Source: Sphaerisporangium sp.
GTDB taxonomy: Bacteria > Actinomycetota > Actinomycetes > Streptosporangiales > Streptosporangiaceae
Reading direction: 5' to 3'
NCBI GenBank assembly: GCA_025964675.1
Contig: JAOPYI010000036.1
Coordinates: 1-55,407 of the forward strand
Length of the DNA: 55,407 bases
Every line of letters begins with the position of its first letter. The stretch's first letter is position 1. A model generated the notes under the pieces. The model worked only from the letters and a program-made list of their open reading frames with translations. It had not been told where the DNA came from and ran no database searches. The position numbers were made by a program, and so were the translations under genes. Shown here in pieces: positions 1 to 55,407 of this stretch.

Positions 1-297
1 CGGCCCGCTTGGAGCGGCCGGCGGTCCACCGGGCGCGCCCGGGCCGGGGGGCGGGCCGTCCGGACCGATCGGCGGCTCCCCCGGACCGCCAGGACCCATC
101 GGCGGCTCACCGGGAGCCGTTGGAGGCTCCCCTGGGCCGATCGGGAGGCCGATCGGGTCGATCGGGGGCTCACCCACTCCAGGCAGCGGTCCTCCCCAGG
201 GTGGCGGCTCGCCGGGACCGCCCCGGAACACGTCGAAAAGATCCGGCGGGACCTCAGGTGGATCGTTGTGATCGTCCGCCGCCGGATGGTTACGCAT
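1..297 (-). CDS. Gly/Pro-rich repeat protein, 3' end cut off by window edge
   Basis: The frame runs leftward from an ATG at 297 and stays open to the window edge (99 codons). The ATG is preceded by a Shine-Dalgarno-like AGGGGTGAGG. The first 20 or so residues are polar and acidic. The rest is a collagen-like low-complexity run built from variants of GEPP, IGP and GGP units, with almost no aromatic or charged residues. No signal peptide or catalytic motif is seen in the visible part. Such Gly/Pro-rich stretches occur in surface or linker proteins of actinomycetes, but the function is unknown. Both the frame and the repeat pattern support translation on this strand. Confidence 0.6.
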   Translation of the reverse strand, partial: MRNHPAADDHNDPPEVPPDLFDVFRGGPGEPPPWGGPLPGVGEPPIDPIGLPIGPGEPPTAPGEPPMGPGGPGEPPIGPDGPPPGPGAPGGPPAAPSGP

Positions 298-644
298 CCT
301 CACCCCTGTGCCTGACATCGCTCACGCGAGCCTACCGAGGCTCGCGTGATCGAGCTAACCGCAGACCCGGCGTACGGGAGAGGGTTCTACGCTGTAGATG
401 TCCTGACAATTTGCCACGGACCTGGGGCGATTCATTCCAGCCTGCTCCATGGTCGGCCTTTTGAGGGAACGCGAGGTGGACAGCCGCCGGCCGGGTCGGC
501 GATCCTCACCCCCCACCACCAGGACGGATGCGGCCCCGAGCCACGGCGAGCCGGAGGCCGATCGCGGACGGCCCGGTCAAAGAAGGACGTCGCGGGCAGC
601 CCGTGAGGGAAGACAGAGAGCGCCCCTGGGTCGGAGGAGGATTC
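298..644. other. Divergent intergenic region upstream of ald
   Basis: This gap separates the leftward Gly/Pro-rich gene from the rightward alanine dehydrogenase gene. Apart from the 12-bp inverted repeat at 322-349 I see no gene, RNA or clear promoter hexamers. Short frames here have no family features. Confidence 0.4.
322..349. promoter_or_regulatory. Perfect 12-bp inverted repeat (operator or 5' leader hairpin)
   Basis: TCACGCGAGCCT (322-333) and AGGCTCGCGTGA (338-349) are exact reverse complements separated by ACCG. The element lies 25 bp upstream of the ATG at 297, so it may be an operator or a hairpin in the leader of the Gly/Pro-rich gene. Confidence 0.5.
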
Positions 645-1760
645 ATGAAGGTCGGAATACCCCGAGAGGTGAAGGACCATGAGGACCGCGTCGCCCTCAC
701 CCCGGCCGGAGCCAACGAGCTGGCCCGTCACGGCCACCAGGTGTTCGTCGAGCGCGGGGCGGGGGCCGGTTCCTCCATCCCAGACGAGGAGTTCCGCGCG
801 GCCGGCGCGACGATCCTGGACTCGGCCGAGGAGGTGTGGCTCCAGGGCGACCTCATCCTGAAGGTCAAGGAACCCATCGCCTCGGAGTATCCCCTCATGC
901 GCGAGGGACAGGTCCTCTTCACGTACCTGCATCTGGCCGCGTCCCGGAAGCTGACCCTGGCCATGATCGAGTCGGGGGTCACCGGCATCGCATACGAGAC
1001 CGTGCAGACCGGGGACGGGGCGCTGCCCCTGCTGGCGCCCATGTCCGAGGTGGCGGGACGTCTGGCCCCGCAGGTGGGGGCCTACCACCTGATGCGGCAG
1101 GGGGGCGGCAGAGGCGTGCTCATGGGAGGCGTCTCCGGCGTGTACCCGGCCAAGGTCGTGGTGCTGGGCGCCGGGGTGACGGGCATGAACGCCGCCGCCA
1201 TCGCGCTCGGGATGCAGGCGGAGGTCCTGATCCTGGACAAGAACATCGACAGGCTGCGCCAGGCCGACACCCTCTACCGGGGGCACCTGCAGACCGTCGC
1301 GTCGAACACCTACGAGATCGAGCGCGCGGTCCTGGACGCCGATCTGGTGATCGGAGCGGTGCTGGTCCCCGGGGCCAGGGCACCCAAGCTGATCACCAAC
1401 GAGCTGGTCTCGCGGATGAAGGAGGGGTCGGTGCTGGTGGACATCTCCATCGACCAGGGCGGCGCATTCGAGGACTCCCGGCCGACCACCCACGCCCACC
1501 CGACCTACCGCGTGCACAACTCGGTGTTCTACTGCGTGGCCAACATGCCGGGGGCGGTGCCGCACACCTCGACGTACGCGCTGACCAACGTGACCGTGCC
1601 GTACGCCCTGGCGATCGCCGACAGGGGATGGCGGGAGGCCCTGCGCGACGACCCGGCGCTGGCGAGGGGGCTGAACACCCACGCGGGCACCCTCACCAGC
1701 CGCCCGGTCGGCGAGGCGCACGAGATCACGGCCATGGATCCGGAGGAGGTCCTGCGCTGA
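645..1760 (+). CDS. ald: Alanine dehydrogenase
   Basis: This 371-residue protein matches the usual length of NAD-dependent L-alanine dehydrogenase, which interconverts alanine and pyruvate plus ammonia in the cytoplasm. The start [10 protein letters not shown], the Rossmann segment around [17 protein letters not shown] (about residues 168-184), and the late [18 protein letters not shown] block are typical of the family. The ATG at 645 follows a strong GGAGGAGG ribosome site; an in-frame start further upstream would add an unconserved tail. It stands alone and converges on the DUF3105 gene, with a hairpin between them. Confidence 0.96.
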
Positions 1761-1776
1761 CGCCGTCCCTTGGCCC

Positions 1777-1793
1777 CACGACCGGCGGTCGTG
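1777..1793. terminator. Hairpin between convergent ald and DUF3105 genes
   Basis: CACGACCG (1777-1784) and CGGTCGTG (1786-1793) form a tight inverted repeat. Flanking GGCC on both sides (1772-1775, 1796-1799) can extend the stem. It sits between two convergent stops, so it could end transcription in both directions. There is no U-tract. Confidence 0.5.
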
Positions 1794-1818
1794 AGGCCGT
1801 ACGGCGAGGGAACCCCGC

Positions 1819-2529
1819 TCAGGAGGTCGGCGTGGCGCTGGGGGCGGGTGCCGCCGAACTGCTCGGGGCCGCGCTCGGCGCCGGGGTCGGGGCCGTCGTC
1901 GGGAGCGGGTTGTCCGAGGCCAGCTTGGCGGTGCTACCGGAACCGGTGCAGGTCGCGCCGTACTCCGGCGTCGTGCTGGGGTTCTGCTTGTACTTCGTGA
2001 TGTACCTCGGCAGGCGGGGGTCGTCGGCACCCTTGAGCACCAGCTGGTGGTTCCAGGAGCTTGCCACGACGGGCGCCTTCAGGCCAGGGAAGGGGCTGAG
2101 GAGGAGGTAGTCGGAGGTGACGAGCGCCTTCAGCTTGGCGACGTCGGCCTTGGGGAGGTCAGGCCGGTAGGTGATCCACACCGAGCCGTGCTCCATGGAG
2201 TGCACGCCGTTCTCGCTGTTGATCGGCGCGTCGTAGACGCCGCACTGCTGCCATTCGGGGTTGTGCTGGCCCCCGACCGGCGGGGTCTCCTTGTAGTTCA
2301 CCTTGATCGGGGTGTGCTGCGACCCCTTGTAGCTGTAGGTCTGGACGCCGTCGAGCGACGTCTGGGCCCGGTCCTTGATCACGTAGAAGCCGACCAGGCC
2401 GACCAGCAGGACGATGACGAAGGCCCCCGCTCCCCACATGAGCATGGCCGTGCGCCGCTCTTTGCGTTTCTGCGCGGCACGCAGCTGGGCGAGGTGGTCC
2501 CGCCGCGCCTGCGTCCTCTCCTTGGCCAT
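1819..2529 (-). CDS. DUF3105 membrane-anchored protein
   Basis: The 236-residue protein has a basic, helical N-terminus, one membrane segment (about residues 29-51), then an extracytoplasmic domain with the DUF3105 signature: a YxxxPPVGGxHNPxWQxCGxY-like stretch and VHSMEHGSVWITY. The tail is rich in Ala, Pro, Ser and Thr. I chose the ATG at 2529, which follows GGAGG with good spacing; a TTG one codon upstream is less likely. DUF3105 proteins are of unknown function and their conserved His and Cys residues suggest metal binding. It is divergent from a DUF305 gene, a pairing common in actinomycetes. Confidence 0.88.
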   Translation of the reverse strand: MAKERTQARRDHLAQLRAAQKRKERRTAMLMWGAGAFVIVLLVGLVGFYVIKDRAQTSLDGVQTYSYKGSQHTPIKVNYKETPPVGGQHNPEWQQCGVYDAPINSENGVHSMEHGSVWITYRPDLPKADVAKLKALVTSDYLLLSPFPGLKAPVVASSWNHQLVLKGADDPRLPRYITKYKQNPSTTPEYGATCTGSGSTAKLASDNPLPTTAPTPAPSAAPSSSAAPAPSATPTS

Positions 2530-2649
2530 CAATCCTCCAGCTGCTGTTCAAACCCTGCATGTCCAAGCTGCCGATACTTATGTGGAGGATAGTGGGTAGG
2601 TAATAACGTTTGCGTCTAACGCCAAGGGCAATCACTATTCTGGCTGGCA

Positions 2650-3288
2650 ATGAGCAACTCACGAACCCGGCTGGTCCTCGTCGCGCTGATCACCTGCGTG
2701 GTCACGGCCGTCACCATGCTGCTGGTCAGCGGCCGATCGGCGCCTCCGGGAGACGCCTCCCCCGAGGCCGGCTTCTCGCGTGACATGGCGGTACACCATG
2801 CCCAGGCGGTGGAGATGGGCTTCGCCGTGCGCGACGGAAGCACCGATCCCCGCATCCGGGCGCTGGCGTACGACATCATCACCACTCAGACGGCCCAGCG
2901 TGGCGTCTTCGGGGGATGGCTCCAGCAGTGGGGCCTCGACCAGTCGAGCACCCGGCCGCCGATGGCCTGGATGGCGGGCCACGGCGCGCACGGCGCGGGA
3001 GCGGCGGCCGGGATGCCCGCCACGATGCCAGGCATGGCCACCGGCGCCGAGATGAAGCAGCTTCAGGCCGCCAAGGGCAAGGACTCCGAGGTCCTCTTCC
3101 TCCAGCTGATGATCCGCCATCACCAGGGCGGCGTGCAGATGGCCAAGGCGCTGCTGAAGCTGTCGAGCAGGGACGAGGTGCGGACGATGGCGCAGAACAT
3201 CGTGGACACCCAGGACAGCGAGATCGCGTACATGACCGACCTGCTGAAGGAGCGCGGGGCGCAGCCGTACCCCTCCATGCTGAATTAG
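2650..3288 (+). CDS. DUF305 secreted/membrane protein
   Basis: The 212-residue protein starts with an uncleaved-anchor or signal segment (about residues 6-28). Two ferritin-like His motifs follow: DMAVHHAQAVEM near residue 44 and MIRHHQGGVQMA near residue 155, as in the DUF305 family. A Met/His/Gly-rich loop (residues about 105-135) lies between them. Family members are thought to bind copper or other metals outside the membrane; this is inference from the His/Met content. No good ribosome site precedes the ATG. A TATTCT hexamer at 2636-2641 would place the transcript start at the ATG, so the mRNA may be leaderless. Confidence 0.88.
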   Translation: MSNSRTRLVLVALITCVVTAVTMLLVSGRSAPPGDASPEAGFSRDMAVHHAQAVEMGFAVRDGSTDPRIRALAYDIITTQTAQRGVFGGWLQQWGLDQSSTRPPMAWMAGHGAHGAGAAAGMPATMPGMATGAEMKQLQAAKGKDSEVLFLQLMIRHHQGGVQMAKALLKLSSRDEVRTMAQNIVDTQDSEIAYMTDLLKERGAQPYPSMLN

Positions 3289-3292
3289 GGCC

Positions 3293-4354
3293 TCAGCGCC
3301 CCGCCATCTCCTCGGCGATGGCTGCGGCGAAGGCGTCGACGTCGGCCTCGCTGGTGTCGAACGCCGTCATCCAGCGGACCTCCCCCGTGGCCTCGTTCCA
3401 GGTGTAGAACCGGAACCGCTTGCGCAGGCGCTCCGCCACCTCGGGGGGCAGCACGGCGAACACCGCGTTGGCCTCGACCGCCCTGGTCACGGTGACCCCG
3501 GGGACGTCACGCACGGCCGCCGCGAGGCGCGCGGCCATGGCGTTGCCGTTCCTGGCGTTGCGCAGCCACAGGTCTCCGGCGAGCAGCGCCTCGAACTGCA
3601 CCGACACGAACCGCATCTTCGAGGCGAGCTGCATCGAGCTCTTCCTGAGGTAGATCAGGCCCCGCACGGCCGAGGGCTCGAGCACGACGATGGCCTCGCC
3701 GAACATCAGCCCGCTCTTGGTGCCGCCGAAGGAGAGCACGTCCACGCCCGCGTCCGTCGTGAGCGCGCGCAGCGGCACGTCCAGCGCCGCGGCGGCGTTG
3801 ATCAGGCGCGAGCCGTCGAGGTGGAGCAGCATGCCGAGCTCGTGGCAGTGGGCGGCCACCGCGGTGATCTCAGCGGGCGTGTAGAGGGTGCCCAGCTCGG
3901 TGCTCTGAGAGATCGAGACCACCCGCGGCTGGGCCCGGTGCTCGTCGCCGAAGCCCCACGCCTGCCGGTCGATCAGCTCGGGGGTGAGCTTGCCGTCGGG
4001 CGTGGGCACGCTCATCAGCTTGAGCCCGGCGCTCTGCTCCGGCGCCCCGCCCTCGTCGGTGTTGATGTGGGCGCTCTCGGCGCAGACGACCGCCTCCCAC
4101 GGCGAGGTCATCGCGCGCAGGCCGACGACATTGGCGCCGGTGCCGTTGAACACCGGCCAGACCTCGGCGGCGGGACCGAAGTGCCGATGGAAGACCTCCT
4201 GGAGCGCCTCGGTGTAGACGTCGTCGCCGTAGGCGATCTGGTGGCCGCCGTTGGCGAGGGCCAGTGCCTCGAGGATCTCCGGGTGGACGCCGGCGTAGTT
4301 GTCGCTGGCGAACGCCTTCACCTCGGGGTCGTGGTGGCGTCGTGCCTGAGTCAC
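3293..4354 (-). CDS. Low-specificity threonine aldolase (PLP-dependent)
   Basis: The 353-residue protein is a fold-type I PLP enzyme of the beta-eliminating-lyase/threonine aldolase family, cleaving L-threonine or related beta-hydroxy amino acids to glycine and an aldehyde. It has the ASDNYAGVHPEIL opening, the HLDGSRLINAA loop, and the PLP lysine in SFGGTKSG. I chose the GTG at 4354 because it overlaps the stop of the SDR gene (GTGA), implying translational coupling. A much longer upstream frame is the shadow of the SDR gene. It is the last gene of a three-gene operon. Confidence 0.92.
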   Translation of the reverse strand: MTQARRHHDPEVKAFASDNYAGVHPEILEALALANGGHQIAYGDDVYTEALQEVFHRHFGPAAEVWPVFNGTGANVVGLRAMTSPWEAVVCAESAHINTDEGGAPEQSAGLKLMSVPTPDGKLTPELIDRQAWGFGDEHRAQPRVVSISQSTELGTLYTPAEITAVAAHCHELGMLLHLDGSRLINAAAALDVPLRALTTDAGVDVLSFGGTKSGLMFGEAIVVLEPSAVRGLIYLRKSSMQLASKMRFVSVQFEALLAGDLWLRNARNGNAMAARLAAAVRDVPGVTVTRAVEANAVFAVLPPEVAERLRKRFRFYTWNEATGEVRWMTAFDTSEADVDAFAAAIAEEMAGR

Positions 4355-5022
4355 GTGGTGAGGTCCAATCGTGTGCCGTTGATCTCGCCGGCCGGCCGGT
4401 CCCAGAGAGCGGCGACGGCCTCGGCGAGGTCGTTGACGTCGGTGAAGCCGGGGAACCTCCTGTCGGGGCTCGCCGCCCGCATGTCGTCGTTGACCAGGGC
4501 CTTGATGACCAGGATCGTCGCCGCGCTCGACGTGCCGCGCAGCGCGTCGGCGAGCGCGAGCGTCCAGGCCTCGGCGGCGGCCTTGGCGGCCGCGTAGGCC
4601 GCGCTCCCCTGGGTGGGTTCCTGTGCCGCCTTCGCCGAGACGATGGCGAACCGGCCCGCGTCGCTCTCGCGCAGCAGCGGCTCGAACGCCAGCGAGACGT
4701 TCTGAAGGGTGCGGATGAGCTGCTCGTGCAGGGCGTCCCAGTCGGCCAGGTCGGTGTCGGCGAACGTCTTGGACCCCCGCCACCCGCCGACGAGGTGGAT
4801 CACCCCGTCGACCCGCCCGTGCTCCCGATCGACCCGGCGCGCCAGGTCGCGTACGGCCTCGGGATCGGCGAGGTCGACCGCGGTCACGCCGCCGGCCTCG
4901 TGTCTGCCGACCCCGATCACGGTGTCGCCGCGCGCGGCGAGGCGCGCCGTGACGGCCCGGCCCGTGGGCCCGGCCGCCCCTGCGACGAGGACGACCCTGC
5001 TGGGCCGGCTGGGGTTGCTCAC
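4351..5022 (-). CDS. Short-chain dehydrogenase/reductase
   Basis: The 223-residue SDR has a Rossmann entry AGAAGPTGRAV near residue 14 in place of the usual TGxxxGIG, and retains the catalytic Tyr-x-x-x-Lys in SAAYAAAKAA. It therefore probably binds NAD(P) and acts as an oxidoreductase; the substrate is unknown. The GTG start at 5022 overlaps the stop of the DUF6421 gene and its own stop overlaps the aldolase start, so the three genes are translationally coupled. The aldolase neighbour suggests the pathway handles beta-hydroxy or amino-aldehyde compounds (inference). Confidence 0.9.
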   Translation of the reverse strand: MSNPSRPSRVVLVAGAAGPTGRAVTARLAARGDTVIGVGRHEAGGVTAVDLADPEAVRDLARRVDREHGRVDGVIHLVGGWRGSKTFADTDLADWDALHEQLIRTLQNVSLAFEPLLRESDAGRFAIVSAKAAQEPTQGSAAYAAAKAAAEAWTLALADALRGTSSAATILVIKALVNDDMRAASPDRRFPGFTDVNDLAEAVAALWDRPAGEINGTRLDLTT

Positions 5023-7079
5023 GCGCGGATTCCCTTCGTGGCCTCGATCACGCCAGAAAGTTTACGACGCAGGGCCTCGTAGAACATGCTCAGGGGGAAC
5101 TCGTCGGGCAGGACCGCGTCGACCACGGCCTTCGGGAAGCCCTCGACGGGGAGCGCCTCCGCGCCGCGGTTCCACACCGAGGCGGGGTGCGGCGCGACGT
5201 AGGCCGCGACGAGCTGGTGGGCGGCGAGCCAGTGCGCCAGCTTGGAGCGGTCGATGCCGTCGCGGTAGAGCTTCTCCACCTCGCCGCGCAGGTCGGCGAC
5301 GCAGCCGGCGACCCGGTCCCAGTCGATGCTGAGCCGGTTGTCGGTCCAGCGGACGACGTCGTTGCGGTGCAGGTAGGCGAACAGGAGCTGGCCGCCGAGG
5401 CCGTCGTAGTTGCGCACCCGCTCGCCGGTGATCGGGAAGCGGAACAGCCGGTCGAACAGGATCGCGACCTGTACGTACCGGGCGTGCGGCACACCCTCGG
5501 CCTCCAGCTTGACGGCCTCGCCGAAGGCCGTGAGGTCGCAGCGCAGCTCCTCAAGGGAGTAGAGCCAGTACGGCATGCGCTGCTTGATCATGAAGGGGTC
5601 GAAGGGCAGGTCGCCGTGGCTGTGGGTCCGGTCGTGCACGAGGTCCCACAGGACGAAGGTGTCCTGGGCCAGCTCCTGGCTCTCTAGCAGGCGGCCCGCG
5701 TCCGGCGGGAGTGCCAGCTTCAGCGTGTCGGCGGCGGCGCGGCTGACGCCGCGGAACCGCGCGGCCTCACGGTCGCAGAAGATGCCGCCCCAGGTGAACC
5801 TCGGCGGGGTCTCGCGTACGGCGACGGTCTCGGGGAACAGCACCGCGCAGTTGGTGTCGTAACCGGCCGTGAAGTCGGTGAACGCGATCGGCACGAACAT
5901 CGGGTTGTCGTAGCGCTCCCGCTCGAGCGAGGCGAGCCACTCGGGCCACACCGTGCGGATCCAGACCGCCTCGAGGTTGCGGTTGGGGTTGCCGTTCTGC
6001 GTGTACATCGGGAAGACGACCAGGTGCTCCAGACCGTCGACACGCTGGGTGTCGGGGTGGAAGGCGTTCAGCGAGTCCAGGAAGTCCGGCACGCCGAACC
6101 CGGCGTCCCGCCACCCGCGCAGGTCGGCGACGACGGCGGCGAGGTACTCCTCGTCGTGCGGGAAGAGCGGGGCGAGCTTCTCGACGCTCGCGACGACGCG
6201 GTCGACGATGGGCGCGGCGGCCTCGGCGTCCTCCACGGATCCGTCCTTGGCCGTGAGGGGGCGCAGCTCCTCGACGGCGGCCTTGAGCTCGGCGAACCCG
6301 GGGTCGGCCTCACCCGCGCCGCCGGTGCCGACCGGGATCCTGGCGGCCCAGGTGACGACGTTGCCCCAGAGCCGGGTGTGCCGCAGATCGCCGATGGAGT
6401 CGTCGCCGAACAGGTCGGAGTCGGCGAACACGACCACCCGCCCGTGTCCGTGGCGCAGGGCCACCGCCAGCGCCCGGCCGGGGAGGTCGGCGGTGGGCGA
6501 GGTCTCGAACAGGACGGTCGCCCCGTCGGGCGGGGTCAGCACCCCCGTGCGGTAGAAGCACGCCTCGCGCGCCCCCGCCGTCAGGTCCTCATCCGCGGCC
6601 GGTACGGGAATGCCGAGGACCCAGGTCGCCACGCCGTTGCGGGAGTTCCTCGGGTCCTGGACGGTGGCGTGCTCGATGCCCACGCCGAACCGGGCGAGCA
6701 GGTCGGCGAGGTTGTTGCCGTACTTCTCCTGCTCGCACTCGGCGAGCACGATCAGGCCTCCACCGCCGGCGACGTACTCCTGGATGGCGTCGAGCTCCTC
6801 GACCGGGAGGGTGGGGCTGCCGAGACCGGTGGTGCGCTCCCAGCGGTCGGCGGAGGGGTGGGCGACGACGAAGACGTCGTGATCGTTCAACAGGGCCTGG
6901 GTGATCGGGCCCTCGGTGTGGGCGGCCACGGTAAGCCCGAGATGCCGGAGGACCTCCGCGGCGCGGGCGTAGCTGTTGTCGTCGGGGTGCGCCGGGTTGA
7001 TCACCTCGGCGACCTCACGGCGGATCGTCCACGACTCGTTGTGCGCCTCGTCGAACAGCACCCGGGGGAAAGCCCTCAT
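5019..7079 (-). CDS. DUF6421 family protein with N-terminal GATase-like domain
   Basis: The 686-residue protein has two parts. Residues about 1-250 look like a class I glutamine-amidotransferase-like flavodoxin fold (IFT52/DUF4350 type) with GGGGLIVLAECE and RVVVFADSDLFGDDS. The remainder matches what I recall as DUF6421, with HxDTQRVDGLEHLVVFPMY, an FTDFTAGYD motif and WDLVHDRTHSHGDLPFDPF. The function is unknown; the His/Asp-rich second motif hints at a metal site. The ATG at 7079 follows GGAGG. It leads the coupled operon with the SDR and threonine aldolase. Confidence 0.8.
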   Translation of the reverse strand: MRAFPRVLFDEAHNESWTIRREVAEVINPAHPDDNSYARAAEVLRHLGLTVAAHTEGPITQALLNDHDVFVVAHPSADRWERTTGLGSPTLPVEELDAIQEYVAGGGGLIVLAECEQEKYGNNLADLLARFGVGIEHATVQDPRNSRNGVATWVLGIPVPAADEDLTAGAREACFYRTGVLTPPDGATVLFETSPTADLPGRALAVALRHGHGRVVVFADSDLFGDDSIGDLRHTRLWGNVVTWAARIPVGTGGAGEADPGFAELKAAVEELRPLTAKDGSVEDAEAAAPIVDRVVASVEKLAPLFPHDEEYLAAVVADLRGWRDAGFGVPDFLDSLNAFHPDTQRVDGLEHLVVFPMYTQNGNPNRNLEAVWIRTVWPEWLASLERERYDNPMFVPIAFTDFTAGYDTNCAVLFPETVAVRETPPRFTWGGIFCDREAARFRGVSRAAADTLKLALPPDAGRLLESQELAQDTFVLWDLVHDRTHSHGDLPFDPFMIKQRMPYWLYSLEELRCDLTAFGEAVKLEAEGVPHARYVQVAILFDRLFRFPITGERVRNYDGLGGQLLFAYLHRNDVVRWTDNRLSIDWDRVAGCVADLRGEVEKLYRDGIDRSKLAHWLAAHQLVAAYVAPHPASVWNRGAEALPVEGFPKAVVDAVLPDEFPLSMFYEALRRKLSGVIEATKGIRA

Positions 7080-7115
7080 ACCGGTCCATACCTCCGTTAG
7101 CGAAATTTCTCCACC

Positions 7116-7145
7116 TACATCCGCTTATGTACGAAAAATATACAT
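7116..7145. promoter_or_regulatory. Repeated TACAT/ATGTA elements upstream of DUF6421 gene
   Basis: TACAT (7116-7120), ATGTA (7127-7131) and TACAT (7141-7145) form overlapping inverted repeats in an AT-rich island just upstream of the leftward DUF6421 operon. They could be operator half-sites or part of its promoter. Confidence 0.3.
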
Positions 7146-7353
7146 GCATAGCCCCATCTGGCGGGAAACCATGGCCGATCAGGCCTGCTCAAGGCCTCTC
7201 CACGTAGCCTCCAAGTCGATCAAGATCGATAACATGCCGTCGCAGGTCGCTCAAGGGCCGATTGCAACTGCGTGACGGCCGCCTCGGGAGCCTTGAACGG
7301 CGCTGCCCGCACTGCGACCCTGGGATTACTTTGATCCGGAATAGGAGGCGGAC

Positions 7354-8835
7354 ATGCCCCGCCTGCACCACCTCGTCGCGGGGTTAAGCGTCCTCGGATC
7401 GCTCACCCTCCCCATGCACCCGCACCCGAGCGGCTCCACCGACCGCGCCACGCCTGGAACGGTCCGCGTCGAGGCACAGGCCCGCGTGACCATCAACCTG
7501 CTCGACGACCGCGGCGTGATCCAGCAGGTGGTCCGGGAGTACGAGACCCCGGTGGGCAACGGCAGCGGGTTCATGGTCTCCCCCGACGGCGTCGTGGTGA
7601 CCGCGACCGGCGTCGTCCAGTCGAGCAAGGACCCGGGCATCTACGCCGCCAACCGTGTCTTCGCCGAATACTTCAAGGTCAAGATTCCGGCCGACTTCTC
7701 CCGGCACAAGCTGAAAAATCCTGATCTCAATGGCCGGCTCCAGGCGTGCTACCCGCCGAAGCGACAGAACTCCAACTGCATCTTCACGACCGTCATCAAG
7801 GTCACGGTGTTCCCGTACGCCGACCCGTCCGTGCCCGAGGGGTACCCCGCGGACCTGGTGCACACCGGCACCTCCCCCGGAGCTCCCGCCGTGCTGAAGC
7901 TGACCAAGGGCGGCGAGGACTCCACGCTGCCGACCGTCCCGCTCGGCACGACGCTCGGCGGCGGCATCGAGTCCGTCGACGTCATCGGGCCGCCCAGCAG
8001 GCCGAGCGCCAAGACTCCGCCGAAGGTCGAGACCGCCCACCTGGACCCGCCCGGCGGGCGCACGTTCAAGGCCGCCGACCGGGCCAAGCTCGACGCGTTC
8101 CTCAGCAATGGCGGCGACGGCGCCGCGGTGATCGACGACGGCAGAAGCGAGGTCGTCGGGCTCGTGACCGGCGCCGGGAGCGCGCCGGAGGTGCTGACGC
8201 CGGTCGACGACATCCGCGCGGCACTGGTCGCGGCCAACGTCACCGCCCGCCGCGGCCCCGTCGACACCGTGTACGAGACCGCGCTCGCGTCGTACCACAA
8301 CAAGTTCTACGCCAACGCGATCCCCGTGTTCGAAGAGGTGCTGAAGCTCCGGCCCGACCACGCCGTGGCCCAGGACCACCTGCGCTTCGCCAGGGCCAAC
8401 CGCGCCGCCGGGCCCGCGGCCGGCCAGGCGAAGACCGCGCCCGCGAAGAAGGCGGCGGTGCTGTCACCGCTGCTGCTGACGGCCATCGGCGTGGTGGCGG
8501 TCGGCGTCCTGATCGCGATAGCCGTGCCGCTCACGCTGCGGCGGCGCCGGCGGTCCGGCGAGCGAGCGTCGGAGATCCCGCCGGAACCGCTCGCGGCCGT
8601 CTCCACATGGCCGCCTCAGGGCACCCAGACGATGGAGGCCGGCCCCGAAGGGTCCTTCCCCGCGTACCAGCGGACATCCGGCACCGAGCCCCCACCCGTT
8701 GCCGCCGGGTCAGGAAACCCTGGAGCCGCCTCCAGCGGCAACGGCGGCCAGGTTGTGTTCTGCACACAGTGCGGCATGCGCCTCGGCAAGGCGCACCGCT
8801 TCTGCGGCTTCTGCGGCCACCCGGCGGACCAATGA
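7354..8835 (+). CDS. Trypsin-like pseudoprotease with TPR, membrane and zinc-ribbon segments
   Basis: The 493-residue protein has a signal-like N-terminus, a trypsin/HtrA-like region (residues about 35-295), a short TPR unit near residue 310, a membrane segment (about 369-396) and a C-terminal zinc ribbon with four Cys (FCTQCG...FCGFCG). Catalytic residues look lost: the usual TNNHVV His region reads TATGVV, and the GNSGGP serine region reads GGDGAAV. It is therefore probably a sensor or scaffold, not a protease. The ATG at 7354 follows AGGAGG. The stop overlaps the start of the kinase gene, so the pair likely forms one membrane signalling unit. Confidence 0.8.
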   Translation: MPRLHHLVAGLSVLGSLTLPMHPHPSGSTDRATPGTVRVEAQARVTINLLDDRGVIQQVVREYETPVGNGSGFMVSPDGVVVTATGVVQSSKDPGIYAANRVFAEYFKVKIPADFSRHKLKNPDLNGRLQACYPPKRQNSNCIFTTVIKVTVFPYADPSVPEGYPADLVHTGTSPGAPAVLKLTKGGEDSTLPTVPLGTTLGGGIESVDVIGPPSRPSAKTPPKVETAHLDPPGGRTFKAADRAKLDAFLSNGGDGAAVIDDGRSEVVGLVTGAGSAPEVLTPVDDIRAALVAANVTARRGPVDTVYETALASYHNKFYANAIPVFEEVLKLRPDHAVAQDHLRFARANRAAGPAAGQAKTAPAKKAAVLSPLLLTAIGVVAVGVLIAIAVPLTLRRRRRSGERASEIPPEPLAAVSTWPPQGTQTMEAGPEGSFPAYQRTSGTEPPPVAAGSGNPGAASSGNGGQVVFCTQCGMRLGKAHRFCGFCGHPADQ

Positions 8836-10523
8836 GCGAGCAAGGATTCTCGATGCCTCCCCTGATCGGCGCCCAGGTGGCGGACTACCTCGTCGAGGCG
8901 GTCGTGGGTCGCGGCGGCATGGCGACGGTCTACCGTGCCCGCGACCACCGCCTCGGCCGCGCGGTCGCGCTCAAGGTGCTGGCGCCACAGCTGTCCCAGG
9001 ACCAGCGCTTCCGCGACCGGTTCGTGCGGGAGTCGCGCCTGGTGGCCGGGATCGACCACCCCAACATCATCCCGATCTACGAGGCCGGCGAGAGCGGCGA
9101 CCTGCTGTTCATCGCGATGCGGTACGTCGAGGGCGCCGACCTGCGCAAACTCATCCAGGACAGCGGCCCTATGCCGGTGCCCCGCGCCTACCGCCTGTTC
9201 TCCCAGATCGCCGCGGCCCTGGACGCCGCCCACCAGCACGGGCTCGTCCACCGGGACGTGAAACCGGCGAACATCCTGGTCGCCGAGGGCTCCGACCGCG
9301 ACCCCGAGCACGTCTACCTCACCGACTTCGGGCTGACCAAGAGCACCTTCTCAGAGGCGGGCCTGACCAGCCACGGCCACTTCATGGGCACGCCGCGGTA
9401 CGTGGCCCCCGAGCAGATCCGCGGGCTTCCCGTGGACGGCCGGAGCGACCTGTACGCGTTCGCGTGCGTGGTGTACGAGGCCCTGACCGGGCTGCCGCCG
9501 TTCCAGCGGGACACCGAGCTCGCCCTGCTCTACGCGCACGTCTCCCACGATCCGCCGCCTCTGACGCCGTACCGGCCTGACCTGCCGCACGCGGTGAACC
9601 AGGTGATGGCAAGGGCTCTCGCCAAGTCGCCGACCGACCGGTTCGGCACCTGCCAGCAGTTCGTGGCCGCCCTCCGGGACGCGATCAGCGGTGAGGACCA
9701 GCACCACAGCCCGCCGGAGGGGCGTTCGGCCTGGTCGGCGCCTCCGAGCCCGCCGGTCACCTCCGCTCCCGCCCCCGGTCCCCTGGAACAGGCGGACGCG
9801 GGACGCCCCACCGCCTCGATCCGCTCGCTGAGCCCCTTGGGGCGCGGCGAGTCGCTGTCACAGACCCGGCCGCCCGGCACGGGGCAGCCCGCCAGGAGGC
9901 GGCGCCTGCCCATGGGCGCACTCATCGGTGCGGGAGCCGTGCTGGTCTCGATAGCGGTCGCCGCCACGCTGCTGGTGAGCCAGGGATCCGCCCCGGTGGG
10001 CTCCAAGACATACCCCGGGGCCACGGCCGCGCCGCTCTCGTTCGAGTACCCCGGCGGGTGGCAGGCCAGCACGCACGCCGACGAGTACGTCATCGTCTCG
10101 CCGGCGGCGGCCGAGTTCGACACGCTGTTCTCCGTGCCCATCGCCTCGGACTGGACGGCGGTCAACGCCCTGCTCGCCGCCCATCCCGAGCAGGCGACCG
10201 GGGTGTTCACCGAGCTCAACGACACCATCACCACCTCCGACACCCCCGAGACCCTCAAGCGCAGCCTCAGCTTCGTGCTGCCGGGACCCGCCGAATTCGC
10301 CTCCGCGCCCACCACCGCCACGGTGGCGGGCAAGCCCGCCTTCAGGCTGACCGGCGTGGTGAACGACCCCGGGCAGCAGGGACGCCTCGACCTCGTCGTC
10401 TACATCGTGGGCCGGGGCCAGGGACAGCCGGTGGCGCTGATCACCTTCTTCTGCCCCCCGGCGAAGTGCGACCAGACACTGATCGAACACGTCATCGGCA
10501 GCGCGCGGTTCACAGGTCCGTAG
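8832..10523 (+). CDS. Transmembrane Ser/Thr protein kinase (PknB-like)
   Basis: The 563-residue protein begins with a eukaryotic-like kinase domain (residues about 15-275): GRGGMATVYRA P-loop, VALKVL lysine, HRDVKPANIL catalytic loop, TDFGLTK and APEQIRG. A Pro-rich linker, one membrane helix (about 361-383) and a roughly 180-residue extracytoplasmic domain with two Cys near the end follow. It phosphorylates Ser/Thr in response to an external cue; the ligand is unknown. The ATG overlaps the upstream stop (ATGA), so it is co-translated with the pseudoprotease, whose zinc ribbon faces the cytoplasm in the simplest topology. Confidence 0.93.
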   Translation: MSEQGFSMPPLIGAQVADYLVEAVVGRGGMATVYRARDHRLGRAVALKVLAPQLSQDQRFRDRFVRESRLVAGIDHPNIIPIYEAGESGDLLFIAMRYVEGADLRKLIQDSGPMPVPRAYRLFSQIAAALDAAHQHGLVHRDVKPANILVAEGSDRDPEHVYLTDFGLTKSTFSEAGLTSHGHFMGTPRYVAPEQIRGLPVDGRSDLYAFACVVYEALTGLPPFQRDTELALLYAHVSHDPPPLTPYRPDLPHAVNQVMARALAKSPTDRFGTCQQFVAALRDAISGEDQHHSPPEGRSAWSAPPSPPVTSAPAPGPLEQADAGRPTASIRSLSPLGRGESLSQTRPPGTGQPARRRRLPMGALIGAGAVLVSIAVAATLLVSQGSAPVGSKTYPGATAAPLSFEYPGGWQASTHADEYVIVSPAAAEFDTLFSVPIASDWTAVNALLAAHPEQATGVFTELNDTITTSDTPETLKRSLSFVLPGPAEFASAPTTATVAGKPAFRLTGVVNDPGQQGRLDLVVYIVGRGQGQPVALITFFCPPAKCDQTLIEHVIGSARFTGP

Positions 10524-10545
10524 AAGGCGTAACTTCGTTCCGCCG

Positions 10546-11379
10546 TCAGGTCGTGAAGGGACGCCCAGGCGTGGGAGCGAAGCCGGTGACGTTCGCCCAC
10601 GCGTGGGCGCCGTCGAAGACGGCCCGGTGGACGGCTCGAGCGATGTGGGCTCCCCATGTGGACCTCGGGCCGCCGAACACCTCCTCCGGGCCTTCGGAGC
10701 GTACGGCCACGCACACGGCGTCGGACGCGGTGCCCGTGCATTCGTACCCGGCCTCGATGAGCGCCTGGGTCTTGGCCTCGGTCACCGTCATCACGGTGTT
10801 GACCAGGGCGGCGTCGCTCATCGCCACGGGGACGGCCACGATGATGTTGATCGTCCCCGGTGCCGGGAAGGCATGCCTCGGCTCCTCAGAGGCGGGCCGC
10901 GCCTCGAGCGGAGATGCCGGTCGGGGCACCGGGGAGTCGCGCTCGGAGGGCGGGCCGCCATGCTGGAGGCGAAGGGGCTCCTGCTCGGCGCGGATGTGGC
11001 CGGGTTCGGGGCGGAGGTTGTCATGTTCGGGGCGTAGCTCGGGGTCGGGTCGGCCTTCGGGGGCGGCGGCCCAGGTGGGCACCCGTAGACCGACCGTGGC
11101 GACCACGTCCACTCCCCCGTCCTGGGCCCGGGTGTAGCGGCCGACGGAAGCCGCCGTCATCATGCCCACCCCTCGCCCGGCCGGGGCCATCTCTAGCAGG
11201 TGGTCCACCGGGTCCATCCGCGAGTACGCCCCCACGACCTGCGCGTTCAGCACCCATTCCGCGGGCCCGATGCCGCCGCCCACCATGGCCGAGGAGATCA
11301 TGCGCCACCCGGGGCCGAACTCCCACAGGAGCGAGGCGAGACGGGCGCCGTCCTCATGCCGATGGCTCAACGAGAGCAT
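10546..11379 (-). CDS. cbiZ: Adenosylcobinamide amidohydrolase
   Basis: This 277-residue protein matches CbiZ, which hydrolyses the amide of adenosylcobinamide to adenosylcobyric acid so that foreign corrinoids can be rebuilt. Family blocks seen are GVGMMTAASVGRY, VATVGLRVPTWAA, PGTINIIVAVP, NTVMTVTEAKTQAL and FGGPRSTWGAHIARAV. An unusual acidic/Pro-rich insertion of about 70 residues separates the second and third blocks. It is the last gene of the btuFCD operon, 42 bp after btuD, which fits corrinoid import followed by salvage. Confidence 0.9.
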   Translation of the reverse strand: MLSLSHRHEDGARLASLLWEFGPGWRMISSAMVGGGIGPAEWVLNAQVVGAYSRMDPVDHLLEMAPAGRGVGMMTAASVGRYTRAQDGGVDVVATVGLRVPTWAAAPEGRPDPELRPEHDNLRPEPGHIRAEQEPLRLQHGGPPSERDSPVPRPASPLEARPASEEPRHAFPAPGTINIIVAVPVAMSDAALVNTVMTVTEAKTQALIEAGYECTGTASDAVCVAVRSEGPEEVFGGPRSTWGAHIARAVHRAVFDGAHAWANVTGFAPTPGRPFTT

Positions 11380-11421
11380 GGCGTACGTCTCCTCACGACG
11401 GGGTCCCGGAAGCGTACAGAC

Positions 11422-12339
11422 TCACGACCGGTCGGGAGAACCGCCGGTCGCGACACCGGGGTGGCCGCGTGTCACCGTGCCAGGAAAGCCGTCTGGCGCG
11501 GTGCCCGACGAGCCGTCCGGCGCGGTGCCTGAGGAGCCGTCCGGCACGGTGCCGGACGATGGGGGTGCGGGCCGGATCAGGTTGACCAGGGGGCGGCCGT
11601 CGGGTCCCTGGTCGACGCGGACGTGGGCGCCGAAGTGCCGTGCGAGCAGTGACCTGGTGAGCACGTCCTTGACCGGGCCGGAGGCGACGTGACGGCCTTC
11701 GGCGATCAGCAGCATCGTGTCGGCGTACTGCCCTGCCAGGCTGAGGTCGTGGATGGTGGTCACGACCGTGAGCCCGTCGGCGAGGCGGAGCCGGTCGACC
11801 AGCTCCAGCACCTGCTGCTGGTGGCCGAGGTCGAGCGCGGTCGTGGGCTCGTCGAGCAGCAGGACGGGAGCCTGCTGCACGAGCGCGCGGGCGAGCACGA
11901 CCCTCTGGCGTTCCCCGCCGGACAGGTGGCCGAGCGGGCGGGTCGCCAGCGCGGAGAGGTCGAGGCGTTCGAGCACCGACTCGGTGATGTCACGGTCGCG
12001 ACGGCTGTCCCTGCCGAGATAGGAGATGTACGGCGTGCGTCCCAGCAGGGCGTACTCGGACACGGTCAGGCTCGGCGGGAGCAGGGGGCTCTGCGGGGCG
12101 TAGGCCATCAGCCGGGCTCGCTGCCTCGGCTTGAGGCTGCGCGCGGGAACGCCGTCGACCAGCACGTCACCCTGTGCTTCCAGCAGGCCCATCATGGCCC
12201 GGAGCAGGGTCGACTTGCCCGCGCCGTTCGGCCCGATGACCGCGAGCCACTCACCGCCGCGCGCCGACAGGCCGATCCCCGACAGTACGGGCCGTCCGTC
12301 CAGCGCGACGGAGAGATTCCTCACCTCGATCGAGCTCAT
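11422..12339 (-). CDS. btuD: Corrinoid ABC transporter ATP-binding protein
   Basis: The 305-residue ATPase of the FecE/BtuD type carries Walker A GPNGAGKST, signature LSGGERQR, Walker B VLLLDEPTTALD and the switch His in TIHD. It powers the neighbouring permease. The last 45 or so residues are a repetitive 8-residue motif (SSGTAPDG-like), encoded by 24-bp DNA repeats, and are not part of the ABC fold. Assignment to corrinoids instead of siderophores rests on the cobalamin riboswitch and cbiZ in the same operon. Confidence 0.92.
   Translation of the reverse strand: MSSIEVRNLSVALDGRPVLSGIGLSARGGEWLAVIGPNGAGKSTLLRAMMGLLEAQGDVLVDGVPARSLKPRQRARLMAYAPQSPLLPPSLTVSEYALLGRTPYISYLGRDSRRDRDITESVLERLDLSALATRPLGHLSGGERQRVVLARALVQQAPVLLLDEPTTALDLGHQQQVLELVDRLRLADGLTVVTTIHDLSLAGQYADTMLLIAEGRHVASGPVKDVLTRSLLARHFGAHVRVDQGPDGRPLVNLIRPAPPSSGTVPDGSSGTAPDGSSGTAPDGFPGTVTRGHPGVATGGSPDRS
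11477..11560. repeat. 24-bp tandem repeat within btuD
   Basis: Units starting at 11477, 11501 and 11525, plus a partial unit at 11549, are near identical at 24 bp each (GTGCCNGANGAGCCGTCCGG-like). They keep the reading frame and encode the 8-residue repeat in the BtuD tail. Copy number may vary by slippage. Confidence 0.75.
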
Positions 12340-12391
12340 GGCCGAACCGACGCCATGGTCGCCCTAGGGTGCGTCGGCGGCGTCGTCCCGC

Positions 12392-13420
12392 TCACGTGTC
12401 CACCGTCCGGGTCGCGCGGAGCACCCCCACGAAGAAGGGCGCGCCGATGAACGCCGTCACCACGCCGATCGGCAGCTCCGCGGGGGCCAGGACCGTACGG
12501 GCGACCAGGTCGGCCAACACGAGGAACGCGGCTCCGGCGAGCAGCGACAGTGGAAGGACGACACGGTAGGACCCGCCCGCGAGGCGGCGCACGACATGGG
12601 GAACGACGATGCCGACGAACCCGATGAGCCCGCTGACCGCCACCGCGGACGCTGTGGCCAGTGACGCGGCGCACAGCACGACGAACCTGACGCGCGCCGC
12701 GTTGACGCCGAGACTGACCGCCTCGTCGTCACCGACCGACAGGACGTCGAGCAGCCGCCCGTGAGCGAGCAGGACGACGGTCGACACCAGGGCGTAGGGG
12801 GCGATGAGCCACACCTGCGACCAGTCCCCGCCGATGCCGCCGAGGATCCACGAGTAGATGCGCTGCAGTTGCTCGAAGCGGACCTGCTGGACGAAGGTTT
12901 GGAGGGCGGACAGGAAGGACGCGACCGCCACCCCGGCGAGGACGAGCGTGGCCGTGCCGCCGCCTCGTCCCGCCGTGTTGCCGAGCGCGTACGCCAGGAG
13001 CACCCCGCCGATCGCTCCCCCGAACGCGGCGAGCGGCACGAGCCCGTCGATCTGGACCACCACGATCATCAGGGTCGCGGTGAAGCCCGCTCCAGCGGCG
13101 GCCCCGAGGAGGTACGGATCGGCGAGCGGGTTGCGGAAGACCCCCTGGTATCCGGCGCCCGCCATCGCGAGCAGGCCGCCGACGACCGCCGCGAGCACCA
13201 CGCGCGGCAGCCTGAGCTGGAAGAGCAACCCCCGCTCGACCGGCGACAGACCCGAGTCCACCGAGACGAACGGCACCCGGTCGAGCAGTTCGAGCACGAT
13301 GCCCTTGAGCGAGATGCCGGCCGCGCCGAACATCAGGCCGGCGAGCAGGCAGATCACGAGCACCGCGAGGGCGACGACCAGTGCCGTCGGCCGCGACGTC
13401 ACCGCGCGCGTCTGCTTCAC
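12392..13420 (-). CDS. btuC: Corrinoid ABC transporter permease (FecCD family)
   Basis: The 342-residue protein has about ten hydrophobic helices and FecCD hallmarks: RLPRVVLAAVVGGLLAMAG, GYQGVFRNPLADPYLLG, and GFVGIVVPHVVRRL near the end. It forms the membrane channel that works with the ATPase encoded downstream and the lipoprotein encoded upstream. I chose the GTG at 13420; a GTG at 13402 is also in frame and the ribosome site is weak at both, so the N-terminus is uncertain by six residues. Confidence 0.9.
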   Translation of the reverse strand: MKQTRAVTSRPTALVVALAVLVICLLAGLMFGAAGISLKGIVLELLDRVPFVSVDSGLSPVERGLLFQLRLPRVVLAAVVGGLLAMAGAGYQGVFRNPLADPYLLGAAAGAGFTATLMIVVVQIDGLVPLAAFGGAIGGVLLAYALGNTAGRGGGTATLVLAGVAVASFLSALQTFVQQVRFEQLQRIYSWILGGIGGDWSQVWLIAPYALVSTVVLLAHGRLLDVLSVGDDEAVSLGVNAARVRFVVLCAASLATASAVAVSGLIGFVGIVVPHVVRRLAGGSYRVVLPLSLLAGAAFLVLADLVARTVLAPAELPIGVVTAFIGAPFFVGVLRATRTVDT

Positions 13421-13494
13421 AGTGCCCGTCGTTCCGGCGCCATAAGCGTCGTGGCCCGTCTCGGCTCGCTCGCCGTGCCTATGCTGGCCGGGTT

Positions 13495-14445
13495 TCAGCC
13501 GGCGGCCCTCTTGACGGCCTCGTCGACGATCTTGACGAGGTCGACCACGCGCGGGCCCCAGCGCGAGGCGATGTCGTCGTCCAGCGCGATGACCTGGTCC
13601 TTCTTGATCGCCGACAGGCCTCCCCAGCCGGGCCGCTTGGCGAGGGTGTCCTTGGACTGCCCGCAGCACTTGGTGTCGGCGAGGAAGATCAGGTCAGGGT
13701 CGGCCTTGGCCACGAACTCGCTGGACAGCTTCGGATAGCCGCCGGCGGCGTCCGGCGCCTTGTCCGCGATGTTGGTCAGCCCGAACATCCCGTAGATCTG
13801 CCCGATGAAGGTGCTGGAGGTCACGGAGTACGGGGTGTTGTCCAGCTCGTGGAAGAACGTGAGCTTGCGGCCTTTGGGCGCCGCGGCGGCGAGCCGGTCG
13901 ATCTGCTGCTTCATGCCCGAGGCGATGTCGTCCGCCTTCGGCTTGTTGCCGGTGGCGGCTCCGAGGTCGGCGATCTCATCGTAGGTCTCGTCCAGCTTGG
14001 TGGCGGCGGGTTCCAGCAGCACCGGGATGCCGACCTTGGTCAGCGCGGCCACGATGCCGCCCGTGTCGTTGGCGAGAACTACCAGGTCGGGCTTCTTCGC
14101 GATGATCGCCTCAGCGTTCGGCTTGAAACCGGACAGGTTCGTCTTCGGGGCCTCGGCGGGGTAGGTCGACTGGTCGTCGACGGCGATGACCTGCGGCCCC
14201 GCGCCGATCGCGAACAGGCTTTCCGTGGCGCTCGGTGAGAGCGACACGATCTGGTTCGGCCGCCGGGCGATCGCGACCGGGCCGTTGCCGGCCTGGACGG
14301 TCACGGGGAAGCCGGCGGCCTGCGAAGACGAGGTGGGGGCGGGGGTGGCGGAGGCGGTGGCCGCGGTGCCGCCGGACTGGCCGCATCCGGCCAGCGTCAG
14401 CGTACCCAGCAACGCGCCAGCCAAGACCGTGCGTACGGGCCTCAC
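13495..14445 (-). CDS. btuF: Corrinoid-binding lipoprotein of ABC transporter
   Basis: The 316-residue protein has a lipoprotein signal (lipobox LTLAGC, lipidated Cys at about residue 21) and a type III periplasmic-binding fold with IVSLSPSATESLFAIGAG and IAKKPDLVVL. It should capture cobinamide or cobalamin outside the membrane and hand it to the permease. The GTG at 14445 follows GGAGGAA with good spacing. It is the first gene after the cobalamin riboswitch, which supports the B12 role over a siderophore role. Confidence 0.9.
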   Translation of the reverse strand: MRPVRTVLAGALLGTLTLAGCGQSGGTAATASATPAPTSSSQAAGFPVTVQAGNGPVAIARRPNQIVSLSPSATESLFAIGAGPQVIAVDDQSTYPAEAPKTNLSGFKPNAEAIIAKKPDLVVLANDTGGIVAALTKVGIPVLLEPAATKLDETYDEIADLGAATGNKPKADDIASGMKQQIDRLAAAAPKGRKLTFFHELDNTPYSVTSSTFIGQIYGMFGLTNIADKAPDAAGGYPKLSSEFVAKADPDLIFLADTKCCGQSKDTLAKRPGWGGLSAIKKDQVIALDDDIASRWGPRVVDLVKIVDEAVKRAAG

Positions 14446-14530
14446 GAGGGGTTCCTCCAGTGGCGGGGAAGCGAGGGACCCGTGGGATGACGGATCACCC
14501 TTTTCCACGAGGGTTGACGGCGTCGGCGCG

Positions 14531-14645
14531 GCATGCAGGCGACCTGGCTCGATCCGAGGGGATCTCACAGTTGCGGGACAGCGCCGGACTCACACCGGAC
14601 TTCGCTGCACGCTGCGCGTCAGACGAACGGTATCAACCAACGACC
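14531..14645 (-). ncRNA. Cobalamin riboswitch
   Basis: Read on the minus strand, this leader contains the conserved core TCCGGTGTGAGTCCGG, then CGCTGTCCCGCAACTGTGA, and the B12-box AGCCAGGTCGCCTGC (14535-14549). These are hallmarks of the cobalamin riboswitch, which lowers expression when coenzyme B12 is plentiful. It lies about 90 bp upstream of btuF, with possible expression-platform hairpins in 14460-14530. The outer boundaries are approximate. Confidence 0.93.
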
Positions 14646-14700
14646 CGACCGGATACGACGGGTCGAAAGCCCCACTACTCCGGGCCGTCTTTCGTACGGC

Positions 14701-15552
14701 TCAGGCGAGCTGCGCCTCGGCGGCGGCGATGATCTGCTGGAGGCGGAGCCCGTGCCGGGCGTCGAGAGGGTGGCCGCCGCCTTGGCGTACGGTCTGCGCG
14801 AACTCGGCCACCATGTCGGGGAAGACGTCGTGGCCGAGGTCGCCGCCGTCGAGGCTCTCGCTGCCGTTGCGGCCGTAGACGGCGACGTGGGAGGCGCCGT
14901 GCTCGGCGCGGGCGGCCATGGACAGCGACGCCTCGCTGACCGCGCCGCTCTCGTGCTCCAGCATCAGCCCGACCCAGCCGAGCGTGTCGCCGTGGGCGCG
15001 GATCCCGGTGACCGGCCCGAGGGCGGCGTCCAGCATGTCGATCATGTGCGGGCCGACGTCGAGGATCGCTCCCCGCTCCTGGCGCCACGGGGAGTCGATG
15101 GTGTGCAGGGCCCCGGAGATGTTGCGGGCGTACCCGCCGAACGGCTCGATGGCGCGGACCCGCTCCAGGAAGGCCTTGGTCGCGGCCGAGTATCGGAAGG
15201 TGAGCACCATCTGGGAGGCCACGCCGGCCTCGCCGACGGCGTCGGCGAGGCGCTTGGCGCCGTCGAGGTCGGCGGCGAGCGGCTTCTCCAGGAGCAGGGC
15301 CTTGCCGGCCTTGGCCGCTCGTACGGCCAGCTCGGCCTGCACGCCCGGCGGCACGCAGAAGGCGACGGCCTCGCAGACCTCGAAGAGCTCCTCGACCCGC
15401 TCGTAGACAGGGGCCCCCAGCCTGGCCGCGGCCCTCGGCCTGCGTGCCCACACCCCGGCCAGCCGGGTGTGCGGGCCCGCCGCGAGCGTGGGGGCGTGTA
15501 CGGCCTCCGCCCACGGTCCGGCTCCGATCAGACCTACCGCCACTGGCTCCAC
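14701..15552 (-). CDS. Gfo/Idh/MocA family oxidoreductase
   Basis: The 283-residue protein has an N-terminal NAD(P) Rossmann fold (VGLIGAGPWAEAVHAPTL), the family's EKPLAADLD lysine motif (about residue 90), and a C-terminal alpha/beta domain with ILDVGPHMIDMLDAALG carrying the catalytic-region His. Members oxidise or reduce sugars, inositols or related substrates; the substrate is not evident. It is short for the family (usually 330-380) but keeps both domains. The GTG at 15552 follows GGGAG. It is transcribed toward the riboswitch but is a separate unit. Confidence 0.88.
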   Translation of the reverse strand: MEPVAVGLIGAGPWAEAVHAPTLAAGPHTRLAGVWARRPRAAARLGAPVYERVEELFEVCEAVAFCVPPGVQAELAVRAAKAGKALLLEKPLAADLDGAKRLADAVGEAGVASQMVLTFRYSAATKAFLERVRAIEPFGGYARNISGALHTIDSPWRQERGAILDVGPHMIDMLDAALGPVTGIRAHGDTLGWVGLMLEHESGAVSEASLSMAARAEHGASHVAVYGRNGSESLDGGDLGHDVFPDMVAEFAQTVRQGGGHPLDARHGLRLQQIIAAAEAQLA

Positions 15553-16034
15553 AGCGCTCAGCTCCCGACGTATCGGATCATTCTGGTGAGACTAGCTCAT
15601 ACCATTCGATGTAGGGATGAACATGACCTCGGATCGCCGTCGCCTGGCGACATACGGACCGCCGTCCCGGCCGAAACCATGACTCGTGGTGGCGACAGGC
15701 TGATGGCCTTCAGCATGTCGGTCAATTCCCACGGAAGCCGTCCCGAAATCATTCACGGAAAGAGCGTCGTCTCCCAAGGAAAACCCATTCTTCATATGGC
15801 AGGCCGGTCCCAGAAGAATGACGAGAGGCCGCGGTTTCAATACGATCTGAATCATCAAAGATCGTTTCCCGCCTTCCGACGGAGTTTTCGTCAGGCCGAA
15901 AAGATGGAATAGGGCAGATCAAAAGCCCGGAACCTCTCCGGGGACCGACCGAGCCCGCCTCAGCTACGTCCCTGAACGGGCGGAACGCCTGGTCGACGAG
16001 GGTGGCAGGCTCGCGCCAACGGGCTGCGAGATGA

Positions 16035-16053
16035 CCCGGCGCCCGTCGCCGGG
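16035..16053. terminator. Short GC hairpin upstream of terpene operon
   Basis: CCCGGCG (16035-16041) and CGCCGGG (16047-16053) pair around a 5-nt loop. It has no U-tract, so it may be an insulator or a chance structure. Confidence 0.3.
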
Positions 16054-16108
16054 CACGGCGCGGGATGATCACCGTACGTGATCGCATTGTCGCCTCTGAC
16101 AGAAAAAC

Positions 16109-16136
16109 TTGTCTACGGTAAGTTGATCGTGATAAT
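16109..16136 (+). promoter_or_regulatory. Candidate housekeeping-type promoter of terpene operon
   Basis: TTGTCT (16109-16114) and GATAAT (16131-16136) are separated by 16 bp, close to actinomycete primary-sigma consensus. The start would fall near 16143, giving a leader of about 150 nt before the P450 gene. Confidence 0.5.
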
Positions 16137-16292
16137 CCATTGATCATGCGCACCTTTGCCGCAAGCGTAGCCGCTTCTCTTGTCAGTGGCTCCCGCGGTA
16201 ACCGGCGTTCGACGTAGGCGCCGCGAGGCAGGAACGTTCACCTCCTGCTCACGCTGCGTGGTAACGGTAGATCAAGGTGGGAGATCGTCGCG

Positions 16293-17675
16293 ATGCCGGT
16301 CCAAGTGGGTGCTGGGCATGCCCGGCGTACAGGTCCTTTCTCACGGTTGATGCCGGCGATCGCGCGAGATCCCGTGAACGGCCTCGCGGAGATCGGGATG
16401 CGGGCGGGCGGAGACGTCGTACGCCTTAACCTCGGCCTGTTCCGTCCGTACCTGGTGTCCCACCCGGACCACGTCCAGCACGTCCTGCGCGGCAACTGGA
16501 CGAACTACACCCGCGAGGGCATGTTCTGGCGTCCCCTCAACCGCCTGCTCGGGCACGGGATCCTCAGCGACGGCCCCGCGTGGGAGTCCAGCAGGAAGGT
16601 CCTCCAGTCGCTGTTCACGGCGCAGTACGTCACCTCGCTGGCAGGCGCCATCGCGAAGACCATCGACGAGCGCATCCGGGAGCTGGACGAGCATGCCCGG
16701 TCGGGACGCCCGCTCGACGCCGCCCGTGAGATGGCCGCCGTCGTCAACCAGAGCGTCGTCAGGGTCCTGTTCGGCGACAAGGTCTCCCGCCAGGACAGCG
16801 AGCGGCTGATATCCGCCTTCCACACGGCCGACGCGGCGGTCACGTTCCGGCTGCTGATGCCGTTCATGCCGTACTCGATCCGAATGCCCGGTGACCGGGC
16901 CTTCATGGACGCGGTGGCCACGATCGACGACGTGGTGTTCCCGGTGATCCGGAAGGCCAAGGAGCCAGGCGGGGCCGTCGACGGGCTCGACGTCGTCTCG
17001 GCTCTGTGCCGGGCGCGCGGCGCCGACGGCGAACCCAGGGACGACCGGCACATCCGCGACGACATCGTCAGCGTCTACGCGGCGGCTTCTGAGACCACGG
17101 CGACGACCCTCACCTGGCTGTGGCCGGTGCTGGACGCCCATCCGGAGGTGGCCGCCAGGCTGTACGCCGAGATCGAGCGCGTGGTCGGCCCTGGCCCGGC
17201 CCTGCCGTCCCACGTGCCCGAGCTGCGCTACACCAAGATGGTCCTGCAGGAGGTCATGCGCCTGTACCCCGCGGGCTGGCTGTTCCCCCGGATGGCCGTC
17301 GAGGCCGAGAACGTCGGCGGGGTGCGGATCAAGGCCGGGTCGATGGTGCTGATCAGCCCGTATGCCACGCATCGGCTTGAGGAGTTCTGGGACAGGCCCC
17401 TGGAGTTCGACCCCGAGCGGTTCTCGCCCGACGATCAGACGCGCCGGCACCGATACGCCTACTTCCCCTTCGGCGGCGGGGCGCACCAGTGCCTCGGCCA
17501 GCACCTGTTCTACATGGACGCGCCGCTCATGGTCGCGGCCATCGTGAGCCGGTTCCGCCCCGCGCTGCTCAGCCGGGGCCCGTTCACCCCCGCGGTCACC
17601 GCGTTGCTGCGTCCCCGGGGCAAGGTCGAGCTGCGGCTCCTGCCCGTCGAGCACGCCTCGCGGGGGGCACGATGA
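16293..17675 (+). CDS. Cytochrome P450 of terpene cluster
   Basis: The 460-residue P450 carries the heme-binding FPFGGGAHQCLGQHL loop, the EVMR (ExxR) motif of helix K, and the I-helix AASETTATT. It probably hydroxylates or oxidises the hydrocarbon made by the two cyclases encoded next to it. Redox partners are not encoded nearby. It is the first gene of a three-gene operon and its TGA overlaps the start of the terpene synthase gene. The ATG at 16293 follows an AGGTGGGAG ribosome site. Confidence 0.93.
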   Translation: MPVQVGAGHARRTGPFSRLMPAIARDPVNGLAEIGMRAGGDVVRLNLGLFRPYLVSHPDHVQHVLRGNWTNYTREGMFWRPLNRLLGHGILSDGPAWESSRKVLQSLFTAQYVTSLAGAIAKTIDERIRELDEHARSGRPLDAAREMAAVVNQSVVRVLFGDKVSRQDSERLISAFHTADAAVTFRLLMPFMPYSIRMPGDRAFMDAVATIDDVVFPVIRKAKEPGGAVDGLDVVSALCRARGADGEPRDDRHIRDDIVSVYAAASETTATTLTWLWPVLDAHPEVAARLYAEIERVVGPGPALPSHVPELRYTKMVLQEVMRLYPAGWLFPRMAVEAENVGGVRIKAGSMVLISPYATHRLEEFWDRPLEFDPERFSPDDQTRRHRYAYFPFGGGAHQCLGQHLFYMDAPLMVAAIVSRFRPALLSRGPFTPAVTALLRPRGKVELRLLPVEHASRGAR

Positions 17676-18556
17676 CGGCCGAGCCGCTGGCCGACCGGTG
17701 GCCTGCGGCCACGGAGTCGGGGACGATCTGCGCGGTGGCCGGGCAGTCGCAGCGCGACATGCAGGACTGGCTGGCCGCCTACCCCCAGCTCTTCTCGGCC
17801 AAGCCGTTCGACGCGGCCCTGTCCAGCACCCTGTCGCTCGCGATGGCGTTCAGCGGCCCGTGGTTCACCGCCGCGCAGCTGCGCATGGCGAACAAGGTCT
17901 GCCTGTGGGCGTTCGGCCTGGACTGGCTGGTGGACTACGTCGCCACCTCGACCGGCGAGGTGAGCGACATCGCCCGCCGGTGCCTCGCCGTCGCCGGCGG
18001 CGCGGAGCCTGTCGCCGGTGACGACCTCACCCGCCTGCTGTCCGACATCCGCCAGGAGCTCGCGGCGGCGCCGGCGTTCGCCACGCTCGGCACGGTCTGG
18101 CTGGAGGAGCTCCAGCTCATGCTGGAGGCGATGACCCGCGAGCGGGAGTGGCGGAGCTCCGGCGTGACCCCCTCACTGGACGAGTACCTCCTGAACGCCG
18201 ACAACCTCGGCTTCTCGTTCGCCTTCGCCTCCCACCTGATCCACACCGGCGGGCCGGACGGGCCGGACGACCTGCGCCGCGTACGCGAGGCGAGCTGGGC
18301 GGTGCAGCGGGTCATCCGCCTGCTCAACGACCTCGGGACATACGAAAGGGACGTGAAGTGGGGCGATCTCAACGCCCTGCTGCTCGGCGTGAGTCGCGAC
18401 GAGGTGGACCGGCGCGTCTCCATGCTCGCCCACCGGAGCCGGGAGCTGATCGACCCGCTGCGCACAAGCCATCCGCACATCGCCGGCTATCTGGAGCGCC
18501 AGATGGACTTCTGCGCGGGCTTCTACCGGCTCGCCGACTACTGGGGCAGCTTATGA
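17672..18556 (+). CDS. Class I terpene synthase
   Basis: The 294-residue all-helical protein resembles bacterial class I terpene cyclases that work with class II partners. The first metal motif reads D84-WLV-D88 in place of DDxxD, and the second reads N219-D-L-G-T-Y-E-R-D227, an NSE/DTE variant. It would ionise a prenyl diphosphate, most likely the bicyclic product of the cyclase encoded next door. Start and stop overlap both neighbours (ATGA), so all three operon proteins are coupled. No prenyl-diphosphate synthase gene is in the window. Confidence 0.85.
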   Translation: MTAEPLADRWPAATESGTICAVAGQSQRDMQDWLAAYPQLFSAKPFDAALSSTLSLAMAFSGPWFTAAQLRMANKVCLWAFGLDWLVDYVATSTGEVSDIARRCLAVAGGAEPVAGDDLTRLLSDIRQELAAAPAFATLGTVWLEELQLMLEAMTREREWRSSGVTPSLDEYLLNADNLGFSFAFASHLIHTGGPDGPDDLRRVREASWAVQRVIRLLNDLGTYERDVKWGDLNALLLGVSRDEVDRRVSMLAHRSRELIDPLRTSHPHIAGYLERQMDFCAGFYRLADYWGSL

Positions 18557-20271
18557 GCGTCCACGGTCCCGTCTCGGCGCCCACCGGGCAGGTCACCGGC
18601 CTGCGACCGGAGCCGGATGATGCCGGCGAGGTGCTCTCAGCGGGCGTCGACGTGGCCGCCGAGGCCCGCGCGCTGGTCGCGGGGCTCCTGGAGCGGCCGT
18701 GGGGTGACGCCTCCCCCTCGGTGTACGAGACGGGGCGGGTGGTCGCCCTGGCGCCGTGGCTCGCCGGGCACCGCGAGCGCCTCGCGTTCCTCATGTCCAC
18801 CCAGCGGCCGGACGGCGCGTGGGGTCCTCACGACGACTACGCCCTCGTTCCCACGCTCAGCGCGACCGATGCCCTGCTGTCGGAGCTCGCCCGTGGTGCG
18901 GCGCACGTACCGAGTCCCCGCGACGGTGAAAGCCCAGCGGACGCTCGCGACGCCGACCCGGTGGCGCTCGCCGCGACCGCCGACCAGGGGCTGCGGGCGC
19001 TGTTCTTCCGGGCGCGGCAGGCCCCGGGCGCGATCCTGCCCGACATGCCCGCGATCGAGCTCATCGTCCCCGCGCTTGTGACGTCGATCAACGAGCATCT
19101 TCGCAAGCCGCTGGACGGGCTGGGCTCGTGGGCGGGGACGCCCCTGCCCCTGCCGGAGGGTATGGACGGCGCCGGGCTGGAGCTGATCCGGTCGCGCCTG
19201 CGGTCGGGCGCCCGGCTCCCGGAGAAGCTGCTGCACGCCCTTGAAGTCGCGGGCGAGGCGGCGTTCCAGGCCCCGGGCATCGCCCCCACGACCCTCGGGA
19301 CGGTCGGAGCGTCGCCGGCGGCCACGGCCGCCTGGCTCGGCGACCTCGGAACGCTCGACACCACGCATCCCGCACGGCTGCACCTCCAGGCCGCGGCGGA
19401 GGCGCACGGCGGGCCGGTGTCGTGCGCGGTTCCCATCACCGTGTTCGAGCGTGGCTGGGTGCTGAGCTGGCTGACACGTGCGGGCGTGCCCGTCACCGTG
19501 CCAGGCGAGCTGGTGGCGAGCCTCGGCGAGGGGCTCGGCCCCGGCGGCGTGCCGGCCGGCCCGGGGCTGCCCGCCGACGCCGACACCACGTCGGTGGCGC
19601 TGTACGCGCTGGCGCTGCTCGGCGCACCGCGCGAGCCGGACAGCCTGTGGACCTACCACGCCGGTACGCACTTCTGCACGTGGCAGGGCGAGCAGGGCTT
19701 CTCCACCACGGTCAACGCCCACGTGCTCGACGCCTTCGGCAGGTACGTCGCGGAGCGCCCCGGCGCGCGGCCACGGTACAAGGAGGCGATGGGAGAGCTG
19801 GCGGTCTGGCTGCGCGGGCGGCAGCACGCCGAGGGAAGCTGGACGGACCGCTGGCATGCCTCGCCGTACTACGCCACGGTGTGCTGCGGGCTGGCCCTCG
19901 ACGAATTCGGCGGGGCGGGCTCGAAGGAGGCGGTACGGCGCGCGGTGAGCTGGGTGCGTTCGACCCAGCGCGCGGACGGCTCATGGGGGTTGTGGCGCGG
20001 CACGGCCGAGGAGACGGCGTACGCGATGCAGCTCCTGGTGCTCACCGGCGCCTCCGGCGACGAGACCCGGCAGGCGGTGGCGCGGGGCCACGCCTATCTC
20101 CTGCGGTCGGAGCCCTCCGACCAGCCCCCGATGTGGCACGACAAGGATCTGTACGTACCCGTGGCGATCGTCAGGGCCGCTATTATCGGAGCGATTCACT
20201 TGGCGCGGCGGGATTCCACCATCGCGGGACAATACAGCCCATCGGACGACAAACGTGAGGCGTCATCATAG
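18553..20271 (+). CDS. Class II terpene cyclase with DADT motif
   Basis: The 572-residue protein has the QW-type repeats of squalene-hopene/copalyl diphosphate cyclases (QRPDGAWG near residue 84, QHAEGSWT, QRADGSWG near the end). The acid motif, normally DxDD, reads D342-A-D344-T345-T-S: the catalytic middle Asp is kept but the last Asp is Thr. I recall drimenyl-diphosphate-type sesquiterpene cyclases using DxDTT, so a farnesyl substrate is as possible as geranylgeranyl diphosphate. It protonates the prenyl chain and leaves the diphosphate for the class I enzyme. Confidence 0.85.
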   Translation: MSVHGPVSAPTGQVTGLRPEPDDAGEVLSAGVDVAAEARALVAGLLERPWGDASPSVYETGRVVALAPWLAGHRERLAFLMSTQRPDGAWGPHDDYALVPTLSATDALLSELARGAAHVPSPRDGESPADARDADPVALAATADQGLRALFFRARQAPGAILPDMPAIELIVPALVTSINEHLRKPLDGLGSWAGTPLPLPEGMDGAGLELIRSRLRSGARLPEKLLHALEVAGEAAFQAPGIAPTTLGTVGASPAATAAWLGDLGTLDTTHPARLHLQAAAEAHGGPVSCAVPITVFERGWVLSWLTRAGVPVTVPGELVASLGEGLGPGGVPAGPGLPADADTTSVALYALALLGAPREPDSLWTYHAGTHFCTWQGEQGFSTTVNAHVLDAFGRYVAERPGARPRYKEAMGELAVWLRGRQHAEGSWTDRWHASPYYATVCCGLALDEFGGAGSKEAVRRAVSWVRSTQRADGSWGLWRGTAEETAYAMQLLVLTGASGDETRQAVARGHAYLLRSEPSDQPPMWHDKDLYVPVAIVRAAIIGAIHLARRDSTIAGQYSPSDDKREASS

Positions 20272-20385
20272 GCGACGACTCATAACTGGACATCTTTACA
20301 TAATTGACACCAAAGTGTCGTAGGCCCATTTCGCATCGTGCTAGGGTTCCCGGTGTGATTCGGTGAAATACCGACCTACCACACG

Positions 20386-20414
20386 ATACGGCATCGTATA
20401 GCGACATAGCGCTA
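20386..20414. promoter_or_regulatory. Two adjoining inverted repeats upstream of cvnA
   Basis: ATACG (20386-20390) with CGTAT (20395-20399), and TAGCG (20399-20403) with CGCTA (20410-20414), form two adjoining palindromes in the AT-rich region 58-86 bp before the conservon. They look like operator sites for its control. Confidence 0.4.
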
Positions 20415-20471
20415 CATATAATTCGCCGTGAACCGTGATGTGGGTTCCTGCCTTTCGTCAGGGATGGAGTT

Positions 20472-22946
20472 ATGCGCTTCCGCAACTCGCGTGTCCGGAC
20501 CAAGGTCACGGCGCTGATCGTGTCGCTTGTCGCCCTCTGGGGTTTCGCGGCGTGGGTGACGTTAAGAGAGGGTCTCAACGTCCTCTGGGTGTCCACCCTC
20601 AACTCGGGCGTCGCCCAGCCCAGCGAGCGGCTGAGAGTGGAGCTCCAGCGCGAGCGCCGGCTCACCGTGATCCTGCTGGCCAACCCCGGCTCCACCCGGC
20701 AGCGCGACGCCCTGACCGCACAGCGGTCCAAGACCGAGGCCGCGAGCGCCGGCTTCCGCCGCGAGGCCACCACCGGCAGCGTGCGCCAGGCGGCCGGTGA
20801 CACGCTGAACCGCCGCATCGACGAGGCGTACCGCGAGCTCCAAATCCTCGGCCCCCTCCGCAAGCAGGTCGACATCGGCCAGACGGACCGTACCCAGGCC
20901 TCGACGACGATCACCGAGGTCATCGACTCCCTGTACCGCATGTACGACTCGATGGCCACGCTCGACGACGCCGGGTTCGCCAAGGACACCCGCACCTTCA
21001 TCGAGATGAGCCGGGCCGGCGAGCTCCTCGCGCAGGAGGACGCCCTCGCCGCCGGCGCCCTGGCGGCGGGCGGTCTCACCGAGCCCGAGCGCGCGCAGTT
21101 CGCCCAGACCGTGGGCGCGCAGCGGTTCCTGATGAACAGGACCGTGGCCGAGCTGCCTCCCGCCGATCGCGCGTCGTTCGACCAGCTGGCGAAGAGCGAG
21201 CCGTTCAACCGCCTGCGCCGCACGGAGGACCAGCTCATCGGGTCCGGCCGGCAGATGCTGGTGTCCGTCGACATCGACCACTGGAAGTCAGCGACGGGCA
21301 CGGTCCTCTCGCGTATCGACAAGCTCGTCGCGGCCGGAGGCGAGGCGCTGGTCGGGCGCGCGACGCCCATCGCGGTCGGCGTCGTCGTCCGGCTCTTGCT
21401 CGCCGGCGGCCTCGGGCTGCTGGCGGTCATCGCCTCCATCATCCTTTCCATCACCACGGCCCGAGCCCTGGTGCGGCGGCTGGAGGAGCTGCGCACCGCG
21501 GCCCTGGAGCTCGCGGGCCGGCGGCTGCCCGGCGTGGTCGAGCGGCTCGGCCGTGGAGACGACGTGGACGTGGCGGCAGAGGCGCCCCCGCTCACGGGCG
21601 GGAACGACGCGATCGGCCAGGTCGGCGAGGCGTTCAACACCGTCCAGGAGACCGCCATCCGGGTCGCGGTCGAACAGGCCGAGCTTCGGCGGAGCTACCG
21701 TGGCATCCTGCTCAGCCTCGCGCGGCGCACCCAGTCGCTCGTGCACAGGCAGCTCACCATCCTCGACGCCATGGAGCGCCGGGAGACCGAGCCGGGCGAG
21801 CTGGCCGACCTGTTCCGCGTCGACCACCTGGCCACCCGCATGCGGCGCAACGCCGAGAACCTCATCGTCCTGTCCGGCGCGTCCCCCGGTCGCGCCTGGC
21901 GGCGCTCGGTGCCGATGGTCGACGTGGTACGCGGCGCGCTCGCCGAGATCGAGGACTACACCCAGGTGGCGCTGCTGCCCATGGGTGAGGCCGAGCTGGC
22001 CGGGCGGGCCATCGGCGACGTGATCCACCTGCTGGCCGAGCTGATCGAGAACGCCGTCTCTTTCTCCCCGCCGTACGCCTCGGTCCAGGTCAGCGGCCAG
22101 GAGGTCGCCAGGGGCTACGTCGTCGAGATCGAGGACCGCGGCCTCGGCATGGGCCCGGAGGACCTGGCCACGGCCAACGAGCGGATCGCCGACCCGCCCG
22201 AGTTCAAGCTGACCGGCACGCCCCGCCTGGGCCTGTACGTGGTCAGCCGCCTGGCCTCGCGGCACCAGATCCAGGTCACGCTGAAGGCCTCCCCGTACGG
22301 AGGCACGACCGTCGTCGTGCTGATACCGCGCGAGTTGATCAATGGCGACACCGACACCGACATGGAACCCATGACCGAGCCAGAAGCGCTGCCCTCGAGG
22401 CCGCTGCCCCCCGGCGCGTCACAGGACCCGCCAGGCAGGCACCGTTCTACCGGAGAGTTTCCCTCGCAGGCCGACAGGCCCGGCCTGCTGACGACGGTCC
22501 CGCACTGGAACGACCCGTCGCAGCCTGTTCAAGGACCGCCCGTTGAGGGACCGGACGTCAACGGGTCTGGCGTTGACCGACCGGGTTTCGCGACCCAGGA
22601 TCCCGAGCCGCCGTTGCCCCGGCTCCGCTCCCCCAGGCCGCGCCTCCCCGAGCCTCCCGCCGCGGAGCCGTCCTCCTCAGAGCCCGCCTACACCCCCTCC
22701 GGGCTGCCTCGCCGCACCGCCCAGGCGCACCTCGCCCCGGAGTTGCGGCGCGAGCCGCCCGCGTCCGCCACCGACCCGGTGAACGACGAGGACGACGGCG
22801 ACGACCGCTCGCCGGAGGAGCTCAGGCGCCTCATGGAGTCGTTCCAGAGTGGTACCGAACGCGGCCGGTCCGAGGCGGCGAGGTTACCGCGCCGCCTGGA
22901 CGCCCGCCCGGCTCCGGAGGACGAGCCGCCGATGCGTTACGAGTGA
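20472..22946 (+). CDS. cvnA: Conservon sensor histidine kinase-like protein CvnA
   Basis: The 824-residue membrane protein has an N-terminal membrane helix, an extracytoplasmic nitrate/nitrite-sensing-type helical domain (about residues 40-300), a second helix (about 300-330), HAMP, and an HATPase domain with HLLAELIENAVSFSPP (N box) and DRGLGMGPED. A long, disordered Pro-rich tail follows. A canonical phospho-acceptor His motif is not obvious, as usual for CvnA proteins. It heads the four-gene conservon, whose products are thought to form a membrane complex resembling a G-protein-coupled system. The ATG follows GGATGGAG. Confidence 0.93.
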   Translation: MRFRNSRVRTKVTALIVSLVALWGFAAWVTLREGLNVLWVSTLNSGVAQPSERLRVELQRERRLTVILLANPGSTRQRDALTAQRSKTEAASAGFRREATTGSVRQAAGDTLNRRIDEAYRELQILGPLRKQVDIGQTDRTQASTTITEVIDSLYRMYDSMATLDDAGFAKDTRTFIEMSRAGELLAQEDALAAGALAAGGLTEPERAQFAQTVGAQRFLMNRTVAELPPADRASFDQLAKSEPFNRLRRTEDQLIGSGRQMLVSVDIDHWKSATGTVLSRIDKLVAAGGEALVGRATPIAVGVVVRLLLAGGLGLLAVIASIILSITTARALVRRLEELRTAALELAGRRLPGVVERLGRGDDVDVAAEAPPLTGGNDAIGQVGEAFNTVQETAIRVAVEQAELRRSYRGILLSLARRTQSLVHRQLTILDAMERRETEPGELADLFRVDHLATRMRRNAENLIVLSGASPGRAWRRSVPMVDVVRGALAEIEDYTQVALLPMGEAELAGRAIGDVIHLLAELIENAVSFSPPYASVQVSGQEVARGYVVEIEDRGLGMGPEDLATANERIADPPEFKLTGTPRLGLYVVSRLASRHQIQVTLKASPYGGTTVVVLIPRELINGDTDTDMEPMTEPEALPSRPLPPGASQDPPGRHRSTGEFPSQADRPGLLTTVPHWNDPSQPVQGPPVEGPDVNGSGVDRPGFATQDPEPPLPRLRSPRPRLPEPPAAEPSSSEPAYTPSGLPRRTAQAHLAPELRREPPASATDPVNDEDDGDDRSPEELRRLMESFQSGTERGRSEAARLPRRLDARPAPEDEPPMRYE

Positions 22947-23024
22947 TGGTTTGGATCATCACGTGGCAGGTAAGCCTCGGAGATCACGTAGACGACAGTG
23001 TGAGCCGGTAAAAGAGGACAGCGA

Positions 23025-23456
23025 GTGATGCAAAGGACGAGTTCCCCCGCCGACCTGACCTGGTTGCTGGACGATCTGGTCGCGCGGGTGAGGGAAGCCG
23101 AGCACGGGATCGTTCTCTCCACCGACGGCCTGCTGCTCGCCGCGTCGCGGGGTCTCAACCAGGCCGACGCCGAGCACCTGTCGGCCGTGGCGGCCGGGAT
23201 CCAGAGCCTCGCCCAGGGCGCCAGCGAGCGGTTCGACGGCGGGGCCGTACGGCAGACCATCATCGCGCTGAAGTCGGCGTATCTAGTGGTGACCGTGGCA
23301 GGCCAGGGCGCCTGCCTGGCGGTCCTGTGCGCGCACGACGCCGACGTCGGCCTGGTGGCGTACGAGATGGCCATGCTCGTGACCCGTGTCGGGCAGTACC
23401 TCACCTCACCAGCACGATCGGAGAACCCTTCACCAAGGAATGAGGGCGCCACATGA
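23025..23456 (+). CDS. cvnB: Roadblock/LC7 protein CvnB
   Basis: The 143-residue protein is a single roadblock/LC7 fold (LTWLLDDLVARVREAEH, then VLSTDGLLLAASRGL). In conservons CvnB acts as a GTPase-activating or scaffold partner of CvnD. The GTG at 23025 and the ATG at 23028 are both usable after GAGG (23014-23017). The stop overlaps the cvnC start. Confidence 0.92.
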   Translation: MMQRTSSPADLTWLLDDLVARVREAEHGIVLSTDGLLLAASRGLNQADAEHLSAVAAGIQSLAQGASERFDGGAVRQTIIALKSAYLVVTVAGQGACLAVLCAHDADVGLVAYEMAMLVTRVGQYLTSPARSENPSPRNEGAT

Positions 23457-23842
23457 CGAGCCTCTCCGACGATCCCGCAGACGAACAGTGGCTCGACGAC
23501 CAGGCCGGGCGGATCGTCCGCCCGTACGTGATGACGCGCGGCCGCACGCAGCCGAGCGGAGGCAAGATCGACCTCATCACCCTCGTGGTGACCATGAAGT
23601 CGGTGACCTCGGCGGAGCCCGGCCTCGGGCCGGAGCACCACACCATCGTCAAGCTCTGCGAACGGCCTCTGTCCGTCGCCGAGATCGCCGCTCACCTGGA
23701 CCTGCCGGCCGGTACCGTCCGGGTCCTCCTCGGCGACCTCGTCGACAGGGGATTCGTCGCCATCCAGGAGCCCGCGCGCGAGATGGACGTTCTCGACCTG
23801 GAAACCTACAAGGCGGTGCTCAATGGACTCCGGACGCTCTAA
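23453..23842 (+). CDS. cvnC: DUF742 protein CvnC
   Basis: The 129-residue DUF742 protein has the typical IVRPYVMTRGRTQP opening and a winged-helix C-terminal part (PLSVAEIAAHLDLPAGTVRVLLGDL). It is the third conservon component and likely links the kinase-like and GTPase subunits. It starts inside the cvnB stop (ATGA) and overlaps cvnD by 20 bp. Confidence 0.93.
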   Translation: MTSLSDDPADEQWLDDQAGRIVRPYVMTRGRTQPSGGKIDLITLVVTMKSVTSAEPGLGPEHHTIVKLCERPLSVAEIAAHLDLPAGTVRVLLGDLVDRGFVAIQEPAREMDVLDLETYKAVLNGLRTL

Positions 23843-24437
23843 CCGCGACGTCGGGCGCGTGAAGCTGCCCACCGCGATCAAGATCCTCATCGCAGGCGGG
23901 TTCGGAGCCGGGAAGACGACGATGGTGGGCTCGGTGTCGGAGACCCGGCCGCTGCGCACCGAGGAGACGCTGACCGACCGGGGCGTCGGGGTCGACGACC
24001 TGGCGGGGGTGGAGGCGAAGAAGACCACCACCGTCGCGATGGACTTCGGCCGCATCTCCATCGGCGACGCCCACGTGCTCTACCTGTTCGGCACCCCGGG
24101 CCAGGAGCGGTTCTGGTTCGTCTGGGACGAGCTGGCGCTGGGCGCGATGGGCGCCGTGGTGATCGCGGACACGCGCCGCCTGGCCGACTGCTTCCCCTCG
24201 GTCGACTACTTCGAGCGGCGGGGCACGCCGTTCGTCGTCGCGGTGAACTGCTTCGAGGGAGCCACCCGCTTCGACCTCGACGAGATCCGCATGGCCCTGG
24301 ACCTCAGTCCGGACATCCCGGTCGTGCTGTGCGACGCGCGCCAGAAGGAATCCAGCAAGAAGGTCCTGGTCACCCTGGTGGAGCATGCCATGGAGACCCG
24401 AGCCTCGACCCCTGCCCAGGCGCCCGCGACCCGCTGA
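23823..24437 (+). CDS. cvnD: Small GTPase-like protein CvnD
   Basis: The 204-residue protein has a P-loop GGFGAGKTTMVG, the switch II-like LFGTPGQERFWF, and an NCFE motif in the position of NKxD, all typical of CvnD (MglA-like GTPases). It acts as the nucleotide switch of the conservon. The start lies within cvnC, as in other conservons, which ties their translation together. Confidence 0.93.
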   Translation: MDSGRSNRDVGRVKLPTAIKILIAGGFGAGKTTMVGSVSETRPLRTEETLTDRGVGVDDLAGVEAKKTTTVAMDFGRISIGDAHVLYLFGTPGQERFWFVWDELALGAMGAVVIADTRRLADCFPSVDYFERRGTPFVVAVNCFEGATRFDLDEIRMALDLSPDIPVVLCDARQKESSKKVLVTLVEHAMETRASTPAQAPATR

Positions 24438-24523
24438 ACCCCCCCGGCCTCGCCGGGATCAGGATTCGGCGGACGCGCCCGGGAGGTTCAGGGCTTGTGA
24501 CAGGCGAGCCAGTAGACTCAGAC

Positions 24524-25318
24524 ATGCACATCGACCTGACCGGCCGCACCGCGCTCGTCACCGGATCCACCTCGGGCATCGGCCACGCCATCGCCACCTC
24601 GTTCGCGGGAGCCGGCGCGCGCGTCGTGGTCAACGGGCGGGACGAGACGCGCACGCGGGAGGCCGCCGCCCGCATCCGGGACGAGACCGGCAACCCCGAG
24701 GTCCATCCCGTGGCCGCCGACGTCGGCACCGAGGAAGGCGCGGAAAAGATCATCTCCGCGGAGCCGGACGTTGACATCCTGGTGAACAACGCCGGCATCT
24801 TCGCCCCGCAGCCGGTGTTCGAGATCCCCGACGCGGAGTGGCGGCGGTTCTTCGAGGTCAACGTCCTCAGCGGCGTGCGCCTGGCCCGTCACCACACCCC
24901 GCGCATGGCCGGCCGCGGTTGGGGGCGCGTGATCTTCATCAGCAGCGACTCGGCCGTGATGCCTCCGACCGAGATGGTGCACTACGGCATGACCAAGACC
25001 GCCCAGGTCGCGGTCTCGCGGGGCATGGCGCAGTCCGTGAAGGGCACCGGTGTGACCGTCAACTCCGTGCTCCCCGGGCCGACCCTCACCCCCGGTGTCG
25101 AGCAGTTCATCACCAGCCTGGTCGGTGATGACATCCCCTTCGCCGAGGCGGAGCGGCGCTTCATCGCCGAGTCCCGCCCGACGTCCCTCCTCGGCCGGCT
25201 CATCCGCCCCGAAGAGGTCGCCAACCTGGTGCTCTACGTGAGCTCCGAGTACGCCTCCGCGACCACCGGCGCCGCCCTGCGCGCCGACGGAGGCGTCATC
25301 CCCACCCTGATTCCCTGA
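24524..25318 (+). CDS. SDR family oxidoreductase
   Basis: The 264-residue classical SDR has TGSTSGIG (cofactor loop), NNAG, Ser in ISSDSAV and YGMTK (catalytic Tyr/Lys). The substrate is unknown. The ATG at 24524 gives the usual N-terminus; a GTG at 24497 is in frame and has a better ribosome site, so nine more residues are possible. Its stop abuts the truncated regulator gene on the opposite strand. It may be transcribed with the conservon, 86 bp upstream. Confidence 0.88.
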   Translation: MHIDLTGRTALVTGSTSGIGHAIATSFAGAGARVVVNGRDETRTREAAARIRDETGNPEVHPVAADVGTEEGAEKIISAEPDVDILVNNAGIFAPQPVFEIPDAEWRRFFEVNVLSGVRLARHHTPRMAGRGWGRVIFISSDSAVMPPTEMVHYGMTKTAQVAVSRGMAQSVKGTGVTVNSVLPGPTLTPGVEQFITSLVGDDIPFAEAERRFIAESRPTSLLGRLIRPEEVANLVLYVSSEYASATTGAALRADGGVIPTLIP

Positions 25319-25320
25319 CC

Positions 25321-25794
25321 CAGCTGCAATCATGAAGGCACTCATCATGCCTGTCATACATTCGGCAGCGACGATCTGAATGGTCACCTTAGGATGTTGC
25401 GCCATCTCCACGAGGTAACCAAGTTGTTCACTCATGGTCGTTGGGTCACCAACCGGACGCCGCAGCACGTACTCGTCGACGAGCGCCCAGACCATGGGCG
25501 GAAATTCCCTGTCAAGGATTGCCTTGCGTCGCATACGGCTCTGCAGTCGCTCTTCAAGTTCTTCTGGAGTGATACCGGGCGCCCCTCCGAAGACGTATCG
25601 CGCCTCCGTCTGGAGCAGGCCAGGTATCAGGAGTGGATCCCACGTGCGGAGAACAGTAGCGCGGGGCTCGATCTCCTCTAGCCAGCGGGCGAACCATGCT
25701 GGCCCTGATGTTTGGAGCATGAACTGGTAGAGGCGGTCGAAGTGGCCGTCCATCCCGAAGATTTGGTCGCAGTGCTGTACGAGCTCCGGCGACG
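25321..25794 (-). pseudogene. Truncated XRE-DUF5753 regulator remnant
   Basis: The minus-strand frame encodes about 158 residues of a DUF5753 domain, including LQTSGPAWFARWLEEIEPRA, IPGLLQTEARYV, RRKAILDR and LGYLVEMAQHPKVTIQIV. The N-terminal helix-turn-helix domain and the C-terminal quarter are missing, and the frame runs into the SDR gene. It lies divergent from an HATPase gene, the same arrangement as the intact pair at 28.6-30.2 kb. I read it as the remnant of a second such module. Confidence 0.75.
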
Positions 25795-25975
25795 GAGGAC
25801 GTAGGACGCGCGGGCCGCTGCGAGACATCTGGGCTGAACTGCCGGATCTGACGGATAAAGCCAGGTTTGTTGCTCTTTGACGACAATGCGCCATCACCGG
25901 CCCACCCTCACGAAGACCCCAAACCTGGACAGAGTATGGTCATCCGGGTCATATACGGCGCAGACAAGGACGAGA

Positions 25976-26401
25976 ATGATCGGCACTTCGGACGGTTTCC
26001 GCGCCGCGTGCTGGGACATCCCCAGGGACCCTATGATCCTCCGCGACATTCGGGGCATGGTCCGACAGACCCTCATCACGTGGGAACTCGCCCACGCGGA
26101 CGATCTCACCGACGACATCGTGCTGGCCACGACCGAGGTGCTGAGCAACGCCGTTCTCTACGGGCTGCCGCCGATCCAGCTCGCGCTCCGGATCGTAGGA
26201 GAATCGGTCTGTGCCGAGGTGACCGACCACGGAACGGAATGGCCCGAGCGTCGCCCCGAGGACGACGAGGCCGAGCACGGCCGGGGGCTCACCATCGTGG
26301 ACGCCGTCTGCGACGAGTGGGGCATCCTTCCAACTCTCGACGGACACGCGAAGACGGTCTGGTTCCGTAAGAAGTACCCAAATCACGACGAAGGCCAGTG
26401 A
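25976..26401 (+). CDS. HATPase-domain regulator (RsbW-like)
   Basis: The 141-residue protein is a stand-alone GHKL ATPase with VLATTEVLSNAVLYG (N box) and AEHGRGLTIVDAVCDEWG (G box). Such proteins pair with XRE-DUF5753 and DUF397 proteins in actinomycetes, or act as anti-sigma kinases; the target here is unknown. The ATG at 25976 follows AAGGA. Its divergent partner is broken, so it may be an orphan. Confidence 0.85.
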   Translation: MIGTSDGFRAACWDIPRDPMILRDIRGMVRQTLITWELAHADDLTDDIVLATTEVLSNAVLYGLPPIQLALRIVGESVCAEVTDHGTEWPERRPEDDEAEHGRGLTIVDAVCDEWGILPTLDGHAKTVWFRKKYPNHDEGQ

Positions 26402-26424
26402 CCTACACCTGAAAGGCCTGACCT

Positions 26425-26444
26425 GCCGCTCCGCGCCCAGCGGC
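26425..26444. terminator. Hairpin between convergent genes
   Basis: GCCGCT (26425-26430) and AGCGGC (26439-26444) pair around an 8-nt loop between the stops of the HATPase and HD-domain genes. A terminator in both directions is plausible; there is no U-tract. Confidence 0.35.
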
Positions 26445-26475
26445 ACGGGGGGCGTGAGCCGGAGGCGAGGGCTGT

Positions 26476-27114
26476 TCACTCGGGCCAGGGGGAGTTCTCG
26501 ATCACTTCGACGAAGTCGGTGTGGCGGAAGCCGGGGACGAAGTGTTCGAGGACGTCGGCGTTGACGGTGCCGAATGTCGTGTCGGGGCGGTCCTTGAAGC
26601 CGTCGGTGAAGGCGGCGAGGATCTGGCGTTTGAAGTCGGGCCGCGGGTGGGCGGCCGTGACCGCCGCGACGTCCTCCGGGTCCAGCTCGTCGTAGCCGAT
26701 GCCGAGGACATCGGTCTCGACCCCGGCGGTCACCAGAGCGACCTCGGGTTCGAGCCGGTACGGCACCTCGGGGGTGGTGTGCAGCGCGATGCCCTCCCAC
26801 ACCTTGCGGATGTCGGCCTCCGGGACGCCGTGCGAGGCGAGGAAACGGCGTGCCTCGTCCGCGCCGTCGATCTCGAAACGCTGGTCGGTACGGCGGTAGG
26901 TCTCGGTCAGCCCGAGGTCGTGGAACATCGCGCCGACGTAGAGCAGCTCCGGGTCGGCCTCCAGCCCTAGCCGCCGTCCTTGCAGCGTGCCGAAGAGGTA
27001 GACGCGGCGCGAGTGGTCGTACAGCAGCGGGCGCGCGGCGTCCCGGACCAGCTGGGTCGCCTCGGCCGCCAGTGCCGAGTCCGGGATCGTGACGCCCGCG
27101 ATGGTCTCGCTCAT
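26476..27114 (-). CDS. HD-domain hydrolase, cyanamide hydratase-like
   Basis: The 212-residue protein has the HD-superfamily metal residues: His in LLYDHSRRVYLFG (H34) and the HD pair in GAMFHDLGLT (H65-D66), then a further His in IALHTT. The layout resembles the cyanamide hydratase-like HD group instead of nucleotide phosphohydrolases. The substrate is unknown. I chose the ATG at 27114 with GGAG upstream; a longer frame adds an unlikely N-terminus. Confidence 0.85.
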   Translation of the reverse strand: MSETIAGVTIPDSALAAEATQLVRDAARPLLYDHSRRVYLFGTLQGRRLGLEADPELLYVGAMFHDLGLTETYRRTDQRFEIDGADEARRFLASHGVPEADIRKVWEGIALHTTPEVPYRLEPEVALVTAGVETDVLGIGYDELDPEDVAAVTAAHPRPDFKRQILAAFTDGFKDRPDTTFGTVNADVLEHFVPGFRHTDFVEVIENSPWPE

Positions 27115-27227
27115 TTCAGTGGTCTCCTCGCACGTCGGACTATGAGTCCACTGTCGCAACCGGCCATCAAGGAGCACCCCACTCCCGGGGACAGAATCTC
27201 CACAGAAACGTGGGATGAGCCAGAAAG

Positions 27228-27375
27228 TCAGGGGCCGTAGATGGCGGACATGGCGTGGAAAGCCGTCCCCGATGCCGTGTTCGAGCAGGTCGAACGCGTG
27301 CTCGACGTCGCGGGCCGAGTAGGTGCCGACGAATTGCGCCCCGATCGCCGAGGAGTCACCCGGGCAGTAGATGAT
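27228..27375 (-). pseudogene. Frameshifted 3' fragment of an unknown gene
   Basis: The minus strand reads with GC-rich third positions through YCPGDSSAIGAQFVG and EHAFDLLEHGIG, then must change frame to continue as TAFHAMSAIYGP and stop at 27228. No start codon or upstream part is present. This pattern suggests the C-terminal end of a decayed gene. The family is not recognised. Confidence 0.4.
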
Positions 27376-27383
27376 GGTCCGAT

Positions 27384-27971
27384 ATGGATGAACTGATTCT
27401 TCTGCGGCACGGCGAGACAGAGTGGAGCCGGGACGGCCGGCACACCGGGCGCACGGACCTCCCGCTCACCCCCAAGGGCGAGGAGCAGGCCCGCGCGCTC
27501 GCGCCCGCGCTGAAGGGCAAGAACTTCTCACTCGTCCTCGTCAGCCCCGCGAGCCGGGCCCGGCGCACGGCGGAGCTGGCCGGGCTGACCGGGTACGAGG
27601 TCGATCCGAACCTCTGGGAGTGGGACTACGGCGGTTACGAAGGCATCACCACCGCCGACATCAGGAAACGACGTCCCGGCTGGTACCTCTGGCGCGAGGG
27701 CGTGGTCCCCGGGGACGCCGAGCATCCGGGCGAGACGATCGAGCAGGTGGCCGAGCGCGCCGACAAGGTGATCACGCGGGCGCTTCAGGCGGAGGGCACC
27801 GTCGTGCTGGTCGCGCACGGGCACTTCCTGCGCGTGCTCGCCGCCCGCTGGCTCGACCTTCCCCCGCAGGACGGGCGCTTCTTCAAGCTGGACACGGGAA
27901 CGATCTCCGCGCTGGGGTTCGAGCACGAGGAACACGCCGTCGCTCGGTGGAACTGCCCCGTCTCCAAGTAG
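27384..27971 (+). CDS. Histidine phosphatase family protein
   Basis: The 195-residue protein has the LLRHGET motif at residues 6-12 (phospho-accepting His9), SPASRARRTAE, and the second His in LVAHGHFLRV, as in phosphoglycerate-mutase-like phosphatases. It probably removes phosphate from a small metabolite; the substrate is unknown. No clear operon partners are present. Confidence 0.92.
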   Translation: MDELILLRHGETEWSRDGRHTGRTDLPLTPKGEEQARALAPALKGKNFSLVLVSPASRARRTAELAGLTGYEVDPNLWEWDYGGYEGITTADIRKRRPGWYLWREGVVPGDAEHPGETIEQVAERADKVITRALQAEGTVVLVAHGHFLRVLAARWLDLPPQDGRFFKLDTGTISALGFEHEEHAVARWNCPVSK

Positions 27972-28022
27972 CACCAAGCCAAGGCCTGGTCAAAGAGGGC
28001 GAAAAGAGCGCGAGGGGACCGC

Positions 28023-28298
28023 TCAGCTCGCGACGACGGGCTGCGGTTGGGGGCCGCGGCCGGTCAGCCACTCGAGGACCCTCCGGTGGCCCCTGCGGGC
28101 GTCCTCGAAATGGCCCCAGCGCCAGTATCTCGGCTGGTCCCTGACTCCCGTCACCCAGGTGCGGTAGGAGACCGGGCGGGCGCCGTCTTCTGTGGAGGCC
28201 GCGGACGCGACGCCGTACGTACGGATCACGACGCGGCCCCCCGGTGCGAACAGCACGTCGTCGGCTACCGGGTACAGAGTCATCTGGTCCAGCATCAT
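28023..28298 (-). CDS. Hypothetical protein
   Basis: This 91-residue frame has GC-rich third positions and a plausible start (two adjacent ATGs, 28298 and 28295). It is rich in Arg, Trp and Tyr (QPRYWRWGHFEDARRGHRRVLEW) and has no membrane segment. I do not recognise a family. It lies downstream of, and on the same strand as, the DUF397 gene, about 115 bp away. Confidence 0.55.
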   Translation of the reverse strand: MMLDQMTLYPVADDVLFAPGGRVVIRTYGVASAASTEDGARPVSYRTWVTGVRDQPRYWRWGHFEDARRGHRRVLEWLTGRGPQPQPVVAS

Positions 28299-28413
28299 GG
28301 GCCCCCAAACCTTTCAGGAAGTGGACGAACCCAGTCTGCCGGATCGATGAACGACCCCGGTTACGCGATCAGCGCTCTCCGGTTAACCGGACTCGCGATA
28401 TGTGAACAGGGTG

Positions 28414-28650
28414 TTACGCGACCAGGTTGTCGAACTCGCCGTCCTTGACGCCGAGCACGAGCGCCCGGATCTCGTCGCTGGTGTAGATGAGGGCTGGACC
28501 ATCCGGGAAACGAGAGTTCCGGACGGCGACCCCCCCGTCGGGGAGTTTGGCAAGCTCGACGCAGTTGCCCTGCGAGTTGCTGTGAAGGCTCTTGCGCCAC
28601 GCGACGCCGGTTAGGCTCGTGGCCGGCATTCCGTTATACGGCTGGTTCAT
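28414..28650 (-). CDS. DUF397 protein
   Basis: The 78-residue protein has the DUF397 pattern: WRKSLHSNSQGNCVELA, then VAVRNSRFPDGPAL and a closing acidic segment. DUF397 proteins accompany XRE-DUF5753 regulators and affect development or antibiotic production in Streptomyces. Its ATG directly follows the stop of the XRE gene with no gap. Confidence 0.9.
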   Translation of the reverse strand: MNQPYNGMPATSLTGVAWRKSLHSNSQGNCVELAKLPDGGVAVRNSRFPDGPALIYTSDEIRALVLGVKDGEFDNLVA

Positions 28651-29517
28651 CTAGGTCTCTCTAAGTATGTCGCCGAGTATCTCGGCAGTGCCCCCGGGAG
28701 TTGTGCTCTCGATGCACAGCTGTTCCATGGCGGTGAGGTAGGGATCGATATCCTCACGTTTATCCAGGTAAAGGGCACCCCACAGCTGCTCGACGTAGAC
28801 CACGTCCGACAGGTCGGACTCCGGAAAACGCAGGATGGTGAACGCTCCACCCTCGGCCGCGTGCATACCGAACTGGAACGGCATCACCTGCAATGTGATG
28901 GCTGGCAGGCTCGCGACCGCCATCAGGTGCTGCAACTGCTCGTACATGATCTCTTTGCCACCGATGGGCCGCCTCAGCGCGGCCTCGTCGATGACAGCCC
29001 AGAGTTTCGGTCCGTCCTTACGCGTCAGACGTTCCTGCCGTTGCATACGCAGATGCACGCGGCGCTCTATCTCCTCGTCGGGGACGTCCGGATATCCGAG
29101 CCTGATCACCGTCCGGGCGTACGCCGCCGTCTGCAGGAGACCCGGTATGAACTGCACCTCGTAGGTGCGGATGACCGAGGCCGCCTCTTCCAGCCCGACG
29201 TACGTCGAGAACCATGAGGGAAGCAGGTCGCTGTATTTGTGCCACCATCCGGGGGTGTTCGCCTCGCGGACCATCTCGAGCAACCCGCGGCGATCGGCGT
29301 CGTCGTCGACGCCGTAGAGGGTGAGCAGATCCTCGACGTCACGTGTCTTGAACCCTACCCGTCCGAGCTCCATCCGGCTGATCTTGGACTCCGAGGCGCG
29401 GATGTGGAAACCCGCGACCTCACGGGTTAGCCCGCGCTCTTCACGCAGCCTGCGTAGGCTGGCGCCCAACATAATGCGCCGAACCGTTGAGCCAGAACCA
29501 GGCGGATCGATGGACAC
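28651..29517 (-). CDS. XRE-family regulator with DUF5753 domain
   Basis: The 288-residue protein has an N-terminal helix-turn-helix (about residues 17-70, LRRLREERGLTREVAGFHI then SKISRMELG) and a DUF5753 domain (about 100-280, with IPGLLQTAAYAR, LRMQRQERLTR and VVYVEQLWGALYLDK). It is a DNA-binding regulator working with the adjacent DUF397 and HATPase proteins. I chose the GTG at 29517, which follows GGAGGAAA; an upstream GTG at 29547 lacks a ribosome site. Confidence 0.9.
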   Translation of the reverse strand: MSIDPPGSGSTVRRIMLGASLRRLREERGLTREVAGFHIRASESKISRMELGRVGFKTRDVEDLLTLYGVDDDADRRGLLEMVREANTPGWWHKYSDLLPSWFSTYVGLEEAASVIRTYEVQFIPGLLQTAAYARTVIRLGYPDVPDEEIERRVHLRMQRQERLTRKDGPKLWAVIDEAALRRPIGGKEIMYEQLQHLMAVASLPAITLQVMPFQFGMHAAEGGAFTILRFPESDLSDVVYVEQLWGALYLDKREDIDPYLTAMEQLCIESTTPGGTAEILGDILRET

Positions 29518-29612
29518 GTGCTTTCCTCCGGTTGTGGACTGGTTCACAGTCTGTCAAAGATCGCGCGTGTGGGCCCCCTTCGGTTTTCACTCCCTTGCCC
29601 AACCGTAGCGGT

Positions 29613-29654
29613 TGCACGGGTCTTCTGCACGTGCATTCGCCCTTGCACCTGCAC
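29613..29654. promoter_or_regulatory. Cluster of TGCAC elements between divergent regulator genes
   Basis: TGCAC occurs at 29613, 29626, 29644 and 29650, and TGCACGTGCA (29626-29635) is a perfect palindrome. The cluster is in the 161-bp gap between the XRE and HATPase genes, the expected place for an autoregulatory operator. Confidence 0.45.
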
Positions 29655-29678
29655 AGGAGTTTGCAGCAAGATGATCTC

Positions 29679-30200
29679 GTGCACTCCACGGACCTGACAC
29701 GTGGGCAAAACCAGTGGTCGGCCCTCGATTGGTGGCCTCCTGCCGGCTGGTGGCCCCACCCCGCGCGCGACCTCACGCCCCCCGGAGCCGGCACGTCCAG
29801 TGCCACGTTCGTGCTCCCCCCACGAGCAGAATCCGTGCATTCGGCGCGCAGCTTCGCCGCCGGCAGCCTCATCGGCTGGGGCATGGGCGACCTGGTGGAG
29901 GACATGGAGCTGGTCGTGTCCGAGCTCGCGACCAACGCGCTCCGTCACGGTCTGGTGCTCGACGAGCGCAACCTTCGGCGCAGCGGTTCCGAGCCGATCC
30001 GGATGTCGATGATCCGCAGGGATCCCCTCGTCGCGTGCGTCTTCGCCGACCCCGGTTCGGCGGCGCCCATACTGTGCCATCCGTCGCCGCTGGAGCCCGG
30101 CGGCATGGGGCTGCACATCGTTGAGTCGATGAGCCTGCGGTGGGGCTGGAACCCCCTGCTCCCGGACGGCAAGGTCGTCTGGGCCGTGCTCAAGAGCTAG
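29679..30200 (+). CDS. HATPase-domain regulator partnered with XRE protein
   Basis: The 173-residue protein has a GHKL ATPase fold: MELVVSELATNALRHG (N box) and EPGGMGLHIVESMSLRWGW (G box), after a Trp-rich N-terminal tail. It is divergent from the XRE-DUF5753 gene, a standard actinomycete module. The GTG at 29679 is my choice of start; no start here has an ideal ribosome site, so the N-terminus is uncertain. Confidence 0.82.
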   Translation: MHSTDLTRGQNQWSALDWWPPAGWWPHPARDLTPPGAGTSSATFVLPPRAESVHSARSFAAGSLIGWGMGDLVEDMELVVSELATNALRHGLVLDERNLRRSGSEPIRMSMIRRDPLVACVFADPGSAAPILCHPSPLEPGGMGLHIVESMSLRWGWNPLLPDGKVVWAVLKS

Positions 30201-30283
30201 TTTCACAATGAGTTGGGCGTGATCCTCCCTGGGTTGCGCGGTGTCGGGGTGGGAGAATGATCACCCATCCCGGTAACCCACGG

Positions 30284-30324
30284 ACGGGTCGTGGCACGGC
30301 CGCAACCCCTGAAACACGACCCGT
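30284..30324 (+). promoter_or_regulatory. 10-bp inverted repeat upstream of FGE-like gene
   Basis: ACGGGTCGTG (30284-30293) and CACGACCCGT (30315-30324) are exact reverse complements separated by 21 bp. The element is 53 bp upstream of the chosen start and may be an operator or leader hairpin. Confidence 0.4.
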
Positions 30325-30376
30325 ACCATGGGCGCGCGACGACCTCGTGGTCGCCCCGGACAGAGAGGGACGCCGC

Positions 30377-31060
30377 GTGCGCCCACCGACCGACGACCCG
30401 ACGGTCCTCTCGATGGTTCACGCCCCGGGTGGCGCCGTGGACCTTCGAGACGACCGACGCGGCACTCACTGGCGGGCTGAGATCGCTCCCTTCCTGCTCG
30501 GCCGGTATCCCGTCACGGAGAACCTCCACCGTGCCGTCACGGGAGCGGATCTCAATCCCTCCGCGAGCGGCGCCTCGCCCGTGACGAACGTCAGCTGGCT
30601 CGACGCGATCGACGTGTGCAACCGAATCTCGGCGCGGTCCGGACTGAACCAGGCCTACTCCCGCGACGCAGAGAGCGGGGAAGTGACCTGCGACTGGGCG
30701 TCCAACGGCTATCGCCTGCCGACCGAGGCGGAGTGGCAGTACGCCTGCAAGGCAGGCACCAGCGGGTACCGGTACGGGGAGATCGACGACATCGCCTGGT
30801 ACGCGGACAACTCCGGAGGCCGGGTCCACGACGTCGGCGGCAAGGCACCCAACCCATGGGGGCTGCACGACATGCTGGGCAACGTCTGGGAGTGGTGCTG
30901 GGACCTCTACGACGAGGAGGTCTACGGCTCCTATCGCATTTTCCGAGGTGGGAGCTGGGCCGAGTCCATGCGGGGCTGCGGGGCCTCCGTGCGTCGCCGC
31001 AGTCACCCCTCGTTCGCAATCGACGACCTCGGCTTCCGACTCGCTCGGACCGTGTCATGA
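30377..31060 (+). CDS. Formylglycine-generating-enzyme-like (SUMF1) protein
   Basis: The 227-residue protein matches the FGE-sulfatase fold: PVTNVSWLDAIDVCNRIS, YRLPTEAEWQYACKAGT, NPWGLHDMLGNVWEWCWD, FRGGSW and DLGFRLAR. True formylglycine-generating enzymes bind copper through two Cys shortly after GGS. Here only the second position is Cys (GGSWAESMRGCG) and the first is Glu, so canonical Cys-to-formylglycine activity is doubtful. No sulfatase gene is near. The GTG at 30377 follows GAGGGA; an ATG at 30257 has a badly spaced site. Confidence 0.85.
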   Translation: MRPPTDDPTVLSMVHAPGGAVDLRDDRRGTHWRAEIAPFLLGRYPVTENLHRAVTGADLNPSASGASPVTNVSWLDAIDVCNRISARSGLNQAYSRDAESGEVTCDWASNGYRLPTEAEWQYACKAGTSGYRYGEIDDIAWYADNSGGRVHDVGGKAPNPWGLHDMLGNVWEWCWDLYDEEVYGSYRIFRGGSWAESMRGCGASVRRRSHPSFAIDDLGFRLARTVS

Positions 31061-31124
31061 GGTCCGGTGACCTCGCACGGACCCGCTGTGGCCAGGGGCT
31101 CCACCCGCTCCCGAAGCGAGTCAA

Positions 31125-31468
31125 CTTGGCGTGACGTGGCCGAAGTCCCCGAGCTTTACGGCGTTGGATGCCATACTCAAACAAACCGAACAGCTCGGCC
31201 GTATCGTCGACCAGCCCGCGCGAAGGCCTTCTCGCGGTCCTCGGCCGGTGCGCCGGGCCGTTCGCAGATCACATACAAGCGGCAACGGCGCCGCGACGTC
31301 CGTGACGCGGTCCCCCAGAGACCTGCTCGATGAGCTCGCCGCGGATCCCCCTGATGTGCCCCTTCCAGCCTCCCGACCGTCCGCGGGGTAGACCCGCGGC
31401 TGACCCGGCCCCCAGGGCACGCCCTGCTCGTACAGATCCGCGGAGAAGATGTTGATCTCGGGCTTCAT
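31125..31468 (-). pseudogene. Multiply frameshifted small gene, unknown family
   Basis: Starting at an ATG at 31468 the minus strand reads MKPEINIFSADLYEQG with GC-rich third positions, then needs frame changes to continue as GWKGHIRGIRGELIEQV, LYVICERPGAPAEDREKAF and DDTAELFGLFEYGIQRR. Each piece looks coding by third-base GC, but no single frame spans them. I read this as a decayed gene. It fills most of the 31061-31567 gap, which otherwise shows nothing. Confidence 0.4.
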
Positions 31469-31567
31469 TGATTCGGGTTCTATTCCGCTACGTCGATCCC
31501 GTCGAGCAGGTGCTCTGCATTACGGTGGCTTCTTGGTGACTCCCGCGAGACCTTCGAGAGAGCTGTG

Positions 31568-33949
31568 ATGGATGATCACCTGCTCTACTGGTTGACGACT
31601 CTTGATGAAGACCGGCTCGGGCGCGTCCTGGCCAACCGGCCTGACGCGATAGCCGCGCCCTGGCCGCGCCGCCTCGACACGCTCGCACGGCGCCTGAGTG
31701 ACAACATCGCCGTCATGGAGGTCATGCGTGGCCTCCCCCTGCCGCCGCTGGAGATCCTGCAGGCCTGCCTGGTCATCGGCGAGCGGGCCACCGGCGACGA
31801 GCTGGCGCGCTTCCTCGGGGTGACCAGGGCCGAGGTGCTCCCCTGGCTGGAGGCGCTCTTCGACCACGCTCTCGCCTGGCCGGGGCAGGACGGCCGCCTC
31901 CACCTGGCCGAGGCGGTCGCCCGCTGGTGGACCGCCCCGTGCGGTCTCGGCGACCCCCTCGCCGCCTACCTCGACTCCTGGACGATCAACGCCGAAGGCC
32001 TGCGCCGCATGAACCGCAGCCTCGGCCTCGCGGCCCAGGGCGGCAGGCGCCAGCTCATGGCGCGCCTCACCTCGGTCCTCGGCGACGCCGACCGGCTGGC
32101 CGCCCTGCTGGTCGACGCGCCCGACGGCACGGTGAGCCTCCTCGACGAGTTCGCGTGGGACGGGCCGGTGCGCGGCGTCGACGGCAACCGCTTCATCGCA
32201 TCCGGCACCCCCGAGAAGTGGGCCACCGACCGAGGGCTGCTCTACCGCACGCAGTGGGACATCGCCGAGATGCCCCGCGAGGTCGCGCTGGCACTGCGGG
32301 GCCCCGACTATCACGCGCCCTTCACCCCCGAGCCGCCCCAGCTCGGCACGGTGGCCGCCGATCCCGAGGCCGTCGACCACGCGATGTGCCTGGCCGCGCC
32401 GCACGCCGTCGACCGGGCCGCCGCCCTGCTCGAGAACACCGACAAGACCCCGCTCCCCCTGCTCAAGGGCGGCGGCGTCGGGGTCCGCGAGGTACGCCGG
32501 GTCATGAAGGAGACCGGCTGCACCGAGGAGGAGACCCGGCTGGTGCTGGAGGTCTGCGCCGTCGCCCGGCTGCTCGCCTGGGACGAGACGGCGGGCGGCC
32601 TGATCCCCACCAAGCGGTTCGACGCCTGGCGGCTGGCCGACGCCCCCGCACGGCTGCGGGTGCTGCTCGCCGCGTGGTGGCGCATGGAGCGCTCGTCGCT
32701 GCGGCGCACCGCCGGCAGGTATCCCACGGTGCTCAGCGACGACCCGGCCGGCGAGACGGTAGCCCGGATCCGGTGGGCGGTGATGGCCACGCTGACCACC
32801 CTCCCCCCGGACGCCGCGTTCGCGAGCATGCCCGAGCTGGTACAGGCCGTGCACTGGCGAGCGCCGCTGCTCGACAGGGAGCTTCTGGCGGAGTGCTGCC
32901 CGGCCGTGCTGGAGGAGGCGCTGCTGCTCGGGCTGGTCGACTGCGACACCCTCACCGGTCTCGGCCGGTCGCTGGCCGCCCTCGGCTCCGCCGTGGCCGG
33001 TGACGAGCAGGACGAGACGGTGCCGGAGATCGAACGTGATCCCGGGCTGGTCGAGTCCTCGGTGCACGCCCTGGCCAGCGCGCAGCGCACGGCGCTCTTC
33101 GGGGCCGACCTCACGGCCGTCGTCACCGGGCCGCCCGCCGCCGAGCTGTCGGGCCTGCTCGACCGCGCCGCCCAGCGGGAGTCCCAGGGCGCCGCCTCGG
33201 TGTGGCGGTTCACCCCCGCAAGCGTGCGGCGGGCCCTTGACGCGGGGTACTCCGCCGAGGGCCTGCTGGAGGAACTGCGTGCGGCCGGCACCATCCCGCA
33301 GCCCCTGACCTACCTCATCAAGGACGTGGCCCGGCGGTACGGCGAGGTCACGGTCACCACGGTCGGCTGCATCATCCAGGGCTCCGATCCGGCGCTGCTC
33401 GCCGAGATCGCCGCGCACCGCCGCCTCGCCCGGCTGGGGCTGCGGCTGCTCGCGCCCACCGTGCTCGCCGGCACCGCCCCGGCCGATCGCACTCTCGCCG
33501 CGCTGCGCGACGCCGGGTACGCCCCGGTGCCCGTGGACGACACCGGTGAGATCGCGGTCAGGCGTGAGCCGCAGGGCGGGCGGCTCATCCTGCTGCCCGG
33601 CGGCCGGGTGGCCGAGCTGGAGGAGCCGCAGGCCGTCATCGCCGAGCCCCCGCCCGACCCGCGCGAGCACGCCCGGCGTCTCATGCGGACCCACGAGGCC
33701 GAGCGCCACACCGGGCAGACCTGGGCCGTGATCGGCCGCCTGGCGACCCGCCTGCCCACAGCACAGCAGTCCCTGCTGGGGTTCGTCGTCGACCGGGGCG
33801 TGCGCGCGCTGATCACGCTCTCCGACGGGCTCACCGCGACGATCAGTCACGGCGAGCTGCGGCGCGGCGTGCTGGACGCCTGGTGCGAGGAGGCGGGCGA
33901 CTACCTCGAGTTCCCGCTGGCCGAGATCTCCTCGGTGACGAGCGGCTGA
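31568..33949 (+). CDS. XPB/Ssl2-like helicase-associated protein (Helicase_C_3)
   Basis: The 793-residue protein matches actinobacterial helicase C-terminal domain-containing proteins of the XPB/Ssl2-like group. It opens with LLYWLTTLDEDRLGRVLANRP, has winged-helix-like repeats in the middle, and ends with GEVTVTTVGCIIQGSDPALLAEI and a WYL-like basic segment. No Walker motifs are present, so it is not itself a helicase. Family members usually lie near XPB helicase or cold-shock genes, and a DNA-repair role is inferred. The ATG at 31568 is chosen over a GTG one codon upstream. Confidence 0.85.
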   Translation: MDDHLLYWLTTLDEDRLGRVLANRPDAIAAPWPRRLDTLARRLSDNIAVMEVMRGLPLPPLEILQACLVIGERATGDELARFLGVTRAEVLPWLEALFDHALAWPGQDGRLHLAEAVARWWTAPCGLGDPLAAYLDSWTINAEGLRRMNRSLGLAAQGGRRQLMARLTSVLGDADRLAALLVDAPDGTVSLLDEFAWDGPVRGVDGNRFIASGTPEKWATDRGLLYRTQWDIAEMPREVALALRGPDYHAPFTPEPPQLGTVAADPEAVDHAMCLAAPHAVDRAAALLENTDKTPLPLLKGGGVGVREVRRVMKETGCTEEETRLVLEVCAVARLLAWDETAGGLIPTKRFDAWRLADAPARLRVLLAAWWRMERSSLRRTAGRYPTVLSDDPAGETVARIRWAVMATLTTLPPDAAFASMPELVQAVHWRAPLLDRELLAECCPAVLEEALLLGLVDCDTLTGLGRSLAALGSAVAGDEQDETVPEIERDPGLVESSVHALASAQRTALFGADLTAVVTGPPAAELSGLLDRAAQRESQGAASVWRFTPASVRRALDAGYSAEGLLEELRAAGTIPQPLTYLIKDVARRYGEVTVTTVGCIIQGSDPALLAEIAAHRRLARLGLRLLAPTVLAGTAPADRTLAALRDAGYAPVPVDDTGEIAVRREPQGGRLILLPGGRVAELEEPQAVIAEPPPDPREHARRLMRTHEAERHTGQTWAVIGRLATRLPTAQQSLLGFVVDRGVRALITLSDGLTATISHGELRRGVLDAWCEEAGDYLEFPLAEISSVTSG

Positions 33950-34096
33950 CCCGTAATGGAGGGCGCACCCCGGCGGAATGTTCCGGCTCACATGGGACGT
34001 CGGCCGGCGGACGCCTGCGGGTGAACCTCTGCTCAGCATCGCTTCTCTTGCCAGAGCCCGAAGCGCAGACGCGGGCGTCATGACCTTCGGACTGGT

Positions 34097-34115
34097 GGGG
34101 GTGGCTCGCACCCCC
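34097..34115. terminator. GC hairpin downstream of helicase-like gene
   Basis: GGGGGTG (34097-34103) and CACCCCC (34109-34115) pair around a 5-nt loop, about 150 bp after the helicase-like stop and 130 bp before the SARP gene. It may separate the two units. The rest of the 294-bp gap shows nothing else clear. Confidence 0.35.
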
Positions 34116-34243
34116 GGACTCCACCCCCTGGCCACTCACGGCGAAAACCGGAGATCACACGATTCTGCCGGCGCTCCACTGGGTTCCGGCCGTGTTCCAT
34201 GTCATGATCTTATGAGAATGAGGTCCGGTCTCAGGAATCTGTG

Positions 34244-37120
34244 ATGAAGCGTGTGGCTGGAGATCGAATACTTCTCGACCGCGGCGAAACCGCGCTGGAC
34301 TTCCGTGTCCTCGGGCCGCTGCAGATCATGATGTCTGGACGGGAGGTTTCCCTTCCCGGTCAGTATGTGCGTCGGCTGCTGGCCGTGTTGCTGCTGGCAG
34401 CGGGCGGGCCGGTCGCCGAGGGGCAGCTTCTCCACCATATCTGGGAGACGTCCCCCGCCAGCCTGCGCGCCCTGCGAACCACGGTCTCGCGGCTCAGATC
34501 GTGGCTGCGAGAGGAGGTAGGGCTGACGCAGGCCGTCATGCACACAGGGTCCGGTTATGTGCTGCAGGTGGAGCCCCATCACGTGGATGCGGGACGGTTC
34601 CTGCATCGCTTTCAGGCCGCCACCCGCAATCCCGATCTCGAACTCGGGCTCGAGTCGATCGTGAGCGCGCTAGGAGAGTGGCGTGGAGCCGTGCTCGAGG
34701 GAGCACCCGACAGGCTGCGCGATCACCCCGCCGTCCAGAGCCTGGAGCGCACCCGGGTCGCCTGCGTGTACAAGGCCGCCGACCTGGCGCTTGGGCTGGG
34801 GAAACCGGAGGCGGTCCTGCCGTACGTGCGAGAACTGGCCGCCGCCACGCCCTACGACGAGCCCCTCCAGGCGCGGTTCATCAGGCTCCTTGGCGAGAGC
34901 GGCTGTCGTGCGGAGGGGTTGCGCCGCTTCGAGGAGGTCCGGCGCAGAATCGCGGACGAGCTCGGAGTCGACCCCTCTGACGAGCTCAGGACTGCCCACG
35001 CGCGGCTGCTGGAGGATGCTCCGGCTGTCTCCAGGCCGGTCGTCGGCGATGCGCCAGGTCCCGATCGTATGACGGCCCGGGGCATCGCCTCCGAGCTGCC
35101 GATGGACGTGGCCACGTTCACCGGTCGCACGCGCGAGGTCGAGCACCTGTGCCGGTTGCTGACCCGGCCCGGCCGCAACGGGACGATCATCGCGTCGATC
35201 TCTGGGGCAAGCGGGGTCGGCAAGTCGGCCCTGGCCATCCACGTGGCCAATCGCATCGCGGAGCAGTACCCTGACGGCCAGCTCTACATCAACCTGCTCG
35301 GCTCCACTCCCAAAGTCAGACCGCTCACACCGGCCGCCGCGCTGGGCCGCCTGCTGCGTTCGCTCGGCATGGACGACCAGTCGGTGCCCGTCGGGCCCGA
35401 GGAGGCCGCGGGTCACCTGCGATCGCTGACGGCCGGCAAGCGCCTGCTGATCGTGCTGGACAACGCGCTGGACGCTGGTCAGGTGCGTGGCCTGTTTCCC
35501 GGCCGTGGCGGCAGTGCCGTACTGCTGACCAGCCGCAAGGTGCTCACCGAGCTCGACGGTGCCACCCACCTGCGGCTGGACCTGCCGTCTGAGTCGGAGT
35601 GCGTCTCCTTGTTCTCCCGCCTCATCGGTCACGAGCGAGCGCGGCTCGACGTGGAGGCCGTGGAGGCCGTCGTCCGGCTGTGCGGCTATCTTCCCTTGGC
35701 CGTGTGCATCGCCGCGGCGCGGCTCAATGCCCGCCCCACGTGGACGGTCCGTACTCTGGCCGACCGGCTGGCCACAGACCGGGACCGGCTCGTGGAGCTG
35801 CGCGTGGGTGATCGCACGATACAGGCGAGCTTCGCGGTCAGCTATCACGAACTCGACGCCGAACAGGTTCGGCTCTTCCGGCTCCTGGGCCTGCTCGCCA
35901 ACCCCGACGTCAGCGTCGGCGTCGCCGCCGCCCTGGCGGGGGTACCGGAACGGCGGGCCGAGGATGTCCTTGATGATCTCGTCGATCTGCACATGGTGGA
36001 GAATTACGCCCCCGGCCGTTACCGCATGCATGATCTGTTACGCCAGTTCGCGTTCGATCGTGCTCAGGATGAGGAAACCCCGCGGGACCGTGTCCGCGCG
36101 TTGCGTCAGGTCCTGCATTGGTATCTGGCGACGGCGCGCACCGCCTGCGTCCGCGTCAACCCCAACGCCGCCTGGCGCCTGGAGGTCGGACCGCAGGACC
36201 TGAGTCACCCGGGCCTGCCCCTGGACGACCCGCAGCAGATCCAGACCTGGACGGAGGAGGGGGCGACGACCTTCCCCATGGTCCTGCGGCAGGCCATCCA
36301 CGAACTCGACGACGGCCCGTCACTGGCGGTGGGGCTGGCCGCGGCCGTGTACCTTCCGCTGGGATATCAACGACGCTGGAAGGAACAGCTCGCGCTGGGC
36401 GAACTCGCGATCGAGGCCGCAGCGCGGACCGGTGACCTTCTCCACCACGCCGTGGTCCACGGCGACCTCGGCGACGTCCAGTCCCATCTGGGCCAGGTGG
36501 ACGAGGCGATCCCCCACCTGACGGGCTCCCTGGAGGCCTACCGCCGGCTCGGGCATCGGCGGGGAGAATCCTCGCAGCTGGACCGGCTCGCCGGCGCCTA
36601 CGGCCTGCTCGGCCGCTTCAATGAGTCCATCGGCTACTACCAGCAGGCCCTGGCGCTCGACCGGCGGCAGGGCGACCGATTCAACGAAGGGATCACGCTG
36701 AGCAACCTGGGACTTACCTATCAGAATGCCGACCGCTTCGACGAGGCGATTCGAGCGCACAGCGAGGCCATCGACATTCACCGCGAGACTGGCAGTTCCT
36801 TCGGATTAGGCAGTCTGCTGGGCAATCTGGCCGAGGCGCGGCGACTGCGGGGTCAGCCGGAGCCGGCGCTCCTGCTATACGAAGAGGCGCTGCGGGCCGA
36901 TGTCAACGCCGAGCGGTCCGGCACCTACGACGAGGCCGAGCACTGGTGGGGCCTGAGCCGTTGCTACGACGACCTCGGCGAGTCCGAACGGGCGCGGGAG
37001 TGCCGGCGTACCTCCGGTGCGATTCTCCATGGGCTTGGGCTGATCGGCGTCGAAGAGAAGCGGCTGATCGACACGCATGCCCTGCCGCCGACACCGGAGA
37101 TCATCCTCAGGAACACCTAG
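34244..37120 (+). CDS. SARP-family regulator with NB-ARC and TPR domains (AfsR-like)
   Basis: The 958-residue protein has an OmpR-type winged helix (about residues 15-110), a bacterial transcriptional activation domain (to about 270), an NB-ARC ATPase (GASGVGKSALA P-loop, RLLIVLDN Walker B, GYLPLAV in place of GLPLA) and C-terminal TPR repeats (from about 700). SARPs activate antibiotic clusters by binding direct repeats about 11 or 22 bp apart. It borders the RiPP locus, whose divergent promoter holds such repeats, so it is the best candidate activator (inference). The ATG at 34244 is 7 nt after AGGA. Confidence 0.93.
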   Translation: MKRVAGDRILLDRGETALDFRVLGPLQIMMSGREVSLPGQYVRRLLAVLLLAAGGPVAEGQLLHHIWETSPASLRALRTTVSRLRSWLREEVGLTQAVMHTGSGYVLQVEPHHVDAGRFLHRFQAATRNPDLELGLESIVSALGEWRGAVLEGAPDRLRDHPAVQSLERTRVACVYKAADLALGLGKPEAVLPYVRELAAATPYDEPLQARFIRLLGESGCRAEGLRRFEEVRRRIADELGVDPSDELRTAHARLLEDAPAVSRPVVGDAPGPDRMTARGIASELPMDVATFTGRTREVEHLCRLLTRPGRNGTIIASISGASGVGKSALAIHVANRIAEQYPDGQLYINLLGSTPKVRPLTPAAALGRLLRSLGMDDQSVPVGPEEAAGHLRSLTAGKRLLIVLDNALDAGQVRGLFPGRGGSAVLLTSRKVLTELDGATHLRLDLPSESECVSLFSRLIGHERARLDVEAVEAVVRLCGYLPLAVCIAAARLNARPTWTVRTLADRLATDRDRLVELRVGDRTIQASFAVSYHELDAEQVRLFRLLGLLANPDVSVGVAAALAGVPERRAEDVLDDLVDLHMVENYAPGRYRMHDLLRQFAFDRAQDEETPRDRVRALRQVLHWYLATARTACVRVNPNAAWRLEVGPQDLSHPGLPLDDPQQIQTWTEEGATTFPMVLRQAIHELDDGPSLAVGLAAAVYLPLGYQRRWKEQLALGELAIEAAARTGDLLHHAVVHGDLGDVQSHLGQVDEAIPHLTGSLEAYRRLGHRRGESSQLDRLAGAYGLLGRFNESIGYYQQALALDRRQGDRFNEGITLSNLGLTYQNADRFDEAIRAHSEAIDIHRETGSSFGLGSLLGNLAEARRLRGQPEPALLLYEEALRADVNAERSGTYDEAEHWWGLSRCYDDLGESERARECRRTSGAILHGLGLIGVEEKRLIDTHALPPTPEIILRNT

Positions 37121-37121
37121 G

Positions 37122-37949
37122 TCAAGAGCTGCGGTGCGCCCGATCGGCCAATTCCCGCAGGAACGACGAGATGATGCGGGCGCCGGCGCGGTCTTGTGTG
37201 AGGTTCTTGGCGCGCGCCCATGCACGGAGCGCTTCTAGATCGTTGATGCTCAGCGTGACGATGATCTGTTTCACCGACCCAGGTTTGTGCCCGTTGCCGC
37301 CGTGGCCGGCCACTTGCTGACCGGTGACCTCGGGGGTCCGGAAGTAGTCCGTTTGCTGGGCGTTGGACATGCCGGCCACGCCGGCGGCGACCTGCCGGAG
37401 TCGCTGGTCGTCGACGGTTTCGCGCCCGAAGTGGTCTTCGATCCTGAGCGCCGTCTTGAGGTCGATGTCGCCGTCTCGGACGAGCGCTTTCAACGCCGGC
37501 CTGAGCCGATCGAACTTGATGTATCTGCGGACTGTGCCGTAGGGGAGCCCGAATTTTTCCGCGACGGCTTTGACGGAACCGTACTTGTGGTAGAGGCTCG
37601 TACACGCGTCGATCAGGTCCAGCGGGCTGAGGTCCCGGCGCACGAGATTCTCGCTGATCGACAGGGCGCTCGCGACATCGTTGTCCGGTTTCTCCGCGAT
37701 GATCGCCGCCGTGATGTCGTGGGCACCGAGCCTGCGCATGGCCAGCCAGCGCCGCTGGCCGGCCAGGATCTCGTAGTATCCCTCTCTGCCCGGTAGCGGC
37801 GCGGCGATGATGGGTTCCAGCTGGCCGTGGACGCGGATGTTGTCCATCAGTTCGGCGAGGTCTTCCTCGACGTCGCGGGTGCGTACCTGCTGCGCGCCCA
37901 CCACGAGCCTGTCCAGCTTGACCTTCTCGACCCTGGCGATGGACACCAC
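37122..37949 (-). CDS. ParB/Spo0J-like DNA-binding protein
   Basis: The 275-residue protein has a ParB N-terminal domain (LMDNIRVHGQLEPIIAAPL, then EILAGQRRWLAMRRLGA), SENLVRRDLSPLDLIDAC and a helix-turn-helix (KAVAEKFGLPYGTVRRYIKF). Chromosomal ParB would sit with parA, which is absent, so this is an orphan ParB-like protein, perhaps a cluster regulator. The first of two GTGs (37949) follows GGGAGGAG. It converges on the SARP gene with a single base between the stops. Confidence 0.88.
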   Translation of the reverse strand: MVSIARVEKVKLDRLVVGAQQVRTRDVEEDLAELMDNIRVHGQLEPIIAAPLPGREGYYEILAGQRRWLAMRRLGAHDITAAIIAEKPDNDVASALSISENLVRRDLSPLDLIDACTSLYHKYGSVKAVAEKFGLPYGTVRRYIKFDRLRPALKALVRDGDIDLKTALRIEDHFGRETVDDQRLRQVAAGVAGMSNAQQTDYFRTPEVTGQQVAGHGGNGHKPGSVKQIIVTLSINDLEALRAWARAKNLTQDRAGARIISSFLRELADRAHRSS

Positions 37950-38067
37950 GGCGGACTCCTCCCTTGGCGCGGGGTCTCCGGTTCGAGCGCGGACAAGGAT
38001 GGCCGTGCCCTTCGTCGCCGACGACCCTCAGGTACGGGCTGGCCCGACTGTGGCATGAGACGTTGTG

Positions 38068-38135
38068 AATCCGTTGACAGCCCGGTCACGCCGACGCCCC
38101 GGGTGGCGCACCTGGATCTCAATCCGTTGACAGCC
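38068..38135. repeat. Two 15-bp direct repeats, 53 bp apart
   Basis: AATCCGTTGACAGCC occurs at 38068-38082 and again at 38121-38135, in the 224-bp gap between the ParB-like gene and the radical SAM operon. The copies could be binding sites for the ParB-like protein or another regulator, or scars of a local duplication. Confidence 0.6.
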
Positions 38136-38140
38136 GCGGC

Positions 38141-38158
38141 GGTGGTCTTAAAACCACC
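38141..38158 (-). terminator. Hairpin just after the radical SAM operon
   Basis: GGTGGT (38141-38146) and ACCACC (38153-38158) pair around CTTAAA, 15 bp beyond the stop of the leftward radical SAM gene. It suits a terminator, although no U-tract follows. Its core, GTCTTAAAACC, also resembles the TCTTAAGAA operator elements at 42.3 kb. Confidence 0.4.
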
Positions 38159-38173
38159 GTGGGGAGACGGCTG

Positions 38174-40051
38174 CTAACCGGGGTTCTGCGGCAGGGCCAA
38201 GGACAGGTACTTGTCGTCCTCCGAGACCATCACGCCGGATCGGCAGCAGTCGTCCAGGAACTCTGTCACGACCTCCAGCGAAAGATCGCATCCACGATCG
38301 AGCAGCTGCTGGTGGACGCCCTTGCTACTGCGCATGGTGTCGCCGCAGGCTTCGTACGCGTCACCTTGCCACCCCTCGAGTACTGCCTTGCGCGGCCTGC
38401 CCGACCGCGTGTCGATGATGCTCAGGCGTCCGGGCAGGCGCTGGTAGAACAGGACGGGCCGGTCACCGCCGGTCCAGGCGCGCTGCCATTCGGTGATCGC
38501 CGTGCTCATGAGCGCGTGCGCCTCGGGGGTAGCCGTGTCCGCGACCTCGTAGTCGAAGTAATAGGCGATCCTGGGGTGGTCCAGCTCGGGCGGATAGACG
38601 TGAGCGTAGCTGGGCTGCGGGCGGACATCGGAGATCCCGAAGGAGGACGGGTCCGTGAAGTACGGGCTGAATCGTTCGAGCCAGATACCGTGCTGGGTCC
38701 GCGGCGGTTGCATGTGGTGCAGAAGGGGGGCGAGTTCGGCCTGCTCAGCGTAGTCCGCGTCGGACTCGCCGGGGAAACCGCACAGCACGTGCCACTGCAC
38801 GGCTATGCCGTAGTGGAGCGCCCACTTCAGCAGGCGGATGTTGATGAGCTTGGTTGAGCCCTTGCGCATCAGACCCAGGACAGGGGTGCTCAGGCTCTCG
38901 ATGCCGGGCTGGATCCGCCGGATTCCCGCCCGCCGCATGAGGGCCAGCTGGTCCCTGGTGAGATTCGCCTTGACCTCGAAGAACAGGTCGAGATCCCAGC
39001 GCCGCTCGGCCAGCTCGGCGCAGAAGGAGTTCAGGTACTTCATGTCCAGGATGTTGTCCGTGGCATCGACGCGGTCCGTGGCATAGGTGCGCAGCAGATG
39101 CTCGAGTTCGGCCACGGCCCGCTGGCCGCTCTTGGACCGGTAGGCCATTCCCAGCTTGTTCAGACCGCAGAATGTGCAGTGGTGCTTGGCTCCCCACCAG
39201 CAGCCGCGCGAGAACTCGGCATGAAGCCGGATGCTCTGGCCGCCGAGGACCTGAGCCGTGTCGTACCGGGCGAGCCAGGCGAAATAGTCGTGATAGTCCG
39301 GCATCGGAAGGCCGTCGAGGTCCCGAGTACGCGGTGCCTCGCCCGGGTCGCTGTCCTCGGCTCCTTGCCGGTACACGCCGGAAATAGGCTCATGGGTGCC
39401 GGCGGCGAGCTGGTCGAGCAGCGTCGGCAGGGCGATGTCGCCCTCGCCGGACACCACGTAGTCGAGCCACCAGAGCTTTTCGGCGTAGGCGACGCCCATC
39501 CCGCCGTCGAAGTTGGCGCCCCCGAAGATCAGCGGTAAATCGGGGAAGCGGGTCTTCAGCAGGCGCCCGAGCGCCAACGACGCGTTGTTCTGCAGGAACG
39601 TGGAGGAGAATCCGACGACGTCGTAGGAGGACCAGTCGACGTTCTGCACGCAGCTCTCAAGCCATGCGGGCAGGGTATCCCGGCGATAGGTGATCAAGCG
39701 TTCGGGGGCTTCATGCCGCAGCGTGGACCAGCTCTCGGGCACCTCGGGGTATTCGGCGAAATACTCGGCCTCTGGGCGGAGGTCGCCGAAGGCCGCGTAG
39801 GAGAACAGCCACTCGCCCAGCTGGCAGAAGTGGCCGGCCTGATCGTCGATGGTGACGATCTGGTGGTAGGTCTCGTCCCCGAGCCAGGCGGCCAGGTCGA
39901 GGTTGAGATAGAGCACGTCGCAGTCGTGCCCGGACTTCCTGACGATCGACTGCAGCAGGCCGCACTGGACGGAGGGCATGTACGTCCAGGACCAGGGCAT
40001 GTTGACCAGGGCCATGCGCAGTCGTCGACGTGGCGGCAGGATGTGCTCCAC
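38174..40051 (-). CDS. B12-binding radical SAM enzyme, RiPP maturation type 1
   Basis: The 625-residue protein has an N-terminal cobalamin-binding-like Rossmann region (VNMPWSWTYMPS, VVGFSSTFLQNNASLALG, LIFGGANFDG) and a radical SAM domain whose cluster Cys are C284, C292 and C295, a CX7CX2C spacing. The SRGCWWGAKHHCTFCGLN loop is typical of the RiPP maturation radical SAM protein 1 group. It likely methylates or otherwise modifies an unactivated carbon on a peptide (known for related enzymes, inferred here). The GTG start shares one base with the upstream TAG, so it is coupled to the second enzyme. Confidence 0.88.
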   Translation of the reverse strand: MEHILPPRRRLRMALVNMPWSWTYMPSVQCGLLQSIVRKSGHDCDVLYLNLDLAAWLGDETYHQIVTIDDQAGHFCQLGEWLFSYAAFGDLRPEAEYFAEYPEVPESWSTLRHEAPERLITYRRDTLPAWLESCVQNVDWSSYDVVGFSSTFLQNNASLALGRLLKTRFPDLPLIFGGANFDGGMGVAYAEKLWWLDYVVSGEGDIALPTLLDQLAAGTHEPISGVYRQGAEDSDPGEAPRTRDLDGLPMPDYHDYFAWLARYDTAQVLGGQSIRLHAEFSRGCWWGAKHHCTFCGLNKLGMAYRSKSGQRAVAELEHLLRTYATDRVDATDNILDMKYLNSFCAELAERRWDLDLFFEVKANLTRDQLALMRRAGIRRIQPGIESLSTPVLGLMRKGSTKLINIRLLKWALHYGIAVQWHVLCGFPGESDADYAEQAELAPLLHHMQPPRTQHGIWLERFSPYFTDPSSFGISDVRPQPSYAHVYPPELDHPRIAYYFDYEVADTATPEAHALMSTAITEWQRAWTGGDRPVLFYQRLPGRLSIIDTRSGRPRKAVLEGWQGDAYEACGDTMRSSKGVHQQLLDRGCDLSLEVVTEFLDDCCRSGVMVSEDDKYLSLALPQNPG

Positions 40052-42198
40052 TACGCGTCACCTCGTATCCGAGCGGTGAGGGTAAGCAGGTCTTGTAGTC
40101 GATCGGCCGGTAAGAGGCGCTCTTCGGCGCGCAGGGTGAACACCAGCCCCGACGGCGTGATCACAGCTTGGGCCGCGCCAGGTCGGGCCTTGCCGGTTTC
40201 GCCCAGCCAGGCATTCATTGACGCGCTGGTGGCTCCGTCATGACGCTGCAGCAGGAAGTACTTGTCCCGCACAGCTACGAAGTTCGCGAAATCTTCGATG
40301 TTCGTGAAGGGGATCTCGCGTTGCGCGACGTGCGTGAGCTGGATCCGCGGTTCGCCGAAGGAGTCGTCCGGAGTGAGCACCGGCCCGAATTTCGCGAAGT
40401 AGAGCAATGTGTGTGCGGTGTCGACGCCGCCGACGAACGGCCGGTCATCGACGGTACACCTGAGGGCGACTCGCCGATTCTCGCCGATACGTTCGTCGGT
40501 CTCGCCGGCCCAGCGGTCCGCACCGTCGGGGCGTTCTCGCCAGGGCAGATAGCGTTGGATGTGCTGAGTGGCCGGAAGGGGGAGTATATCGATGTCGAAG
40601 TCATCCGGACGCTTCGCAAGTATCGATCCGGGAGTGAGGGAAAATGTGCCGATCGCAGCGATCGTCCATAGATGTTGGTGATCGACCAAGAAGTCGTATG
40701 TTCGCTCTGCCTCATCCAGCCGTTCCGTGGGAAAGCCGGTGAATCCCATCATTTGAACGCCGATGTGATGCTCTCTCAGATGGGTCAGGATAGACGGCAC
40801 CTCGGCCAGCTGAACGCCTTTGTCGATCAGGTCCAGCACGCGCTGGGAGCCCGATTCGTAGCCGAAGGAGATCGCAACGCAGCCGGCGTCCCTGAGGTGC
40901 CGCGCCATGTCGCGTTTGGGGAAGGTCCGTTCCAAGCGAAGCTCCGCGCTCCATCGTATTGATGTGCGCGATTCGCTCAACGCCTCGCAGAGCAGGCGCA
41001 GATATCTCGGCGACATCGCGTCCACCGAGAAATATAGGGTCCTGCCGATGCCGGATATGGCGCGAAGGTCCTCGATCACTGTCTCTACAGGGCGCTCCCG
41101 GGATGGGGAGGTCGGCCGATCCAGGTTCAACCCGTAGTCGCAGAATGTGCATTTGTTCCAGTAGCATCCGCGGGTCGGGCTGTAAAGGATGACCGGCTCC
41201 GGCGCCCAGTAGGAATCCCACTCCCATACGTCATAGGCGGGTGTGGGCAGCGCGCCGACGTTCTCGTAGTTGATGGGCGGCTGTGCGGGGTGCTCGCCGC
41301 GGGTGAGTATTCCGCGGATACCACCGAAATCCCGGTCGTCGTGGACGGCCCGCAAAATGTCGCAGAACGGCGATTCACCTTCCCCGGGGACGATGATGTC
41401 GGCATCCTGGAAGAGCCGCCAGTAGTCTTTCGGCTCGCGGGCGAGTCGCACGTCGTCACAGACCTCGGTTCCGCCGAACACGATGACCGCGCCGGGATCT
41501 GCCGCGCGCACCTGTCTGGCCATGCGGAGCGCGACGGGCAGTTGGCTGGTGAAGTTGACAGAGAACCCGACGACTCGCCACCGGCGTTCTCGGAGGATAT
41601 CGGCGAACGGCCCGTTGAGATACGGATCGAACGGTCCAGTGAGCCGGTCGATCACGGCGGGGTCGCACAGGTCTTGATAAGAGGACAGGCTGACGACGCC
41701 GCCGGCCAGAATGCTGAAGTCGGCGATGCTCTTCGGGACGCCGTCGAGGCAGAGCAGTTCCTGCCACGCCTTCATCACCAGGACCGCCTGCCGGTAGGTC
41801 GGATAGTGATAGAAGAATTCCTCGTTCTTGAAGATTTCGATCGCCCTGCGTACCGAATCCGCGGTGAGGGTTTCGACGGTGAGCGCGGCCTGGTAGTTGA
41901 GCTCGTCCAGCCGAGTGAGTTCGGGCAGGGATTCGATGCGCACCCGCGCCTTTTCCGCGCGGTCGATGAGGGCGCCAACCTGCTCTGGATGCGCGAGATG
42001 ATTCAGCGCGTCGATGTTCGCGTCAACGCATCGCTCACCTGTGAAGCCGGCGGCTCTGGCCGCGCCGACCAGGTAAGGGATCGAATGGTATGGCTGGGTG
42101 GGGTCGGTCAGCGGCGGATTGATCAGCAGATACGGCAGGCTGCTTTCCGTGCGGCTTGTCTGGCGAGTGACCGGCAACTCGGTAATGAAGACGGGCAT
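40051..42198 (-). CDS. B12-binding radical SAM enzyme, second
   Basis: The 715-residue protein has an extended N-terminal helical part, a cobalamin-binding-like domain (about residues 205-290, VIVFGGTEVCDD, DIIVPGEGESPF) and a radical SAM domain with cluster Cys C345, C350 and C353 (RGCYWNKCTFCDYG, CX4CX2C). A roughly 180-residue C-terminal extension follows. It is distinct from its downstream partner. The ATG at 42198 follows GGGAGG; a GTG eight codons upstream is less likely. It is divergent from the first precursor gene, across the shared operator region. Codon use is noticeably less GC-rich than in the core genes, hinting at horizontal gain. Confidence 0.88.
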   Translation of the reverse strand: MPVFITELPVTRQTSRTESSLPYLLINPPLTDPTQPYHSIPYLVGAARAAGFTGERCVDANIDALNHLAHPEQVGALIDRAEKARVRIESLPELTRLDELNYQAALTVETLTADSVRRAIEIFKNEEFFYHYPTYRQAVLVMKAWQELLCLDGVPKSIADFSILAGGVVSLSSYQDLCDPAVIDRLTGPFDPYLNGPFADILRERRWRVVGFSVNFTSQLPVALRMARQVRAADPGAVIVFGGTEVCDDVRLAREPKDYWRLFQDADIIVPGEGESPFCDILRAVHDDRDFGGIRGILTRGEHPAQPPINYENVGALPTPAYDVWEWDSYWAPEPVILYSPTRGCYWNKCTFCDYGLNLDRPTSPSRERPVETVIEDLRAISGIGRTLYFSVDAMSPRYLRLLCEALSESRTSIRWSAELRLERTFPKRDMARHLRDAGCVAISFGYESGSQRVLDLIDKGVQLAEVPSILTHLREHHIGVQMMGFTGFPTERLDEAERTYDFLVDHQHLWTIAAIGTFSLTPGSILAKRPDDFDIDILPLPATQHIQRYLPWRERPDGADRWAGETDERIGENRRVALRCTVDDRPFVGGVDTAHTLLYFAKFGPVLTPDDSFGEPRIQLTHVAQREIPFTNIEDFANFVAVRDKYFLLQRHDGATSASMNAWLGETGKARPGAAQAVITPSGLVFTLRAEERLLPADRLQDLLTLTARIRGDA

Positions 42199-42244
42199 CC
42201 CGACCTCCCGGGTTCGTTCCACAGAAAGTCTCTGTCAAGTTCGC

Positions 42245-42272
42245 AGCATACTTGAACGCGCGGAAGATCAAA
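42245..42272 (-). promoter_or_regulatory. Candidate promoter of the leftward radical SAM operon
   Basis: On the minus strand TTTGAT (42272-42267) and TATGCT (42250-42245) are separated by 16 bp, giving a start near 42238 and a leader of about 40 nt. The -35 lies 18 bp from the repeat array. Confidence 0.45.
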
Positions 42273-42289
42273 GGCGCAGGCGCCGGGAT

Positions 42290-42366
42290 GTTCTTAAGAA
42301 TCGCGGTGTTGTTCTTAGTGCCGCGAGTCCGCGTCTTAAGAACCATCCACCCTTGGTCTTAAGAAC
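42290..42366. promoter_or_regulatory. Array of TCTTAAGAA-type repeats between divergent RiPP promoters
   Basis: TTCTTAAGAA (42291-42300), a half element GTTCTTAG (42311-42318), GTCTTAAGAAC (42333-42343) and GTCTTAAGAAC (42356-42366) share a CTTA core at 42293, 42314, 42335 and 42358. The steps are 21, 21 and 23 bp, so all lie on one DNA face. Three elements are also palindromic. The array is flanked by the candidate -35 boxes of both directions, as expected of an activator site shared by the two operons; the nearby SARP is the obvious candidate. Confidence 0.7.
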
Positions 42367-42382
42367 TTTCCGTTCGCCTCCC

Positions 42383-42411
42383 TGGACGGCTATTCGGGTC
42401 TGGCATATGGT
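42383..42411 (+). promoter_or_regulatory. Candidate promoter of the rightward RiPP operon
   Basis: TGGACG (42383-42388) and TATGGT (42406-42411) are separated by 17 bp, giving a start near 42418 and a leader of about 38 nt. The -35 lies 16 bp after the last operator repeat. Confidence 0.45.
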
Positions 42412-42455
42412 CGGCTCAGCCAACAGCTTTTAGACGGATCCGAAAGGAGTAGGGC

Positions 42456-42638
42456 ATGTCCAGTAATCCTCGTGACGCCCTCAATGCGGCTGGCCTGGAC
42501 AGGCTGCCGGAGACTCAGAGAATGGTCTTCGAAGGGCTGAGTGCTGAGGAATTGAGGATCGTCGGCGCGATCCAGGACCGTCTCAACGCGGCCACGCCGG
42601 AAGTCGAAGGCCAGAGCAACAATAACACCGTCTGCTAG
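42456..42638 (+). CDS. RiPP precursor peptide A, Cys-terminal
   Basis: This 60-residue peptide follows a strong AAAGGAG ribosome site. Residues 28-53 form an acidic helical leader (L28, E32, I39, R42-L43, P48, V50, G52-Q53). A similar leader occurs in the second 60-residue peptide at 45958. The 7-residue tail S54-NNNTV-C60 ends in Cys and offers Ser, Thr, Cys and three Asn for modification. With radical SAM, YcaO, RRE and flavoprotein decarboxylase genes in the same operon, it is very likely the precursor of a modified peptide. Cleavage after Gly52-Gln53 is inferred from the conserved leader ending. Confidence 0.82.
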   Translation: MSSNPRDALNAAGLDRLPETQRMVFEGLSAEELRIVGAIQDRLNAATPEVEGQSNNNTVC

Positions 42639-42649
42639 TACTTCATGAA

Positions 42650-42690
42650 ATCCGGCCCGCCGTGGTCCCCCGTGGCCCGGCGGGCCGGAT
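42650..42690 (+). terminator. 13-bp-stem hairpin between precursor A and SPASM genes
   Basis: ATCCGGCCCGCCG (42650-42662) and CGGCGGGCCGGAT (42678-42690) are exact reverse complements around a 15-nt loop. It starts 12 bp after the precursor stop and ends 19 bp before the SPASM start. Such structures act as partial terminators or 3' stabilisers, so that far more precursor than enzyme is made. Confidence 0.7.
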
Positions 42691-42709
42691 GCGATGTACG
42701 GAGAGTGTC

Positions 42710-44062
42710 GTGGCGGAAAAAATCGGTCGCTATTGTGTCGTCAGTGATAATATCTATGAGGATAACAGCGGCGTGCGAGTTCAGCTGGTTTACGCGACGC
42801 GAACGGCCAAGCTGCTGTTCGTCATTCCACAGGTCGCGGACGCCCTGCGCGCGGGCAGGCTCGACGTCATATCGCCAGGCACGCGTGCCGCACTTCGGGA
42901 TGCGCAGGTGGTGGTGCCCGACGGTCAGGACGAGCTGACGGAGATCCTGGATCGCAACCGATCGGCGGCGCGTGATAGGTCGCTGGTCCAATTCATCCTG
43001 CTGCCCACCTCGTACTGCAACATGGGCTGCTCTTATTGTGGCCAGGAGCATGTGCGGGGCGGGCTGACCGCCGATCACCGGGATCGTGTCCGGGCTCGGG
43101 TGCTGCGCGCCATCCGGCTGCCCACGACGGAAGGGGTACGCGTCGACTGGTTCGGCTCCGAACCGATGATGGGTTACGCGATCATTCGTGATCTGGCCAG
43201 GGATTTCGTCCGGGTCGCCGATGAGGAGGGCGTCGCGTACGCCTCCGAAATCGTGACCAATGGATACCTGCTCAATCATCGGAATCTGGACGCGTTGATC
43301 AGGGAATGCCGGGTCAGCAGGTTCTACATAACCCTGGACGGGCCGCCCGAGATTCATGACGTCCACCGTCCACTGAAGAGCGGCAATGGGTCTTTCTGGA
43401 AGATCGTCCGGACCGTCCGCGCGGCACTCGACAATGCCGACTACAGGGATGTGGTCTTCGAGTTCAGAACCAATGTCGATGTGCACAACCAGGACAGCCT
43501 TCCCCGCTATATCGACCTGATGGCCGAGCTCGGGTTCGCCCGGCCGAACGTGTTCTTCTCGCTCGCCCGCGTGCGCCCGTGGGGGAACGACGTCTCGGCG
43601 ATCGAGCTGGCCGGCAAGGACTACGCTGAGCGTGAGCTGGACTGGCTGAGGTTGATCAACGAGCATGGACTGCCGTACATGCGCATGCCCACCCTCGCGA
43701 AGCGGATCACGTGCCCGGCGGTCAAGGCCACGTCCGAGCTGATCAGCGGCACCGGGAAGATCTTCTCGTGCACGGATCATCCGCTGGTGCCGCAGACAGA
43801 GCTGACCGCGGCACTCGGCCACATCAGCCAGGACGACCTTCCCATATTCCGCCCGGCCGGAGAGTTCGACGGCTGGTACGACGAGGTGGAACAGGGCAAA
43901 TCATGGTGCCGGGACTGCGTCTTCCTGCCCACGTGCGGAGGTTCGTGCCCCAAGGCCTGGCATGAGGGCAACCCACCGTGTCCCAGCTACAAGTACAACG
44001 TTCAAGGACGCCTGGATCTGGCCGCCGAACGCATCGGCCTGCGGCCCGTTCCGGCAGGGTGA
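42710..44062 (+). CDS. Radical SAM/SPASM peptide-modifying enzyme
   Basis: The 450-residue protein has a roughly 90-residue N-terminal region, a radical SAM domain with canonical C103-x3-C107-x2-C110 (SYCNMGCSYCGQE), and a C-terminal SPASM domain with many Cys (from ITCPAV to WCRDCVFLPTCGGSCPKAW). SPASM enzymes usually install thioether or carbon-carbon bonds in RiPP peptides. Its place directly after precursor A makes that peptide the likely substrate. The GTG at 42710 follows GGAGAG. The stop overlaps the flavoprotein start (GTGA). Confidence 0.9.
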   Translation: MAEKIGRYCVVSDNIYEDNSGVRVQLVYATRTAKLLFVIPQVADALRAGRLDVISPGTRAALRDAQVVVPDGQDELTEILDRNRSAARDRSLVQFILLPTSYCNMGCSYCGQEHVRGGLTADHRDRVRARVLRAIRLPTTEGVRVDWFGSEPMMGYAIIRDLARDFVRVADEEGVAYASEIVTNGYLLNHRNLDALIRECRVSRFYITLDGPPEIHDVHRPLKSGNGSFWKIVRTVRAALDNADYRDVVFEFRTNVDVHNQDSLPRYIDLMAELGFARPNVFFSLARVRPWGNDVSAIELAGKDYAERELDWLRLINEHGLPYMRMPTLAKRITCPAVKATSELISGTGKIFSCTDHPLVPQTELTAALGHISQDDLPIFRPAGEFDGWYDEVEQGKSWCRDCVFLPTCGGSCPKAWHEGNPPCPSYKYNVQGRLDLAAERIGLRPVPAG

Positions 44063-44655
44063 GTGCGGTGGACGCCGAGGGACGTAGTCTCCTCGTCGGC
44101 GCCTGCGGCGCGGCCAACGTGCTGAACCTGCCGAGCTACCTGCAGACGCTGCGCCAGGTGCCGGGGCTTCGTGTCAAGGTCATCATGACGCCCACCGCGA
44201 CGCGGTTCGTGCCCGTCCGCACGGTGCGCCTGGTGAGCGATGCCGTGTTCTGCGACGGCGAGGACAACTTCGAGCCCGGCCACGCGCGACTGGCCGACTG
44301 GGCCGACCTCTTCATCGTGCTACCGGCGACCGCGCACGTGCTCGCGCAGGCCGCGCAGGGGTACGCCGGAAGCCTGCTGACGGCGACGCTGCTGGCGTAC
44401 GAGGGGAGCGTGATCTTCTTTCCCAGCATGAACGCGGCGATGTGGCGCAAGCCGGCCGTCCAGCGCAATGTGGCGCAGCTGGCGGCGGACCGCCATCGCA
44501 TCGCCGGGCCGGTCATGACGCAGTGCTGGGAGATAGACGAAGACGGCATGCGACCAGGGCTGGGACTTCCCTCGCCGTCGCAGGTCGCCGCGATCATCAA
44601 GGACATCGTTACGACCCCCGGTATGGACCCCGGGCAGGGCGGGGAGGAATCGTGA
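44059..44655 (+). CDS. HFCD flavoprotein, peptidyl-cysteine decarboxylase type
   Basis: The 198-residue flavoprotein is like EpiD/MrsD and the CoaC half of Dfp: the conserved His in GHARLADWADLFIV (H75), then PATAHVLAQAAQG, and the PSMNAAMW substrate loop (residues 122-129). Such enzymes oxidatively decarboxylate a C-terminal Cys to an enethiol. There is no CoaB half, so it is not coenzyme A biosynthesis. Precursor A ends in Cys, an exact fit for the substrate. No lanthionine synthetase or dehydratase gene is nearby, so the enethiol would need another fate. Confidence 0.88.
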   Translation: MSAVDAEGRSLLVGACGAANVLNLPSYLQTLRQVPGLRVKVIMTPTATRFVPVRTVRLVSDAVFCDGEDNFEPGHARLADWADLFIVLPATAHVLAQAAQGYAGSLLTATLLAYEGSVIFFPSMNAAMWRKPAVQRNVAQLAADRHRIAGPVMTQCWEIDEDGMRPGLGLPSPSQVAAIIKDIVTTPGMDPGQGGEES

Positions 44656-45950
44656 GCAACACGCGGGTCACCGCGGCCAAGGCGTTTCTCGTGTCGGGAC
44701 CGATGGCGGTGCGAGGATTCCGGTGGCTGCTCGTCGGCCAGTTCACCTCCAACGTCGGTGATCTGTGCTACGCGATCGCCCTGCCGTGGCTGGTCCTGTC
44801 CTCCGATGGCGGGGTCATCCTGCTCGGCGCCGTCCTGGCCTGCTTTGGCATCAGCCGGGCGATCGCGATCCCGGTCGGCGGAGTCCTCGCCGACCGCTTC
44901 AGTCCGCGCGCCGTCATGCTGGTGGCCGACTTCGTCAGGTTCGGCCTCACCCTGCTTCTCGTGGCCATCTCCGCCACCATGACGCCCACGTTCGCGGTGC
45001 TCGCGCCGATCGCCATCGGGCTCGGGGCCTGTGGGGGCGTGTTCGTCCCCGCGTCGTTCGCCCTGCTTCCGAGCGTCCTGCCGGAAAAGGACCTGACCGC
45101 GGGGAATTCGATGTCGTCGGTCGCGACCCAGCTCGGCTCGCTCCTCGGGCCGGCGCTGGGGGGAATCCTGGTCGCCGGCCTCGGCCCTGCTCCGGCCCTG
45201 CTCGTCGACGCGGGGTCCTACCTCGTCTCCGCCGGTGCGCTGCTCCTGCTCCGGGTGCCAAATGCCGCGGCGTCGCAGGACAAGTCCGCCGAGGAGAAGG
45301 CGGTCACGTTCCGCAGCGTGCTGCTGCGCGGGAAATTCCTGCAGGTGGTTCTCGTGGCGGCGCTGATCGGCAATTTCGTGTACGCGGGTGCCGCGGAGGT
45401 GGCACTGCCCACGCTGGCCCATCGCGACTTCGGCGCCGGCGGCTATGGCATCATCCTCGCCGGGCTCGGCGGGGGCATGATCGTCGGCGCCCTGCTGGCC
45501 CGCTGGGAACCACCCTGGCTGAGCTCGGGAAGTCTGTTGGTGATCCTCGTCCTCTTCATGGGAACCTCGGTCGCGGCCGTGCCGTTCGCCGGCGGGCTGA
45601 TCGGCGCCACCGTGTGCATCATCGTGTTCTCCGTCGCCAACGGCTGGTCGGGGATCAAAATCATGACGATGCTGCAGCTGTGGGCGCCGCGCCACATGCT
45701 GGCCCGCGTGATGAGCGTCATGCTGCTGGCGATGTCCGGCACCTTCCCGCTGTCCGTCGCGCTGACCGGCTGGGGCGTGGAGCGCTTCGGTGTGACCGCC
45801 TTCTTCCCCGTCGCCGGTTTCGCGATGGCCTCCGGTGTGCTGTGGGCCATCACCCAGCCGGCCTTCAGAAATTTCCGTCCCGGCGAGCAGTTCACCGGGA
45901 CTGTCAGCACGGTTGTCGGCGGCTCAGAACCCGACGAAGGAAAGAGGTGA
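44652..45950 (+). CDS. MFS transporter
   Basis: The 432-residue protein has about twelve hydrophobic helices and the MFS loop motif GGVLADRFSPRAVMLVADFVR between helices 2 and 3. It resembles the MFS_3/enterobactin-exporter-type family (ENTS-like). It probably exports the mature peptide product or gives self-protection. It starts inside the flavoprotein stop (GTGA), and its own stop is 7 bp before the second precursor. Confidence 0.9.
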   Translation: MSNTRVTAAKAFLVSGPMAVRGFRWLLVGQFTSNVGDLCYAIALPWLVLSSDGGVILLGAVLACFGISRAIAIPVGGVLADRFSPRAVMLVADFVRFGLTLLLVAISATMTPTFAVLAPIAIGLGACGGVFVPASFALLPSVLPEKDLTAGNSMSSVATQLGSLLGPALGGILVAGLGPAPALLVDAGSYLVSAGALLLLRVPNAAASQDKSAEEKAVTFRSVLLRGKFLQVVLVAALIGNFVYAGAAEVALPTLAHRDFGAGGYGIILAGLGGGMIVGALLARWEPPWLSSGSLLVILVLFMGTSVAAVPFAGGLIGATVCIIVFSVANGWSGIKIMTMLQLWAPRHMLARVMSVMLLAMSGTFPLSVALTGWGVERFGVTAFFPVAGFAMASGVLWAITQPAFRNFRPGEQFTGTVSTVVGGSEPDEGKR

Positions 45951-45957
45951 ACCGGCG

Positions 45958-46140
45958 ATGGCGTTCGACGCTCTGGCCGCGCTGCGGGCCAGTGGCCACT
46001 GGGTGGATCTTCTGACCGCGGAGCAGAAAGAGGTCATGCAGCAGCTGACCGAGGACGAGGTGGACGTACTCAACCGGATCAAACGCCGGCTCGACGAGGT
46101 GGCACCGGACGTGCAGGGCCAGGAAGTCAAGGTTATGTGA
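45958..46140 (+). CDS. RiPP precursor peptide B
   Basis: This 60-residue peptide aligns with precursor A over the leader: L30, E34, I41, R44-L45, P50, V52 and G54-Q55, plus Q23/V26 upstream. Both peptides are exactly 60 residues. The tail is only E56-VKV-M60, with no Cys, Ser or Thr, so it cannot be a usual YcaO, thioether or dehydration substrate. Glu and Lys could suit an ATP-grasp amide link, and Val or Met could suit radical methylation (both inference). Alternatively it could act as a leader-like helper or decoy. A perfect AGGTGA ribosome site precedes it. Confidence 0.75.
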   Translation: MAFDALAALRASGHWVDLLTAEQKEVMQQLTEDEVDVLNRIKRRLDEVAPDVQGQEVKVM

Positions 46141-46157
46141 TGTGAGAGAGGACACCG

Positions 46158-49100
46158 GTGCCCGAGCAGACGATGTGCCGTGCGTGCGGCGGACAGTTGT
46201 CGACCGGAGATCGGTTCTGTCCGTCCTGCGGCGCCGTCGCGACGGTCGCCGAGACGGGCCCGGAATCCCGCAAGAACGTCGTCGTCCTCTTCATCGACCT
46301 GGTGGGGTCGACGGCGCTGGGCGAACGGCTCGACCCGGAGCTGCTGCGCAATGTCCTCGATCGCTACTACAGGGTCTGCAGTGACCGCATCACCGAACAC
46401 GGTGGGTTGATCGAGAAGTACATCGGCGACGCCATCATGGCCGTGTTCGGCGTTCCCGCCGCGCACGAGGACGACGCGCTGAGAGCGGTACGAGCCGCCC
46501 TGTCCGCGGTCGAGGACGTGCGGAGGCTGAGCCGGTCCCGAGAGGTCAAGGCCGAGCTGGATGTCCACTGCGGTGTCGGTTCCGGAGAGGCCGCGGTGAT
46601 CACCAGTCCAGGGGCGCAACTGCGCATCGTCGGCGACACGGTCAACACGACCGCACACATGCAGGGCGCCGCGCGGCCCGGCGAGATCCTGGTCAACGCT
46701 GAGGCGGCACAGCTCGTACGAGGTCGCATCGGCCTTGAGGAGCTCGAGCCGCTCTACTTCAAGGGCAGGGCCGAGCCCGAGCGGGTGTGGCGGGTCACGT
46801 CCGCGGCGGTCGCGCCACCCGCTCCGCCAACGCCCATGATCGGACGATCCGATGAGCTGCGGCAATTACTCGACTACTACCGCCAGGCGGTAACGGAGGC
46901 ACGATGCCGATGCGTCCTGCTGCACGGCGAAGCGGGCATGGGGAAGACCCGGCTGATGCTCGAGTTCGCCGCGCGGACCGAGCTGGAGGAGGCGCTGGTG
47001 CTGGCCGGCTCCTGCCAGCCGTACGGCAAAGACATCACCTTCCATCCGTTGACCTCGATCGTGCGGGAGTCCATGCCCGGCGGACTGGCGCGTATCCAAC
47101 AGGAGCTCGGCCCGGAACACCGTGCGTATCGCACCCTGTCGGCGATCGCAGGGAACGAGACCCGAGTGAACGGCTTGCCGGTGGGCGTGGAAGAGGTTCG
47201 CTGGGCGGTCACGCGCCTGTTCACGGTGCTGGCCGAACGACAGCCCCTGGTCCTGATCTGGGAGGATCTGCACTGGGCGGATCGCGTATTCCTGGAGCTG
47301 ATCGAAGATCTGACGCGAGAGCTGTCCCATCTGCCCGTGCTCGTCCTGTGCCTGGCCCGCGACGAGCTGCTGGAGAGCCAGCCGGAATCGGCCACTGAGC
47401 AGGCCAGCCGGATCCGGATGCGACCGCTCAGCCCAGTTGAGACGCTGCGGCTGCTCGGCACCCTGACGTCCAGCGCCGTCGAGGTGGCCGGGCACGATGA
47501 CGATGCGGCGACGGCAAGGATCGCCGAGCTGAGCGGCGGCAACCCGCTGTTCGTCACCGTGATGGCCGGTGCCCTGGCAGACGGAGATTCTACGCTTCCG
47601 CCGACGATCTCCGCCTTGTTGCGGGCCCGGATCGACGCCCTTCCCGCACCAGAGAGACGCACCTTGCAATGGGCCGCCATCTGCGGTCGTGAATTCGACA
47701 TCGATCAGCTGCTGGCGCTCGCCGCGCGGGACGGGGTGGGACGCGACGAGCTCACTGGCGTACTGGCGAGCCTGGCACGGCGTGGCCTGGTCCACCCACT
47801 CGGAGCGGGCCGCCATCACGCGCAGACCCTGATCCGCGACACCTGCTACGCGATGACGGCCAAGGCGCTGCGGGCACGGTGGCATGCGCTGCTGTCCGAC
47901 AGGGCGCCGTCCTCGGCCGAGGCGATGTATCACGCGGAACGGGCCAGCCTGCTGTTCCGCGAGGTCAGCATCGACGAGCCACGCCTGCCGCATCTCTCTG
48001 CCCAGGCCGTGCGCCTGCTCGTCGAAGAGGGGACGACGGCACTGCATCGCCGCGATGCCAAGGCCGCCAAATCGTTGTTCACACGGGCGCTCGACCTGCA
48101 CACCCAGCGTGGCCGGCAATACGCCGACATCACCGTACGGTTGAGCGAGGCCCTTCTCGCACGGGGCGAAGGCGACCAGGCGTTGCGTGTTCTGGAGGAC
48201 GGGTTACGCCGCATCGCCGCCACTGACCGCATCACCCTGCGGCTGCAGCGCGACATCGTCAGGTTCCGCCTGGGGCATCTCGGCTTCGACGCCGCGCTCG
48301 CGGACATCGCGCGCCATGAAGCCGACCTCCGGCACGCCGCCGACGACCTGGACTGGTGTCTGTTCCATCAGTTCACGGCGTTCGTGCAACTCAGCGCCGA
48401 CCAGGTGGGCAGGGCCGAATCCGAGTTCAGAAAGGCGTTGGCCAGGGCACGGCGCCTCGACGAACGATGGATCGAGCACCGGCTTTCGAGCGCCCTGGGC
48501 GAACTGGTCCAGTGGTCTCCGGCGACTGTGGCCGACGGACTGGAACTGTGCGACCAACTGGTGCGGAATTTCGAGGCCGACCGGCTGTTGCTGATCCCCG
48601 TCCTCGCGACCCGCGCCCGCTTGCTGGCGCTGGCCGGAAGGGTGTCCGAGGCACGCGCGGCGTTGTCCGCCGCGCGCGCGGACGCTTCGGCGCTGCACGC
48701 GTCCTTCCCCGAGATCGCGATCAACCAGGCAGAGGCGATCCTGCTCTCGCTGGTCGGCAGCAACGACATGGCGAGCAGGCGATTCACCGAGGCGGCGGCG
48801 ATGCTGCGACATCAGGGCCACATCCAGCCGGCACTGACGCTGGAAATCTACGCGGTTCGGGAAACCCTCCGCTCGGGCCGTCCCCAGGCGGCCCGCCAGG
48901 CCTTCGCCGAACTGAGCCCGGCTGCCGGCGGCACGGCCCTGGTCGCCCGCGCACGGACCTGGCTGCACCTGCTGCGGGCCCATTTCACCTGCCTGGACGG
49001 ACGGCCGGACGAGGGCCACGCGATGGCCCGGCGCGCCCTCGACGCGATCGTCACTGACGACCCGTGCCTCCTTGGGGACGCGTGGTTCGAATTCGCGATC

Positions 49101-49241
49101 ATTTCACGGATGGCCGGCCGATGGGCGGCCGCCACCGGCGCCGCCGCCCAGGCCGAGGCCCACTACCTCGCCAAGGGCGCCACCCTGCCGGCGCAGACCG
49201 TGCGCCGCTGGGCCGCACCCGGCAACGGAGGTGACCGGTGA
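46158..49241 (+). CDS. Class III nucleotide cyclase with AAA ATPase and TPR-like repeats
   Basis: The 1027-residue protein has a zinc ribbon (residues 7-25, CRACG...CPSCG), a class III cyclase domain with both metal Asp (D47 in FIDLVGST, D91 in KYIGDAIMAVFG), an AAA_16-type ATPase (HGEAGMGKTR Walker A, VLIWEDLHWAD Walker B) and a long helical-repeat C-terminus without an obvious DNA-binding domain. It resembles actinobacterial cyclase-ATPase regulators. It may sense ligand and make cAMP or cGMP, or act as a STAND-type switch for the cluster. The GTG at 46158 follows AGAGAGGA, 17 bp after precursor B. Confidence 0.88.
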   Translation: MPEQTMCRACGGQLSTGDRFCPSCGAVATVAETGPESRKNVVVLFIDLVGSTALGERLDPELLRNVLDRYYRVCSDRITEHGGLIEKYIGDAIMAVFGVPAAHEDDALRAVRAALSAVEDVRRLSRSREVKAELDVHCGVGSGEAAVITSPGAQLRIVGDTVNTTAHMQGAARPGEILVNAEAAQLVRGRIGLEELEPLYFKGRAEPERVWRVTSAAVAPPAPPTPMIGRSDELRQLLDYYRQAVTEARCRCVLLHGEAGMGKTRLMLEFAARTELEEALVLAGSCQPYGKDITFHPLTSIVRESMPGGLARIQQELGPEHRAYRTLSAIAGNETRVNGLPVGVEEVRWAVTRLFTVLAERQPLVLIWEDLHWADRVFLELIEDLTRELSHLPVLVLCLARDELLESQPESATEQASRIRMRPLSPVETLRLLGTLTSSAVEVAGHDDDAATARIAELSGGNPLFVTVMAGALADGDSTLPPTISALLRARIDALPAPERRTLQWAAICGREFDIDQLLALAARDGVGRDELTGVLASLARRGLVHPLGAGRHHAQTLIRDTCYAMTAKALRARWHALLSDRAPSSAEAMYHAERASLLFREVSIDEPRLPHLSAQAVRLLVEEGTTALHRRDAKAAKSLFTRALDLHTQRGRQYADITVRLSEALLARGEGDQALRVLEDGLRRIAATDRITLRLQRDIVRFRLGHLGFDAALADIARHEADLRHAADDLDWCLFHQFTAFVQLSADQVGRAESEFRKALARARRLDERWIEHRLSSALGELVQWSPATVADGLELCDQLVRNFEADRLLLIPVLATRARLLALAGRVSEARAALSAARADASALHASFPEIAINQAEAILLSLVGSNDMASRRFTEAAAMLRHQGHIQPALTLEIYAVRETLRSGRPQAARQAFAELSPAAGGTALVARARTWLHLLRAHFTCLDGRPDEGHAMARRALDAIVTDDPCLLGDAWFEFAIISRMAGRWAAATGAAAQAEAHYLAKGATLPAQTVRRWAAPGNGGDR

Positions 49242-50155
49242 CCCCACTCTGGCACAGCCCGCCGCCCGAGCACTTCCCCGGTGTGCCCGCCTGGGGCGTA
49301 CCGACCTCACAACAACCGCTCCCCGCGCTAGCCACGACCCACCTGGCGGGAGTCACCGCCGAGTGGGCGTGGGGCGGAGCCGACGGGAGCGGGATCCGGG
49401 TCTGCATCGTCGACAGCGGGGTCGACGGCAGCCATCCGCTCGTCGCCCCCATCGACGAGGCCATGACCGTTGTCTCGGAGAATTCCGACAGTCCGGGGAT
49501 CGTGCCGACCGAGGCGACTGACACGGCGGGACACGGCACGGCCTGTGCCGGCATCATCCGGTCGATCGCGCCCAAGGCCTCACTGTCGTCGATGCGAGTT
49601 CTGACCGACTCGATCGCCGGAACCGGCCGAGCGCTGCTGACCGGTCTCGGCTGGGCGATCGACTCGGCCTTCGACGTGATCAATCTGAGCCTCTCGACAA
49701 CCAAGCCGGAATTCCTCCCCGCGCTGCATGAACTCGCCGATCGGGCCTACTTCCGGCGCTCGATTCTCGTGGTGTCCGCGCACAACATGCCGATACGCAG
49801 CTTTCCCTGGTCCTTCGCCTCGGTCATCTCGGTCGCCAGCCATGACCAGCCGGACCCCTTCCTCCACTACTACAACCCCTCCCCGCCGGTCGAGTTCTAC
49901 GCCAGAGGGCTGAGCGTTCCCGTCGCCTCCCCAGGCGGCGGGCGAACGCGTAACTCCGGCAACAGCTTCGCCGCGCCGCACATCGCCGGCCTGTGTGCCT
50001 TGATCTTGAGTAAGCATCGGTGGCTCACACCGTTCCAGCTCAGATCGGTGCTCTACCAAACCGCGCGCAACGTCACACGGAATGGAGCTCGCCATGCCCC
50101 TGCAGAACTACTCACTGCCGAACTCCCATCCGGGTCGGCAGGCACCACTGACTGA
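49238..50155 (+). CDS. S8 subtilisin-like serine protease, intracellular
   Basis: The 305-residue protease has the full triad: D59 (IVDSGVDG), H99 (TAGHGTA) and S243 (GNSFAAPH), with the oxyanion Asn N183 (SAHN). No signal peptide is seen, so it works in the cytoplasm. In this setting it likely removes the leader or tail of the modified precursors, as PatA/PatG-type subtilases do in cyanobactins (inference). It starts inside the cyclase gene's stop and its 3' end overlaps the GAF gene by 62 bp. Confidence 0.92.
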   Translation: MTPLWHSPPPEHFPGVPAWGVPTSQQPLPALATTHLAGVTAEWAWGGADGSGIRVCIVDSGVDGSHPLVAPIDEAMTVVSENSDSPGIVPTEATDTAGHGTACAGIIRSIAPKASLSSMRVLTDSIAGTGRALLTGLGWAIDSAFDVINLSLSTTKPEFLPALHELADRAYFRRSILVVSAHNMPIRSFPWSFASVISVASHDQPDPFLHYYNPSPPVEFYARGLSVPVASPGGGRTRNSGNSFAAPHIAGLCALILSKHRWLTPFQLRSVLYQTARNVTRNGARHAPAELLTAELPSGSAGTTD

Positions 50156-50750
50156 GCGGCAGCTTCTGCACTCGGTGGTGGAGGTCGCCCGCCATGTCTT
50201 CGGCGCGGCGGCATCGTCGATCTTCCTGATCGACGGTGACTCGGGCGACCTGGTCTTCGAAGCCGTCGCCGGCAAAGGCGACACGCATCTGCCCGGGACC
50301 CGGTTTCCTGCGGAGACCGGCATCGCAGGCTGGGTCGCGATGAGCTGCCAGCCGGTCTATGTCGACGATCTGTCCGGGAGCAGCCAGTTCGCCCGGGCCG
50401 CCGCGGAGTCAACGGGATACGTGCCCAGCAGCCTGATGGCCGCTCCCTTGACCAGGGGAGAGGACTGTATCGGGGTGCTGGAGGTGCTCGACCCGTCCGC
50501 GGCATCCCGCAGCGAACTGGCAGACCTCGACATACTCGGACTGCTGGCCGTCCAGGCCGCCATCGGCTTGGAGATCCTGATCCGGGCACGGTACAAGACC
50601 GACGGGACCCCGCTCACCGACGAAAGCGCGATGCTGCTCGACCGCATCGGAAAAGGCATGTGCACGGCCGTCCCTGCCACTGCCGCCATGGCGGTCAGCC
50701 TGCTGAACGCGGCCGAAGAGGTTTTGACCGGTGGGCGGAACCCGCGGTGA
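50094..50750 (+). CDS. GAF-domain protein
   Basis: The 218-residue protein is a single GAF sensor domain (about residues 35-165, AASSIFLIDGDSGDLVFEAV, TGIAGWVAMSCQPVYVDD, SLMAAPLTRGEDCIGVLEV) with a short helical tail. It lacks an output domain and may bind a small ligand or cyclic nucleotide, possibly one made by the upstream cyclase. I chose the ATG at 50094 with GGAG 6 nt upstream; an ATG at 50082 is also in frame. It overlaps both neighbours. Confidence 0.85.
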   Translation: MPLQNYSLPNSHPGRQAPLTERQLLHSVVEVARHVFGAAASSIFLIDGDSGDLVFEAVAGKGDTHLPGTRFPAETGIAGWVAMSCQPVYVDDLSGSSQFARAAAESTGYVPSSLMAAPLTRGEDCIGVLEVLDPSAASRSELADLDILGLLAVQAAIGLEILIRARYKTDGTPLTDESAMLLDRIGKGMCTAVPATAAMAVSLLNAAEEVLTGGRNPR

Positions 50751-51796
50751 CGTCGCTGCTCGACCGGAGCACTTTCACGCTCACCGCAGCCGCTGATCAG
50801 CGCCGATACACTCAACCTGTCGACTCGGCCGCCGACGGATGTGTGGTCTTCTTCTCCAGGCGAGCCGATCCGGAGGTGTCAGAAGTGGCGAGACTCCTCA
50901 GCCTGCTCGGAGTACCGTTCCGCCGCATAGACGCCGACGTCCTCGGTTCGATCGAGTTCAACCTGAACGACCCGGGAGCCCTGCGCGTCGACGGGTACCG
51001 CGTGCGTGCCACGGTCTGCTGGACCCGCAGATTCTGGGCTTCGGCCATGACGGTTCCGCCGACCACGGCCGGCATCCTGATGGCGAACTCGTGGATCGCC
51101 CTCGTCCGGGAGGCACCGATGCTGGCCCCCACCGTCTGGCCAGGCCCCCGGCTCGGACTGCTGGCGCAGTTGCGCGATGCCGCGGAGGTCGGCGTACGCG
51201 TCCCCGCGACCGTCGTGACCACCGACCCGGCGGCCGTGGCCAGGCGGGTCGCCATGGAAAAGCTGGTCGTCAAGGTGCTCGACATGCATGCCGTCGAGCG
51301 GGTGCCGGGGACGCTCGACGGCCTCTTTCCCCGCATCTGGCCGCGGAGCGATCTGGCGGCGCACGACGGATCGGCGGCAACTCCACCGCTGGTCGTCCAG
51401 GAGTATGTGCGGCACAGGGCCGAGCACCGCGTCTATTTCGTCCGCGGCAGGGTGATCACCCTTGAGGTCGGCAAACCCTCCCCCGACGCGATCTGGCGCA
51501 ACCGGGAGGCGGTCCAGGTACGGGAGACGGAAAGCCTCCCTGACGTGGCCGCGCTCGTCGCCCGCCTGGCCGCGCGCTGGCGGCTCGACTTCGGCGCGTT
51601 CGACGTGCTGCTGACCGACGACGGCCCGGTGTTCCTGGAAGCCAACGCCGATGGTGACTGGCGGTGGTACGAGGCCAGAGCCGGCACGCGATCCATCAGC
51701 AGGACGATCGCGTACACGCTACGCAACCTGCACCTGTCGGCAGGCGGCCAGGTCGATCGATCGGCCATCGGCCCCCTGCCGCTGATGACCGGCTGA
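50747..51796 (+). CDS. ATP-grasp ligase, graspetide-type
   Basis: The 349-residue protein has the ATP-grasp layout: an N-terminal pre-ATP-grasp part with FFSRRADPEVSEVARLL, a lysine strand EKLVVKVLDMH, VVQEYVRHRAEHRVYFVRG, then DFGAFDVLLTDDGPVFLEANADGDWRW with the metal-binding Asp, Glu and Asn. The order resembles MvdC/D and TgmB enzymes, which link Asp/Glu side chains to Lys, Ser or Thr in peptides. It may act on E56/K58 of precursor B or amidate a C-terminus. The GTG overlaps the GAF stop. Confidence 0.85.
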   Translation: MTSLLDRSTFTLTAAADQRRYTQPVDSAADGCVVFFSRRADPEVSEVARLLSLLGVPFRRIDADVLGSIEFNLNDPGALRVDGYRVRATVCWTRRFWASAMTVPPTTAGILMANSWIALVREAPMLAPTVWPGPRLGLLAQLRDAAEVGVRVPATVVTTDPAAVARRVAMEKLVVKVLDMHAVERVPGTLDGLFPRIWPRSDLAAHDGSAATPPLVVQEYVRHRAEHRVYFVRGRVITLEVGKPSPDAIWRNREAVQVRETESLPDVAALVARLAARWRLDFGAFDVLLTDDGPVFLEANADGDWRWYEARAGTRSISRTIAYTLRNLHLSAGGQVDRSAIGPLPLMTG

Positions 51797-51817
51797 TCAG
51801 AACGGGGAACGAAACCC

Positions 51818-53110
51818 ATGGCGGACGCATCCGTACTGCTGGACCTGGCCGGCCCCTTCGGCGCAGTGGGGCCCCCACGGAAAAGCGACACCACAGGGTG
51901 GATGCCGGAGGAGTGTTCCATCTTCACCGCGTCCACCGGTAATCCGTCGGCGGTGACCGGGCCGTTCCGACCGGGCGCGCGCATCGCTCACGGCGCGGGC
52001 CGTGCGTACGGCGATCCGGACCGAGCCCGCCTGCTGGCGGTCGCCGAGGCGCTTGAGCGCTACGCCGCGCTCCTCGTCGATGACAGAAGGCTGACCCTGG
52101 CCAGCGCGGCTGAACTCGGGGGCGATGCGCTGGATCTCGATCACATACCTCGATGTTCCAGCCGGGAACTGAGCAGGCCCGGTTGCCCGATCATGGACAT
52201 CGACAAGACGCGGCCGATCCGCTGGACCGCAGCCGAGGACCTGCGCACCGGCAGGCGGGTGTTGGTCCCCGCGGTCATGGCGTTTCTGGAATTCCCTGAG
52301 CTGGACGCCGAGAATTTCTGGATACCGATATCCACCGGCTGTGCGGTGCACGCGTCTTTCGAGGCGGCGGCGGTCGCCGCGATATGCGAGGTGATCGAGC
52401 GTGATGCGATCGCGCTGACCTGGCTCCAGCGTTTGCCCCTGCCCCGCCTGGACGACAGCCGCCTCTCCGAGGCCGCACGATCGCTCATCGCCTGGTGCAC
52501 CGATCGCGGCATCACGTCACATCTGTACGATGCCACCACCGACCTCGATGTGCCCGTGGTGTACTGCCTGCAGACCACCGAGCGTACGCCGCGCGCGGCT
52601 CAACTGGTGGGCGCCGCGTGCGGCTTCGACATCCCCTTTCTGGCCGAGCATGCCCTGCTCGAGACCATGGGACTCCGGCCGGGAGTGCAAGGCCGCCGCC
52701 GGCTTCCGCGAAGGTACGCCGACTTCCGGTCGATCGACGACGACGCCGCTGTCATGGCCGCCAGAAGCAAGCGCGCGGCGTTCGGATTCCTCCTCGATGA
52801 TCTCGCGAACCGTCCTGTCTCACGGCTGGAGGCCCCGGGCCCGCGTTCGGACCACGAGCGGCTGCTGTTCCTGCTCCAGCGCCTCGCTCAGCGTGGCATG
52901 ACGACCTTGGCGGTCGATCTCACGCCGCGCGAACTACGCGAGGTCGGACACGTCGCCATCCGGGTGATCATTCCCGAACTTCAGCCCATGTCGGCCCGTC
53001 CTCTGGTGCAGTACCGCGGCCACCACCGGCTCTACACCGCGCCGGGCCACATGGGTTTTCGCACTCTGCCGGAGCATCGGCTGAACCCCTATCCCCAACC
53101 GATGGCGTGA
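51818..53110 (+). CDS. YcaO-domain peptide-modifying enzyme
   Basis: The 430-residue YcaO protein has GRAYGDPDRARLLAVAEALERY and STGCAVHASFEAAAVAAICEVIERDAIAL, which carry the ATP/Mg-binding Glu residues. It ends in a Pro-rich tail (NPYPQPMA), resembling the PxPxP end of azoline-forming YcaOs. It would phosphorylate a backbone amide to form an azoline, amidine or thioamide. No TfuA partner is encoded nearby, so thioamidation is less likely. The E1-like gene follows with overlapping stop and start. Confidence 0.92.
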   Translation: MADASVLLDLAGPFGAVGPPRKSDTTGWMPEECSIFTASTGNPSAVTGPFRPGARIAHGAGRAYGDPDRARLLAVAEALERYAALLVDDRRLTLASAAELGGDALDLDHIPRCSSRELSRPGCPIMDIDKTRPIRWTAAEDLRTGRRVLVPAVMAFLEFPELDAENFWIPISTGCAVHASFEAAAVAAICEVIERDAIALTWLQRLPLPRLDDSRLSEAARSLIAWCTDRGITSHLYDATTDLDVPVVYCLQTTERTPRAAQLVGAACGFDIPFLAEHALLETMGLRPGVQGRRRLPRRYADFRSIDDDAAVMAARSKRAAFGFLLDDLANRPVSRLEAPGPRSDHERLLFLLQRLAQRGMTTLAVDLTPRELREVGHVAIRVIIPELQPMSARPLVQYRGHHRLYTAPGHMGFRTLPEHRLNPYPQPMA

Positions 53111-53679
53111 TGACGATGGTGCGGATCGTGGCCAGTGGCGACTTCGGCTGGACCGTCGCCGATCACCTGGGCATACTTCTGAGGTACGTCGAAAGACCGG
53201 TACAGGTGGCGCGCGAGCCGATGTCCACGCCTCCGGAACGCTTCATGGCCGGTTGCGCCTTCGGCATCCGGGCTGCCTGGCGAGACATGGGAACCGAGTT
53301 CGAGACCTTCGCGAAAGCCGCGAGATCCGCGGGAGTGCCGTGGTTGCCCATCGCCCTGGGCCACCCCAACATCAGAATCGGGCCCGCCGTCGTCCCCGGT
53401 GCCGCTCCCTGCCACGCCTGCTATCTCGCCAGAGCACGCCAGCACGACACGTCCCCCAACGCCACGCTCGAACAGGCGCTTACCGCTGATACCCAGCTGG
53501 GAGTGCGCGGATTTCCGCCCCACCTGTCCATGCTCGCCGCAGGCTTGGCACTGTCGTTGATACGCGCGGCGGAGGCGGGCCGTACCGGACGGCTCATGAC
53601 GATCAACAGCCGAACCGGCGAGGTGGGCTCCTGGCGCGTGGTGCCCTGTCAAGACTGTCCGGAGTGTGATGAACGATGA
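53110..53679 (+). CDS. E1-like (ThiF-type) cyclodehydratase partner, short
   Basis: The 189-residue protein resembles the E1-like half of azole-peptide cyclodehydratases: IRIGPAVVPGAAPCHACYLARAR with one Cys pair and a closing CQDCPECDE with more Cys, probably one zinc site. It lacks its own leader-binding domain, which is encoded in the next gene, so the C component appears split. The ATG at 53110 overlaps the YcaO stop (TGATG); a GTG one codon upstream is possible. It should bind the YcaO protein and stimulate it. Confidence 0.75.
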   Translation: MTMVRIVASGDFGWTVADHLGILLRYVERPVQVAREPMSTPPERFMAGCAFGIRAAWRDMGTEFETFAKAARSAGVPWLPIALGHPNIRIGPAVVPGAAPCHACYLARARQHDTSPNATLEQALTADTQLGVRGFPPHLSMLAAGLALSLIRAAEAGRTGRLMTINSRTGEVGSWRVVPCQDCPECDER

Positions 53680-55394
53680 GCCTGTACGCATGCCGTACCG
53701 ACGGGCTGGCCTTCATACCCGTCCGCGAGGGCTATGTCGTTGACGGCGGAGACCGGCAGGAACACATCACCGGCAAGCTCGCACGGGAGTTGTTCCCGGC
53801 ATTGATCCCGTTGCTGGACGGCACCCGGACCGTGGAGGAGATCGCCGACGTCCTCGGCCTGCCTCTCGCTCACCTGCGGGGAGTCATGGCCCTGCTCGCC
53901 CAGCGCGATCTGGTACGGCTGCGGGCGACTCCGCCGCGCGAGCATCGGAGCCCACCCATGAAGACCTTCCTGGAACGCTCGTATCCCTCCGGTTGGGCGG
54001 GCGGCATCTGGCGACGGCTTCAGGCGTCGAACGTCGCCGTCGCATGCGGCCAACCCCTGACCGACCTGCTCGTCGGCCTCCTCGAAGAATCAGGATGCGG
54101 CCTGCTCGGTCCCGGCGAAGGAAGGCCCGACCTGACCATCACCGTCATGCCAGGTCGCGCGGCGCCCGTCCTGCCCATCCGCGTCACATCCACCGCCGTC
54201 TCGATCGGGCCGCTGCTCCAGCCCGGTGACTCCGCCGAATATGACGCGGCCTCCGGGGAGTGCGATACCGCGCTTGCCGGCGTCGCCGCGGGCGTCATCG
54301 CCGGCGTCGCCCTGCGCATGCTCGGCGGCCACGGAGGGCAAGAGCCCGTCATCGATGTGCTGGACTCCGGTGGTCTGGTGCGGGTCGTGGAGCGACCGGC
54401 TCCCGGGCGAGCCGGTCGATCAGAGCCCTGCCGGCACATGGCCAGACGCCATCTGACCGAACCCCGGCTCCCGCTACGGCGTAGCAGCCAGCCGCTGGTC
54501 CGCACGATGTCCCGGATCCTGGACGACCTGGACCGCGCGCCGGCCGCGGGTCATGCGGGTGCCGTGCGCGCCTACCTGCTGGGTGACCTGCACGATGGTC
54601 GCCGGACGTACTTCGTCGATCCGGCCGCGGGCGCTCTGGTCGAACTCCCCGGTCCGGTCAGGCACGCCTACGAAACGCCCACGCTGGTGTTGACGCATGA
54701 CGTATGCGCAGAAAGGCGACTGCTTCCCGGCGACACCGGTCTGATCCTCGCCCAGCTCGCCGGCAACGCCGACGCTGCCGGCTGGCGGGTACGGGCCATC
54801 GACTCCTGCGTACAGCTCGATCTCGATGTGGGCTGTGAACAGGTGGCCGCTGTTGCCGAGCTCACACCCGTTCGGCCGAGAGCCCGCCCGGCCAGGCGTG
54901 TCCGGCCGCGCGCCGAGTGCCATTTCGGTGACGAGCCGCTCGACGGAGCTCGGCTGACGCGAGTGATCGTCCGCGCCCTGGCGAGGGCCGAGGAGGCCTT
55001 CGGCGACGGGCGCCTGGACTGCGCCATGTACGCCCGAAAGGTCAAGGGCACGCCGTTCGGCTCGACGCGGTGGATGGGCGAACCTGATCAGCCGTGCGAC
55101 CTGGACCTGTCGAGCCTTGAGAGCCATATGCGCGATCGGGGGTTGTCTCCGGCGGCGCTGCTGCTGTTCACCGCGTACATCACAAATGATCGTCTACGCA
55201 TGAAGGCGGCCATGGCGGCGGCAACGGTCCGCCTGCTGGCCGCCGACGCCGGGATGGGCGCCGTACTTTTCGCCCGGCTTCCAGAGGAGTTGCCCTTCGG
55301 ATACGGATCCGACCGTCGAGTGCTGTACGGCTGTGCTCTTGGATCCCCATCCACCGAGCTGTCCGGTCCGGTCTCGAGCCGGGTCGTGTGGTGA
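53676..55394 (+). CDS. RRE-containing leader-binding fusion protein with degenerate E1-like and nitroreductase-like parts
   Basis: The 572-residue protein starts with a winged-helix RRE-like domain (about residues 30-85: ELFPALIPLLDG, TVEEIADVLGL, VMALLAQRDLVRL) that binds RiPP leaders. A degenerate E1-like segment follows (SIGPLLQPGDSAEYDA, where the Cys pair is gone). The C-terminal half has two stretches resembling SagB/McbC nitroreductase halves (LLPGDTGLILAQLAGNADAAGW; RLLAADAGMGAVLF then YGCALGSP), a weak match. It starts inside the previous stop (ATGA) and ends 13 bp before the window edge. The operon may continue beyond. Confidence 0.7.
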   Translation: MSLYACRTDGLAFIPVREGYVVDGGDRQEHITGKLARELFPALIPLLDGTRTVEEIADVLGLPLAHLRGVMALLAQRDLVRLRATPPREHRSPPMKTFLERSYPSGWAGGIWRRLQASNVAVACGQPLTDLLVGLLEESGCGLLGPGEGRPDLTITVMPGRAAPVLPIRVTSTAVSIGPLLQPGDSAEYDAASGECDTALAGVAAGVIAGVALRMLGGHGGQEPVIDVLDSGGLVRVVERPAPGRAGRSEPCRHMARRHLTEPRLPLRRSSQPLVRTMSRILDDLDRAPAAGHAGAVRAYLLGDLHDGRRTYFVDPAAGALVELPGPVRHAYETPTLVLTHDVCAERRLLPGDTGLILAQLAGNADAAGWRVRAIDSCVQLDLDVGCEQVAAVAELTPVRPRARPARRVRPRAECHFGDEPLDGARLTRVIVRALARAEEAFGDGRLDCAMYARKVKGTPFGSTRWMGEPDQPCDLDLSSLESHMRDRGLSPAALLLFTAYITNDRLRMKAAMAAATVRLLAADAGMGAVLFARLPEELPFGYGSDRRVLYGCALGSPSTELSGPVSSRVVW

Positions 55395-55407
55395 GTGGCG
55401 AATGCAG

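Follow-up and report, generated by a model that had tools for sequence, protein, structure and literature searches.

A two-precursor RiPP cluster in Sphaerisporangium as a candidate for AviCys-like ring formation by radical chemistry

We analysed a stretch of 55,407 nucleotides from Sphaerisporangium sp. (the window), which is the whole of one contig (C16) of a 7.77-Mb genome that is 99.5% complete. Positions 34,244-55,394 of the window form a single compact RiPP cluster. On balance we favour reading it as a composite with two separate precursors, in which precursor A would give a product carrying a SPASM-made thioether and an HFCD decarboxylation, and precursor B would belong to a companion module. 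An earlier note on this DNA had described one RiPP locus with two cobalamin radical SAM enzymes, a radical SAM/SPASM enzyme, an HFCD flavoprotein, a YcaO/E1-like/RRE set, an ATP-grasp ligase and a subtilase around two short precursors, and this description was borne out. Its suggestion that all of these enzymes act on each tail of 5-7 residues was not, since relatives show separable modules, with the YcaO set and the second B12 enzyme being lineage-specific.

Layout of the cluster

Beyond the enzymes of the earlier note, the cluster contains an MFS exporter, a cyclase/ATPase and a GAF protein (Table 1). The rightward genes had been said to overlap nearly throughout or to lie less than 25 bp apart; with the gene starts that we chose, 10 of the 11 rightward junctions overlap or fall within 25 bp. 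The sole wider gap separates precursor A from the SPASM gene and is occupied by a strong hairpin. A hairpin was found in this gap in 6/6 loci folded (of 21), with z from -1.2 (L087) to -4.9, and it is possibly an attenuator or a processing site. Rfam at gathering threshold gave no match in 34000-55407, so no cobalamin riboswitch was found there.

Table 1 Features of the RiPP cluster in the window
Feature	Position	Strand	Evidence
SARP/AfsR-like regulator (BTAD, NB-ARC, TPR)	34244..37120	+	Pfam BTAD 2.9e-24, NB-ARC 5.2e-9
ParB-N domain protein	37122..37949	-	PF02195 5.2e-14
B12 radical SAM C-methyltransferase 1 (B12a), accessory	38174..40051	-	TIGR03975 627.9 bits > 281.85
B12 radical SAM enzyme 2 (B12b), core	40051..42222	-	PF04055, PF02310 over cut-off
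Precursor A, 60 aa, tail SNNNTVC	42456..42638	+	NF045560 52.9 bits > 30
G+C-rich hairpin between precursor A and SPASM gene	42650..42690	+	-40.8 kcal/mol, z -4.26
SPASM radical SAM enzyme, predicted N-x-x-C thioether synthase	42710..44062	+	
HFCD flavoprotein, predicted C-terminal Cys decarboxylase	44059..44655	+	MrsD 2.3e-33
MFS exporter, core	44652..45950	+	PF07690 1.3e-28
Precursor B (companion peptide), 60 aa, tail EVKVM	45958..46140	+	NF045560 83.3 bits > 30
Class III cyclase/AAA ATPase/TPR protein, companion module	46158..49241	+	PF00211, PF13191 over cut-off
Subtilase, predicted leader peptidase	49238..50155	+	PF00082 2.5e-29
GAF-domain protein	50094..50750	+	PF13185 2.9e-14
ATP-grasp peptide ligase	50747..51796	+	TIGR04187 1.8e-22, below cut-off
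YcaO, azoline-forming type	51818..53110	+	TIGR03604 289.6 bits > 219.25
TIGR03882 leader-binding/E1-like YcaO partner	53107..53679	+	48.7 bits > 36.9
RRE-like domain, then probable azoline-oxidase (nitroreductase-type) domain	53676..55394	+	

The SARP regulator scored below the cut-off of the AfsR model and has a 64% homologue in the Nonomuraea locus (G570/L087). The ParB-N gene, whose product we take to be probably a StrR-type pathway regulator, is present in 5/5 close relatives at a cluster end that varies. Truncation of the cluster by the contig end (55407) was considered and rejected, as the five relatives show no further gene of the window cluster past the last one, the ParB gene excepted. 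PADLOC matches to Pycsar cyclases and subtilases were read as common domains only. To the left of the cluster lie a helicase-C domain protein (31565-33949) and an FGE-sulfatase-domain protein (30257-31060), which are probably unrelated to it.

Both precursors exceed the 30-bit cut-off of the NCBIfam model NF045560 ('aroma-sacti cluster domain'). They have a leader in common and differ in their tails, with A ending EGQ-SNNNTVC and B ending QGQ-EVKVM. The SPASM and ATP-grasp enzymes both fall under the curated cut-offs of their best-scoring NCBIfam models (TIGR04463 maturase family, 194.4 bits, cut-off 525; TIGR04187, 79.9 bits, cut-off 350), and the cyclase/ATPase is below that of the TOMM kinase/cyclase model. 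The E-x-N motif of the ATP-grasp enzyme is present in 8/8 aligned sequences.

Relatives divide the gene set into modules

A leader model matched 6/396 genomes across the phylum and 58/345 in the order (57 over the cut-off), and this search supplied five order genomes with close homologues of the window cluster. These are the same five genomes as L087, L088, L089, L090 and L107 and were counted once. The named relatives came from a search with the SPASM alignment; a class-wide search with the SPASM profile returned only the genome of the window (1/394 at E <= 1e-60).

Among named genomes 26 loci were found, 20 with an HFCD homologue and 6 without. Precursor A, SPASM, HFCD, the MFS exporter and one B12 enzyme occur together in 20/26 and constitute a core. 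B12b and the exporter are each present in 20/20 HFCD-bearing relatives, and residues C353/C358/C361 of B12b are invariant in 7/7 aligned sequences. The earlier note had treated the left and right halves as one locus, and indeed 18 of the 20 SPASM+HFCD+MFS+B12b loci have the other half's cyclase as well, whole or in part (a fragment in L098). The subtilase and GAF genes were found in 16 of these core loci, as was ATP-grasp (again a fragment in L098); the four loci without subtilase and GAF comprise three cut at contig ends and one degraded (L098). Since the halves stay together across families, the note's own refuting case, homologous loci whose halves always occur apart, fails for the core.

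Gene order from B12b to the last gene is identical to the window in G408, G404 and G570. Where both halves lie on one contig in Streptomyces and Streptacidiphilus they are on divergent strands, one carrying ATP-grasp, GAF, subtilase, cyclase and precursor B and the other precursor A, SPASM, HFCD, MFS and B12b. B12a is found in 3/20 HFCD-bearing relatives and the window (4/21 loci), and the YcaO set (YcaO/E1-like/RRE-oxidase) in 4/20 relatives and the window (5/21 loci). The gene set thus splits into a core, a companion module and add-ons (the YcaO set and B12a).

The precursor A cluster of Sphaerisporangium melleum is without precursor B, cyclase and ATP-grasp, which are missing at two places flanking the subtilase/GAF pair. 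The subtilase adjoining precursor A persists there; the GAF gene usually adjoins the subtilase. Another contig of this genome carries precursor B, cyclase, subtilase, GAF and ATP-grasp. One weak ATP-grasp-like stretch of S. melleum lies beyond B12a (27.7% over 83 aa, E 0.007).

Precursor A tails, the SPASM and HFCD enzymes and the YcaO set

Across 15 distinct precursor A tails, window included and with the precursor frames of distant loci picked by us from open-frame lists, only Asn(-4), Leu/Val(-2) and Cys(-1) are kept throughout (15/15). Precursor A was not readable in L096, and L098 is degraded or misassembled. Val stands at -3 in 6/15 distinct tails. No Ser, Thr or Cys lies between E-G-Q and the terminal Cys in 2/15 distinct tails, or 8/22 copies, the tails of L087, L088 and L089 being counted without their first residue, in no case a Ser, Thr or Cys. 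In the window tail Thr occupies -3 and Ser -7; the A tails of other YcaO-bearing loci have Cys(-3). The presence of YcaO covaries with residue -3 and with one HFCD motif residue, that of PATA-x, in counts that ignore kinship; Streptacidiphilus L103 has the A tail NNNNTVC, yet no YcaO in the locus. A 51-aa frame ending LNNIC was seen in Streptomyces murinus (L106:2663-2818), some 1.2 kb ahead of the gene for a SPASM relative (47%), on a short contig with no HFCD match; it was noticed after the tail rule was set and left out of the counts.

The SPASM enzyme has the CX3CX2C motif. Its best fold matches are entries titled thioether bond formation in sactipeptides, a match that does not separate C-alpha from C-beta, and StsB is missing from the best 25 of the 54 families it matched. 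Distant SPASM relatives also adjoin N-x-x-C peptides, and N-x-x-C is the motif of NxxcA, a C-beta thioether peptide according to PMC8326336. Beside a more distant SPASM relative lies CefA, in which 0/28 Cys are in N-x-x-C. On a Methylomagnum plasmid (L153), a CefA with Cys at every fifth position lies beside a SPASM enzyme of TIGR04463 and a C-methyltransferase of the RiPP radical SAM kind, a pairing of like enzymes with another peptide type. The HFCD protein is closest to MrsD (2.3e-33), and the expected His and PxMNxxMW are present in 11/11 aligned sequences.

The YcaO protein is SagD-type, with the C-terminal LNPYPQPMA (PxPxP) identical in 5/5, and its partner is the TIGR03882 E1-like protein. 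No match to the TfuA model was found in the cluster and PxPxP is present, so a role of YcaO in making a thioamide was rejected. The last protein had no sequence family match to identify it as an azoline dehydrogenase. In a profile search of solved structures it hit the PbtF RRE at 0.001, ranked under a designed repeat protein whose own score sums five weak stretches; its fold, from a low-confidence model, matches ThcOx/McbC oxidases. Judged from this model, the protein would be an RRE-like domain followed by a probable azoline-oxidase (nitroreductase-type) domain.

The companion module is shared with other RiPP clusters

The companion module consists of precursor B, the cyclase/ATPase, the subtilase, the GAF protein and often ATP-grasp. 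Our own leader profile found 107 peptides in the genomes of the order, which were classed as 8 A, 45 B, 34 C (StsA-like), 19 D and 1 unclassed; the criterion for class B was the tail pattern (short E-phi-K-phi-phi type), class D (GGLLF or GGWCW type) was defined after the tails had been inspected, and G520, below the cut-off, was left out of this classing. Class B tails are short and vary little, 23/45 being ELKLV, and a cyclase homologue lies within 22 kb of 44/45 class B peptides. Precursor B and the cyclase occur in many loci without HFCD homologues.

All 34 order genomes that bear A or C also carry B or D, and 23 genomes carry B or D only (Fisher 4e-32, a value that ignores kinship). In 9 of those 34, one or more of the A or C peptides lie apart from every companion, on a different contig or, in G473, at a distance of 3.4 Mb; 7 of the 9 belong to one genus. 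The module also adjoins StsA-type sactipeptides. In the single such locus that was checked the StsB maturase was confirmed, and no HFCD homologue is listed in the neighbourhoods of class C peptides.

The genome of the window has a second aroma-sacti locus on contig C262 (~3000-25000), with an StsA/StsB sactipeptide, PqqD-like, P450-like, methyltransferase, TfuA-related (below cut-off), YcaO and ATP-grasp genes and a second companion module. Precursors in the companion position near cyclase homologues with other hydrophobic tails (IGGLLF, GGWCW, GAGLW) were seen in L145, L121, L131, L132, L061, L080, L063 and others, and possibly represent separate product classes. In L063 (9731-10675, genome G545), four leader-family precursors stand in tandem ahead of one cyclase homologue.

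Proposed pathway and its alternatives

Gene content, conservation and co-occurrence are observed; from them we infer all of the chemistry that follows. Precursor A would be the product peptide. The SPASM enzyme would link the sulfur of Cys(-1) to Asn(-4) in an i,i+3 thioether, most likely at the beta carbon as in NxxcA, and the HFCD enzyme would oxidatively decarboxylate the same terminal Cys to give a ring ending in an aminovinyl thioether. An AviCys-like ring would thus arise by radical chemistry and not by Ser/Thr dehydration, as no dehydratase was found in the cluster and the tails of some relatives lack a dehydratable residue. B12b would add a C-methyl group in all loci, and B12a another in some of them. 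Within the window's lineage, YcaO, its E1-like partner and the RRE-oxidase protein may form an azoline or azole at residue -3 (Thr, or Cys in other YcaO loci). Cleavage close to the conserved E/Q-G-Q is predicted for the subtilase, and export of the product for the MFS protein. Precursor B and the cyclase/ATPase, often with ATP-grasp, would serve RiPP clusters besides this one as well, in some cases from another place in the genome. The precursor B tail EVKVM holds both Glu and Lys, which the ATP-grasp enzyme may join in a side-chain ester or amide of the graspetide type, or the tail may be a signal. The structure results agree with this explanation and do not decide it.

Ring formation on precursor A could also follow the classical Avi(Me)Cys course of lanthipeptides, linaridins and thioamitides, in which Thr, Ser or Cys at -3 becomes a dehydro residue to which the HFCD-made enethiol adds. 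The kinship of the HFCD protein to MrsD would suit this, as would Thr(-3) and Ser(-7) in the window tail and Cys(-3) in other YcaO-bearing loci. Nevertheless, we regard it as improbable: the 16 proteins of the window cluster that were scanned include no dehydratase, lyase or kinase-like TvaE partner, and the tails with Val(-3) and the two with nothing dehydratable before the terminal Cys argue against it. Somewhat less improbable, if still unlikely, is that the SPASM enzyme makes an alpha-carbon thioether to Asn(-4), as in sactipeptides, or uses another acceptor, together with HFCD decarboxylation. The titles of the best fold matches and the companion module beside StsA-type peptides point this way; against it stand the position of StsB outside the best 25 matched families, the scores of both precursors (22.4 and 35.8 bits) below the 75-bit cut-off of the StsA model NF045559, and the C-beta precedent for N-x-x-C. 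A point against the explanation that we favour is that the substrate of classical HFCD enzymes is Cys with its thiol free, which bears on the order in which the two steps would take place on one Cys.

As for the two precursors, tight operon spacing and the order from B12b to the last gene kept in G408, G404 and G570 would fit a single pathway in which all enzymes, ATP-grasp and YcaO included, act on both short tails. This seems very improbable, however, because the YcaO set is missing in 16/20 HFCD-bearing named relatives and B12a in 17/20, S. melleum keeps the A set with precursor B, cyclase and ATP-grasp jointly missing, precursor B and the cyclase are found in many loci apart from HFCD, and the window's precursor B tail offers neither YcaO nor HFCD a Cys, Ser or Thr to act on. 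A stronger contender, which we hold to be a real possibility if somewhat short of probable, is that precursor B is not a natural-product precursor and instead acts in regulation or signalling, with the cyclase/ATPase and GAF protein as its readers and the subtilase cutting it. Its short, near-uniform tails, the nearby cyclase homologues and the constant presence of B or D in genomes with A or C, at times on another contig or megabases away, all favour this. However, ATP-grasp is often in the same neighbourhood, which suggests that B is modified, and in S. melleum the A cluster, where B is missing, still has a subtilase and a GAF gene of its own. The composite cluster with two separate precursors is the explanation that we retain.

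Significance

The more specific proposal, which we advance tentatively at just short of an even chance, joins two elements: a dehydratase-free aminovinyl-thioether ring, with the SPASM Asn(-4)-Cys link, HFCD, C-methylation by B12 enzymes and sometimes also an azol(in)e within the same four residues, and a companion module common, even in trans, to otherwise unrelated RiPP clusters. If so, radical chemistry would be a way to the AviCys-like ring, which several bioactive peptides have at their C-terminus, even for tails that offer no residue to dehydrate. This would explain why HFCD, SPASM and B12 radical SAM genes are found together in 20 or more other sequenced actinomycetes, and loci that naturally differ in having YcaO or the second B12 enzyme would be material for assigning each step. 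The companion module also points to short precursors in ATP-grasp/cyclase/SPASM loci; according to PMC8939145, most loci of one ATP-grasp branch, which the window cluster resembles in described gene content, had none identified.

The earlier note knew of no class using the whole set, which agrees with the open-licence literature: among the matches listed, there is no characterised class with this set and no description of this cluster or of this combination on one C-terminal Cys. Each chemistry has precedent, and there is a fair chance that the cluster deserves a RiPP class of its own.

Comparison with known systems

The closest parallel to the proposed ring is the NxxcA ranthipeptide (Caruso 2019; review PMC8326336), likened here by its description in that review: both have a SPASM enzyme, Asn and Cys three residues apart and one predicted thioether between them, whereas here the Cys is C-terminal and accompanied by HFCD, B12 radical SAM and sometimes YcaO. 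The StsA/StsB clusters (NF045559, NF045574; StsA/StsC in PMC12710340) have a related aroma-sacti leader and the same companion module alongside, including in the second locus of this genome, but precursor A is without the CxCG-WSG core and the SPASM enzyme is different.

An HFCD flavoprotein and a C-terminal Cys are shared with AviCys lanthipeptides, linaridins, thioamitides and kintamdin (PMC9415263). Unlike these, the window cluster has no dehydratase, lyase or kinase-like partner among its 16 scanned proteins, and some relatives' tails have no dehydratable residue; where thioamitides pair YcaO with TfuA, YcaO is here paired with TIGR03882. Linear azol(in)e, thiopeptide and cyanobactin YcaO sets resemble the one here in the SagD-type YcaO with PxPxP, the TIGR03882 partner, an RRE-like domain resembling PbtF and, from a low-confidence model, a ThcOx/McbC-like fold, although here the set is accessory. 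Finally, the Branch 6 ATP-grasp loci of PMC8939145 (2022) are described as complex, with SPASM, adenylate cyclase and YcaO and with the precursor not identified in most; they are likened to the window cluster by described gene content, and the passages considered mention no HFCD or B12 enzymes.
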